A stretch of 64,000 bases of DNA from the NCBI RefSeq assembly GCF_030052815.1, contig NC_079498.1, positions 98,164,041 to 98,228,040 of the forward strand, read 5' to 3'. The stretch comes from Hevea brasiliensis. Lineage: Eukaryota > Streptophyta > Magnoliopsida > Malpighiales > Euphorbiaceae. Positions 1-64,000 of this stretch are shown here, one piece after another. Under the pieces are notes generated by a model, which did not search any database, had not been told where the DNA came from, and worked only from the letters and a program-made list of their open reading frames with translations. Within the stretch, counting starts at the first letter, position 1. Each line of letters begins with the position of its first letter. Position numbers and translations under genes: made by a program.

Positions 1-1685
1 CCCTTAAAAGGGAATGGTCACAATGGGAAGATCGGAAAAGCCAGGAACGACCCGTGAGATCGGAGAACTCAGGGAGTTGAACAACTACCAATCATAGCCT
101 TAAATTAGCTTTCCCCACCGTCAGATCCGAGTTAGTTAAAGCATCGCAGGCATGATCAAATCCTCACCACACATCTCATTTGCAAGGACGCCCTCCTAGC
201 GGCCAGATGCCAAAACAGTTAAAGCAGCCCCGTACATTCCGATCTCTACCGTTGATTATAATTGTAAGGATGGATCTGGAGCCCTCGGATCAAAAGCAAA
301 TGACAGATTCGACGCTTTTTATTCCTAGCCTTTGGATCCATTTCGTAAGGTAAGATCCTTGATCATTGGATTAAGAGGAGAAAGGATGGATATTCTGAAT
401 GGAATCCCGACCCTCCATTTTGATTCTCTTTAATTCTCAGACATCAGATTATATCCTTTTGAATATGAGCCTTCCGTCTCCCCCTAATAAGATCTTGACC
501 CCTCATTTTAGGCACCCGTTCCCTATAAATACCTACATGCAACATTGTAGAAGGGACGAAAAAAAAAGAAGGTGGTGATTATCGTGGAAAGAATCTGGAT
601 TTTGATTCAGTCTTGCCATTTTGAGCTTTCAAAGTATTGAGAAACTTTAGAAACTAGTTTTCTAAAGTATTTCACTAGAAGGAGCTCTAAACCCTGAGAT
701 TTTTATTTTCAGTGCCTGTGCACCACCCTCTGAAACCATTTTCATTCCGCCTCATTCCTACACTCTAATATCTGTGCATTATCTCCCGAGTTCAAATTCG
801 TTTCGATCTATTCCCATTATTTCAGGTAAGTTTGAGTCCTTCGACCGTCAGCTTTCACTTCTGCAAGATTTGTGGATATCGGAGTTAGCTCGTCTGTCTC
901 CTTAACTTTCCACAGGTAAGCGTCTACACTGTCGTTTTATTAAATACCCTTGGTTTGTTTTCTCAAGTTTTCTTTTAAAGTTTCTTTTACATCTAGTCAT
1001 ATTAAGTCTCAAAATAGGCCGGAAGTTATTTCCTGTGCCTCTTTTTTTCTATTCACTTGCAAAGTCTATTTATCGTCACTTAGTTTTCATTTCCTTTGAG
1101 AGTATACATTCAAGTCATAGGTGACTTGAAAATACTCTAAAGAATATATGCAGGGGTACTTTAACATGAGAGTTTTGGTCTGAATAAATGAAAAATGATA
1201 AAGGAAGATAGGTGTTGCAAAGGTCGAATAGATCGGAAGCAAAATTAACAAATAAGTTATGAGGTCGAGCCTTGGAATGAGCCCAAGTGATGCTATAATA
1301 GATCGGGAATCAAGATAAGATTGGATCCCTGACGAGCAACTAAAAAGAGATCGGATATCGCTAATCAAAGAGTTCTAATAAAGCGATCATGCGGAAGATT
1401 GGCAACGAGTTCGGTCTTTCATCCACTATCTAGTTATAAAGTCTCGTAGGCTAGGAAAAGCTGTACACGAGTCTCTTGTATCCTTGGTACTTCATTCCCA
1501 CAAAAAGGGGTCAAGAAGGACCCTTTACCAAAATCCTTAGTTCCAAGTTCTTACAAAATGCCATTCTAATAAACACACTAAGAGATCGGGGGAGAGTTTT
1601 TACCCGAACTTAGTTTAATTTTTAATGTAAATACATTAAGAGTTCGGGGGAGAGTTTTTACTCGAACTCAGCCTAATTTTTAACG
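1..1685 (+). mobile_element. 5' LTR of the framing Tat-type element, part 1 (left edge outside window)
   Basis: Positions 1-434 pair without gaps with 63567-64000, with about 21 mismatches by eye that are nearly all transitions. This marks the piece as the second LTR of the element whose 3' LTR starts at 60494. By that alignment, position 1 is about 3.07 kb into the LTR. A TATA box lies at 523-532. Short AGATCGG/GATCGG words recur here as they do at 60.5-61.1 kb and 63.3-63.6 kb. Two imperfect copies of a roughly 60-bp unit (GGGGGAGAGTTTTTAC core) occur at about 1580-1685, and a third partial copy resumes at 22335 after the inserted array. There is no credible protein here; the short ORFs are chance. 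Confidence 0.8.
523..532 (+). promoter_or_regulatory. TATA box of the Tat LTR promoter
   Basis: CTATAAATAC sits in the LTR in the same sense as gag-pol and about 1.5 kb of LTR sequence before the U5 end. It is the best candidate for the genomic RNA promoter. CAG/GTAAG-type splice donor strings follow at about 823-830 and 913-920, so the leader may be spliced, but this is not shown. Confidence 0.6.
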
Positions 1686-1708
1686 TAAATTATACATGAA
1701 TGGAAATG
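1686..1708 (+). mobile_element. Truncated start of LTR A of the non-autonomous array
   Basis: About 23 bp resembling the segment before ATGAATGGAAATG near 17775 and 22030 in the sister LTRs. The rest of LTR A upstream is missing, and the junction with the Tat LTR at about 1685 shares a short TAAAT-like overlap. The piece ends in AAATG (1704-1708), the target duplication of the following solo LTR. It continues at 5218. Confidence 0.55.
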
Positions 1709-4700
1709 TGTAAGACCCCTATTTGTATAGCCTGGTATATTTCACTATTCTGGTAATCGGTGTCGGACCGGAAAATTAAGGGGCTTAGAACCACATCTAA
1801 GACAACTAGATAAGCCCTAAACACAAATAATTAGTAATTGTCAATTCGTTAAGTATAAATAAGAAAAAAAGAACACAAGAAGTTAAATGAGCTGAGAGTC
1901 ACAGTGATGGGTGACCTTCTCGGGAAGGACTGTGAAGTCGATTTAAACTCAAATTTCGAACCGTAAAATGTGACGCTGCGGTCCTTAGGACTATTGCAAA
2001 CACAGTGGAAAAGAGAAAATCACAAAAAAGAATTGTTAAGCCAATCAAATAATTAGGTCAGGGATTTGGAAGAAAAATTAAATTATTTACAAACCGGTTC
2101 GAACTGGCGAGGGACAATTTGGTCAATTGACCCATGGAGCTGACTTTTGACTTTATTGTCAAATAAAATCAGAGAAAAGAAAAATTTGAGATCAAGAATT
2201 AAATTAAAGAACTAATGAAAAAGTAAATAGAAAAAAAAAAGGAAAAAGATAAAGTGAAAAGTGATGACATCATGCATGACATCATACATGACATCATGCA
2301 ATAAATATTATAATTAAAAAAAATGAATTTTAGATAATTGTGATCTTCCATAAGGATAAAAATTCATAAGAGAAAGAAAAGAAAAAAAACAAATAAAAAG
2401 TCATCTTCTTCATCTTGTTACCGCCCCACTTCTCTCTCACCCTCTCCCTCACTAAAACTCTATTAAAGCTCATCTTTGAGCTTGAAGATAAGAAAATCCC
2501 ACCATAGAAAATTGTCCTACCATAACTAAACTTTTATTTGGGCAATTAGAAAAGAAGATTCAAGAGAAAGAAAGAAGAAAGGAGGAAGTTGAAGAGGAAA
2601 GAAAATTCTGCACTAAGGTTAGTGATCCAAACTTGAAACTTTTGGTTTAATTCTTGTGTTTTTAGCTTAATGAACTTAGAAATTAACATAAAATGAAATG
2701 AAAACAAGTGTTGGAGGACTAGGGTAATTTCGGCCAGCTAGGGTTTGATATGAGTATGCATGTGTTTTGATTGAATTAAAAGTGTATCTAAGCTTGATTG
2801 AGTTGAGGAAGTATGTGTATATGTGTTGAATTGGTTAAATATAACAAATTATGTGAATTAGGGTTTGGACCTAGGGTTTTGAAAGACAAAAATTGGAGAA
2901 TTGGTCAAATGGTGTGTTTGACCTAGTTTGAGCTGAAAAATGGTCATTTGTGACCAATTGTGGTATGTTGGAAGTGTTGGAATTGAATGGAAATTCGGAT
3001 TGGATGGGGTCAGTTTTCTGGCAGCATGACCAAGGTCCCTTTCAAGGACCAAAATTAAAAATTTACCAACCCAATTGGTGTGAGATCAATTAAGAATGAA
3101 ACTAGACATATAATGACACATTTTGCATTTAGGAATCATGCCCAAAAAGTGACTAAAACCTAGTGAACAAATTGACCAAACCCAGAAATAGGTATTCTGC
3201 CTTGTACAAAAATGATAAAATGAATAGTGTTTGTTCATTTGGCTATAACTTGGGCTTGGCAGGTCTAAATGACTTGAAATTTTACCAGTAGAAAGCTGAA
3301 ATATAGACCTAAAACTTTCATGAAGAATACAAACCCAAATTATGCCCTTAACCAAGTCATTTAGCCACCCAAAGTTGGTGACCTAAAACTGCCAGAACCA
3401 GTTTTGGTGCCCAGAAAATCTGGGTTAGGCCAATCCGGCAGCCATGATTCAAATGGCTATAACTTGAGCTACAAAACTCCAATTGGAGTGATTCAAAAAG
3501 GAGAATAAAGTTAAGACAATAAGGAACAATTTATATGAAGAAAACTTAGCTAAATTCTAACAGCAACATGACCAATGGAACAGTGCAACATAGGACACCA
3601 AAACTGAAAATTTGCAAATTTGCCTAAAAGACTTAAAATTTGAGTAAACAACCAAAACCAATAAATTTAGTAACCAAAATGTGGTATGTGGGTGAAATTG
3701 GAATGCCCATACCTATTAAGCCTTAGAAAGTCAACAAATTGACTTAAATAGTATAGTGAATAGTAACCCCGAAACACAAATTTTAAAGAACGTCAATTTT
3801 AGCATATTTAAGCTAGGTAAAAGTAAATTTGAATTTATTTTTGGATTTATGATAAGTTATGATACTGAAACACTGTGAAACTGTGTGTTTCAGTTGAAAA
3901 GAATACCAAGAAAGAATCCTGAGGGATCGAGTCAAGGCCAAGAGGCGACTCGTATAAGGTTTGTGCACAACATAGAATTTCTGTAAATTTTCTTCTGCAC
4001 ATCGTTTTGAATGAATTGAAATATTGAATTGTGATATCATTGTCTTGAAATGTTTATTATGCTTTTAATTTAAATTGTTGAAAGTTTAATTGTATATATT
4101 TGAAATGGCATCAAATATTTAATAAATTATTAAGATAGTTTTGAAAGCACAGTGTCATGACCATATATTTGAATACCTTACTAGCATGACTAGTGGGGGA
4201 AATCAATTTCGAATTTTGATTCCTTATTTGGCTGAAGAGTTAATGTGTGTGCCAGTAGAAGAAGAAAAGAATGGGTTCCCATATATTTGAGCTAGCTAGC
4301 CTTGTGATGTGACTTCTCTTTAGCCTCTGGCTATTGAGATGATATTTGTTTCGAATGGCATGATATAACTTTGTGTTTTTATGGAATTTGTTTTGAAACT
4401 TTTGAAATAAAATTGTTTAGATTAAAACCTTATAAATCATGTTTTAAATTTATATTTCATGTTCAGTTTAATTTTTGAATAAGTATGATTTAAATTTTTC
4501 ATAAAGGTTATTTTAGTATGTTGTGCACCACTGAGTCCTAGTACTCAGCGATGGTTGTTATTGCTATCGCAGATATAAAGACTAGAGGAGTAGCAGAGTG
4601 AGCTATTGAAGATTGTGGAGCTACCTACTCTGAAGTTTATCGGGTATATTTTATACCTTGATTGTAAAAATTATTTTGATGTATGTAATGTATGTAAATG

Positions 4701-5217
4701 TAGGAAATGGTCATGAGCAGTTGTATAAAGCTTGTAATAAATTTTGGTTTGGATTTTTCCTAATGTAAATATTTAGAATGATGTATCTAAATTGTTTTAT
4801 CTTTATTGAAATATGAATGGAAATATTTTGTTTTAATTTGAATGAAATTGAATTATATTATTTGATGATGTTGAATTTTGGAAATTGAGAAATGATGTTG
4901 AAGTTGTTGAGATAAATCTTTGGAAGTGCTTTTTACAGGTATTTGAAGAACTGTTTTCTCAAAATACAGACGGCACTCTGCCGAAATTTTTATAAAATTT
5001 GCGAAAAAATAAAATGGAACAAAAATTTTAACTAGTCTTCAAACTCTAATAAAATATTTTAATACCTAGTAGAAAATGCTCACCACTTATGAAAGTAAGA
5101 AAATTGTTTTAAAATCCCTTGTAGGGTACTTAATGAGTTATTGGTAGGTGAAGTTCGGTAGTTCATTAGGTATTCTACGGGATCATGTTATGCCTTACAG
5201 AGGGGTAAGGTGCGACA
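1709..5217 (+). mobile_element. Solo LTR of the Tekay-like D family, with perfect TSD
   Basis: A 3.5-kb block that starts TGTAAGACCCC and ends GGTAAGGTGCGACA. It is flanked by AAATG on both sides (1704-1708 and 5218-5222). It matches in order the LTRs at 25737-29447 and 34169-37858 and the minus copy at 46967-50608. No PBS or coding sequence follows, so this is a solo LTR left by LTR-LTR recombination. It carries the TGACATCATGCATGA-type repeat at about 2268-2300 and a GCAGCATGACC word at about 3020. The many small minus-strand ORFs are not conserved in frame between copies and are not annotated. Confidence 0.85.
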
Positions 5218-5526
5218 AAATGCATGGAAATGAATATGAAATTGAGATATATGAATGAGATGTGAATTATGAGATGGTTATGAGAATAATTGATGAGATT
5301 TTTATTGTAAAATATTATTGAAAATTTCAAGCAGGTGAATAGTGAAGTACGCCAACTGATAATAAAATAGGGGAAACTCTGCTGGTTTCTCTGTTTAAAA
5401 TAATTGATATTAAAATATAACGAGATCAAATTATCAAAAGAATAAAGTAAGATAAGATAGAGTGCTCCGACACCGAATGTAGCACGCTTCGCTCGGCTAC
5501 AATGTAGTTGGGTGAGGGGTGTTACA
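5218..5526 (+). mobile_element. LTR A of the non-autonomous array, 3' end
   Basis: Continues from 1708 after the solo LTR; the duplicated AAATG is at 5218-5222. It matches the last part of the LTRs ending at 18094 and 22334, including the AGTACGCCAACTGATAAT segment and the terminal GAGGGGTGTTACA. It is followed directly by a PBS, so it acts as a 5' LTR. Only about 330 bp of this LTR survive in total. Confidence 0.75.
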
Positions 5527-5879
5527 TTTATTGGTATCAGAGCACGGTTTAGCATTTCTAGACCTAGATAGACTGCATATCATGCATTGTATTCATAAGA
5601 GTTGAGGTGATGCTATTGCAGATCTGTATTTCCCGCTTATTTTAGGTTAAGGTATGGAATAAGAGAGTGAAGAGACAATGAGATAGCGAATGGAAATGAG
5701 AAGGAGACTGTATTTAAGATGAAAAAGGATGAGTACAGAACTGTTTGAGGATAGGAATGAGACTAAGGAGAAAGTGAAGTATGATAATACGGAAAGGTGT
5801 AGAAGTAAGGAGGTAGCAGTTCATCGATTGCTTATGTTAGGTAAATTTTGAAGACGAAATTTTTATTAGAGGGAAGAAT
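5527..5879 (+). mobile_element. Internal region 1 of the non-autonomous LTR element (PBS to PPT, no genes)
   Basis: 353 bp between two LTRs. It opens with the primer-binding site TGGTATCAGAGC at 5532-5543, complementary to the 3' end of initiator Met-tRNA. It closes with the polypurine tract TTAGAGGGAAGAAT at 5866-5879, just before the next LTR. No gag or pol similarity and no long ORF is visible. A near copy is at 18095-18449. This is an element with large LTRs and almost nothing between them, so it must depend on an autonomous relative (probably Tekay-type, judged by the PBS) for its proteins. Confidence 0.75.
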
Positions 5880-8800
5880 TGCAACACCCTCACTGTAGCA
5901 ATTCCGCACATTCTACTGTTCTGGTGGCCAATTGTAACACCCTTACTGTAGCAATTCTGCACATTCTACTCATTAAAATGCCAAGAAAAGGCTTAAAATT
6001 TTTTTTCAATCGGTACAGACAATTTTAGTCTGTTAAGCCAAACGGAGGGCATTTTGGTCATTTCTTCTTCAGAGATGATTTTTGGCCGACTTGTCCAATT
6101 AAGTAAATAATTATTATGATCTAAAATATGAATAAATATTGCTAAAAATTAAATTGAAAATGAATAGAAAAGAAAATGAAAAAAATAAGAAATATGACAT
6201 CACATGATGTCATTAGTTAGGTCTCCACTAATCACAACTCAACAAGCCAATTAAAAGGAGATAAATTAGACAAAATTGACAAACAATCTGCATCTTCAAC
6301 CTTTGGGCAGCCAAAAAAAACGTAGAGAGAGAGAGAGAGGGAGAGAGAGAGAGGGAGGAAAGAAAACTCCATGGAAGCTTGATCAAGCTTGCGCTAACCC
6401 ACTAAATCACCTCTAAACCCTAATTTCTCTTCACAAAAAATTGTCCCTACCACTAGATCAAGCATTGGACAGAAATTTGAAGAGGAAAAAGAAAAGTTTT
6501 GGCAAGCTTAGGAGTAGCTCCAACAAGGTTAGTGCCTATACTCACTTCCATATCTTTTAATCTTTGTTAGGAAGACAAATTAAATGAGAATTTGTTGTAA
6601 AAATTGAACAAAACAATTATATTGAAGTGTGTATGAAAATTTGCAGCCATGGGAGAAGGATGAGATTTGTTGATTTGTATGACTTGAATTGTTTCGAAGT
6701 GGTTTGTCATGAGATAACTTGAGTTAGATGTTGAACTATGTGTATTGGATGTGTTAGATGACATGAAAAGCATGAAATGGACACTTGAGAATTAGGGTTT
6801 GTGAAAAAATTAGAGTTTTGCTTATGAAATGGTATATTAACCTTGTAATGATCAATTAGTGACCATTTGAATGTGTGTGAGGAGGATTTGAAGTGAGTAA
6901 GGATAATGGAGCTGAGTTTAGGCATGCTGCCCTTAGCGACCTGCAAGACTGGTTATGAGTTTAGCAGGTTTGGGTAGCCATAAATGGAGTTGTATAGGTT
7001 CAATTCGTGCAAGACCAATTGGACATGAAACTAGACATATAATGGCACAACTTTGGTGAAGAAACCCTGCTCAGAAAACCAAACCAAGTTAACCTAAAAA
7101 TTACCCTAATCCGGGTGACCAACATGCTGTCCCTGAAAAATGACCAAATAAACAGTATTTATTCAAATAGTCATAACTCACTGTAGAAAAGTTCAATTAA
7201 TCTAAAATTTTACTAGCAGAAATTTGAGACATAGCCCTACAACTTTCATGAAGAACACAAATCCAAATTCTGATCATAACCAAGTCAAATTGCCAACCAA
7301 ACTTAGGTCACCAAATCTGGCAGAACCAAATTGCCTAGAAATTCTGAGTACAGGTCAATCCGGCCAGTTATGGTAAAATGACCATAACTTGAGTTACAAA
7401 AGTCCAATTGGAGTGATTCAAAAAAATAAATGTAACTAGACACAATAAGGAACAACTTTCATGAAGACAATTTTATCAAATTCCTACTGTACAAATGACC
7501 AATGGAACAGTAAACCTAGAGTATAAAATCTGAAAATTTCGAATAACATAAGATAAGCTTTGAAATGGTATTGAAAATCAATACCAACAAAAATAAAATG
7601 CAAAATGTGGTATCTTAGAGAACTTAGGTTCAATAAATTTATTATGTATTAAAAAGTTAACAATTTAAGTGAATAGTAATATTAATAGTAGTACAAAGAT
7701 ACAAAGTATAAGAACTAAATTGGTAGAGGAAATTAAGGTATAAAATTTGGAATCTATGAAATGTTCATGGATTACTCGGAATAGAAATAGTAATTTACCT
7801 AAATGACTTAATGAACATTTAAGTTATGTGAATATATAATTAAGATTTGTATCCCCTTTACTAGTATGTCTAATAAAACATGAGTGATACCACTTGAATA
7901 TGAAATGAAATTTACCTAGATGGATTGTTGAGACTTATACTCCCAACACCAATAGAGTTCATAATATATTAGCAATACAACTTGAAGTATGAAATGTACT
8001 TTATATGAATAAATTGTTGAATGAATAAATGTGATAAAAGTGTCATTTGGGATTTAGGTTTCCATCAAGAGAGAAAGGAAAGATGTTTTGAATGTGAATT
8101 GTAATTAGTATGAATAATATGATGAATGTATAAATTATGGAATTTGTCATGAAATAATGAAGTCATAAAACATAATATATTAATATTTAATGATATTATG
8201 TGCCCTTATATACCTAGATATGTGTGTCAGATTGGATAGATTGGCATGCCAATAGGATATTGTTTTAGCAGTACTGCGAAAGGCTTTATACCTGTATTCA
8301 TGGCTTTATGCCCGTACTCATGGCTTTTATGCCCGATTATGTGTTATCATGGCTTTTTAGTCATACTGACTGCATACGTGGTTGACGTTCTATGTCCCAT
8401 GGTATGACGGCCCGAGGCACCGCTGTGTCCAGTGCCAACGACTCGTTATCCAGTTTAGTCAGCCTGTCATAAGTTACTTGGGCAGTCTAATTTATTAAAA
8501 TAAGTTATGAATATTAGCAATTAAAAATGCTAAAAAGTAAATAAATGAGAAAAAGTTCTGAAATAAATTAGATTAGCTCCAAAAATTTGTTCCTTAGAAT
8601 GATTTGAAATAAATTAAAGTAGTTCTAAAAATTTTAAATATTACGAAATGATTGTAAACAATTTAGAAAGTATCAAGGAGGTGATAAGAAGACTAGTAGA
8701 AGAATTATAACTTAAATAACATTACAAATGTGACTTTCATGAGAATATAAGTATAAATTTTAGATTTATTTGTACATTATATAAATGATTATTGTAAACT

Positions 8801-9125
8801 TATGAAAGAAGTGATTCTAGAGAGCAACATAAACGACGAAATATATATTGTATGGAAAATTTCATATGAACCCAGTAAAATTCTTGAGTATAGAAAATAT
8901 GCTCCAATTATTTTTTATTTATATACATTATTTCTTGTTATATTATTGCACCACTAAGCAGCAATGCTTAGCGCGATGGATTTGTTTTCTCGCGCAAGTA
9001 CTGAAGTTAAAGCCCAGCGAATCCCAAACAGAGATTTTGGAGTTCTGATCTGCAGAGTGTTCAAGGTTGTCACCTCCTAGGCAATGCATATAGATAGAGC
9101 CCATATAGATTATATTATGTATTTT
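5880..9125 (+). mobile_element. LTR B of the non-autonomous array, part 1
   Basis: Starts TGCAACACCCTCACTG right after the PPT. At 5933 a second LTR start (TGTAACACCCTTACTG) appears, and about 250 bp present in the sister LTR at 18450 are then skipped, so the 5' end is rearranged. From about 5985 on it follows the 18450-22334 LTR closely. It holds a GA microsatellite (about 6324-6357) and short CATGGCTTTATGCCCGTA-type repeats (about 8277-8345). It is interrupted at 9125 by inserted LTRs (target duplication ATTTT, 9121-9125) and continues at 17608. Confidence 0.75.
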
Positions 9126-9196
9126 TGTAACACCCTCCCTGTAGCAACTCCGTACATTCTACTGTTCCGGTGACCGGTGTCGGTCCGGACAGCTAG
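9066..9196 (+). repeat. 131-bp direct repeat, copy 1
   Basis: Identical by eye to 13175-13305. The unit joins about 60 bp of LTR B (from GTTGTCACC to ATTTT) to the first 71 bp of an inserted LTR (TGTAACACCCTCCCTG to CAGCTAG). Because it spans an insertion junction, it must have been copied after that insertion. Confidence 0.85.
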
Positions 9197-12100
9197 GATG
9201 CCTAGAACTACACTTTGACACGAGGGAGGAGACATAAAATAATGAAATACAAGAAAAGAAAATACAAGAAAAACAAAGGAAAAATAATAGCAAAGAAATG
9301 TGATCAAGTTAAGCGTAGGAAACCTAGCGATGGGTGGCCTTGCAGAAGTCACGGCGTGGACCGTTGACTAACCCTGGACTGCGGGGAACCCTAGAAAACA
9401 TTTTTAGGACATAAATAGACCCTTATTGAAGTATAAATCTCATTAGAAAGATTAAAGAAAAATTAAATAATTGGTACAAAGAAAAGTGAGAAATCGAAAA
9501 ACAGACAAAATACGATTATTCTGCAGAAAAATCGGGAATGCAACCCGAACAGGGGCATTATGGTCATTTGACATTCCGAAGTGTCTTGTGACCTAAATGT
9601 CCATTAAAAATAAATAGTATTACACTTAGAAAATAAAATGAAAAATTAGTTTAGTGGTACCTAAATTAAATAGCAAAAATCATGGGTTAAATGTGGAATA
9701 AGTGAAAGTTAACTTATAATATGATTTAATTTTTGTTAGTGGACCACTATAGGATTAATTAAACATGAAATATGGCTGATGTAGGTCCACTAACCATCTG
9801 AAATCCCATCTTCCTCAAGTGTTCTCAAAATGGCTGAATTGAAGAACCCTTGAAACCACCATTGACGTTTTGCATGCAAGCTTGATCCATCCTCCATTTT
9901 CAACTCCAACCTCTTAGTGTTCTTCATTAAACTTTGTCTACACATCACAAGGAAGATATTGACACCCAATTTGAGAAGTTTGGTGAAGGTTTAGCAAGTT
10001 ACAATCAAAGGTAAGTTTGCATTTTTGAGAATTTCTTTGTTAAAGTTTATGTTCATGTTATGGGTGTTAGTTTGGTGAAGGAAAATTTTGAGTTTGAAGG
10101 GTTATTGTTGTTGTCAATTTGGACAGCCATGAGTCACGTTTTTGATGAGGTATTTGTGCATATAATTGATGAGAAATAATGTTAATCATGGTGATTGAGT
10201 AACTTAGTGAATTATTGCATGTTTATATGGTGAATTATGCACTTTGATGGGAATTGGTATATGGGACGGCAATGTGATGTTGAAGAATGGTTTGTGGCAG
10301 CTTGTGGACACTTGAGGAATGGTATATATTGAAGGAAGTGTGGGCAGAATATTGACCTAGAAGGATTGATGATATGTATGTAAATTAACATTGTAAAGTG
10401 TATGTAAAGTTTGTAATGTTTAGGTGTGTTTGTAATGGTACTTAGAAATTGTAATTGTGAATGATATTTGGTGTGTTGAGGGTGATTGGAATCTGCCCAA
10501 AATAATGCTAATGTAATTTAGAAAATGCTTTTGGTAATGTGCCAAAACAGTTTGGTAGGTAAGTAAACAAATGGCAAAGGTAAGTGTGTGTTTGAAGTTG
10601 GGGTGTGAAATGCATATTGAGGGCAGTGTATATTTTAGCCTATAACCTTGAATGTGTAACCTCAATTGGTATGAGACCAATTTGAGGTGAAACTAGGCAC
10701 AAAATGTGCCAACTTTCATTGAGAAACCATGCCAAAATTCTGCTTGCAAGGTGACCTAAGAAAATGAACAATTCGTATTATGTGCAATTAGGACCTGAAA
10801 AAAGACCAATTGGGCAGCAGTGAGTGTTAAGGCCATAACTCACTCAAACCAGGTCCAATTGACCTGAAATTTTGACCAAGAATAGTTAAGACCCATACCT
10901 ACAAGTCTTATGAAGACACCAAAGCCCAGAAATGACCATAAGCAAGTCAAACAACTTGCACAAGTTCGGGTCCAAAAACTGGCCGAACCAGAATTGACTA
11001 ATTTGACCTAAAATTGACCTAAAATGGTACCATTTGACCAGCAAGAGTGTAATGACCATAACTTGGTCTACTTAACTCGGATTGACCTAAAATGTTGCAC
11101 ATGTCCATAAGACCTAAATCTACAAGTTTGTAGTTTCGTAGAGACCCAAAACCGAGGAACTAGATCGTCCGGTTAGGTCAAACGGTGTCGGAATCCGGCA
11201 ATTTGCATTAAAATGCACTAAGCAAGAAATGACTTTGGTAAAACATACCAAACCTAAAACCCTATCAAATGTGACATATTAACGACACTAAAACCTAATT
11301 TACCTAAAAGCACGAGGGTCGGTATATTAGGTGATTAAGTGAATAATTGAGTTGATGCATTATTTACCAAACACCATCGATAGAGACAGTTTAAATTAGC
11401 AATGAAACACTTCAAATTGTGTTTCTCGATTAACAAGGACTCAAAGAAAGGGAAGGAAACACGAGTCGGATCGGAGACAGTCATCGAGGTTTGTGCACAA
11501 CTAGTTTTCTTGATTTTGTTTTGAATATTTCATATGATTAAATGATATATTTTTCTTATGAATTATGTTTAACAAGCATTGGATTTAATTCCATGATTAT
11601 TGAAAATTGTTATTGTATGTATGAATTTGGCTTTGTGGAATGGTATTTCCATAAGTATTAAGCATTGTTATGGATTAAGTAAATTATGTTTTGGAAAATT
11701 GTGATAGAATATGTTTTGAATTGTGATGGCAATATTCATGGAAAAAATGAAAACTTTATTATTTGAATTGTGATGAGCATAAAAATTATTGGATATTGGA
11801 ATTGACTTTGAATCGAATTATATTGTGATTTATGCTCGCTAAAAGGATTGTGATATTGTTTTATATCTCACTATAGATGCTTGACTAGGTTATTACCCGT
11901 CTCTCTCATTTGTTGAGAAGACAATGGAGTGAGTTGTGTTTTGATTACCATGGTACGTGCTGAGCTTAGATTCTCCTCGATTTGAGGTTAGATCTAAGTT
12001 TATTTTATCGTTATGGCCCTTACGGAAGATTCATTATTGTGATGGTACTGCACGATGATTCGACCTCCCGACCATAGGGAGTTAGAATCGATTCGACCTC

Positions 12101-13174
12101 CCGACCATAGGGAGTTAGAATCACATCGAATATGGCCCTTCGGATTAGTCTTGCATAGTTAGTGAGATAAAGATTGATTTTGAGATACAACATGGTTTTG
12201 AGATGCATAATGACTTTTGAGATACTGATATGATTTTGAGATACAAAATGATTTTGAGATACAGAATGGCTTTTGAATGGTAAGGAATGGTGATTTCAAT
12301 TATGGTTTGTGTGTAATTGATTTTGTTGGAATTACTTAAATGGATAGTCAAGATTTGATAAATTGAATTTTGTGCTCCAAGTTATTTATACAAATGATTT
12401 ACATTATTGGCAATGAATATTTTGAGTTGTGAAATTTGATCAGTATTCAGATTCTCAAATTATTTACTGTAAAATTTGTCAATGTATATTGTACTATGTT
12501 TTAAATTATAGTTGTGCACCACAGTTCACCACTCAATGATAGCTTGTATCTTTATCGCAGTAAGCGAGCATAGAGCGATGATTAAGTTGCTTTGAGGATA
12601 CATTCAGATCGACTCGGGTATATCATAGATATACCCATGTACATAGGTTTTGATGTAAGCATGTAATAATATGTATGTAAATTATTTGGCGATTGTATAG
12701 AAACTCTTGTAAAATATTTTGGTATGTAATTAAATGTAAATTATCGTGAATGTAAATCTGAGATTTCATTTACTTAAATAGTTTTGTATTATATTTCTTG
12801 TATCTCAGTCTTTGAAAAATCACTATGGATTTGAATTGAGAAATATGTTGTGTTGAGAAATATATTGGAGTTGAGATTTGCAAATTCATTTTGAAGTGCT
12901 TTTACAGGTTTTACAAGAAGCTGTTTTATCCAAAATACAGATGGCACTCTGCCAAAATTTTCTGAAACTCCAATTAAGTCAAATGTGTCAGTTTATCACT
13001 TGATTCAAAAAGGTTTTTAACACACATAAATAGTGCTCACCACTGTAAAAGAAGTAAGAAAAGTTTTGAAAATCCCTTGTAGTGTATTTAATGGGTTATC
13101 AGTAGACGGAGTTGGTAATTCATTAGGTATACTACGGGATCATGTTATGCCTTACAGAGGGGTAGGGTGTGACA
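9126..13174 (+). mobile_element. Solo LTR, family C (related to the D-family LTRs)
   Basis: About 4.05 kb, starting TGTAACACCCTCCCTG and ending GGGGTAGGGTGTGACA, the same end style as the D-family LTRs. The left flank is ATTTT but the right flank is GTTGT, so it has no TSD of its own; it is bracketed by the 131-bp duplication instead. It contains a 33-bp tandem duplication at about 12058-12122 and several GAGATACA-type repeats at about 12180-12265. No PBS, PPT or coding similarity is seen. Confidence 0.65.
12058..12122 (+). repeat. 33-bp tandem duplication
   Basis: Two adjacent near-identical units beginning ATTCGACCTCCCGACC, at 12058-12090 and 12091-12122. They lie inside the family C LTR and probably arose by slippage. 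Confidence 0.8.
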
Positions 13175-13305
13175 GTTGTCACCTCCTAGGCAATGCATAT
13201 AGATAGAGCCCATATAGATTATATTATGTATTTTTGTAACACCCTCCCTGTAGCAACTCCGTACATTCTACTGTTCCGGTGACCGGTGTCGGTCCGGACA
13301 GCTAG
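13175..13305 (+). repeat. 131-bp direct repeat, copy 2
   Basis: Second copy of 9066-9196. Its first 60 bp repeat LTR B sequence, and its last 71 bp (from 13235) are the start of the LTR that runs to 17602. Confidence 0.85.
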
Positions 13306-16300
13306 AACTTCTGGAAAAATATTTAAACTAAAGTGAGGAACCATAATTACCTCAAATATTAATGAGAAAAATTTAGTAAAAATTTTAGAAATAAAATACA
13401 GTTAAGTCAAATGAGCCGGTGCCCAAGCGATGGGTAACCAGAGGTATGTTGCGGTTCTCGCAACGAGGAGCCCTAGACCCGGGAAAAAATTCATAAAATA
13501 ATTTTTGGGACTCCAGAGAAGGGTCATTGAGGTTCCTATGGCATTAGAATGCCAAGAAAATATTTAGAAAAATTTTTCAATCGGTACAGTCAATTTTGAC
13601 CCGTTAAGCCAAACGGAGGGCATTTTGGTCATTTCGCCTTCAGAGATGATTTTTGGCTGACTTGTCCAGTTGAGTAAATAATTATTATGACATAAAATAT
13701 GAATTAATGTTGATGAAAAACTAATTCAAAGTTAGTAGAAAAGAAAAGAAAAGAAAAATCAATAAAATGCAAATAATGACATCATGCACATTTAAAGATG
13801 ATGAAATTAAAAATCCTTAACCAATTAGAGTTAGACAAATGCATTTAAAAAGGATAAAAGAAATTGAAAGAGACCAAAATTTGGTCATCTTCTTCCATTT
13901 ATCCCAAGTTGGCCGAATCTCTCTCTACTCTCTCTTCCTCATTTTTTCTTCTTCTCCCAAGCTTAAATTTCCCACAATTCTCACCATAAAAACCCTAGCT
14001 CTCAACATTAAAAGTTGATTTTAGACCTTGATCAAGTGTTTAGTAGCAAAAAAAAAAAAGAGGAGAAGTGAAGGTTTAACAAGTTGGGAATTTTATCAAA
14101 TAAGGTTAGTGCATATTAACTTCCTAATCTTGTTTACTTATTGAAATTTAGTTTGAATATGAATAAATAATTAAGAAATTGAAGAAAATCATGTGTGAAA
14201 TTGAGAAGCAAATTTTGGCCAGCACTTATAGGATGAGGAATTGATGAGTTTTATTGGGCTAAAATCTAAATACAAGCTTAGATAATGACATATGAATGAT
14301 TGATGACCTTAATTGGGATGTGTTGCATGATTCATGGATTGGAAGCTAGGGTTTTAGAAGTAAAAATTGACTTGGCTTATCGAACTGTTTAAGAACACTC
14401 TAATGGTCAATAAGTGACCATTTGAGGAGATTTGACCATAATATGGACTGAAAAATAGCATGGTGAAGTGAATGACTATGCTGCCTAGGGACAGCAGCAA
14501 TGGACTGAAATTTCAGTCCAATTACACAGCCATAACTTTGGCTGTGTTAGTCCAATTGGTGTTTGGCCAATTGGACATGAAACTAGGCTTATAATGGCAC
14601 ATTTTTGCTGAAGAAACCATGCCCAAAAGACCAAAGCAAGAGGACCAAAAGTTGGCCCCAATCCGGATACCCTGCAAACAGCCCCTGCAGAATGACCAAA
14701 TGAACAGTAACTGTTCATTTGGCCATAACTCACTGTAGAAATGGTCAATTGACCTGAAATTTTTACAGCAACAAGATATGATATAGACAAACAACTTTCA
14801 TGAAGAACATTACCCCAAATTATGCCATTAACCCATTCAAATTATTGGGCAAAGTTAAGTTATCAAACCTGCAACTCTGCAGATTTTCACTTGAGCAGTA
14901 ATGTTTGGATGGCTATAACTCTCTCTAGAAAACTCGGATTTAGGCGATTCTTGAACCGATGGAAACCTAAGGCATGGTAGAACATTTCATATGAAGAAAG
15001 TTAGACCAAATTATGAACTTAACTTGGTCAAATTACTGACCAAAGTTGGACCAAAATCTGCCAAAACCCAAAATTTCAGCAGGAACAGTACACGTGAACA
15101 GTAAACTTATTTTGGCCATAACTTGAGCTACAAAACTCCAAATGGAGTGATTCAAAAAAGGAAATTCAACTAGACAAAATGAGGAACAACTTTCATGTTT
15201 ACCATTTCCTCAAATTCTCAATGTAACAGTCCCTAATGGAACAGTGAACTTATGGTACAAAATCTGAAATTTCTGCCCCTTAGTGCTAAGCTTGGAAATG
15301 GATTTGGTGACTTATTCCAACAAGTTTTAAATGCAAAATGTGGTACATTGGGAGTGTTAAAACCAATGCACCTATTTTCTATCTAAAAGTCAACATTTTT
15401 GTTGACTAATAAAGTGAATAGTGACACCAAAACTTAAAATATGAAATGTATTTACATGAATAAATTGTAGAATGAATAAATGTGATAAAAGTGTCATTTG
15501 TGATTTAGGTTCCCATCAAGAGAGAAAGGTTAGCCCAGTTTCCACTCTAAAATTATCCAATAGAATAGTAAACTTAGGTAGTAAAAAACTGAAAATTTAG
15601 AAATGCATCTAGGGGACTTTAAATTGCAATTGGCAATTAATACTAGCAAATGTAAAACTCAAAATGTGGGATCTTGGTGTAATTAGAATTAATATATCCA
15701 TTAAGTATAAAAAAGTCAACATTTTGGTTGACTAGTAAGGTGAATAGTAATCAAAATAATTAGTAAATTAAGATGAAGACCTAGAACCAATTCTAAGCTT
15801 AAATGCTTAGAATTGTATGATAAATGTGGACTATGCATCCTAGTCAAAATTGTTAAAAAGAAATTAAGGCCATAAATTTGAAATCCATGAAATATTCATG
15901 GATTACTTGAAACATGAAAAATAAGTCACCTAATTGATGTGAATAGATAGTTAGGGCTTATATGCCCATCACAAATGGAATTCATAAAATATTAGTAACT
16001 CAACTTGAAATATAAAATTTGTAATTACATAAGTAGATTCTTGAATGTATAAATAAGAAAGGAAAAATGTTTTGAATACAATGGTACATGTGAACCATTG
16101 TTTAGAATTGTGATGAATATGAATAACATAATGAATGAATAAATGAACTATATTAATGAATGAATGAGACATTAGTTCTCATTATTATAGAAAGGAGAAG
16201 TATTTTGAGTACAATGGTATAAAAGGATAATTGATGTGAATTGTGATCATATAAATGATCAAATGAATGTATGAATTATAATTGAAATTTCTCATGAAAT

Positions 16301-17602
16301 AATGAATTCATAAAACACAATATATTAATATTTAATGATATTATGTGCCCTTGTATTGCCTAGACACGTGTGTCAGATTGGATAGATTGGCATGCCAATA
16401 GGGTATTGTTTTAGCAGTACTGCGAAAGGCTTTATGCCCGTATTTAAGGCTTTATGCCCGTATTCATGGCTTTATGCCCGTATTCATGGCTTTATGCCAA
16501 CATTCATGGCTTTTATGTCTAATTATGTGATATCATGGCTTTTTAGCCATACTGACTGCATACGTGGTTGACGTTCTGCGTCCCATGGTATGACGGCCCG
16601 AGGCACCGCGGTGTCCAGTGCCAACGACCCGTTATCCAGTTTAGTAAGTCTGTCGTAGGTTACTTGGGCAGTGTAATTTATTGAAATAAATTAAGACTAT
16701 TAGTAATTAAAAATATTAGAAATGAAATAAGTGAGTTAATAAGACTTCAAAAGAATTAGTTAGAATTATGAAATGATCCAAACCACATAAAAATTGTTAA
16801 GTAAAATGATAAAGGAGTTGCAAAAATAGGTATAACTTAACTAAATGTTTTAAATGTACCTTCTATTGCCATATGAATATAAACTGAGTATTTTTATTAA
16901 TTCTGTATATTGTACATTATCTCTGTGAATTTAGGAATTAAACGCTTCCAAAGTGGAATAAATTAGAACAAAAGATAATTAATATTAGACACATTGTATT
17001 AAATTAAATTGATTCTTAAATATTCAAATTATGCTTCTTTCTTTCTTTATTTGTATATTTTATTTTCTTGTTATATTATTGCACCACTAAGCAGCAATGC
17101 TTAGCGCGATGGATTTGTTTCCTCGCGCAGGTACTTTGACTAAGATTTTTGGAGTCCAGATCTGCAGAAGTGTCTGAAGTATTCAAGGTTGTCACCTCCT
17201 CAGCAATGCATGTAGATAGGGCCCATATAGATCCTATTTGGTATTTTGTATAAAATGCTAGATATTGTATTATGATGTAAATTATGAAATTTTGTAATTA
17301 TTTTGTAAATTATGTAAATTAAGGAAATTTGAAAATTTTACTTATGTGATTTGAGCATGGATAAGATTTTATTTTAGAAATATTGTTGAATTGAACTTTC
17401 AAACAGGTGAATATTGAAATACGCCAAACGATAATAAAATAGGGGAAACTCTACTAGTTTCTCCATCAAACAAAAAAAAATAATTGATATTAAATTAAAT
17501 GAATTCAAAATTATTAAAGAAATAAAGATAAGTTAGGGTGCTCCGGCATCGATTGTAGCACGCCTTGCTCGGCTACACTGTAGTCGGGTGAGGGGTGTTA
17601 CA
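13235..17602 (+). mobile_element. Solo LTR of the B family with TSD ATTTT
   Basis: 4.37 kb, starting TGTAACACCCTCCCTG and ending TCGGGTGAGGGGTGTTACA. ATTTT follows at 17603-17607 and also precedes the block at 9121-9125 (and again at 13230-13234 inside the duplication). After the first 71 bp it follows the B-family LTRs (5880 and 18450), including the short CATGGCTTTATGCCCGTA repeats (16425-16510). No PBS follows, so it is a solo LTR. Its first 71 bp are C-like, which suggests conversion or a strand switch at the start. Confidence 0.75.
16425..16510 (+). repeat. Short tandem repeats of a CATGGCTTTATGCCCGTAT-type unit
   Basis: About four imperfect units of 21-23 bp. The same block is shorter in the sister LTRs at about 8277-8345 and 21050-21115, so copy number varies between LTR copies. 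Confidence 0.7.
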
Positions 17603-17607
17603 ATTTT

Positions 17608-18094
17608 GTACATTATAATTAGTTATTATTTGTAATGTAAACTATGAACCGTATTTTGAAATATAGATTATGGAATTGTAATTAATTTGTAGATCATGTA
17701 AATTATGAATTTATGTAATCAGTCTGTAAATCATGTAAATTAATGAAACTTGAGAATTTATATATATAAATTATGCATGAATGGAAATGCATGGAAATGA
17801 ATATGAAATTGAGATATATGAATGAGATGTGAATTATGAGATAGTTATGAAAATAATTGTTGAGATTTTTATTATAAAATATTATTGAAAATTTTAAGCA
17901 GGTAAATAGTGAAGTACACCAACTGATAATAAAATTGGGGAAACTCTACTGGTTTCTCCGTCTAAAAATAATTGATATTAAAATATAACGAGATCAAATT
18001 ATTAAAGGAATAAAGTAAGATAAGATAGAGTGCTTCGACACCGAATGTAGCACGCCTCGCTCAGCTACACTGTAGTTGGGTGAGGGGTGTTACA
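17608..18094 (+). mobile_element. LTR B of the non-autonomous array, part 2
   Basis: Resumes LTR B after the insertion (duplicated ATTTT at 17603-17607) and matches the segment after about 21855 in the sister LTR. It ends TGAGGGGTGTTACA and is followed by an altered PBS, so it is the 3' LTR of internal region 1 and the 5' LTR of internal region 2. Confidence 0.75.
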
Positions 18095-18449
18095 TTTATT
18101 GGTATTAAAGCGTGGTTTAGGCGTTTCTAAACCTAGATAGACTGCATATCATGCATTGCATTCATAAGAGTCGAGGTGATGCTGTTGCAGATTTGTATTT
18201 CTCGCTTATTTTAGGTTAAGGTATGGAATAAGAGAGTGAAGAGACAATGAGATAGCGAATGGAGATGAGAAGGATACTGTATTTAAGATGAAAAAAGATG
18301 AGTACAGAACTATTTGAGGATGGGACTGAGACTAAGGAGAAAGTGAAGTATGATAACACAGAAAGGTATAGAAGTAAGGAGGTAGCAGTTCATCGATTGC
18401 TTATGTCAGGTAAATTTCGAGGATGAAATTTTTGTTAGAGGGGAAGAAT
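18095..18449 (+). mobile_element. Internal region 2 of the non-autonomous LTR element
   Basis: 355 bp, near-identical in layout to 5527-5879. The PBS at about 18100-18111 reads TGGTATTAAAGC, with two changes from the initiator Met-tRNA complement. The PPT TTAGAGGGGAAGAAT is at 18435-18449. There is no coding sequence. The same length in both copies fits tandem duplication of one element by unequal LTR exchange. Confidence 0.75.
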
Positions 18450-21400
18450 TGTAACACCCTCACTATAGCAGTGCACATTCTCTCTGCATTTACGTGGCGT
18501 GCGTGCGGGACAGCTAGAATGCCTGAAAAAATATTTAGACTAGAGTGAGGAGTCATAAATAACTCAAATAAGTGTAAGAAAAATTAAGGAAAAATTTTAG
18601 AAATAAAATACAACAAAGTTAAATGAGCCGGTGCCCTAGCGATGGGTAATCCAGTGGAAAGTTACGGTCTTCGCAACTAGAAGCCCTAAACTCGGGAGAA
18701 AATTCATGAAATAATTTTTGAAACTCCAGAGAAGAGTCATTGAGGTTTCTATGGCATTAGAATGCCAAGAAAAGGCTTAGAAAGAATTTTCAATCGGTAC
18801 AGACAATTTTAGTCTGTTAAGCCAAATAGAGGGCATTTTGATCATTTCGTCTTCAGAAATGATTTTTGGCCGACTTGTCCAGTTAAGTAAATAATTATTA
18901 TGATCTAAAATATGAATAAATATTGCTAAAAATTAAATAAAAAATGAGTAAAAAAGAAAATAAAAGAAAATAAGAAATATGACATCACATGATGTCATTA
19001 GTTAGGTCTCCACCAATCACAACTCAACAAGCCAATTAAAAGGAGATAAATTAGACAAAATTGACAAACAATCTGCATCTTCAACCTTTAGGCAGCTAAA
19101 AAAAATGTAGAGAGAGAGAGAGAGGAAAGAAAACTCCATGGAAGCTTGATCAAGCTTGAGCTAACCCACCAAATCACCTCCAAACCCTAATTTCTCTTCA
19201 TGAAAAATTGTCCCTATCACTAGAGCAAGCATTAGATAGCAATTTGAAGAGGAAAAAGAAAAGTTTTGGCAAGCTTGGGAGTAGCTCCAACAAGGTTAGT
19301 GCCTATACTCACTTCCATATCTTTTAATCTTTGTTGGGAAGACAAATTAAATGAGAATTTATTGTAAAAATTGAACAAAACAATTATATTGAAGTGTGTA
19401 TGAAAATTTTCAGCCATAGGAGAAGGATGAGATTTGTTGATTTGTATGTCTTGAATTGTTTAGAAGTGGTTTGTCATGAGATAACTTGAGTTAGATGTTG
19501 AACTATGTGTATTGGATATGTTAGATAACATGAAAAGCATGAAATGGACACTTGGGAATTAGGGTTTGTGAAAAAATTATAGTTTTGCTTATGAAATGGT
19601 ATATTAACCTTGTAATGGTCAATTAGTGACCATTTGAATGTGTGTGAGGAGGAATTGAAGTAAGTAAGGATAATGGAGTTGAGTTTAGGCATGCTGCCCT
19701 TGGTGACCTGCAGGACTGGTTGTGAGTCCAGTAGGTTTGGGCAGCCATAAATAGAGTTGTATAGGTTCAATTGGTGCAAGGCCAATTGGACATGAAACTA
19801 GACACATAATGGCACAAATTTGGTGAAAAAACCCTGCCCAGAAAACCAAACCAAGTTGACCTAAAAATTACCCTAATCCGGGTGACCAACATGCTGTCCC
19901 TGGAAAATGACTAAATGAACAGTATTTGTTCAAATGGTCATAACTCACTGTAGAAAAGTTCAATTGATCTGAAATTTTACCAACAGAAATATGAGATATA
20001 GCCCTACAACTTTCATGAGGCACACAAATCCAAATTCTGACCATAACCTAGTCAAATTGCCAACCAAACTTAGGTCACCAAATCTAGTAGAACCAAATTG
20101 CTCAGAAATTTTATGTATAGGTCAATCCGGCCAGTTATGGTAAAATGACCAAAACTTGAGCTACAAATGTCCAAATGGAGTGATTCAAAAAAATAAAAAT
20201 AACTAGACACAATAAGGAACAACTTTCATGAAGACAATTTTATCAAATTCCTACTGTACAAATGACCAATGGAACAGTAAAATTAGGGTATGAAATCTGA
20301 AAATTTTGAATAACATAAGATAAGCTTTGAAATGGTATTGGAAATCAATACCAACAAAAATAAAATGCAAAATGTGATATCTTGGAGAACTTAGGTTCAA
20401 TAAATTTCTTATGTATTAAAAATTCAACAATTTGAGTGAATAGTAATGTGAATAGTAGTATAAAGACACAAAGTGTAAGAACTAAATTGGTAGAGGAAAT
20501 TAAGATATAAAATTTAGAATCCATGAAATGTTCATGGATTACTTGGAATAGAAATAGTAATTTATCTAAATGACTTAATGAACATTTAAGTTATGTGAAT
20601 ATATAATTAAGATTTATATTTTCTTTACTAGTAGGTATAATAAAACATGAGTGATACCACTTAAATATGAAATGAAATTTACCTAGATGAATTGTTGAGA
20701 CTTATACTCCCAACACCAATGGAGTTCATAATATATTAGCAATACAACTTGAAGTATGAAATGTACTTTACATGAATAGATTGTTGAATGAATAAATGTG
20801 ATAAAAGCGTCATTTGGGATTTAGGTTCCCATCAAGAGATAAAGGAAAGATGTTTTGAATGTGAATTGTAATTAGTATGAATAATATGATGAATGTATAA
20901 ATTATAGAATTTGTCATGAAATAATGAAGTCATAAAACATAATATATTAATATTTAATGATATTATGTGCTCTTGTATAACCTAGACATGTGTATCTGAT
21001 TGGATAAATTGGCATGCTAATAGGGTATTGTTTTAGTAGTACTGCGAAAGGCTTTATACCTGTATTCATAGTTTTATGCCCGCACTCATGGCTTTTATGC
21101 CCGATTATGTGTTATCATGGCTTTTTAGTTATACTGACTGCATACGTGGTTGACGTTCTGCGTCCCATGGTATGATGGTTTAGTCAGCCTGTCGTAGGTT
21201 ACTTGAGTAGTCTAATTTATTAAAATAAGTTATGAATATTAGCAATTAAAAATGCTAGAAAGTAAATAAATGAGAAGAAGTTCTGAAATAAATTAGATTA
21301 GCTCCAAAAATTTGTTCCTTAGAATGATTTGAAGTAGAATGATTTGAAGTAAATTAAAGTAGTTCTAAAAATTTTAAATATTACGAAATGATTGTAAACA

Positions 21401-22334
21401 ACTTAAAAAGTATCAAGGAAGTGATAAGAAGACTAGTAGAAGAATTATAACTTAAATAATATTACAAATGTGACTTTCATAAGAATAAAAGTATAAATTT
21501 TAGATTTATTTGTACATTATATAAATGATTATTGTAAACTTATGAAAGAAGTGATTCTAGAAAGCAACATAAATGACGAAATATATATTGTATAGAAAAT
21601 TTCATATGAACCCAGTAAAATTCTTGAGTATAGAAAATATGCTTCAATTATTTTTTATTTGTATACATTATTTCTTTTTATATTATTTCACCACTAGGCA
21701 GCAATGCTTAGCCCAATGGATTTGTTTCCTTGCGCAGGTACTGAAGTTAAAGCCCAGCGAATCCCAAACAGAGATTTTGGAGTTCTGATCTATAGAGTGT
21801 TCAAGGTTGTCACCTTCTCAGCAATACATGTAGATAGGGCCCATATAGATTATATTATGTATTTTGTATATTATAATTAGTTATTATTTGTAATGTAAAC
21901 TATGAATTGTATGTTGAAATATAGATTATGGAACTGTAATTAATTTATAGATCATGTCAATTATGAATTTATGTAATCAGTCTGTAAGTCATGTAAATTA
22001 ATAAAACTTGAGAATTTATATATATAAATTATGCATGAATGGAAATGAATATAAAATTGAGATATATGAATAAGATGTGAATTATGAGATGGTTATGAGA
22101 ATAATTGATGAGATTTTTATTGTAAAATATTATTGCAAATTTCAAGCATAGTGAAGTACGCCAACTGATAATAAAATAGGGGAAACTCTGTTGGTTTCTT
22201 CGTCTAAAAATAATTGATATTAAAATATAACGAGATCAAATTATTAAAGGAATAAAGTAAGATAAGATAGGGTGCTCCGGCATCGAATGTAGCACGCCTC
22301 ACTCAGCTATACTGTAGTCGGGTGAGGGGTGTCA
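18450..22334 (+). mobile_element. LTR C' (3'-most LTR) of the non-autonomous array
   Basis: 3,885 bp, starting TGTAACACCCTCACTATAGC right after the PPT and ending TCGGGTGAGGGGTGTCA, followed directly by resumed Tat LTR sequence. It is the only uninterrupted LTR of the array. It holds a palindromic ATGACATCACATGATGTCAT at about 18979 and a short GA microsatellite at about 19110. No TSD can be checked because the left end of the array is truncated at about 1685. Confidence 0.8.
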
Positions 22335-22713
22335 TAAGAGTTCTTACCCGAATTCTCTTAGCTTAAATCCAAATTAAAATATCGCAACTTCAATATTCAA
22401 ATTAACCCCCAACAAAAATCCATTACACAACACCTATTCACTGAAGGGTCATCTCATGTACTCGTATTTTTGGGCAACCCTAAATAGTGAAATATCAAAT
22501 ATTCATTTTATCTATATAAAGGATTAACATCGTCATTCCAACCCCCTAATTATCAATTTTAATTGATAAACAACATAACATTAAATCTGCTTATCCTCGT
22601 TGAGGGACGAGGTGGGGTGCCTAACACTTTCACCACCCGTATCCGGACCTCGAACCTAGAATCTCTGTTTTCAAAGTGGATTTTAATTTTCAAAAAATGG
22701 TTTTCTTTAATCA
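22335..22713 (+). mobile_element. 5' LTR of the Tat-type element, part 2 (U5 end)
   Basis: Continues the GTTC...TTACCCGAA repeat seen before 1685. It includes the GAGGTGGGGTGCCTAACAC and CCGGACCTCGAACCTAGAA strings that I recognise from the 3' ends of plant Tat-family LTRs. It ends TTTAATCA two bases before the PBS. No coding sequence. Confidence 0.75.
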
Positions 22714-22715
22714 AC

Positions 22716-22734
22716 TTGACGACTCCACTGGGGA
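22716..22734 (+). other. Primer-binding site of the Tat-type element
   Basis: TTGACGACTCCACTGGGGA immediately follows the LTR end. This is the usual Tat/Ogre primer site; for pea Ogre it is reported to pair with an Arg tRNA. The third base differs from the common TTGGCGACTCC form. Confidence 0.7.
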
Positions 22735-23532
22735 CTTTTTTTCACCTTAACCCTAGTTTAAAGGTCCAAAAGCATATTTAATTTTATGCTCATGTAAATT
22801 AAAACCATAATTGGGGGATTTAACCTACAAAATTCGAAAGTCTTGATATATTGATCGTTATTATTCTTTCTAACCATTTTGCTTACTTTGATTGTCTTAT
22901 TTGTTACAGCAATTTTCGTCTAAAACTCCCCCCATACAGGAAAGAGGTAAATATGTCCCTTCACACACTGACTACTTACACGATGTCCTCACACACTTCA
23001 ACCCTATACCCAGGCTTTCTTACCTTTTTAGGAAATAGGAGGGAGTCATGTAGCAGTACCCGTGGGTTTTACCCCGTTAGTATCCGTGAAGACTTCTGCT
23101 CAGATCGGAACTTTTTCCATCTACTGTGGTACCCGTAGAATTCTCCCGTTAGTATCATGGTGGTTGAATGAGGCTCTACTGTTTATAGTAGGGATGATTT
23201 GGAAACCTGTGGATTTAGAAAATTAGATCTTGAGCTAAACTATCACATTAGCTGAAGGCCGTAGCAAACTGCCTCCTAAGATAGAACTATCCAATTAGGT
23301 AGTACTTACCCGGTATTAGGACTCTCCCTATTTTAGGATAAAAGGGACATACTTGCTTTCATCCTACTCTATTTATATTTTTAAATTTTTTTTAAATAAC
23401 ATGAGGGTAATTTTGAATCATACTGTCAGGATGATCTAAACACCTTTCTACTTTGATAGGTGTATAGATATTGCCACGCTAGCAGAATAATTCAAAATTA
23501 CCTGAATTTATTCTGGTGACTTACTTTCTATA
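22735..23532 (+). other. Untranslated leader of the Tat-type element
   Basis: About 800 bp between PBS and gag. Short ORFs at 22563-22781 and 22851-23138 have no recognisable family and are probably chance. A pyrimidine-rich TTACTTTCTATAG at 23521-23533 just before the gag frame resembles a splice acceptor, so the gag start may be supplied by a spliced leader. Confidence 0.5.
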
Positions 23533-23636
23533 GGAAATCAACATTGCTCTAAGCAAAGCAAACCCGATCGAGCAAGCAGTTCAACCAAAAAGAGTATACT
23601 TAACAAGGTCCCGAGCAAAGAAGATAATGGAAGACC
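23533..23636 (+). pseudogene. gag: Tat-type gag, N-terminal fragment (interrupted by insertion)
   Basis: The frame opens after a splice-acceptor-like TATAG with no upstream ATG. It contains RVYLTRSRAKKIMED, the short basic start typical of Tat-lineage gag. It runs to the AAGAA at 23637-23641, where the 27-kb element begins. The same frame resumes at 50637, directly after the second AAGAA, giving a continuous EDQEQVQNL reading when one AAGAA copy is kept. The gag protein would form the virus-like particle. An in-frame stop follows a few codons after the rejoining point. Confidence 0.75.
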
Positions 23637-23641
23637 AAGAA

Positions 23642-25736
23642 TGTCACGACCCAACCTATGGGCCGGACCGGCACTAGGACCTGGGTTAGCCTAAAGCCCC
23701 CGAAGCTCGTAGTAAGCCTAACTATCCCTCAACCCAACTCTAAGGCCCATTTGGGCCTAATTTCAAGAATTCAACGGGACAGAGTCCGGCCATAAAATGG
23801 ATCTTTCAATGGGAAGTTTTTGACTCACTCGACCTGTAAATACAATATATAATCAATTGGGGAGCTCAGCTCACCCTCCACCTACTCAAATGTCACAAAA
23901 ATAAATGGGAGCTCAGCTCCCTCATCCAGTCTAACATGGTAATTATATTACAGACCCAAATCAAATAAATATTTCTAACACATGCAGAAATTTTATGAGT
24001 TAATAAAATTATACAAATAATAATAAACGACCTGCGAAGAAGAAAAGCAAGTTAACCACAACAAATATCCTCCTGTAGCCTAGAAAAATAATGAACAGGA
24101 GTGAGCGTTCAACTCAGAGAGTAAAATATCAATTTTAACCATAATCTCTATAGCTATTTAAAGCTAATGCACCCTGTGAAGTGAAATGCAGCATCGTCAA
24201 TATTTTCACATCATAATAGCAAAAAGGTAATTTGGAGCACTCACACACCCGATAATGTCAAACAATACATATATGGGAGATGATCCTCTATACAGCCCTC
24301 TTAATCCAAACTGTGCCAGTGAAGAACTCAAGCTCGGACTTTCGCTTAATAAACCAAATCGGGGTCCCAACTAAGAACTCAAGCCGTGTCTACCCCAAAG
24401 GACCGGGTCCCAGCGAAGATCTCAAACCGTGTCTACCCATCCTGTCCATAGCCAACACCACTTCACATGCACGCCAATGCATGCACACTACTATAAATTA
24501 CCACAACAACATTCATGGCACTTTAACAGTTATGAATGCAACATAAAACGTGCCTAGAGTTTAACTACATAGATATATACATATAAGTGATGCATGGGCA
24601 TGCTTGAACATATAATAATATCGAAATTACAATTAAAATTAATATTTTACTCACAGACTCAATCAAACTCACTGTGGCGGATGGGCGGAGGAGGAAGGCT
24701 GTCCCTGCTCACCTGATATTTTATTACAATCATTTAATAAATTTGACACAATACAAACTAAGAAAAAGACCAAATATGTCATAAGTTGTGCCGAAAATCT
24801 GGTAGAGTCTCCCCTATACCTAGGACCTATCCAACCTGCAAAAGGGCTTAAAACATGCTTCTATATCCACAAACCATACACCCATAACTCAATCACATCA
24901 CACAGCCCCTCCTGGGCCCATCCAAACAATCATCAATCACTATATATAAAATTACAGTTTAGTCCTTATAATTGACTCTTTCTACAAAAACTACCCAAAT
25001 AAGCTCTAAAAATTCTAAAACTTTGCCCGGTGGTCTTTAGCAATATTACTAAGTTAATGCAAAAGGAATTATAATTTTCTGAGCTACCATGAATATTTTA
25101 TGAATTTTTAATCCAATTCAAGCACTAGAAAATTATGAAAAAGTGAGGTTCGGGTTTACCTATGTCGATTCCGACTTCGGGGATGCGCTCGGGACATCTG
25201 ATAATGGTGAGGTAGCCAAAATCTCGATCCAATTCTAAGACTTTTTCGATAGCCGGTCTGTCTGGCCGGAATTTCACAGACTTAGCAACCGTCGAATTTT
25301 CACGAATTGAAGGTACCTATACGAAGCCCACAACACGGGAGTTAGTATATAATTTTTACAAAATTTTCTAAGCTCATTTAATGCTCGAAAAAATACTATG
25401 AAGTTTCATGAGACCCATCGAAAAACGGTGTAGGAAAATTTTGAAATTTATATTTCCGCGAAGCTCTCGACGAGTGGAGTGCTTTGATACTCTCGGTTTT
25501 CTCTTGGGGTGCACGATTTGCGAGAAATCTAGCCGAAAATTCAAAATGGATTAAAATTTTTCGGACAAAAATTAGGCAAACAGCTAAATGGATTTTGGTG
25601 TTCTTGGTGTCTATGGAAAGCTCTCGAGGTGTAGATGGTGTTTGACACAATACATTGCCAATCGGTTCTGGATTTCGACCGAGGAGCTAAAGGCTGCGCG
25701 CATGGTGGAGTCTTCGACGCTTTTTCCGGACTGAGT
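23642..25736 (-). mobile_element. 3' LTR of the E element, U5-side part (minus orientation)
   Basis: The + strand starts TGTCACGACCCAACC, the reverse complement of the LTR end GGTTGGGTCGTGACA. That this is the U5 end is shown at about 44120, where the same end adjoins the PBS of the minus-strand element. The segment is an inverted copy of 44870-46966, with the same gtg-rich and CTCGAGAGCTTTC landmarks. It is cut at 25736 by the Tekay-type D element; the remaining U3 start lies at 38790-39078. Target duplication AAGAA at 23637-23641 abuts its outer end. Confidence 0.8.
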
Positions 25737-26297
25737 TGTAACACCCCCGTTGTATAGCCTGGTATATTTCACTGTTCCGGTGACCGGTGTCGGTCCGGAC
25801 AAATAAAGAGATTAGAGCCACACTTAAGACAACTTGAGAAGCCATAAACACAAATAATTAGTAATGTTTAATTAGTTAACTATAAATAAGAAAAACAGAA
25901 CATAAGAGGTTAAACGAGCCGAGAGTCACAGCGATGAGTGACCTCCTGAAACAGCTGCGAAGTCATTTTAAACTCAAATTTCGAACCGTAAAAAGTGACG
26001 CTGCGGTCCTTAGGACCCTTATGAACACAGTGGAAAAGAGAAAATCATGAAAAAGAACTGTTAAGTCAGTCAAATAATTAGGTCAGGGAGCCGGAAGAAA
26101 TATTGGATTATTTGCAAACCGGGATGAACCGGCGAGGGGCAATTTGGTCAATTGACCCCGAGAGCTGACTCCTGACCTAACTGTCGAATAAAATCGGAGA
26201 AAAGAAAATTTCGGAATCGAGAATTAAATTAAAGAACTAATAGAAAAATAAAAAAATAAAAAAAAAGAGAAAAGGAAAGAGGTTGGAAAAGTCAAAA

Positions 26298-26325
26298 GTT
26301 ATGACATCATGCATGATGTCATAAC
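26298..26325. repeat. Perfect 28-bp palindrome with TGACATCA half sites around CATGCATG
   Basis: The core is TGACATCATGCATGATGTCA, extended by four bases on each side; it reads the same on both strands. An identical copy lies at 34720-34747 in the partner LTR, and variants lie at about 2268-2300, 6194, 18979 and 50022. CATGCATG is the RY box bound by plant B3 factors, and TGACATCA resembles bZIP half sites. A regulatory role in the LTR is inference. Confidence 0.7.
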
Positions 26326-27226
26326 TAAATTAATAAATTGAATTAATTAATTTGGATTTAGGGGTCTTCCATAAGCAAAAAAACGTGTAAAAGGAAAACA
26401 AAGGAAAAAAATTTAGGGTTTTCTTCTTCTTCACCTCTCTCTTTGCCACCCCATTTTCCCCAAAATCCTCCATGAATGGTTCTTCATTTAAGCTTACTTT
26501 AAGCTTGAATTTCTTCATCCAATCAACATCACTCCCCTAGAAACTTCATTAGACCTTGCAATCTCAACCTAGGAACAAGAAAGAAAGAGGAAAGGAAGAG
26601 AGAAAGTGAAGAATTGGCATTTAAAGTTAAGGTTAGTATGTTAAACTTCTTATTTCTTCACTTAAATGCATGATTAATGGTTGAAATGAACTTAGGATTA
26701 AGGAAATGAAATAAAAATATGGGGGAAGGACAAACTAGAATTTCAGCCAGCCATGGATGTGGGAGAGTTTGATGTATTTTGAATGAATTAAATGTGTTAG
26801 TAAGCTTGCATGAGAATGGTAGTAAGTTGGAAATGCATAAATGGGAGTAAATGCAACATTTTAGTGTAGTTAGGGTTTGAATATTAGGGTTTGTAAACCA
26901 AAAATTTGGAGAAATGCATAAATGATATTTTTGACCAATTGTGGACTGAAAAATGGTCAATAATGACCAAATGAATTGTGTGGGAATGGTGGAAAATTTA
27001 GCTAAATTCGTAGGTCAATGGTCATGCTGCTGGCAGCATGACCAAACCTATTTTGAAGGACCAAAACTCAAATTTTACAAGCCTAATGGATATGCCACCA
27101 ATTGGAGATGAAAATAGACATAAAAGAGCACAATTTTCATTAAGGAACCATTGCCAAAAACTGACCAAAACTTGGTGAAACAATTGACCAAAGTGAGTTG
27201 ATAGCAGGCTGCCACTGCACTAAACT

Positions 27227-27257
27227 GACCAAATGAACAGTAACTGTTCATTTGGTC
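27227..27257. repeat. Perfect hairpin in the D-family LTR
   Basis: The arms GACCAAATGAACAG and CTGTTCATTTGGTC are separated by TAA. Similar hairpins occur at about 14694-14723, 35650-35680 and 49093-49123. Confidence 0.8.
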
Positions 27258-29455
27258 ATAACTCGAGCTAGGTAGGTCAAATTGACCTGAAATTTTACCA
27301 GCAATTAGATATGATATAGACCTAAAACTTTCATGAAGAACACCAACCCAAATTAGGCCATTAACTCATTCAAATCATTGAGCAAAGTTAAAATTTCTGT
27401 ACTGAAATTCTGCAGATTTTTAGTTGAGCAGCAATGTTTGGAGGGCTATAACTCTCTCTAGAAAACTCGGATTTAGGCGATTCTTGAACCGATGGAAACC
27501 TAAGACATAGTACAACATTTCATATGAAGAAAGTGAGACCAAATTATGAACTTAACTTGATCAAACAATTGACCAAAGTTGGACCAAAAATCTGCCAGCA
27601 CCTAAATTGCAGTATGAGCGATTGCATGTGAACAGTAAACTTATTTTGGCCATAACTTGAGCTACAAAACTCCGATTGAGGTGATCCAAAAATGAGAATA
27701 CACTTAAGACAATAAGGAACATTTTCTATGAAGGAAGTTTTGTCAAATTCCAACAGTAGATCGACCAATGGAATAGTGCAACTTCGGAAAACCAAAACCG
27801 AAAATTGGCAATTTTGCCAAAATGACCTAAGCTTTAAACAAATGACCAAAACCAACAAGTTTGGTGACCAAAATGTGGTATGTGGGTGAAGTTGGAGTTC
27901 CCATACCTATTAAGCCTTAGAAAGTCAATAAATTGACTTGAATAGTGCAGTTAATAGTAACCGAAACACAAAAATTTCGAGAACGTCGAATTTAACACGT
28001 TAGAGTTAGGTAAATGTGAAGCTAAGTTTATTTTGAATTTATTTTAAGTTCTAATACTGAAACATTGTAAAATTGTGTGTTTCAGTTGAAAAGAATATCG
28101 GGAAGGAACCGAGGAACCGAGTCGAGGTTAAAGGGGCGACTCGTTTGAGGTTTGTGCACAATATTACTATGCTTTAAAAAAATTCATTGATTAAATGAAT
28201 GAAATATGCATTTTATTGTTGCTTTGAATTGTTGAAAGTATTGTGACCTTACTTATGATGTTTTGATTCAAATTGTGAAATTTATTGTGTATATTTGAAA
28301 TGACAATGTTTAGCAAATTGTTAAGATAAGTTTTAAAACAACATAATAAATACCATATGTTTGAAAACCTCACTAGCACGACGAGAGGGGGTAATTAGTT
28401 CAATTTTGATTCCTTCTCCGGAGAAGTGTTGAGGTGTGCCAGTAGAAGAGGATGTGAATGGATATCCATATATTTGAGCTAGCTAGCCTTGTGACATGAT
28501 TTCTCTTTAGCCTCGGCTATCGAGATTCATGTGATTTCTCTTAGCCTTTGGCTATTGAGATTCTATTTGTTTCGAATGGCATGATTTAACTGTGGGTTTT
28601 ATGAAATGTGTTTTGATACTTTGAAATAAACTTGGTTTACATGTAAAATCTTACAATGCATGATTGTATTTAATTTTCATGTTTAGTCAAATTTTTGAAT
28701 GAATCTTCTATAAGTTATGCATAAAGAATATATAAGAATATTGTGCACCTTGAGTCTTAGTACTCGTGATAGCTTTATTCTTTGTCAGAATCTGAAATTA
28801 GAGGAAGCGGCAGGTGAGTCTTGAGGTGTGTGAAGTCATCGGCTTGAAGTCTTGGGTATAATTTATACCCTAGCGTAAATATTTCTTTTGATGTATATAT
28901 TGCACATAAATGTATGGACATGTACATGGGTCTTGAGCGCTTGTACAAAGTTTGTATAAAAGTTGTAATAAATTTTAGTTTGGACTTCCTGAATGTAAAT
29001 TTTAGTATGATGAATATATAAATTGTTTATCTTGAATGGAATATGAATAAATGATATTGATGGACAGTATTTTGAAGAAATTATTGAACTTATGAATTTG
29101 AGAAATTGATTGAGATTGAGTTTGAAATTGAAGTAGTGGTTGAGAAAAACTTTTAGAAGTGCTTTTACAATTATTCGAAGAGCGGTTTTCTCAAAATACA
29201 GAGGAAACTCTGTCAAAATTTTTATAAAATTTGCGGAAAACTAAAATGGCCAAAAATATTAATTAGTTTTAATTTCAACTAAATGTTTTAAATACTTATT
29301 TGAAATGCTCACCACTTGTCAAAGATAAGAAAATTGTTTTAAAATCCCTTGTAGGGTACTTAATGAGTTATCGGTAGGTGAAGTTCGGTAGTTCATTAGG
29401 TATTCTACGGGATCATGTTATGCCTTACAGAGGGGTAAGGTGTGACATGTTTTAG

Positions 29456-29467
29456 TGGTATCAGAGC
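29456..29467 (+). other. Primer-binding site of the Tekay-type D element
   Basis: TGGTATCAGAGC, the complement of the 3' end of initiator Met-tRNA, eight bases after the LTR end. Confidence 0.85.
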
Positions 29468-29480
29468 AAATTTTTGAATT

Positions 29481-30805
29481 ATGTTTTCAATTGTGAATTT
29501 GTGTCTTTTCTTTGTTAAGTACAACTGCTCAATGTCCATATTTGTTACATACAGTGCATTACATCATGAATATGAACTAACGGAGAAATCTCCTTGTGTT
29601 ACTTGTTCAGAGATACCTAACTTCACTGAAATGGAAGAAGGGGATCGCTCAGTTGAGCGATTTGTTGAAGCCGAGGCACAAGGAAGCCCGGCTTTACGAA
29701 TGTTAGTGGGTCGGCAGACCCCACAAATGCCGCGATTCCTGCCTGATTCGCCTGCAGATGGCTGCGATGTTTCAACAAATGGTTGAGGTATGCTGCTCAA
29801 GCTCCACCCCAACCACTGTGGCACAACCACGCCTCGGCTAGACAGTTTGATAAATTGCTAAAGTATGGGGCTGCGAGAATTTAAAGTACTGATGGACCCT
29901 TTAGAGGCGAGCAATGGCTTGAAAGAATGGGCCAGTGTTTAAGAAAGCTATCGCCAAGATGAGTGAAGTTGGAATATTACGTGTCGCTCTGCAAGGATGC
30001 GTATGATTAGTGGAAGACCATCCCCACGGCTTATTGAACCACGATCTTGACACAGGATGACTTCATCGAGAGTTGAGAAATACATCGGATGCATATGTTG
30101 ATCGAAGCGCAAGAATTTTTGAGTTTGAAACAAGGGAACCGAGCGTAGCAGTATGAAAGAGATTTCTCAAGGCTAAGCCACTATCTTTGGAAGCTTAGTC
30201 TCCACCCAGAGCAGATGCAAGAGGTTTGAGTCGGGCTAAGGCAGTGCGAGAATGCAAGTTGTGGGTTTTAGACATCGAATTTTTACGAATTGATCTCACA
30301 AGCCTTGGAATTAGAAAGGATAGAATCGGAAGAGGCGGTGAGGAAGGGTTCACAAGAGAAATCGAGAAAAAGACAAGGGGAAAAATCGGTTGAGCGAGTT
30401 ACAGTGCTACCTCTGGAAAGAGAAAGAAGTTTAGTGGACCCAGAGGGTCGGGGTGGAAAGATTTAGTAGAGGCAGATTTTCGGACGAAACCCCTAGGTCC
30501 GGCCATCAGCGAGGAGTTCACAGTCTACCGCCTTGTGAGACTTGTGGCAAGATTCATGGGGAGTGTTATTGGGCCACTGGAGCTGTTTTAAGCTGCGGAG
30601 GCAAGGGTTATTTAGTAAGAGGCGTACTAGTGCTCAGAGATATGGTCGGCTCCTACTCTGCCGAGGATCTATTGAGTCCTGCTCCCGAGGTTCACGATCG
30701 GTTAGCGGAGGAAGAGGCGGTAGAGCCTTTGAGTGATCGAGGCACAATTGGTCGATCGGGACAAGGAAGTGCTTCAACGAGAATCTACGCAATGAAACAA
30801 TGAGA
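29481..30805 (+). pseudogene. gag: Tekay-type gag (frameshifted)
   Basis: Gag structural protein of a Ty3/gypsy chromovirus. In order I see an acidic start (MEEGDR, about 29630), capsid-like signatures split between frames (KYGAAEF and EQWLERM regions near 29865-29940), and a matrix stretch at about 30230-30330. A zinc knuckle with CETCGKIHG and LSCGGKG lies at about 30535-30625; that CxxCGKxH form is typical of Del/Tekay gag. The frame breaks many times by one- or two-base indels. The second partial copy at 37940-38789 has different breaks at different places, so neither is intact. The short ORF 30453-30803 is its C-terminal part. Confidence 0.75.
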
Positions 30806-31370
30806 AGAGGTGAGACTTACGATGTAGTGGTAGTACATTCTCTATCTACGATTAAGAAGTATTTGTATTGTTTGATCGGGTTCAACCCATTCATATGTTA
30901 GTGCTAGCATAGTTTGTTCACTTCTTTGCATTCCATGTGTGCAAATGGGTTTTGAAGTGCTAGTAACTAGTCCGTTAGGACAAGAGGTCCGGTCAATGAA
31001 TCTATAGAGGCGTCCTTTGGTGATCCAAGGACATGTTTTCATGTTAGACTTGATTGAAATGCCCTTGAGAGTATGATATTATCTTGGGCATGGATTGGTT
31101 AGCGAGCATCATGCTATGATTATCAGTAGGCGAAAAGATCACTTTTGGTCTCCCTTTATGCGGTGATGTGGTAATACGGGAGAGGCATTTCACGCCATCA
31201 AACATCATTTATTGCACTAGCCGGAAGGATGATTAAAAAGGGTGTGAAGCATACTTGGCACATGTGATAGACACCCGGTGGGGAGTCGGCACTAAGGGAC
31301 ATCCCTACGGTATGTGACTTTCGGATGTATTTCTGATGAATTGCAGGATTACCTCGAGAAGAGAGGTGCG
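30806..31370 (+). pseudogene. Tekay-type protease region (degraded)
   Basis: Between the zinc knuckle and reverse transcriptase, the + strand encodes in several frames the usual end of the aspartic protease domain. Examples are a VLVTS-like stretch near 30955, a QGHVFMLDLIEMPL segment near 31027-31065 and an ILGMDWL motif near 31077-31098. The catalytic Asp-Ser/Thr-Gly triplet is not readable because of deletions around 30850-30900. The protease would cut the gag-pol polyprotein. Assignment rests on position and the ILGMDWL motif. Confidence 0.6.
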
Positions 31371-32155
31371 ATTTGAAATTGATGTTATGCACAGTGTGGA
31401 CCCAATCTCCATAACGCCATATAGAATGGCACTGCAGAATTGAAAGAGTTGAAAGTGCGATTGCAAGAGTTGCTTGACAAGGGCTTTATCCGCCCTAGTG
31501 TGTCACCTTAGGGAGCGCCCGGTATTGTTTGTAAAGAAGAAGGATGGCACTCTCGGTTATGCATTGATTATCGGCGATTGAATAAGGTGACAATAAAGAA
31601 TAGATATCCATTGCCCGCATTGATGACTTGTTTGATCGGTTGAAGTGCGGTATGTTCTCCAAAATTGACTGAGATCGAGTTATTATCAATGAAGGTACAA
31701 GAGCAAAGTATTTCTAAAGCGCCTTGAGAACCCGCTATGGCCATTATGAGTTCTTGGTCATGCCATTCGGGTTAACTAATGCTCATTTGCTTTTATGGAT
31801 CGATGAACACTATTTTGGACCATACCTCGACCAGTTTGTTGTGGTATTCATAGATGATATATTGGTCTATTCGAGGAATGCGAGAAGAGCATGATAGACA
31901 TCTGCGGATTATCTGCAGACTTTGAGAGAGAAAGCGACTATATGCCAAATTGTCGAAGTGTGAATTTTGGCTGAAAGAAATATCTTTTTTGGGGCATATA
32001 GTATCAGAAGAGGGCATTAAGGTAGATCCAAGTAAGATTGAAGCTGTCCTTAATTGGAGGCCACCCAAAAATGTCACAGAGATTCGTAGTTTTAGGTTTA
32101 TTGGATACTCTGATAGATTTGTGAAGGGATTTTCCATGTTGGCATCTCCATTGAC
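31371..32155 (+). pseudogene. pol: Tekay-type reverse transcriptase (frameshifted)
   Basis: RNA-dependent DNA polymerase of the element. Landmarks in order: [13 protein letters not shown] at about 31465-31500, KKKDG and [12 protein letters not shown] at about 31535-31595, [12 protein letters not shown] near 31735-31772, and the catalytic [10 protein letters not shown] with FIDD at 31847-31858. The thumb follows: [23 protein letters not shown] at about 31947-32020, then the [22 protein letters not shown] connection. At least four frame changes separate these blocks. The family form is a single uninterrupted pol frame, so this copy cannot make enzyme as written. Confidence 0.85.
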
Positions 32156-32620
32156 CAATTGCTTAGAAAAGATGTAAAATTTCGGTGGATGGATAAATGC
32201 CTGAGTTTTTATGAATTGAAGAGATGTTTGACTGAAGCTCCAGTCCTAACTTTACCTACTCCGGGTAAAGAGTACACAGTTTATAGCGATGCTTCTCACA
32301 ATGGGTTAGGTTGTGTGTTGATGCAAGATCGAAATGTTATTGCCTATGCATCACGCCAGCTAAAACCGCATGAGAGGAATTATCCGACACATGATTTGGA
32401 GCTTGCAGCCATTGTGTTTGCTCTTAAGATCTGGAGACATTATTTGTATGGGGAGAAGTGCTACATCTACGGATCATAAGAGTTTAAAGTATTTGGGCAC
32501 CAGAAGAGCTGAATTTGAGGCAGAGGAGATGGTTAGAGTTGATAAAGACTATGATTATGCGATAGAATATCACCGGGGAAGGCTAATGTTGTGGTGATGC
32601 CTTAAGTCGCAAGACTATGG
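32156..32620 (+). pseudogene. pol: Tekay-type RNase H domain
   Basis: RNase H removes the RNA strand during reverse transcription. ORF 32159-32479 carries [15 protein letters not shown], then [18 protein letters not shown] with the first catalytic Asp, [20 protein letters not shown] with the catalytic Glu, and [13 protein letters not shown] frameshift near 32470 breaks the YTDHKSLKY motif. The ADALSR end motif near 32590-32610 is also split (VVMP in this copy). Confidence 0.85.
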
Positions 32621-33885
32621 CAAGTCTACGGGTTACTCCTTTGTCTTTGGTACATGAGTTGAGATCATTGCATGCCAGCTTAGAGATTAACGATGATGGG
32701 CAGACAGCGGTTGCATGGCATGTACAGCCAGTGTTGATTGATCAGATTAGAATGGCTGCTCAGAATGATCAGAAGTATCAGAAGTTGATGGAGGAAGTCC
32801 GACAGGGAAAGAAACCGAATTCTCACTCGAGAGATGATGGTCTATTGCTACACCGAGCGAGAATGTGTTTTCATAATGATTTTGAATTGAGGAGGATCAT
32901 TTTAAATGAAGCACATGATTCTCCTTTGCCATGCACCACAGTGGTACAAAAATGTATAGAGGGCTAAAGGAGCATTCTTGATGGATGGGTATGAAGAGAG
33001 ATGTGCCGAATTTGTATCCAAATGCCTAACTTGTCAAGTGAAGCGAGCATCAAGTACCATTGGGTTGTTACATCCACTACGATGCAGAATGGAAATGGGA
33101 AAGAATAACGATGGATTTTGTGATGGGACTTGAGGACACGGAAGAGTCATGATGCGATTTGGGTCATTGTTGTGACAGACTAAATCTGCTCATTTTACGC
33201 GATTCGGATGGACTACGATTTAGAAAGATTGGCCAAGTTATACATCGATGAGATTGTGAGATTGCATGGAGTGCCGTATCTATCGTATCGACAGAGATCC
33301 TAGGTTCACTTCTAGATTAGGGTAGTCTTGAGAGAGCCCTAGGAACTAGATTGAACTTGATGCGGCATTCCACCCGCAGACGGATGGCCAATCGAGAGGG
33401 TAATTCAGATCTTGGAGGATATGCTATGGGCTTGTGTGATTGAGTTTGAGGCGGTTGGGATACACACTTGCCTTTGATTGAGTTTGCTTACAACAACGGC
33501 TACCAATCAAGCATTGGGATGCCTCCATATGAAGCTTTGTATGGCAAAATGTAGAACCCCATTGTGTTGGGATGGCGTGGGTGAAAGAAAGATGATTGGA
33601 CCGAAATTGTTCAACGGTGAAGAGAAAATCCGGGTGATCAGAGATCGACTTAAAGTCGCATCGGATCGTCGAAGTCCTACATTGATTTGAAGAAGGGATA
33701 TTGAGTATGCGATGGGTGAGAAAGTTTTCCTCAAAGTTTCTCCTTGGAAGAGAATTATGAGATTCGCGAGAAAGGAAACTAAGTCCTCGTTTCATTGGAC
33801 CATATGAGGTTACGGAGAGTGGGTCCTTTGGCATATCGGTTGGCACTACCTCGAGTTGGAGAAGATACATAATGTCTTCCATGTG
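32617..33885 (+). pseudogene. pol: Tekay-type integrase (frameshifted)
   Basis: The integrase inserts the cDNA. The N-terminal linker is intact in ORF 32617-32967 (VHELRSLHA to ILNEAHDSP, with the first zinc-ligand His). A CLTC-type zinc pair follows near 33030. The core has MDFVMGL near 33113, an FHPQTDG-like motif near 33368 and AYNN near 33487; ORF 33478-33690 covers PPYEALYGK- and CWDGVGERK-like blocks. The C-terminal part near 33730-33880 has the KVSPWKR and MRF motifs. Indels occur every few dozen bases. Confidence 0.82.
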
Positions 33886-34140
33886 TCTATGTTGAGGAGG
33901 TATCGATCAGACCCATCTCATGTACTACCGATAGAGGAAATTGAAGTAAATCCGGACCTCACATATGAAGAAGAACCCATAAAGATTACGGCTTATGAGG
34001 TGAAGCGACTACGGAATAGCGGATACCGTTGGTAAAAGTCTTTGTGGAACCATCATTCGGCCAAGAAGCTACTTGGGAGCGAGAGGAGGACATGAGGAGA
34101 CAACACCACAGCTATTCGAGAGATTGGTACGAGTAAAATT
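33886..34140 (+). pseudogene. Chromodomain-like C-terminal tail of D-element integrase
   Basis: Reads MLRRYRSDPSHVLPIEEIEV, then a YEEEPIKI block, KRLRN, VKVF and TWEREEDMRR, ending near 34140. This is the tail typical of Del/Tekay chromoviruses, thought to guide insertion to heterochromatin. One frame is mostly open here, with a shift near 34015-34030. Confidence 0.7.
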
Positions 34141-34158
34141 TGAGACGAAATTTATTTA

Positions 34159-34168
34159 AGGGGAGAAT
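34159..34168 (+). other. Polypurine tract of the D element
   Basis: AAGGGGAGAA(T) directly precedes the 3' LTR start TGTAACACCCC; it primes plus-strand synthesis. Confidence 0.8.
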
Positions 34169-37100
34169 TGTAACACCCCGTTGTATAGCTGGTATATTTC
34201 ATCATTATTGACCGGTGTCGGTCAGGACAAATAAAGAGATTAGAGCCACACTTAAGACAACGAGAAGCCATAAACACAAATAATTAGTAATATTTAATTA
34301 GTTAACTATAAATAAGAAAAAGCAGAACATAAGAGGTTAAGCGAGCCGAGTCACGCGATGAGTGACCTCCTGAACGAGCAGCTGAAGTCATTTTAAACTC
34401 AAATTTTGAACCGTAAAAAGTAGCCTGCGGTCCTTAGGACCCTTATGAACACGATGGAAAAGAAAATCATGAAAAGAAGCTGTTAAGTCGGTCAAATAAT
34501 TAGGTCAGGGAGCCGGAAGAAATATTGGATTATTTGCAAACCAGGTTGAATCGGCGAGGGGAAATTTGGTCAATTGACCCGAGTGACTCTGACCTAATCA
34601 CAAATAAAATCAGAGAAAAGAAAATTTCAGAATTGAGAATTAAATTAAAGAACTAATAGAAAAATAAAAAATAAAAATAAAAATAAAAAAGAAAAGGAAA
34701 GAGGTTGGAAAAGTCAAAAGTTATGACATCATGCATGATGTCATAACTAAATTAATAAATTGAATTAATTAATTTGGATTTAGGGGTCTTCCATAAGCAA
34801 AAAAAACGTGTAAAAGGAAAACAAAGGAAAAAAATTTAGGGTTTTCTTCTTCTTCACCTCTCTCTTTGCCACCCCATTTTCCCCAAAATCCTCCATGAAT
34901 GGTTCTTCATTTAAGCTTACTTTAAGCTTGAATTTCTTCATCCAATCAACATCACTCCCCTAGAAACTTCATTAGACCTTGCAATCTCAACCTAGGAACA
35001 AGAAAGAAAGAGGAAAGGAAGAGAGAAAGTGAAGAATTGGCATTTAAAGTTAAGGTTAGTATGTTAAACTTCTTATTTCTTCACTTAAATGCATGATTAA
35101 TGGTTGAAATGAACTTAGGATTAAGGAAATGAAATAAAAATATGGGGGAAGGACAAACTAGAATTTCAGCCAGCCATGGATGTGGGAGAGTTTGATGTAT
35201 TTTGAATGAATTAAATGTGTTAGTAAGCTTGCATGAGAATGGTAGTAAGTTGGAAATGCATAAATGGGAGTAAATGCAACATTTTAGTGTAGTTAGGGTT
35301 TGAATATTAGGGTTTGTAAACCAAAAATTTGGAGAAATGCATAAATGATATTTTTGACCAATTGTGGACTGAAAAATGGTCAATAATGACCAAATGAATT
35401 GTGTGGGAATGGTGGAAAATTTAGCTAAATTCGTAGGTCAATGGTCATGCTGCTGGCAGCATGACCAAAACTACAAAGAAGGACCAAAACTCAAATTTTA
35501 CAAGCCTAATGGATATGCCACCAATTGGAGATGAAAATAGACATAAAAGAGCACAATTTTCATTAAGGAACCATTGCCAAAAACTGACCAAAACTTGGTG
35601 AAACAATTGACCAAAGTGAGTTGATAGCAGGCTACCACTGCACTAAACTGACCAAATGAACAGTAACTGTTCATTTGGTCATAACTCGAGCTAGGTAGGT
35701 CAAATTGACCTGAAATTTTACCAGCAATTAGATATGATATAGACCTAAAACTTTCATGAAGAACACCAACCCAAATTAGGCCATTAACTCATTCAAATCA
35801 TTGAGAAAAGTTAAAATTTCTGTACTGAAATTCTGCAGATTTTTAGTTGAGCAGCAATGTTTGGAGGGCTATAACTCTCTCTAGAAAACTCGGATTTAGG
35901 CGATTCTTGAACCGATGGAAACCTAAGACATAGTAAAACATTTCATATGAAGAAATTGAGACCAAATTATAAACTTAACTTGATCAAACAATTGACCAAA
36001 GTTGGACCAAAAATCTGCCAGCACCTAAATTGCAGTATGAACAGTGCACGTGAACAGTAAACTTATTTTGGCCATAACTTGAGCTACAAAACTCCGATTG
36101 AGGTGATCCAAAAATGAGAATACACTTAAGACAATAAGGAAAATTTTCTATGAAGGAAGTTTTGTCAAATTCCAACAGTAGATCGACCAATGGAATAGTG
36201 CAACTTCGGAAAACCAAAACCGAAAATTGGCAATTTTGCCAAAATGACCTAAGCTTTAAACAAATGACCAAAACCAACAAGTTTGGTGACCAAAATGTGG
36301 TATGTGGGTGAAGTTGGAGTTCCCATACCTATTAAGCCTTAGAAAGTCAATAATTTGACTTGAATAGTGCAGTGAATAGTAACCCGAAACACAAAATTTC
36401 GAGAACGTCGAATTTAACACGTTAGAGTTAGGTAAATGTGAAGCTAAGTTTATTTTGAATTTATTTTAAGTTCTAGTACTGAAACATTGTAAAATTGTGT
36501 GTTTCAGTTGAAAAGAATATCGGGAAGGAACCCGAGGAACCGAGTCGAGGTTAAAGGACGACTCGTTTGAGGTTTGTGCACAATATTACTATGCTTTAAA
36601 AAAATTCATTGATTAAATGAATGAAATATGCATTTTATTGTTGCTTTGAATTGTTGAAAGTATTGTGACCTTACTTATGATGTTTTGATTCAAATTGTGA
36701 AATTTATTGTGTATATTTGAAATGACAATGTTTAGCAAATTGTTAAGATAAGTTTTAAAACCACAGTATCATGACCATATGTTTGAACACCTCACTAGCA
36801 CGACTAGTGGGGGTAATTAGTTTCGAATTTTGATTCCTTCTCTGGAGAAGTGTTAAGGTGTGCCAGTAGAAGAGGATGTGAATGGATATCCATATATTTG
36901 AGCTAGCTAGCCTTGTGACATGATTTCTCTTTAGCCTCTGGCTATCGAGATTCATGTGATTTCTCTTAGCCTCTGGCTATTGAGATTCTATTTGTTTCGA
37001 ATGGCATGATTTAACTGTGGGTTTTATGAAATGTGTTTTGATACTTTGAAATAAACTTGGTTTACATGTAAAATGTGTATTTAATTTTCATGTTTAGTCA

Positions 37101-37858
37101 AATTTTTGAATGAATGTGCTTTAAGTTTTGCATAAAGATTATTTTAGTATATTGTGCACCACTGAGTCTTAGTACTCAGCGATAGCTTTATTCTCATGCA
37201 GATACTGAGAAATTAGAGGAGCAGCAGATTTCTGAGGTGTGTGAAGTCATCGACTTGAAGTCTTGGGTATAATTTATACCCTAGCTGTAAATATTTCTTT
37301 TGATGTATATATTGCACATAAATGTATGGACATGTACATGGGTCTTGAGCAGCTTGTACAAAGTTTGTATAAAAGTTGTAATAAATTTTAGTTTGGACTT
37401 CCTGAATGTAAATTTTAGTATGATGAATATATAAATTGTTTATCTTGAATGGAATATGAATAAATGATATTGATGGACAGTATTTTGAAGAAATTATTGA
37501 ACTTATGAATTTGAGAAATTGATTGAGATTGAGTTTGAAATTGAAGTAGTGGTTGAGAAAAACTTTTAGAAGTGCTTTTACAGTATTCAAAAGCGGTTTT
37601 CTCAAAATACCGAGGAAACTCTGTCAAAATTTTTATAAAATTTGCGGAAAACTAAAATGGCCAAAAATATTAATTAGTTTTAATTTCAACTAAATGTTTT
37701 AAATACTTATTTGAAATGCTCACCACTTGTCAAAGATAAGAAAATTGTTTTAAAATCCCTTGTAGGGTACTTAATGAGTTATCGGTAGGTGAAGTTCGGT
37801 AGTTCATTAGGTATTCTACGGAATCATGTTATGCCTTACAGAGGGGTAAGGTGTGACA
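34169..37858 (+). mobile_element. 3' LTR of the Tekay-type D element (also 5' LTR of a truncated second unit)
   Basis: 3.69 kb, TGTAACACCCC to GGTAAGGTGTGACA, paired with 25737-29447. Its first 450 bp are indel-rich relative to the partner; 34640-37500 is nearly identical to it. It is followed at 37872-37883 by another PBS and a second gag start, so it once served as the shared LTR of a tandem array. Confidence 0.87.
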
Positions 37859-38789
37859 TGTTTTAGTGGTATCAGAGCAAATTTTTGAATTATGTTTTCA
37901 ATTGTGAATTTGTGTCTTTTCTTTGTTAAGTACAACTGCTCAATGTCCATATTTGTTACATACGATTGCATTACATCATGAATATGAACTAACGGAGGAA
38001 ATCTCCTTGTGTTACTTGTTCAGAGATACCCTAACTTCACTGAAATGGAAGAAGGGGATCGCCGATTGAGCGATCTGTTAAAGCCGAGGCACAAGGGAAG
38101 CCCCACTTTACCGAATGTTAGTGGGTCGGCACCAGCCCCACAAATGCCGCAGATTCCTGCCACAGCCAGATGGTCTGCGATGTTTCAACAAATGGTCGAG
38201 GTATGCTGCTCAAGCTCCACCCCAACCACTGTGGCACAACCATCGCCTCGGCTAAACAGTTTGATAAATTGCTAAAGTATGGGGCTGCAGAATTTAAAGT
38301 CTGATGGACCCTTTAGAGGCGAGCAATGGCTTGAAAGAATGGACAGAGTGTTTAAGAAAGCTATCGCCAAGATGAGCTGAAGTTGGAATATTACGTATGC
38401 TCTCGCAAGGATGCGTATGATTGGTGGAAGACCATCCCCACGGCTTGGTTGAACCACGATCTTGACACAGGATGACTTCATCAGAGAGTTCGAGCAAATA
38501 CATCCCGGATGCATATGTTGATCGAAGCGCAAGAATTTTTGAGTTTGAAACAAGGGAACCGAATCAGAGCAGTATGAAAGAGATTTCTCAAGGCTAAGCC
38601 ACTATCTTTGGAAGCTTAGTCTCCACCCCTGAGACAGATGCAAGAGGTTTGAGTCAGGGCTAAGACAGTGCGAGAATGCAAGTTGTGGGTTTCAGACATC
38701 AGAATTTTTCTGAATTGATCTCACAAGCCTTGGAATTAGAAAGGATAGAATCAGAAGGGGCAGTGAGGAAGGGTTCACAAGAGAAATCA
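37859..38789 (+). pseudogene. gag: Second PBS and partial Tekay-type gag (3'-truncated)
   Basis: Begins with TGGTATCAGAGC at about 37872-37883 and repeats the gag of 29481 on: MEEGDRRLSDLL near 38046, a capsid stretch with EQWLERMDRVFKK near 38325-38360, and MQVVGFRHQNFSELISQALELERIES at 38676-38755. It stops abruptly at about 38789 where E-element LTR sequence (TACAAAATTTTGAA) resumes. The rest of this unit, and about 200 bp of the E LTR, are deleted. Frame breaks differ from the first gag copy. Confidence 0.8.
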
Positions 38790-39078
38790 GAATACAAAAT
38801 TTTGAATTTTTACTCTGCCTTGGGACAAAAAACGAGGCCCAAAAATTTCGAAAAAAATTCTAGAAAACTCAGAAAAATTTGTAGAGTCCAAATATATTTT
38901 TAGTTTTACCACATAGTCTTTAAATTAATTTTTAAAAATCATCAAAGTTTTATATTTTCGGAAAACCAAACCCGATTTTGAAAATCTGAAAAATTTCAAC
39001 TAATTTCCTAAAATTTAAATAATTTAAAATATTATTATTTACTCATAAAATAATAAATTTAAAATTTGGAGTGTTACA
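38790..39078 (-). mobile_element. 3' LTR of the E element, U3 start (minus orientation)
   Basis: The reverse complement starts TGTAACACTCCAAATTTT at 39078, right after the PPT. It is an inverted copy of about 44367-44655. The LTR continues at 25736 on the far side of the inserted D element; about 200 bp between the two parts are missing compared with the + copy. Confidence 0.8.
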
Positions 39079-39095
39079 TTCTTCTCTCCTTACAG
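39079..39095 (-). other. Polypurine tract of the E element
   Basis: On the minus strand CTGTAAGGAGAGAAGAA directly precedes the LTR start, which fixes this LTR as the 3' LTR of the minus-strand gag-pol. Confidence 0.75.
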
Positions 39096-39104
39096 AAAAT
39101 TCGT

Positions 39105-39343
39105 CCTCGAATTTTTTACATATGGAAGAATAAAGTACAGAATTACACATTGAATAGATAAGGGTACTTGCTACGCATGTCCCACTCTGACTCTCAAGTG
39201 CACTTTTCCACTGACTGACTCCTCTACAAAACCTTAACCATAGGGATCTGTTTTGATCTTAGCTACCTCACTTGGTAGTCCACTATGGCTACAGGTTGCT
39301 CCTCAAACGTCAGGTTTTCTTTTAGCTCTACTACATCCGACTA
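39105..39343 (-). pseudogene. Chromodomain-like tail of E-element integrase (three TAG stops)
   Basis: Continues the integrase frame past a TAG at about 39341. It reads VVELKENLTFEEQPVAIVDY, then LRSKQIPMVKVL, then SEWDMRSKYPYLF, ending near 39115. That matches the Del/Tekay tail of the D element in order. Two further TAGs replace likely Gln or Trp codons, consistent with C-to-T or G-to-A decay at methylated sites. Confidence 0.72.
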
Positions 39344-40612
39344 TAGCACATGAGAAGGATCAGGTATGTATTTTCTAAGCATGGAGATGTGAAATTCAGG
39401 ATGAACATGAGAAAGGTTGGGTGGTAACTCCAATAGGTAGGCAACTGCTCCAACCCTATCAGTAACCTTAAAAGATCTAATATACCGAGGTGCCAACTTG
39501 CCCTTCTTTCCAAATCTCATGACTCCCTTCATCGGAGAAACCTTCAGGAATATGTAGTTGCCTACTGTAAACTCCACATCCCTCCATCTGGGATTTGCAT
39601 AACTCTTCTGCCTGCTGAAAGCTATTTTCAGTCGTTCCCTGATTACAAGAACCATCTTTGAAGTGTACTGCACTAGGTCTACATCATGCGCCTTCGCTTC
39701 TCCCATTTTAGTCCAACACAGAGGAGACCTACACTTTCTGACATACAATGCCTCATAAGGTGCCATCCTTATGCTGGAGTGATAACTGTTGTTATAGGCA
39801 AACTCCACCAAAGGTAGCTGATCATCCCATTGACCTCCAAAATCCAAAACACTCATGCGAAGCATGTCTTCCAATGTTTGGATTATCCTTTCGGACTGTC
39901 CATCTGTTTGAGGGTGGAAAGCGGTACTTAAGTTCAAATGCGTTCCAAGTGCCTCCTACAACTTTCTCCAAAACTAAGAAGTGAACTGGGCCCTCTGTCA
40001 GATATTATGGAAGCAGGAACTCCATGCAATCTAACGATTTCTCGAATAGAGTCGGGCGTACTGTGCAATAGAATATGTGATCTTCATAAGCAAGAAATGA
40101 GCTGATTTAGTTAGGCGGTCTACAATTACCCATATCGAATCATATCCTCGCGTGGTACGAGGTAACCCAGTCACAAAATCCACAGTAATCATTTCCCACT
40201 TCCATTCTGGGATAGGGAGCTCTTGCAGCTTCCCTGATAGCCTCTAGTGTTCAAACTTCACCTTCTGACAAGTCTAGCACTTGGACACGAAGTCTGCTAT
40301 GTCTCTCTTCATGCCATTCTACCAATAGCTATCTTTCACATCATGGTACATCTTGGTGGAGCCTGGGTGGACATTGTATAGTGTATAATGTGCCTCTCGC
40401 GTGATTTCATTTCTGAGATTGTCCACGTCGGGCACACATATCTTGGAACCTTGCATAAGGGCGCCATCATTGGCAAATCCAAACTCACCACCTTCACCCT
40501 GCTGTACTCTTTCTATGATTTTCATCAATTGTTGGTCTCTGTGCTGGGAAACTCTAACTCTGTCTCGCAGGTCTGGTCTCACTGAAAAATGAGCCAACAA
40601 TACCCCCCTCAT
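39341..40612 (-). pseudogene. pol: E-element integrase
   Basis: Two open parts cover most of the domain. Part 40612-40319 holds the linker and the zinc-binding start (LRNEITREAHYTLYNVHPGS, with both His). Part 39937-39341 holds STAFHPQTDGQSERIIQTLEDMLR with the catalytic Glu region, EFAYNNSYHSSI, APYEALYVRKCRSPLCW, and the C-terminal KVSPMKGVMRFGKKGKLAPRYI and HISMLRKYIPDPSHVL. The 40318-39938 stretch, with the second zinc pair and two catalytic Asp, is broken by stops and frameshifts. The D-element integrase has the same block order. Confidence 0.88.
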
Positions 40613-40658
40613 CTGAAAGATCTAAGATCAGACCTTCATCCATCAACTCATGTATTTC

Positions 40659-41213
40659 CTAAATCAACAGTCTCTTCTCTGCTGATATGTATGCCAAGCT
40701 GCCAGAAGATTTTCTGCTCAAAGCATCTGCTATTACATTGGCCTTTCTAGGGTGGTACTGGATGGTACAATCATAGTCCTTCAGAAGCTCCATCCATCTC
40801 CTCTGTCTCAAGTTTAAATCCCTCTGTTGGAAGATGTACTTCAAACTCTTGTGGTCGGTGTATATCTCGCACACTTCACCATACAGGTAGTGTCTCCAAA
40901 TCTTTAGTCCAAAGACTACAGCCACCATTTCCAAATCATGAGTGGGATAGTTCTGCTCATGCCTCTTCAGCTGCCTTGAAGCATAAGCCGCTACTTTTTC
41001 ATTTTGCATCAAAACACACCCTAAGCCAACTCTGGAGGCGTCACAGTACACGGTATATCCTTCACTACTCATCAGTAGTGTCAACACAGGGGCAGTGGTT
41101 AGACACTCCTTAAGCTTCTGAAAACTCTCCTCACAATCATCTATCCAAATGAATGGAACATTCTTCCGAGTTAACTTAGTTAAGGGAGCTGCTATCCTAG
41201 AAAAATCCTGCAT
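40659..41213 (-). pseudogene. pol: E-element RNase H domain (open but detached)
   Basis: A 184-codon open stretch. It starts in the RT connection ([18 protein letters not shown]), then has [18 protein letters not shown] with catalytic Asp, [20 protein letters not shown] with catalytic Glu, [13 protein letters not shown] with the third Asp, and [10 protein letters not shown] with the last Asp. All four catalytic positions are present. Only the upstream and downstream frame breaks in pol make it a pseudogene; this is the best-kept domain of the element. Confidence 0.9.
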
Positions 41214-42262
41214 GAAATGCCTGTAGTAGCCAGCTAGGCCCAGAAAACTTCGTACCTTAGTGACTGTTGTAGGCCTAAGCTAATCAGTTACAGCCTCAAT
41301 TTTCTTGGGATCCACTTGAATGCCTTCACTAGAAACCACGTGTCCTAAGAATGAGATGCTTTCTAGCCAAAATTCATATTTTGGAAATTTGGCATATAGC
41401 TCGTGCTCCCTCAAAGTCTACAACACCATCCTCAAATGCCACACGTGTTCTTCCTCGGTCCGAGAGTATACCAAAATGTCATCTATGAATACGATGACAA
41501 AACGGTCCAGGAATGGCCTGAAAACCCTATTCATCAAGTCCATGAAGGCTGCTGGTGTATTAGTGAGTCTTAAAGACATCACCAAGAACTCATAATGACC
41601 ATATCTTGTCCTGAATGTTGTCTTGGACACATCCTTATTCCCGATTCTCAACTGTTGGTAGCCTGATCGCAGGTCTATCTTGGAAAAGAATCTAGCCCCT
41701 TGGAGCTGATCAAACAGATCATCGATCCAAGAAAGTGGATACTTGTTCTTCACAGTCACCCTGTTCAGCTGTCTATAGTCAATGCACAACCTCAATGACC
41801 CATTTTTCTTTCTCACAAATAGAACAGGAGAGCCCCAAGTGAAGTGCTCGGACGTATGAAACCCTTGTCCAAAAGCTCCTGTAGTTGCTCCTTTCGCTCT
41901 TTCAATTTTGCTAGTGCCATCCTGTAAGGCGGCATTGATATGGGGTTTGTACTCGGAACAATATCAATGTAGAACTCTATTTCCCTTCCTGGTGGCAACC
42001 CTGGAAGCTCCTCAGAGAAGACATCCATGAATTCTCTAAGAACAGGAACATTTTCCATGTTGACACTTTCTACAGATGTATCTCTCACCAATGCCAAATA
42101 CCCTTGACATCCACGCCTCAACATTTTTCTAGCACTAATTGTTGACACCAAATTATATGGAGCTACGCTCCTGTTACCATCAAAGCTAAACTCTTCCACA
42201 CCAGGTATGTGGAAATACACCCTTTTGTTCCTGTAGTCTAAAGTGGCATAATGAGTTGCCAA
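41214..42262 (-). pseudogene. pol: E-element reverse transcriptase
   Basis: Open part 42262-41813 has the protease-RT linker and fingers ([38 protein letters not shown]). After a frameshift near 41815, part 41816-41418 has [44 protein letters not shown] and the catalytic [10 protein letters not shown] (FIDD at 41489-41478). A stop at about 41417 and a frameshift break the thumb at 41417-41214. Met-Ser replaces the usual Met-Pro-Phe-Gly turn after YGHYEFLV, another sign of decay. Confidence 0.9.
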
Positions 42263-42538
42263 CTAATTCATTCCCAGAATTACATCGAAATCCATTACTG
42301 ATAGAGGAACCAAGTCCGCTGGGAGGATTCTTCCATCCACTACTACTGGGCTACTGGGAAAAATCATATCTATATCTATGTTGTCACTAAGTAGGGTAGC
42401 TATAGACAAAGGACATTCTAAAGTTGTAGGGTTTCTACCCAATCTCATAGCAAAAACTGGGGAGACAAATGAGTCCGTAGAACCTGGATCTATTAAAACA
42501 CGAGCCTCATAGGAACAGACTAGAAGAATACCTGCCAT
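42263..42538 (-). pseudogene. E-element aspartic protease
   Basis: 91 codons, with the active-site region VLIDPGSTDSFVS near 42500-42460 and VILGMN at the end. Ty3/gypsy proteases carry Asp-Ser/Thr-Gly; here Asp-Pro-Gly occurs, which some plant gypsy proteases also show, so loss of activity is not certain. It adjoins gag upstream and RT downstream in the usual order. Confidence 0.8.
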
Positions 42539-43892
42539 AACTACATTGCAAGCCTGAGCATCCTGGTGGGTCAGGGTGAAAACCTGAGCTTGACCCCTAC
42601 CCTGCGTTGCAGAACCTTGATATTGACTTCTACCTCCTGATCTACCTCCAAATCTATGTCCCTCTTGTCCCCGGCCCTGTTGGCCACTAAACTAACTGCT
42701 TGTTATACTGGAAGCACCAAGATAAAACTGACGAGGAACATTTGTAATAGAACCCTGTGACCCCATCTGTGGCTCGCTAAACACGGGGCATTCCCTAGCA
42801 AAGTGACCTAGTTGGCCACACCTGAAACATATCCTGAACCTATCATACAAGGTCCTGAATGTCCTCTTCCACACTGTGCACAAGGTGCTAAGGAGGATCT
42901 CAACTGCACAGTAATCGCTGTATCCCAAATCGTGACCATCTTGGATCCGCATCGGTCTGAATCCTCGAGATTTGTGTCTAAAACCACTCCTCTTATTCCT
43001 ACTTCTTCCTCTATAATTACTTTGGCCTCCGCTATCTGGAGCACCCATGTGGGAAACACCTGAAGGACCCTCTACTCTATTTTTCTTTGCTCTTCCATTG
43101 TCATCTCCGGTGTAGCTAATCTCAATCTATCGAGCTCGATCAACTACCACATCAAAAGACTGATCAGACATCATGGCCAGGTTTGCATACCTCCTGTCCA
43201 GCCCCTTTAGGAACCTTTTCACCTTCATACTTTCTGTAGCCACTGTTGTAGGGGCAAATCTGCTCAGTTCCAGAAATTCCGTAGGATATTCATCTACAGA
43301 CCTGCCATTTTGTCTTAAGGCCTCAAAGGCCCACTGCTTATGATCTCTGAAACTTTCTGGTACAAACCTGTTAATAAACAGTTCCATAAACTGGGTCCAT
43401 GACAAACCTTCCATCCGAGGTAATATTTAGTCATTCATCCATTGTCTAGGCATAGACCCCATGACATGCTACACACATTCTATAAGTCTCATATCAGTCA
43501 ACTGCAAATCTATTCTTGCCTGTCTGCAGGAATCCAAAAACCGATAGGCATCGTCTGACACATCATAAGTACTAGGCACCAACTTCTTGAAATTGATTAT
43601 CTGTTTGTAAGGTTTCCCTCTTGGTGCGGTGGACTGCTGCTGCTGTGGGGGGGTGAATCATATACTGCACTATCATATCGATGGTTCTCTGCAAACTAGC
43701 TAGAGTAGCTGCCATTGGGTCCATGGAACCCTGTGCCATAAAAGACTGTTACTGAACTGGTGGTGGCTGCTCCTCTACTTTAGCAGCTCTAGGCCTCCTA
43801 CCCCGCCTCCTCAGGGCAGGCGCCTCATCCTGTCCGACACCTCGCCCGCACATCAGTTCTCGTGCGATGGCAGCTCTCCTGCTTCTACGCAT
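42539..43892 (-). pseudogene. gag: E-element gag with CCHC zinc knuckle
   Basis: The likely start is the Met at 43892 (MRRSRRAAIARE), followed by a Pro/Arg-rich head. The capsid part is open at 43414-43127 (WTQFMELFINRFVPESFRDHK to KRFLKGLDRRYANL), the Retrotrans_gag signature. A CCHC knuckle CFRCGQLGHFARECP lies at about 42829-42785. Stops and a frameshift at a G-run near 43650 separate the blocks. Gag would package the RNA. This knuckle differs in type from the CxxCGKxH form of the D element, so the two elements are distinct families. Confidence 0.85.
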
Positions 43893-44103
43893 TTTCCTGA
43901 AATTCAGCAGCATTAGCCCACAAAATTTCAAAACTGCATATTAGACAGCTCTATAGACTCATATTTATACACAATATATGAAGCAGAAACTAGAAGCAAA
44001 GATGACAATGCAAGACGAATGTAGACCCTATTTTTCGCATGTGACTCCTATTAGACTCTTCCCAATACTTTAGACAATTTTTCCCTATGAATCTGGAGCC
44101 TAA

Positions 44104-44115
44104 GCTCTGATACCA
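44104..44115 (-). other. Primer-binding site of the E element
   Basis: Minus strand TGGTATCAGAGC, the initiator Met-tRNA complement. It lies about four bases from the U5 end at 44120 and fixes the orientation of the element. Confidence 0.85.
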
Positions 44116-44119
44116 CATT

Positions 44120-44366
44120 TATCATGACCCAACCTATGGGCTGGATCGGCACTAGGACCTGGGCCAGCCTAAAGCCCCCAAGGCCTGTAGTAAACCTAAC
44201 TATTCCTCAACCCAACTCTAAGGCCCATTTGGGCCCAATTTCAAAAATTCACAGGGAGTTTTTGACTCACCTGACCTATAAACACAATATAATCAATTGG
44301 GGAGCTCAGCTCACCCTCCACATACTCAAATGTCACAAAAATAAATGGGAGCTCAGCTCCTTCAAA
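44120..44366 (-). mobile_element. Remnant of the E-element 5' LTR (U5 end only)
   Basis: About 247 bp matching 23642-23925, next to the PBS. At 44367 it meets, head to head, the U3 start of an LTR in the opposite orientation. The rest of the normal 5' LTR is absent. Confidence 0.8.
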
Positions 44367-46966
44367 TGTAACACCCCAAATTTTAAATTTATTATTTTAT
44401 GAGTAAATAATAATATTTTAAAATATTTAAATTTTAGGAAATTATTTAAAATTTTTCAGATTTTCGAAATCAAGTTTGGTTTCCCGAAAATATAAAACTT
44501 TGATGATTTTTAAAAATTAATTTAAAGACCACGTGGCAAAACTAAAAATATATTTGGACTCTACAAATTTTTCTGAGTTTTCTAGAATTTTTTTGAAATT
44601 TTTGGGCCTCGTTTTCGGTCCCAAGGCAGAGTAAAAATTTAAAATTTTATATCCCGAATCGAAACGGCCGAATCAAACTGGACCAGATCGGACCGGTCGA
44701 ATTGGACCGGCCTTTTCTTTTCTTCTTCTTCCCTTCCCTGCACGTCCCGTCCCTCTTCCTCTCTTTCCCATTTTCTCTCTCCTCCCTCCTCCCCAGGCCA
44801 CGCCGCCGCCACCCAGCCTTCCCCACCTCACCGGCGCACCGCCCCAATGCCTCCTCACGGTCGGCCAACGCTGCAGGCGGCAGAAAAATGCGTGCGAAGA
44901 CCCACCTGCACTTGCACGCCGCTTCAGCTTCCTGGCTGAAATCCGGTCGATCCGGCCACCAATTTTTTCAGATCTTATGTCAAACACCATCTGCACCTCG
45001 AGAGCTTTCTATAGACACCAAGAACACCAAAATCCATAGAGCGGTTTGCCCAATTTTTGTCCGGAAAGTTTTAACCCATTTCGACTTTTGGGCTAGATTT
45101 CTCGCAAACCGTGAACCCCAAGAGAAAACTGAGAGTACCAGAGCGCTCCACTCATCGAGAGCTTAGCGGCAATATAAATTTCAAAATTTTTTGACATCGT
45201 TTTTCAGTGGGTCCCACGAAACTTCGTAGTATTTTTCCGAGCATTAAATGAGCTTAGAAAATTCCGTAAAAATTATACACTAACCCCCGTATTGTGGGCT
45301 TTGTGTAGGTACCTTCAATTCGCGAAAATTCGACGGTTGCCAGGTCTGTGAAATTTCGGCCAGACAAACCGGCTACCGAAAAAGTCTTGGAATTGAATCG
45401 AGATTTTGGCTACCCCACTATTGTCAGACGTCCCTAGCGCGTTCCCGGAGTCAGAATCGACATAGGTAAACCCGAACCTCACTTTTTCATAATTTTCTAA
45501 TGTTTGAATTGGATTAAAAATTCATAAAATATTCGTGGTAGCTCAGAAAATTATAATTCCTTTTTCATTAGCTTAGTAATATTGCTAAGGACCGTGGGGC
45601 AAAGTTTTAGAATTTTTAGAGCTTATTTGGGTAGTTTTTGCAAAAAGGGTCAATTATAAGGACTAAACTGTAATTTTACATATTGTGATTGATGACTATT
45701 TGGATGGGCCCAGGAGGGGCTGTGTGATGTGATTGAGTTGTGGGTGTATGGTTTGTGGATATAGAAGTGTGTTTTAAGTCCTTTTGCAGGTTGCATAGGT
45801 CTTAGGTATAGGGGAGACTCTGCCGGATTTTCGGCACGACTTAGGACATATTTGGTCTTTTTCTTAGTTTGTATTGAGTCAAATTTATTAAATGATTGTA
45901 ATAAAATTGTCAGGTGAGCCGGGACAGCCTTCCTCCTCCGCCCAGCCGCCACAGTGACTTCGGTTGAGTCTGTGAGTAAAATATGAATTTTAATTGTAAT
46001 TTCGATATTATTATATGTTCAAGCATGCCCATGCATCTCTTATATGTATATATCTATGTAGTTAAACTCTAGGCACGTTTTATGTTGCATTCATAACTGT
46101 TAAAGTGCCATGGATGTTATTGTGGTAATTTAGAGCAGTGTGCGTGCGTTGGCGTGCGTGTGATGTGGTGTTGGCTATGGACAAGACGGGTAGACACGGC
46201 TTGAGATCTTCGCTGGGACCCAATCCTTCGGGGTAAACACAGCTTGAGTTCTTCGCTGGGACCCCGATTTGGTTTATTAAGCGAAAGTCCGAGCTTGAGT
46301 TCTTTGCTAGCACAGTTTGGATTAAGAGGGCTGTATAGGTGATCAGCTCCCATATATGTATTGTTTGACATTATCGGGTGTGTGAGTGCTCTAAATTACC
46401 TTTTTGCTATTATGATGTGAAAATATTGATGATGTTTCATTTCACTTCACAGGGTGCATTAGCTTTAGATAGCTATAGAGATTAAGGTTAAAATTGATAT
46501 TTTACTCTCTGAGTTGAACGCTCATTCCTGTTCATTATTTTTCTAGGCTACAGGAGGATATTTGTTGTGGTTAACCTGCTTTTCTTCTTCGTAGGTCGTT
46601 TATTGATATTTGTATAATTCTATTAACTCCTAGAATTTTCGCATGTGTTAGAAATATTTATTTGATTTGGGTTTGTAATATAATTACCATGTTGGACTGG
46701 ATGAGGGAGCTAAGCTGCCATTTATTTTTGTGACATTTGAGTATGTGGAGGGTGAGCTGAGCTCCCCAATTGATTATATATTGTGTTTACAGGTCAGGTG
46801 AGTCAAAAACTCCCCGTTGAAAGGTCCATTTTATCGCCAGACTCTATCCGATTGAATTCTTGAAATTGGGCCCAAATGGGACTTAGAGTTGGGTTGAGGA
46901 ATAGTTAGGCTTACTATGGGCCTTGGAAGCTTTAGGCTGGCCTAGGTCCTAGTGCCGGTCTGGCAC
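44367..46966 (+). mobile_element. Inverted (+ oriented) E-family LTR at the right end, part 1
   Basis: Starts TGTAACACCCCAAATTTT. It is the inverted counterpart of 39078-38790 and 25736-23642. The full LTR is 2,618 bp once the solo LTR is removed (2,600 bp here plus 18 bp at 50614-50631). The GC-rich block 44650-44930, which gives ORF 44702-45166 and its antisense shadows, lies in the LTR body and has no known family. Part of it is missing from the left copy. Confidence 0.8.
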
Positions 46967-49900
46967 TGTCACACCCTACTCCTCATAAGATGTAACATAT
47001 TCTCGTAGTACACGTAATGAATTACCGTACTTCACCTACCGGTAACCCATTAAATATACTACAAGAGATTTTAAAATAATTTTCCTTCATTTTGGAATTG
47101 GTGGGTAAAATTTTTTTTTAAATATTAAAAACCTTTATTTAAAGTCCAAATATAAATCAAATTTTTGGATATTTAAAATCTTCGTAATTTTTATAAAAAT
47201 TTCGGCAGAGTGCAGTCTGTATTTTGAGAAAACAGTTCTTCAAAACCTGAAAATAGAAACACTCCCAATATATTTTTCAATCACAACTCCAATTGCAACC
47301 ACCAAACTTCAAATCAACAGCAATAGCAATACTTCAATTCAAAATCCAAATTTCAAATCAAAAATTAATATCTCAAAACATTTCATAACTTATGCGCATT
47401 GTATATTAAATATTTAATTTTACATTCATAAGTTGATTTACAGATGCAAAATCTCAAAAATAATATTATTACAAGTTTATCTGTACAACTGCTCAAATTA
47501 CAGGGATACATATGCATACTATCATATTTACATCAAACTAAACTACCAGGGTATAGACAAATACCCGTACAAAAATTCTTCAATTGTGCTCTTCTCTAAT
47601 CAGAGCAGCTCGCTCTGCTATGTCCTTTTCCCTATCTGCGACAGCAAGTTAAAGCTATCGCTGAGTATATAAATACTCAGTGGTGCACAATAAAGCATAA
47701 AATGCATAATATAAAACATTTATGAACAAATCATCATTTAAAAATCTCATAATCGCATTTCACAATTTTTTTCTCAAATCACATTTATAACAAATCATAA
47801 TTTTCAAAACTTAATATAGCACACTTTGATCAAACAATTTAATAAACATAGTGTTGCTAAACAATAACACATCTTAGGCCATGACACAAAATTTCCGAAC
47901 ATGCCGTGTGTACATCACGACAAGGCAAACACCCCCACTAATCGAAATCAATGAGGGAGGTGGCTAGCTAGCTAATGAGTACTCATTCACACTCACCCCT
48001 AAGACTGGGAAGCCAGAGAGGGAGGAAACTGATCAAATATCATACTCACCCCACAAGTGGAGGAAGAACATATTAGTATTACCATGCCAAGTGTGAATAA
48101 AAATAATTTAAATTAAGTTATTCAAATATTTTATACAATTCACAAATCATATTTCATTCCAAACTTTTCATTTACAAAGTGGGCAACACACTATTTTTCA
48201 AATAAGATTTTCAAAGCCATAACTAAATTCAAAATCATATTGTTCAAATATTTCATACAAATCAATAATTAATTTTCATTCCAAAATTCCATTGTAAAAT
48301 AGGCGACACAACGTTCTCAAAATTCATAATGAACAAAAACATTCACAATGTATAACAAATCAAGTTTTCAGTGGGAAAACGATAATTTAAAGTTATTGTA
48401 CACAAATCTGGACTTAATCGCCTCTAGGCCTTCCGGGTCTTTTTAAGCTGAAACACAAAATTTATAGTGTTATAGTACCTTATTTCACAGTAAATCCAAT
48501 AATTAATTCATAAATACTTAATTCTAGCTCAAATATGCTTAAACTAACATTCTTAGAAATTTTCATTTTGGAGTTACTATTCATGATACTATTCAAGTCA
48601 ATTTGTTGACTTTCTAAGGCTTAATAGGTATGGGAACTCCAACTTCACCCACATACCACATTTTGGTTACCAAACTTGTTGGTTTTGGTCATTTTCTCAA
48701 ATTCTAAGTCTTGTAGGCAAATTTGCAATTTTTCAGTTTTTGTGTCCTAAGTTACACTGTTCCATTGGTCACTTTACTATTAGAATTTGGCAAAACTTTC
48801 TGCATAGGAAATGTTCCCTATTGTCTCAAGTTTATTCTCCTTTTTGAATCACTCCATTTGGAGTTTTGTAGCTCAAGTTATAGCTATTTGAACCATGGCT
48901 GCTGGATTGGACTTAACCCAGATTTCTGGGCAAATTTTGGTTCTAGCAGTTTTAGGTCACCAACTTTGGGTGGCCAAATGACTTGGTTAATGGCATAATT
49001 TGGGTTTATATTCTTCATAAAAGTTTTAGGTCTATATTTCATCTAACCACTGGTAAAATTTCAGGTTATTTAGACCTGCCTAGCTCAAGTTATGGCCAAA
49101 TGAACAAACACTGTTCATTTGGTCAGTTTGTACAGGGACAGACTGAGATTTTCCAAGTTTGGTCAATTTGTTCACTAGGTTTTGGTCACTTTTTGGGCAT
49201 GCTTCCTATATGAAAATTGTGTCATTTAGTGTCTATTTTCATTCCCGATTGGTCTCATACCAATTGGACTTGTAAATTTTCATTTTTGGTCCTTCAAAGG
49301 TAACTTGGTCATGCTGCTAGCAGCATGACCACACTCAATCTGAATTTGGTTTCAACTCCAACACTTTCAACACACTTCATTTGGTCACTATTGACCATTT
49401 CTCACTTCAAACTAGGTCTAAGACATCTTTTACCAATTTTTTCACATTTTTGTCTCTAACCCTAAGTGTCCCAAAACCTTAACTTACTAAATTGTTGCAT
49501 TTAATCACATTTAAGCATTTCAATCTTACTACCACTTTCATACAAGCTTACTAACAAATTTAATTCATTCAAAACACATCATATTCTCATACATCCATGG
49601 CTTGCTGAAATTCCCCTTGGTCCTCTACAAATGTTTTCTTTTGATTTTAAATAAATTTCTAGGTTACTCAAACCACAAACATAACCAATAAACTAAAATT
49701 TTCAATTTAGATTGCTTATCTCACTTGAAATTCCTCTTCCTCAATTCTCTTCTTTTTTTTTTCCTTTCCTTTTCTTGCTCAAACTTCTTTTCAAGTGAAA
49801 TCAACAAGGTTTAAGGTTGGTAAGCAAATTTTCTAGGTTGGGATTTAGGGTTCTTCAAGATCAAAATGAGCTTTAATAGTGGTTTAAGTGAGGGAGAGGG

Positions 49901-50608
49901 TGAGGGAGAGAGTGAGGCGGCAACCAAGAAGAAGATAGCTTTTTTTTTTCTTTTCTTTTTCTTTTATTTCTTAAGAAGACCATAATTCAATTTAATTAAA
50001 TTTATTAATTATAATCTTTATGGCATCATGCATGATGTCATGCATGATGTCATCTCCCTACACCTTTTTCATTTTCTTTTTTTTTCTATTTATTTTTTTT
50101 ATTAGTTCTTTAATTTAATTTCCGACTCTGAAATTTTCTTTTCTCTGATTTTATTTGACAGCTAGGTCAGGAGTCAGCTCTCAAGGTCAATTGACCAAAT
50201 TGCCCCTCGCCGGTTCAACCCGGTTTGCAAATAATTCAATATTTCCTCTGGCTCCCTGACCTAATTATTTGACTGGCTTAACAGTTCTTTTTCGTGATTT
50301 TCTCTTTTCCACTGTATTCGTAATAGTCCTAAGGATCGCAGCATCACATTTTACGATTCGAAATTTGAGTTTAAATCGACTTCGCAGTCGTTCCTGATAA
50401 GGTCACCCATCGCTGTGACTCTCAGCTCGTTTAACTTCTTATGTTCTGTTTTTCTTATTTATACTTAACTAATTGACAATTACTAATTATTTGTGTTTAT
50501 GGCTTATCTAGTTGTCTTAAGTGTGGTTTCAATCCCCTTAATTTTTCGGACCAATTCCGGTCACCGGAACAGTGAAATATACCAGGCTTTGTAAATAGGG
50601 GTGTTACA
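46967..50608 (-). mobile_element. Solo LTR of the D family, minus orientation, with perfect TSD
   Basis: 3.64 kb. The minus strand starts TGTAACACCCCTATT and ends GGAGTAGGGTGTGACA. GGCAC flanks both sides (46962-46966 and 50609-50613). It matches 1709-5217 and 25737-29447 in reverse. It carries a CATCATGCATGATGTCATG repeat near 50022-50050. No PBS or coding sequence, so it is a solo LTR inside the right E LTR. Confidence 0.87.
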
Positions 50609-50613
50609 GGCAC

Positions 50614-50631
50614 ATAGGTTGGGTCGTGACA
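50614..50631 (+). mobile_element. Inverted E-family LTR, part 2 (U5 end)
   Basis: ATAGGTTGGGTCGTGACA completes the right LTR after the solo LTR, and AAGAA (50632-50636) follows. AAGAA also precedes 23642, so both outer ends of the 27-kb element are U5 ends. Confidence 0.85.
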
Positions 50632-50636
50632 AAGAA

Positions 50637-52370
50637 CAAGTGCAGAACCTACAGGGATAAGTTTCAGAATTGAGAGACCAAGTCTCAGAGCTGATGAAAC
50701 TGATGAAGGAGATGTCCCAAACTAGAGAAACCATTCGACCTATACAAGAACCAAATTTGCCACTACCTCCACCACTTGCAACAACGGTTGATTTCCATCA
50801 AGCTTCAACCTCTTTCACCTTCCAGCCTCCTATTCCTGATCCGACAATCACGTTTAATCCAACATTCTCTAGCTATGAAATTCCTATCTCTTATCACTAA
50901 GCTGTCTCGAATGTGGAATTTCATCCTTCAGTACCAATCCCTTCAGTTTTCCCCGCAACCAATTCTCCAGCTGAGGGAATAGCTCATGCAGTAGGAGGGG
51001 AAAGTAGAGAAAGAGAAAATGAGAAGTTATCTACTCTGGAAGAAAGATTAAGAGCTATCGAAGGATTAAATATGTACGGCTCAGTTGATGCGTCATCACT
51101 GTGATTAGTACCAGATGTGGTTGTCCCACCAAAATTTAAAGTCTCGGAATTCGACAGATACAATAGAAACTCAGACCCGCACATCCACTTAGCCACTTAT
51201 ATAGCTAAGATGTCCACTCTCACAGAAGATGACAAACTCTTGATATACTTTTTCCATGAAAGTCTCACAGGGGCAGCCTTACATTGGTGCATACAATTGG
51301 ATAGGAGTAGATTACGCTCCTAGAAAGATTTGGCTGATGCTTTCCTCAAGCAATACAAGTTCAATTGTGATGTTGCCCCCACAAGGAGAGACCTCCAAAA
51401 CCTAGTGCAAAGGAAAAGGGAAAGCTTTAAGGAGTATGCCCAGAGGTGGATAGAAAAGGCAGCTGAAGTTTATCCTCCGGTGACGGATAATGAACTTTGC
51501 TCTCTCTTCATTGAAACCCTGAAGGCCCCGTACTTCAATCTAATGATCGAAAATACGTCCAACAGTTTTTCAGACATTATCCAGGCCGATGAAAGAATTG
51601 AAGCTAACCTCAGGTTAGAAAGATTGCAGGAGTTAACTGGAGAAAACTCTGTAAAGAAAACTACTAGTTTTGGAAAGAAAAAAAAAGGTGATGTACACTC
51701 TATCACCATGCAAGCCCAACCACCACTCCCCCAAAATAACTTTCAGCCATACCCTCCAACTTAAGGACCAACAATAGCAAACATTCCTCCCCCTTTTTCC
51801 AATTATCCTCACCCTCGCCCACAATATCCACTGTAAGCTGCTTACCACCCCAGACTGCCTGCTCAACCTGTTCAATTGAGACCATCTGCTCCTCAAACCA
51901 ACCCAAGACCGCCAAGGAATCCTGATCCACCTCTCCCCCTTCCACTCAGTGAAATCTACCAATACCTACTGGGTATAAATCAGATAGTGCCCATCCTCCT
52001 TGACCCAGTTTAGCCACCATATCCAAGGTGGTATGATGCTAATGCCCGATGTGAATATCATGGTGGGGCACTGGGGCATTCAACCGACAATTGTGGAGCT
52101 CTTTGGGGAAAGGTACAAGCTCTGATCAGGAATGGATGGCTAAAAATTGAGGGAAATGGCTCTCTTCCCAATGTCACTTCAAACCCATTACCTAATCATG
52201 GTGCAGGCAATGGCGTGAATATGATAGAACCTGGGGATGAAAGCGAAGAGCCTCCTAAAGAACCATCCATCAATGTCTCCCTGTCCGAGGCACTGATTTC
52301 ACCCATCGCTGAGGGGCAAGAGCTTGATAATTGGGAAGCAGAAGATATCCCCGTGCTTAATCCCGAGTAA
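50637..52370 (+). pseudogene. gag: Tat-type gag, main part
   Basis: Continues gag from 23636. In order: a coiled stretch (SELRDQVSELMKLMKEM), a Pro-rich linker, and the capsid at about 51110-51690 (PPKFKVSEFDRYNRNSDPHIHL, FLKQYKFN, LQNLVQRKRESFKEYAQRW). Then comes a Cys/His knuckle ARCEYHGGALGHSTDNCGALW at about 52040-52100, of the form typical of Tat-lineage gag. It ends DIPVLNPE with a stop at 52370. At least five in-frame stops (for example at 50898, 51100 and 51761) show decay. No protease domain follows. Confidence 0.85.
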
Positions 52371-52560
52371 AGTTCATTTTTGTTATCAACACTTGATCAT
52401 TCTGTCCATGGTGACAAGTGTAATGCTGTAAATGGACCCTTTTTCTTATGATTGCAGTATTAATAAATTAATAGCGCATTTTGTGTACAATTCTCTTTTC
52501 CTTTCGCCATTAAAATCCATTTTTTTAATATATACTCCACTTTCATTTCTCCAGGACCAT
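52371..52560 (+). other. Spacer between Tat gag and pol
   Basis: T-rich, no similarity seen. It ends in a pyrimidine-rich TTCATTTCTCCAG before the pol frame, which looks like a splice acceptor; Ogre-type elements are known to carry an intron near this place. Confidence 0.4.
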
Positions 52561-53570
52561 TGACCAATCCAGACCTAATAATTCAACTGACTCTGAAATT
52601 CCTCATGTTAACTTTGAAACTCCCATAACTACCATTGGTTCGAGTGATTCCGAAGAAGAGTCTGTATAAGAATAGGGAGAAAGAGGTGAACCTTCCCTAA
52701 TGCCTTGTGGGGATGAAACACACACCATAAATCTGGGGACTGAGGAAATAAAGAGGGAACGTATGGTTATGAATAATGGAGAGTTAGAGAGTATGGTCAG
52801 TTTGCTTAAGGAATTCATGGATGTATTCTCATGGAGCTATAATGACATGTTGGGATTGGACCCTCAAATAGTAACGCACAAGATCCCTCTGATTCTTGAG
52901 ACAATTCCAGTGAAACAGAAGTTGAGAAGAATGAACCCCGACACGCTGCTCAAAGTTAGGGATGAAGTCAGAAAGCAGTATGATGCTGGATTCCTAAAAG
53001 TGATCAAATACCCTCAGTGGATAGCTAATGTTGTCCCGATAATAAAGAAGGATGGAAGAGTAAGGCTATGTGTTGATTACAGGGATCTTAATAAGGCAAG
53101 CTTGAAGGATGATTTCCCTCTCCCACACATAGACTGCTGGTAGACAATGCTGCAGAACTGGGAAGATGTTCATGTATAGACGGGGCATCAGGTTATAACC
53201 AAATCCCCATTGATGAGGACAAAAACAAAACTACTTTTATCACCCAATGGGGGGGTATTCTACTATCGAGCCATGCCCTTTGGGTTAAAGAATGCCGGAG
53301 CTACCTACCAATGCGCCAGGGTCACATTATTCCACGACATGATGCATAAAGAAGTAGAAGTATATGTGGATGATATGATCATCAAATCCAGAGGGGCAGA
53401 AAGTCACATGCAGGTGTTGAGAAAGGTGTTCGAAAGGCTTAGGAAGTATCAACTGAAGCTGAACTTGGCTAAGTGCGTGTTTGGGGCCAGGTCGGGTAAG
53501 CTATTGGGATTTATAGTAAGTGAGAAGGGAATAGAAATGGATCCAGATAAAGTTCGAGCTATTTAAGAAA
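52561..53570 (+). pseudogene. pol: Tat-type reverse transcriptase
   Basis: The frame before RT (NFETPITTI, then INLGTEEIKRE) is the usual Tat pol lead-in. The RT proper has FMDVFSWSYNDMLGLD, VKQKLRRMNPD, QYDAGFLKVIKYPQWIANVV, KKDGRVRLCVDYRDLNKAS at about 53040-53100 and FPLPHID. After a frameshift near 53138 come IDGASGYNQI, AMPFGLKNAGATYQ and the catalytic EVYVDDMIIKS (YVDD at 53362-53373). The thumb is intact to 53566, where a stop falls. YVDDMIIKS is characteristic of Tat rather than of chromoviruses (FIDDILVYS). Confidence 0.92.
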
Positions 53571-54160
53571 TGCCATTCCCAAAGACAGAAAGGGAGGTGC
53601 GCAGTTTCCTGGGAAAACTGAACTACATCTCGAGGTTCATCTCCAATCTCACTACTAAAGCTGAGCCCATTTTTAAACTACTTAAGAAAAATAACACCAC
53701 TCAGTGGGATCAAGTTTGTCAAGAGGATTTTGAAAAGATTAAATAGTACTTGTTAAACCTGCCAATATTGGTTCCTCCAGTGATGGGAAGGCCATTGATT
53801 CTGTATATGACAGTTCAGCAGAGCTCAATGGGCTATGTTATGGGACAGCATGATGACATAGGAAGAAAGGAAAGAGCCATTTACTATTTAAAAAATTCAA
53901 TGATTGCGAGTCGAGATACTCATTCCTAGAGAAAACTTATTGCACGTTGGCATGAACGGCAAATCGACTCAAGCACTACATGTTGAATCATAAAACGTGG
54001 CTCATCTCCAGAATGGACCCGATCAAGTATGTATTTGAAAGCCCGTTCACTCCAAGGAGGATAGCAAAATGGCAGGTCATACTTTCTCAATATGACATTG
54101 TCTACATGACAAAAAGGCAGTGAAAGGAAGTGTGATTGCTGATCTCCTAGCAAAAAACCC
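53571..54160 (+). pseudogene. pol: Tat-type first RNase H (degraded)
   Basis: The connection and RNase H follow RT: EVRSFLGKLNYISRFIS near 53598-53645, the PLILYMTVQQSSMGYVMGQ strand near 53790-53850, and a YYLKN block near 53883. The first catalytic Asp of this RNase H is normally lost in Tat elements; here the position reads YMTV. Stops and frame changes are frequent after 53740. Confidence 0.75.
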
Positions 54161-54239
54161 GATCCAGGATTATGAAGCCCTAGATTTTGAATTTCCTGAT
54201 GAGTATGTTAATGAAGTCAGCAGCGATGACAAAGAACCA

Positions 54240-54620
54240 AATGACGCATGAGAAATGTATTTCGACAGAGCGGTCAATTTGTCCAGCAATGGGATTGGAG
54301 CAGTTTTGATATCCCCAGATGGAAAACACTTCCCAATAGCTATCAAGCTAAGGTTCGACTGCACCAACAACATTGCAGAGTATGAAGCCTGTGTGATGGG
54401 TTTACAGGCTGCCATCGAAATGAAGATCAAGAAATTAGAGGTGTACGGAGATTCGGCCTTGATCATTTACCAAGTCAAAGGAGAATGGCAAACTAAAGAT
54501 TCGAAACTGATCCCGTATCAAAAGTATCTCCTAGAATTGATCAAGAAATTCGAAGAGATTTCTTTCACTCACCTCAACCATGACAAGAACTAATTCGCTG
54601 ATGCCTTAGCCACTCTAGTT
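54240..54620 (+). pseudogene. pol: Tat-type second (archaeal-like) RNase H
   Basis: A second RNase H fold downstream of the first. It has MYFDRAV with Asp, IGAVLISPDGKHF, NIAEYEACVMGLQAAIEM with Glu, LEVYGDSALIIYQVKGEW with Asp, and after one stop FADALATL with the last Asp. Plant Tat elements are known to have gained this second, archaeal-type RNase H, which makes it a good lineage marker. Only a stop at about 54591 (N*FADAL) interrupts it. Confidence 0.87.
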
Positions 54621-55977
54621 GTTATGACTCAAATGGAAGAGGGACAAATAACACAGGAGTTACAAATCAAAACAAGGAGTGAGCCGGCGTACTGCTTCAT
54701 AATCGAAGAAGAAATAGATGGTAAACCCTGGTATCATGACATCCAAGTCTATATCAAAACCAGGGAATACCCTCCTGGGGCAAGCAGAAATGAAAGAAAA
54801 ATGATCAGGAGATTAGCACTGAGATACTTCCCTAGCAGAGAAATTTTGTACAAAAGGAACTCTAATGGCGAATTGTTAAGGTGCATGGATGCAAAAGAAG
54901 CAAGGAGGATCCTTTTTGAAACTCATGAGGGGAATTGCGCTACTCACACCAATGGGCATGTGATGGCCAAGCAAATCATAATACGGGGATACTTCTAGAC
55001 TACTTTGAAAAAAAAACTACATTGAGTACTTTTGGAAGTGTCATAAATGCCAAATTTATGCTAATTCGATAAATGTCTCACGTCATCAGCTTTTTAATCT
55101 TGTCTTACCTTGGCCTTTTGCAATGTGGGGCATCGACATAATTGGTCCTATTAATCCCAATGCATCCAATAGGCACAGGTTCATCCTGGTGGCTATTGAC
55201 TACTTTTCCAAATGGGTTGAAGCAACGTCATATGCTTATATCACGTAAAATACATTCCTCAAATTTTTCAAGAATAATGTTACCTGCCGATATGGCCTTC
55301 CTAGCGAAATTTTCACCAATAATGCTAAGAATTTGAATGGCCCAAACATCCGAAGTTTATGTGACCAGTATAAAATTTGACATCTCAATTCATCACCATA
55401 CTGTCCCCAAATGAACGGAGCGGTGGAAGCTGCCAATAAAAACCTCAAGAGAATAATTAGGAAGATGACCGTTACTTATAAAGATTGGCATGATATACTT
55501 CTCTTTGCCCTTCATGCTTATCGGACCTCCGTAAGGATATCGACTGGGGCAACTCCATACTCATTGGTCTACGGAATGGAAGTTGTTTTACCTATAGAGG
55601 TGGAAATTCCCTCCCTGAGAATTCTAAAAGAATCAGGAATTGACGAGTCAGAATGGATCCAATCGAGGTTAGACCAGCTAAATCTACTAGATGAGAAAAG
55701 ACTAGCAGCAGCGTGTCATGGGCAATTATGTTAAAGGAGAATGGCTAGAGCATTTAACAAAGGTATTCGCTCGCGTGAGTTCCAATCGGGAGATCTAGTT
55801 TTGAAAAAGATCCTCCCAAATCAAAATGATCCTCGGGGCAAATGGTTACCAACTTATGAGGGACCCTATGTGGTTAAAAAGGCATTTTCCGGCGGTGCAC
55901 TGATCTTGACTCATATGGACGGCGAAGAATTCCTAAGACCCGTGAATGCAGATGCTGTCAAGAGATATTATGCATAA
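54621..55977 (+). pseudogene. pol: Tat-type integrase
   Basis: The linker 54624-54998 ends in the zinc start (ILFETHEGNCATHTNGHVMAKQI, with His). KCHKCQIYA near 55035 gives the Cys pair. The core has MWGIDIIGPI near 55123 (first Asp), then FTNNAKN near 55311-55331 where the second catalytic Asp is replaced by Asn, and MNGAVEAANKNLKRI at 55411 (Glu). The C-terminal 55411-55977 is open but for one stop and ends FLRPVNADAVKRYYA. The D-to-N change, a stop near 55247 and a frameshift near 55000 make it inactive as written. Confidence 0.9.
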
Positions 55978-56741
55978 AAAAAAAATGTAAGAGTGAAAAC
56001 CCTAAAAGGCGCTCCTAGCAAAATGTGTGAAAGAGGGCGAAAACCCGCAAGGGCGCTTTCTGCAAAATGAGTGAGGGGTGAAAACCCGAAAGGGCATCCT
56101 GAAAAAGTGACTAAAAGAAAAAAAAAATCCTCTAGGGGTGAAAACCCGAATGGGCGCTCCTAGGACCAAAAAACGGAGGAATAAGGAAGGGGGCCCAAGA
56201 CCAGAAGAGGTAATAAATGACCACGGCATGAACGTTCGTCGGAAGATTACTTGAAATAGTGGCAGTTAAGGAAGTTCAAAGTTAGCTACAAGGAATTTGT
56301 GAGGTCTATTCTTGTACCCTTTTCCTTTGAAATTATACCTTTGTTTTTAAGCCATAATAAAATTGTTCTTTCACTCTAATATATTTTTCTCATATATACT
56401 CTATTAATTCGTTAAAACTTTATTATAAGATCAGGATTTGAATATTGATAACCTTATGTACTTTGCTATGAGATTTGCAGGGGATGAACGATGGCCGGGC
56501 GATTGAAAAAAAAAAATTGTAGGAGTTAAAACCTGAAGGGGAGCTCCTAGAAAAAGGTGTGAAAGAGGGCGAAAACCTGCAAGGGCGGTTTCTCCAAAAT
56601 AAGAAAGGAGTGAAAACCAGAAAGGGCATCCTGAAAAAGTGAGTAGAAGGAGAAAATTGTAGGCCAAGCCTCCGGACTCGTTCTCTCCATTAATCATCTA
56701 TCTTCAGGGCCTTGTTAAATACACTTTGATTGGAGGAACAT
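55978..56741 (+). repeat. Post-pol 3' region with repeated GTGAAAACCCGAAAGGGC-type units
   Basis: Imperfect copies of a GAAAACCCG(A/C)AAGGGCG word lie at about 56036-56055, 56085-56100, 56135-56155 and 56518-56610. Such motifs are common after pol in plant Tat elements. ORFs here on the minus strand (for example 56423-56697) are translations of these repeats. Confidence 0.7.
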
Positions 56742-58894
56742 CTTGTGTCAGGTTTGCTTTGTGATCATTAGAGGTACAAACACAACATTGAAGGAACGGA
56801 AGCGTGAAAAACACAAATTTATGCCATTGAATTCAAAATTTTCACCTAGGGTCACATGCATCATGCGAGATTTATTTTTATCTATTTGATTTCAATGATA
56901 AACAACATATTAAAACTCTTTTAATATGTTTTTGGATCTGTATTTGCCATTTAAGATTTTAAAATTAATCAGATTAATTTTAGAACCCTAGATTAAATAA
57001 AAAACAAACACACTAACCTCTTGATGCACTGCAGTGTATTTGCGCCTTTGAGATGCGTCTTCAGGACACCAGATGTTGTCCCTCTAGCTTGTTCACACCA
57101 AGAACACCTATGGCAGCCCTTGAACAACTTCTAAAGCTTTTTCTATTATTTAGAAAATTAAGTTCTGCCTTTTAAGAGATTAAAGACGTAAATAAGACAC
57201 TAGAAACGATTTCTAGTATTTTTAATTCAAGAGATTGATGGCTAATCTCTTTGAATTGATGAGAGATGAAGAAAAAGAGATGGAGAGCCTCAAAATGGCG
57301 TGACAAAGGAGGAGTGGCTGCTAGTTGTCATATTTTTAATTCATAACAACACTTATATAGCTAGGTCAATATATTAAACCCTTGCCACATGTCACCCTCT
57401 GATTGGTTCTAGGTTTAATTGACCCAATCACATTGTGCCAAGTGTCAAACCTATATTTAATCTTAATTTTAATCATCTTACATGATTAAAAGACGTTTGG
57501 CAAGCTTATGTGTAATGCCATGTGTCACCATCTCATGGTGCCATGTGCCACCCTATGAAATGACTAAAATGTCCCTGTGTCTTAATTTTGAGTTCTTAAC
57601 CCAAAATAATTATTTCTCTTCTTCTAATCAATTTATATCAAATATAAATTAATTAATTAATCTCTATTAATTAATTTCTCATTAATTAAATTCATATTTA
57701 AACACTTTAAATATAAATTTAACTTATACTATACATCCAATAATCTAGATTTGGTTTCAAGTCATGCTAGGGACTTTGCAATCTAATTGCAAACCAAACC
57801 TATTTAATTAATCAATTAAACTCTTTAATTAATTAATTAAATCATATTTAATTAGGTGATAACTTGTGTATGTGTGTGACTTACTAGCTCATCACTAATT
57901 GGCAATGAGATATGATATCAACTCTTAATATCATCAGAACTCTTTCTTACCATAAATGATTTCTCTAAATCATTTTATGCACCTCATAGACTATGGTTAA
58001 CACCTAGCATAGCATACCATGGCCACCTAATTAGTAATAAGGTTTACCTTAAATGAACCTATAATCATATGTTACCATGCACTGGAATCTCTCTGTTACA
58101 AAATCTCAACTCAAGCTGGAGTCATGGTTTATATCAAACTCCATTTGCTATGAATATTATGTTCTCTTTTAATTCCAGTTCTTGATTAAAAAGATTTTCT
58201 CATCAGAATATCTTTTCTGAATAAATCTATCTTTCCTGGCCAGGAACTTGAAACATCAAGAATAATTAAATGAACATAGGATTTTATCTCTATTTACTTA
58301 GAGGAACAGATTCCATCTTGATCAACACCTACCTCCATATATAACTAGTAGGAGCCAACACATGCCCATATACCCATACACAGTACAAGTATGAAAGCAG
58401 TATCAAACTCAAACTACCTATATACAAGATAACTGTGCTATCTCAGGTCTAAAGATTATATTCACTGATATGATTTATGACAAAACATTGACAAGAGTAA
58501 ACTCCATGTGCTTGTCATAAGTGTCACTGGTTCAGCCTACTTATCATTTATAAGTGCCTATCATGTTTGCTATATGGCATGAGACTCACCATTCCATCTT
58601 ATTTATATCTCATATAAATAACTTGGTAACAAACATGAATACAATCTTCTGGACAAGTCATGTCCTTATTATGAAGTATCCTCGATTGTGAACCTATTTA
58701 TAATATTTTGTACTAGAAATACTGTCACTCATATTCTTAACAACTTAAGAATAGAATTTCTAACAAAATATCAATGGACCTTTTCTATTACACTTAAATA
58801 TATTATGTAAACGGAAAAGTGGAAATGCCTTTTGTTAATAAAAATATGTACAAGATACATACTAAATGATATGCTCTAGGGTATACTACTAACA
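56742..58894 (-). mobile_element. Solo LTR, copia-like, minus orientation
   Basis: About 2.15 kb. The minus strand starts TGTTAGTAGTATACCC at 58894 and ends near GACACAAG at 56742. AACAT flanks both sides (56737-56741 and 58895-58899), though two bases separate the left copy from the nearest TG, so the left end is uncertain. A TATA box (CTATATAAGT on minus) lies at 57351-57360. No PBS, PPT or coding sequence is present. The TGTTAG start and AT-rich style suggest copia, but no coding part confirms it. Confidence 0.6.
57351..57360 (-). promoter_or_regulatory. TATA box of the copia-like LTR
   Basis: Minus-strand CTATATAAGT about two thirds into the LTR, a usual place for the U3 promoter. Confidence 0.55.
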
Positions 58895-58907
58895 AACATT
58901 TCATACC

Positions 58908-60385
58908 CTCAACCTCTTAGTTGATTTTTCTGTCATCAACCTCTGGTTCCTAGATCCAAGTTGATTTTTAATTTTCAGCATTTTAATTTCCTGTTATCAA
59001 CCTCTGGTTCCTAGATCCAAGTTGATTTTAATTTTCAATATTTTAATTTCCTGTCATCAACCTCTGATTCCTAGATCCAAGTTGATTTTTAATTTTCAAC
59101 ATTTTAAATTCCTGTCATCAACCTCTGATTTCTAGATCCAAGTTGATTTTAATTTTCAGCATTTTAAATTCCTGTCATCAACCTTTGGTTCCTAGATCCA
59201 TGTTGATTTTAATTTTCAGCATTTTAATTTCCTGTCATTAACCTCTGATTCCTAGATCCAAGTTGATTTTTAATTTTCAACATTCTAAATTCCTGTCATC
59301 AACCTCTGGTTCCTAGATCCAAGTTGATTTTAATTTTCAGCATTTTAAATTCCCGTCATCAACCTCTAGTTTCTAGATCCAAGTTGATTTTAATTTTCAG
59401 CATTTTAATTTCACATCATCAACCTCTGGTTTCTAGATCCAAGCTGATTTTAATTTTCAGCATTTTAATTTCCTGTCATCAACCTCTGGTTCCTAGATCC
59501 AAGTTGATTTTAATTTTCAGCATTTTAAATTCCCGTCATCAACCTCTAGTTTCTAGATCCAAGTTGATTTTAATTTTCAGCATTTTAATTTCACATCATC
59601 AACCTCTGGTTTCTAGATCCAAGTTGATTTTAATTTTCAGCATTTTAATTTCACGTCATCAACCTCTAGTTTCTCGATCCAAGTTGATTTTAATTTTCAG
59701 CATTTTAAATTTCTGTCATCAACCTCTAGTTCCTAGATCCAAGTTGATTTTAATTTTCAGCATTTTAAATTCCTGTCATCAACCTCCGGTTCCTAGATCC
59801 AAGTTGATTTTAATTTTCGGCATTTTAATTTCCTGTCATCAACCTCTGGTTCCTAGATCCAAGTTGATTTTAATTTTCAGCATTTTAATTTCCCGTCATC
59901 AACCTGTGGTTCCTAGATCCAAGTTGATTTTAATTTTTAGCATTTTAAATTCTTGTTATCAACCTCCGGTTCCTAGATCCAAGTTGATTTTAATTTTCAG
60001 CATTTTAATTTTCCGTCATCAACCTCCGGTTCCTAGATCCAAGTTGATTTTAATTTTCAGTTCCTGTCATCAACCTCTGGTTCCTAAATCCAAGTTGATT
60101 TTAATTTTTAGCATTTTAATTTCCTGCCATCAACCTCTGGTTCCTAGATCCAAGTTGATTTTAATTTTCAGCATTTTAAGTTCCTGTCATCAACCTCTGG
60201 TTCCTAGATCCAAGTTGATTTTAACTTTCAGCATTTTAATTTCCTGTTATCAACCTGTGGGTTTAAGATCCAAGTTGATTTTAATTTTCAGCATTTAATT
60301 TTCTGCTATCAATATCTGGATTCAAGATCTAAGTTGATTTTACTTTTCAGCATTTTAATTTTCATCATTTAATTTCTTATTGATC
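58908..60385 (+). repeat. 60-bp minisatellite in the 3' region of the Tat element
   Basis: About 24 tandem copies of a unit containing CATCAACCTCTGGTTCC, TAGATCCAAGTTGATTTTA and TTTTCAGCATTTTAA. The first copies vary between 60 and 61 bp; from about 59324 nearly all are exactly 60 bp, with one 12-bp deletion near 60056. Because 60 is a multiple of three, a 324-codon ORF (59324-60298) of a repeated 20-residue unit appears; I do not treat it as a gene. Tandem arrays in the 3' UTR are a known trait of Tat/Ogre elements and a source of satellites. Confidence 0.95.
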
Positions 60386-60480
60386 TTTGGTTCTAATATC
60401 CTAGCCACCCAAAATCTGGGTCTGAATCTTTATATAATTCCTATACAAGAGAACTTCATTCTCTTTAATAGAAATTATGT
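60386..60480 (+). other. End of the Tat internal region
   Basis: A short non-coding stretch between the minisatellite and the PPT; nothing else is recognised. Confidence 0.6.
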
Positions 60481-60493
60481 AAAGAGGGGCAGC
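60481..60493 (+). other. Polypurine tract of the Tat-type element
   Basis: AAAGAGGGGCAGC directly before TGTAGACACC, the usual PPT/LTR junction of plant Tat elements. Confidence 0.8.
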
Positions 60494-61188
60494 TGTAGAC
60501 ACCATATTTTGGCCAACCTCTGAAGTCAAGGAACTTTTAAAATTGAAACTTTATTATCCGTTCTCGACCAATATCCCGATCACAAGGAAGCTTTTTCGAA
60601 CTTGCCGATCACTCGTCCCTAGAACAAATCGATCTCACACTCAAGTTAGATTGTTTTTCGATCTCTTGGTCTTTATCAGATGAGTTCGAGTCAATATTGG
60701 GTCTCTGGACCATCCAATCATGCCTACTGATGTTCTTCGATCTCTCTGTGTATAAATATCGCAGAGCTTCATTTGACTAATGTTGTGATCGGGCTTCTCA
60801 TTTGAATGTCCTAGATATTCCTCAAAATGAAGTTAAGGTTTTTATTCGATCTAATAATGGTTCTGACCTAAACAAGGTAAAGCCAGTGTCGAATCTTTGC
60901 AATTTTAATATTTTAAGGCTTCATCCGGTATTTGGTCATGACTCAATATGATCTCATGTTCGCGTGTAATATTTTTCCGATCTCTTATCTTTTGATTAAT
61001 AGCTGCTCTCAGGTTTAATGTTCAACTACATTCAATCAATTAAGTACTCAGACAATTTGGTTTGAATGCTTTCTGATCTTATTAATAAATTGACCAAAAA
61101 ACTTCGATTCATTTCAAAATAAAAATGTACAAGTCATTCGGTAGGAGGGTCTCCCCCAACTTGCTCTCCAGGTACATTGTCAGTTCTT

Positions 61189-62042
61189 TCATCCTCCCTC
61201 TCTCTCAGGCTTCTCCTCGCTCTCCTCTTCATCTCTGGGGGCAAGATCCACCATCCAGGAGAAGTCTTCTTCAGGATAGTGCTTTACAAGCTCGGCCAGA
61301 AGATTGCCATGAGCATTCACATAAGCACTAGCTTCCCTCATCACGACCTCTTCTTCTTTCACTCTAATCTCCTCTGTAAGGCGAGTGACATCGGTAGTTT
61401 GGCGGACCAGAGCTTCCTCAAATTCACGCTCTAGTTCGGCTATCCTGTCCTCATAAGATTTTGTCCGACCCTTAATCTCGACAATGTAGTCCTGAGCAGA
61501 CGAAAGTTGGGATCTAGCGGAAGTCGCGTCCTTGACCGCCTTCAGAATTTCCTGTCTCAAGAGATGAGTTTTTTCTCTGATTATATGTTGATTCACAAGG
61601 CTCTCTACGCTCAAGCTCATCGTCTGAGCTAGGAGATCATCAATGCTATCCGGAGTCAGCCTATTCCGGTCGTCCTGGAAGCAGATGGTGGGACCCAAAA
61701 CCTTGGCCAGTCCAGGATTCCTCCAAACCGTGCAATTCTTCTCTAGTGACTGGAGGAGGACCTGAGCACCACGAGAGAGGGTCCTCACAGCAGGTTGAGA
61801 AAACCCTCCCTCCACACTTGAAGAAATCAGTGGAGGTGGCGGTTCTTCCTGTCAATGAGGGGAAGGAGCAGTCTCTGTCTCTGGGATCGGTTGCCTCGAA
61901 GGTCGAGACAAAGAACATGGCACTTCTATTGAGTCTCGCCCCGGTGTTTGAGATATAGCGGCAATTTTCATTTCTTATACCTTCCGGGTGACCTCCTTTT
62001 TTCTCTTGCGACTCTCCTTCGCGCCCTAGCCTCCAGCCATTC
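61189..62042 (-). pseudogene. Antisense LTR gene, C-terminal coiled-coil part
   Basis: Open part 61815-61189 (208 codons) reads a Ser/Pro linker, an FQDDRNRLTPDSIDDLLAQ block, then a long heptad-rich coiled coil (REKTHLLRQEILKAVKDA to EEEVVMREASAYV). It ends in an acidic tail (HYPEEDFSWMVDLAPRDEEE). The upstream piece to 62042 is in the same frame with two stops (near 61980 and 61855). This tail is typical of plant proteins annotated with the putative gypsy-type transposon domain. Function is unknown; gag-like packing has been guessed for such proteins. Confidence 0.65.
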
Positions 62043-62103
62043 CTGCACAGAAAATAAGTTAGTGAGATCACCTAAGTTGGGAGGCTAAAGATTTAGGTTA
62101 TAC
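62043..62103 (-). other. Candidate intron of the antisense gene
   Basis: On the minus strand GGTATAACC at the left and TTTTCTGTGCAG at the right give GT and AG ends 61 bases apart, which is short for a plant intron. Removing it does not join the frames in this copy (a TAG follows five codons on), so splicing is only possible, not shown. Confidence 0.35.
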
Positions 62104-62983
62104 CGATCCCAGGTCCGAGGTTAGAGAGCTGCAGCTCATAATCCTCATTGGCGATCATTTGCATTAGCCACCACTTCAGTTCGGCCATTACCGCATCTAG
62201 ACATGAATACTTGTGAATAGCCGCCTGGTCCTTCAATTCCTTTACCATGACGTCCTCGTCTCTATTTAGGGCGATCTTCTTTGGAACGGAATGGACCAAG
62301 TACTGCCAACTGCGTGGGATAACCTTGAAGCCATTCGGAATCTTACTCCTCAATATAAAGAACTGATTCTTCCAATTCTTCAATGAAGAAGGGAGATCAG
62401 TAAAAAACCCACAATGCTGCTTGGCTTGGAAAAACCAAGACTCATCATCCTTTCGTCAAGTGAGCCTATGCAACTCAGCAAAGACTTTTGCTGTAGGCTC
62501 GAGCTTTTTAGCTCGGCATAAGCCTCTGAAAGCCACTAGGATCCACTAAGAGTTTGGGTACACTTAGGCTACGCATACTTGATGAAACTTCAGAACGGCT
62601 TTAAAGAATTCGTTCAGGGGGAACCGAAGCCCGGCCTTCAATTGTTCTTCATATACCATAATCATGTCATTTTTTTCAAAGAAATAATCAGCTCGGTGAT
62701 CGCCATGACATCGGATGAGCTCGTGGGAGTCAGTCCGAAGGTTGTATTCTTGACTAATAGACTGAAGATCGATTTCCTGGAGGACCGATGGCAACTCATC
62801 CACGGGTAAATTTTCTTTCCCTGAAGAAGATGCTTGTTGATTGGGCCGCCGGCCATGGACTGAGATAGAGGTCGTAGATGGTTCGGGTTGCCTGCTCGGC
62901 CTCACCACCTCAACTTCATCCGATGTCCATGAGATATGGACGGAGGGAGGACTAGCAGAGCGCTGACCATCGGTGCCGCTCAT
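62104..62983 (-). pseudogene. Antisense LTR gene, Transposase_28-like N-terminal part
   Basis: The start chosen is the Met at 62983 (MSGTDGQRSASP), because the Met at 63154 lies upstream of the likely TATA box. After a Ser/Pro-rich head comes the conserved block: YEEQLKAGLRFPLNEFFKAVL near 62640-62580, WILVAFRGLCRAKKLEP near 62535-62485, and WFFQAKQHCGF and LPSSLKNWKNQFFIL near 62435-62355. One reading frame runs from 62983 to 62093 with only three stops (about 62563, 62545 and 62458). That order matches the Pfam family of putative gypsy-type transposon proteins (PF04195), recalled from memory. It lies antisense to gag-pol and inside the LTR. Confidence 0.72.
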
Positions 62984-63140
62984 TTTTAGAAAACAAAAAG
63001 GAAAAATAACCAAGAAAATATTAAAACTCTTACCAGAGTGTAAAACGGTGTCTGAAAACTTTAGAAAGCGAGAGGAAGTGCTGAAATCGCTAGGGGAAGG
63101 TCTAAAAATGACATAAGGAAACAAATGACTCACCTTTCCC

Positions 63141-63150
63141 CTATTTATAC
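63141..63150 (-). promoter_or_regulatory. TATA box of the antisense LTR gene
   Basis: Minus-strand GTATAAATAG, 158 bases before the chosen start codon at 62983. It points away from the sense TATA box expected about 0.95 kb further on (LTR position equivalent to 523-532). Confidence 0.6.
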
Positions 63151-64000
63151 CCATCTGAGCATTAAATGCTCACGAAGTCCCAAGCGATACATTGGTTAGC
63201 AGAACCAGGCTTCCACCTTGACACATCGCAAGAAGGTTCCAGAAACATAATAAAATCGGATAAATGAGATTGGTTAATTAAGTTCATCGGATTGTACAAA
63301 TTTTCAAACTTACAGATCGGCGAATAGAGATTCGTCTGGGGATCAGATCGGGTACACTCATCAGAGATCGAAAAAATAACCAATGTAATAACAAAACAAA
63401 AATATTCAAACAAAAATTTCATTTCATTTCCAAATGATCAGATTACATCAGTTAGGCGATCTCAAAAGATTGAATTACATCATGTGGGTGATCTCAAAAG
63501 ATCAGAATGAGAGAGATCGGGAAATAAGAGTGGACCTGATGCAAAGGGTAGAGATCGGAATAATAACCCTTAAAAGGGAATGGTCACAATGGGAAGATCG
63601 GAAAAGCCAGGAATGACCCGTGAGATCGGAGAACTCAGGGAGTTGAACAACTACCAATCATAGCCTTCAATTAGCTTTCCCCACTGTCAGATCCGAGTTA
63701 GTTAAAGCATCGCAGGCATGATCAGATCCTCACCACACATCTCATTTGCAAGGACGCCCTCCTAGCCGCCAGACGCCAAAACAGTTAAAGCAGCCCTGTA
63801 TATCTCGATCTCTACCGTTGATTATAATTGTAAGGATGGATCTAGAGCCCTCGGATCAAAAGCAGATGACAGATTCGGCGCTTTTTATTCCCAGCCTTTG
63901 GATCCATTTCGTAAGGCAAGATCCTTGACCGTTGGATTAAGAGGAGAAAGGACGAATATTCTGAACAGAATCCCGACCCTCCATTTTGATTCTCTTTAAT

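What the first reader, a model, noticed from the sequence alone, without database searches (positions are those of the whole stretch)
23637..50636. A retrotransposon integrated through two U5 ends, with LTRs in opposite orientation
Seen: AAGAA lies at 23637-23641 and 50632-50636. The inserted DNA starts TGTCACGACCCAACC and ends GGTTGGGTCGTGACA, so both outer ends are the same LTR end. The PBS at 44104-44115 and PPT at 39079-39095 of the minus-strand gag-pol prove this is the U5 end. The flanking Tat gag frame is continuous when one AAGAA copy is kept, so the insertion is precise. Known: a normal element has one U3 and one U5 end outside. Inference: the integrase used a cDNA whose 5' LTR was replaced by an inverted full LTR joined to a 247-bp U5 remnant at 44366/44367. 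A template switch or joining of two cDNAs could produce this; simple self-integration would not copy the last 247 bp twice.
Basis: partly seen in the sequence, partly recalled or inferred. Interest (0 to 1): 0.75.

Follow-up and report, generated by a model that had tools for sequence, protein, structure and literature searches.

The report
Retrotransposon inserted by two identical ends
In what is probably a rubber-tree genome, an old jumping element sits in its target with the same end facing outward on both sides, which suggests that the ends of two DNA copies were inserted together; it looks like a rare accident rather than a new kind of element.

Summary
A Ty3/gypsy-type element on the minus strand (39079-44115) lies between two LTRs in opposite orientation. 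Both outer ends are the U5 end (15 of 15 bases identical) and both are flanked by AAGAA. With one AAGAA kept, the flanks give the gag frame of a Tat-like host element; the 12 relatives printed, of 63 that span the point, cross it without a gap. Inside, a 245-bp U5 remnant (44120-44364) and two bases AA meet the U3 start of an inverted full LTR at 44367. The three U5 copies diverged about equally (private changes 13, 9, 7), as expected if they arrived together. One LTR stretch differs from its partner by 16 gaps in 100 bases, against 1 in the other 1,900, so the LTRs probably came from two templates. Best reading: integrase inserted the U5 ends of two cDNAs, whose other ends were joined head to head with a deletion. 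Main rival: a second copy inserted exactly into the first one's AAGAA, then a deletion. The genome search for other copies did not complete, so recurrence is untested.

The parts
23637..23641 (.). left copy of target-site duplication AAGAA
   Evidence: single copy in the empty-site reading
23642..25736 (-). left LTR, outer part; U5 end faces out
25651..25736 (-). patch of left LTR strongly diverged from right LTR
   Evidence: 16 gap openings in the 100-base window 25637-25736 that holds it, 1 in the other 19 windows
25737..38788 (+). nested LTR element (two LTRs 95.4% alike), inserted later; its right edge and some 210-220 bp of the host LTR are missing; right boundary uncertain by a few bases
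38789..39078 (-). left LTR, inner part with U3 start at 39078
39079..39095 (-). polypurine tract next to U3
39341..43426 (-). decayed gag-pol of a Ty3/gypsy-type element
   Evidence: 8 of the 10 pieces scanned are from here, 7 of these 8 matched a retroelement domain; 5 further pieces of the element matched none
44104..44115 (-). primer binding site TGGTATCAGAGC (initiator methionine tRNA type, recalled)
44120..44364 (-). U5 remnant of the 5' LTR, 245 bp, with an internal deletion of 36 alignment columns
44347..44360 (.). short palindrome GGGAGCTCAGCTCC, 4 bp from the end of the remnant
44365..44366 (+). AA at the head-to-head junction; PPT-side bases of an untrimmed cDNA end, the last bases of an AAGAA, or chance
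44367..46966 (+). right LTR, inverted relative to the left one, starting exactly at U3
46967..50608 (-). nested insert, probably a solo LTR, flanked by GGCAC
50609..50631 (+). last 23 bases of the right LTR; U5 end faces out
50632..50636 (.). right copy of target-site duplication AAGAA
50637..51764 (+). gag of the host Tat-like element, continuing the frame from the left flank, with old stop codons

Best explanation
Shown: one insertion site with two outward U5 ends and a 5-bp duplication, and an inner head-to-head junction of a U5 remnant with a full U3 end. Inferred: RNAs of the family that differed in U3 were reverse transcribed into two cDNAs; integrase paired the U5 ends of both and inserted them together into the Tat-like gag; the remaining ends were sealed by end joining, before or after integration. 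One cDNA kept only 245 bp of its 5' LTR, the other contributed a full U3 end. The second cDNA is now a single LTR, either because it was only an LTR fragment or because its two LTRs later recombined to a solo LTR. Loss of the centre of the resulting palindrome could explain the truncated arm.
For: Exact AAGAA and U5 termini on both sides. Empty site: of 120 listed relatives 63 span the point, 42 of them ungapped; the 12 printed rows are all ungapped. Three U5 copies about equally diverged: private changes left 13, right 9, remnant 7, chi-square p 0.38. LTR stretch with two haplotypes, which one reverse transcription should not leave. Junction starts exactly at the U3 end, with AA as beside the PPT. 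In vitro, HIV-1 integrase used pairs of U5 ends in preference to other pairs, most products with 5-bp duplications (PMC8742673, passages seen).
Against: No second example could be sought: the genome search did not complete. AA alone has a chance of about 7% by composition. The divergent stretch was chosen after seeing it and lies beside a deletion; gene conversion could also make it. Transversions hint weakly that the right LTR is the odd one (left-remnant 1 of 241, left-right 6 of 261, remnant-right 4 of 228), as the main rival would predict. 21 of the 63 relatives that span the site have a gap in that stretch and were not looked at one by one; in the printed relatives only the five residues MEDQE lie left of the site.
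Confidence: 0.66

Rival explanations
1. Two separate insertions at one site: a first copy inserted with AAGAA, a second copy of the same family inserted in opposite orientation exactly into one of those AAGAA, and the resulting near-perfect palindrome lost most of one arm, leaving AA from the middle AAGAA.
For: Explains the outer AAGAA, the AA at the junction, the truncated arm and the two LTR haplotypes; the transversion counts lean this way. Palindromes with a short spacer are known to lose their centre (recalled). An antisense insertion of an Arabidopsis element into itself has been reported (PMC11624286, passages).
Against: Needs a hit on one exact 5-bp position. Over all changes the right LTR is not more diverged than the other two (9 of 29 private changes, 95% interval 0.15-0.51, expectation 1/3), so the second copy would have to be nearly contemporary and from nearly the same source.
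Confidence: 0.2
2. A single cDNA altered during reverse transcription: the growing strand switched templates near the 5' end and copied an LTR backwards.
For: A short palindrome lies 4 bp from the end of the remnant; complex elements ascribed to template switching, with TSDs, are published in grasses (PMC1950507, section 3 read).
Against: The acceptor would have to start at the U3 end and stop exactly at a usable U5 end. The two LTRs differ in one stretch. Similarity of the junction to a nearby U5 stretch is at chance level (273 of 1000 random joins reach it).
Confidence: 0.08
3. Misassembly, or a later rearrangement between the inverted repeats.
For: Long inverted repeats are difficult for assembly; no reads were available.
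Against: Both outer junctions agree on one AAGAA and one gag frame, and the LTRs differ by about 9% (190 of 2060), so they are not one sequence assembled twice. A reciprocal inversion inside the element leaves its outer ends as they were.
Confidence: 0.06

Closest known systems
Template-switch complex LTR retrotransposons of Triticeae, rice and maize (PMC1950507; abstract and section 3 read)
   Same: Complex element with more than two LTR parts but one flanking 5-bp duplication, taken as one integration of an abnormal cDNA
   Different: There a third LTR is shared between two internal regions, and the model gives LTRs in one orientation; here the outer LTRs are opposed, there is one internal region, and the inner junction is head to head
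Concerted in vitro integration of two U5 ends by HIV-1 integrase (PMC8742673; passages)
   Same: Two U5 ends joined to one target, mostly with a 5-bp duplication; U5 pairs preferred
   Different: In vitro, short donor DNA, a lentiviral enzyme; here an old plant insertion, inferred from sequence only
Autointegration of retroviruses and retrotransposons (PMC2644782; passages)
   Same: Aberrant use of cDNA ends that can invert parts
   Different: Gives deletion or inversion circles, not a TSD-flanked insertion with two outward U5 ends
Antisense nested insertion of the EVD element into itself (PMC11624286; passages)
   Same: LTRs of one family brought into opposite orientation side by side
   Different: A second insertion into a first; the passages seen describe no U5/U5-ended insertion

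Membership tests
Ty3/gypsy LTR retrotransposon (internal region) | gag, protease, RT, RNase H, integrase in this order | tested here: met
   Order Retrotrans_gag, zf-CCHC, RVP_2, RVT_1, RNaseH, Integrase_H2C2, SH3_Tf2-1 on the minus strand; the catalytic integrase core itself was not matched in the pieces scanned
Ty3/gypsy LTR retrotransposon (internal region) | PBS beside U5, PPT beside U3 | tested here: met
   (PBS four bases from the U5 end)
Chromovirus lineage | chromodomain after integrase | tested here: inconclusive
   no match in the short decayed pieces scanned
Canonical LTR retrotransposon insertion | direct LTRs, one U3 and one U5 end outward | tested here: not met
   both outer ends U5, outer LTRs inverted
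Single integration event | matching target-site duplication and intact empty site | tested here: met
   AAGAA on both sides; frame as in relatives; the exact-reuse rival would also pass this test
Template-switch complex (Sabot and Schulman) | internal LTR shared between two internal regions | tested here: not met
   one internal region, inverted LTR
DIRS-type element (definition recalled) | tyrosine recombinase, no target duplication | tested here: not met
   AAGAA duplication and integrase zinc-binding domain; a tyrosine recombinase did not appear in the pieces scanned

The most novel reading that the evidence does not exclude
A natural U5/U5 provirus: integrase in a plant cell inserted the U5 ends of two different cDNA molecules in concert, the in vivo counterpart of the U5-pair preference seen with HIV-1 integrase in vitro, preserved in a genome and datable by its LTR divergence.
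Probability: 0.5. Interest if true: 0.62.

Novelty: new variant of a known kind. Interest (0 to 1): 0.5.

Why it matters
If right, two-molecule U5/U5 integration happens in vivo and leaves a recognisable scar: inverted outer LTRs, one target duplication, and a head-to-head inner junction. Programs that look for direct LTRs would miss such insertions (inference), so a simple search could measure their frequency in plant genomes. The locus also holds a long inverted LTR repeat inside a Tat-like element; if transcribed through, it could form a hairpin and feed small RNAs against the family (speculation).

Tried and rejected
Tried without result: a search of the window's own assembly for other copies of the junction was asked 12 times in the same form and never answered; whether that assembly is held at all is unknown. 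Rfam found nothing in the window at gathering thresholds. Ten paper searches ran. Their listings were capped (for example 20 of 67 and 12 of 12,076). Six papers were opened: PMC1950507 (abstract, section 3) and, as passages only, PMC9258317, PMC11624286, PMC2644782, PMC8742673 and PMC12789967. In the listings and in what was opened I saw no described U5/U5-ended retrotransposon insertion. Listed papers that hold the phrases 'inverted LTR' (PMC5633606, PMC8786324) or 'LTRs in opposite orientation' (PMC2151762) were not opened. Most subscription papers are not in that library.

Rejected: microhomology between the junction and a nearby U5 stretch (11 of 18 bases, reached by 273 of 1000 random joins). 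A cut at the RNA start: a TATA-like stretch lies about 23 bases upstream of the remnant's start in both LTRs (sequence, counted by eye), shorter than the usual spacing (recalled), so it was left as a mere possibility. Insertion of a separate LTR into the 5' LTR with its own duplication: the five bases before 44367 (TCAAA) do not match AAGAA.

Full report
What is there. The window is plant DNA, most likely rubber tree: the closest relatives of the interrupted host gag are Hevea brasiliensis proteins (top hit 74% identity over 94% of the query). This origin is inferred, not given. Its first 15 bases and the reverse complement of its last 15 bases are identical.

Orientation. The internal region is on the minus strand: PBS at 44104-44115, PPT at 39079-39095, and gag to integrase zinc-binding and SH3 domains in Ty3/gypsy order between them. 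That fixes 39078 as a U3 start and 23642 as a U5 end. On the right, U5 begins at 44120 as it should, but LTR homology stops at 44364. Two bases AA follow, and at 44367 a full LTR begins at its U3 start and runs in the opposite sense to a U5 end at 50631. Two nested insertions interrupt the LTRs: 25737 to about 38788 in the left one, and 46967-50608, flanked by GGCAC, in the right one. Beside the left nested element some 210-220 bp of LTR (arithmetic) and the edge of that element are missing, which explains its lack of a duplication.

Is it one insertion? Two flanking 5-mers match by chance with probability 0.0012. With one AAGAA kept, the gag frame reads MEDQE-QVQNLQG across the site and goes on to 51764 with 5 stops, the last one at its end; the other two frames have 22 and 30. 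Of 308 relatives found, 120 were listed. Of those 120, 63 align across the point, 42 of the 63 without any gap over residues 25-36. The 12 rows printed, the first 12 found to span it, are all ungapped and read MEDQEQVQNLQG or MENQEQVQNLQG; 11 are named Hevea brasiliensis, one is unnamed. The 21 with gaps were not inspected singly. Since the printed alignments start at that methionine, only five residues lie left of the site. Reciprocal rearrangements inside the element do not change its two outer ends, so the two U5 ends are most simply the ends that were integrated.

Did the parts arrive together? In the three-way U5 alignment, 223 columns hold all three copies. Private changes are 13 (left), 9 (right) and 7 (remnant), compatible with equal ages (chi-square p 0.38). 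Pairwise differences are 22 of 241, 28 of 261 and 18 of 228 for left-remnant, left-right and remnant-right. The remnant has its own internal deletion of 36 columns. Transversions point weakly the other way, making the right LTR odd (1, 6 and 4 in the same order). The long middle parts of the left and right LTR differ at 190 of 2060 aligned positions, and the U3 ends at 15 of 286.

One template or two? Over 20 windows of 100 bases, the one next to the left break holds 16 gap openings and the other 19 together 1; its substitutions alone are not clearly denser (12 of 95, p 0.12). The stretch is still homologous (lenient score 58.5 against at most 41 in 200 shuffles). Substitutions are denser in the 400 bases that include it (47 of 395 against 113 of 1600, p 0.003; counts, test). 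These windows were picked after looking at the data. The two LTRs of one reverse-transcription product should be identical at birth, so this favours two parental templates, though gene conversion is possible.

Mechanism. The reading that covers most facts is that the U5 ends of two cDNAs were inserted in concert and their other ends joined. The junction begins exactly at U3 with AA in front, the same two bases that stand before U3 at the PPT. This fits an untrimmed cDNA end sealed by end joining, but AA also fits a remainder of AAGAA (the rival) and is not rare. An in vitro study reports that HIV-1 integrase used pairs of U5 ends in preference to U3/U5 or U3/U3 pairs, most products having the 5-bp duplication (PMC8742673, passages); whether plant integrases share the preference is not known from any call. 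The second cDNA now shows as one LTR only; solo-LTR recombination or an LTR-only fragment would both do.

Main rival. A second copy could have hit the AAGAA of a first copy exactly, after which the palindrome lost most of one arm. It explains the same outer bases and the AA. It needs a hit on one exact position and near-contemporary copies from nearly the same source, so I rate it at about one in five. The family search that would separate the two could not be run, because the tool did not answer in 12 tries.

Compared with what is known. Complex insertions with one target duplication, ascribed to an abnormal cDNA, are published for grasses, with a third LTR between two internal regions (PMC1950507, section 3 read). 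Autointegration gives deletion or inversion circles (PMC2644782, passages). An antisense nested insertion of the Arabidopsis EVD element into itself is reported (PMC11624286, passages). In the ten paper searches, with capped listings and few papers opened, I saw no U5/U5-ended retrotransposon insertion; the library is partial. I therefore call it a new variant of a known kind of accident. It is not a new class of element, and with U3 lost on the gag-pol side it is very likely immobile (inference).

Noticed in passing
25737-38788 and 46967-50608: Two nested insertions belong to one related LTR family with very long LTRs (about 3.5-4.6 kb), one with both LTRs and one probably a solo LTR; a further relative lies at about 1709-5217.
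   Followed up: partly
58918-60368: Tandem array whose copies match at offsets that are multiples of about 60 bases, 84-91% alike.
   Followed up: no
1-434 and 63567-64000: The first and last 434 bases of the window are direct repeats, 95% identical, perhaps LTR parts of an element that encloses the window.
   Followed up: no
9066-9196 and 13175-13305: Direct repeat of 131 bases at 100% identity among older repeats, perhaps a recent duplication or recombination edge.
   Followed up: no
23642-50631: The inverted LTRs inside a Tat-like element could give a long hairpin RNA if transcribed through.
   Followed up: no
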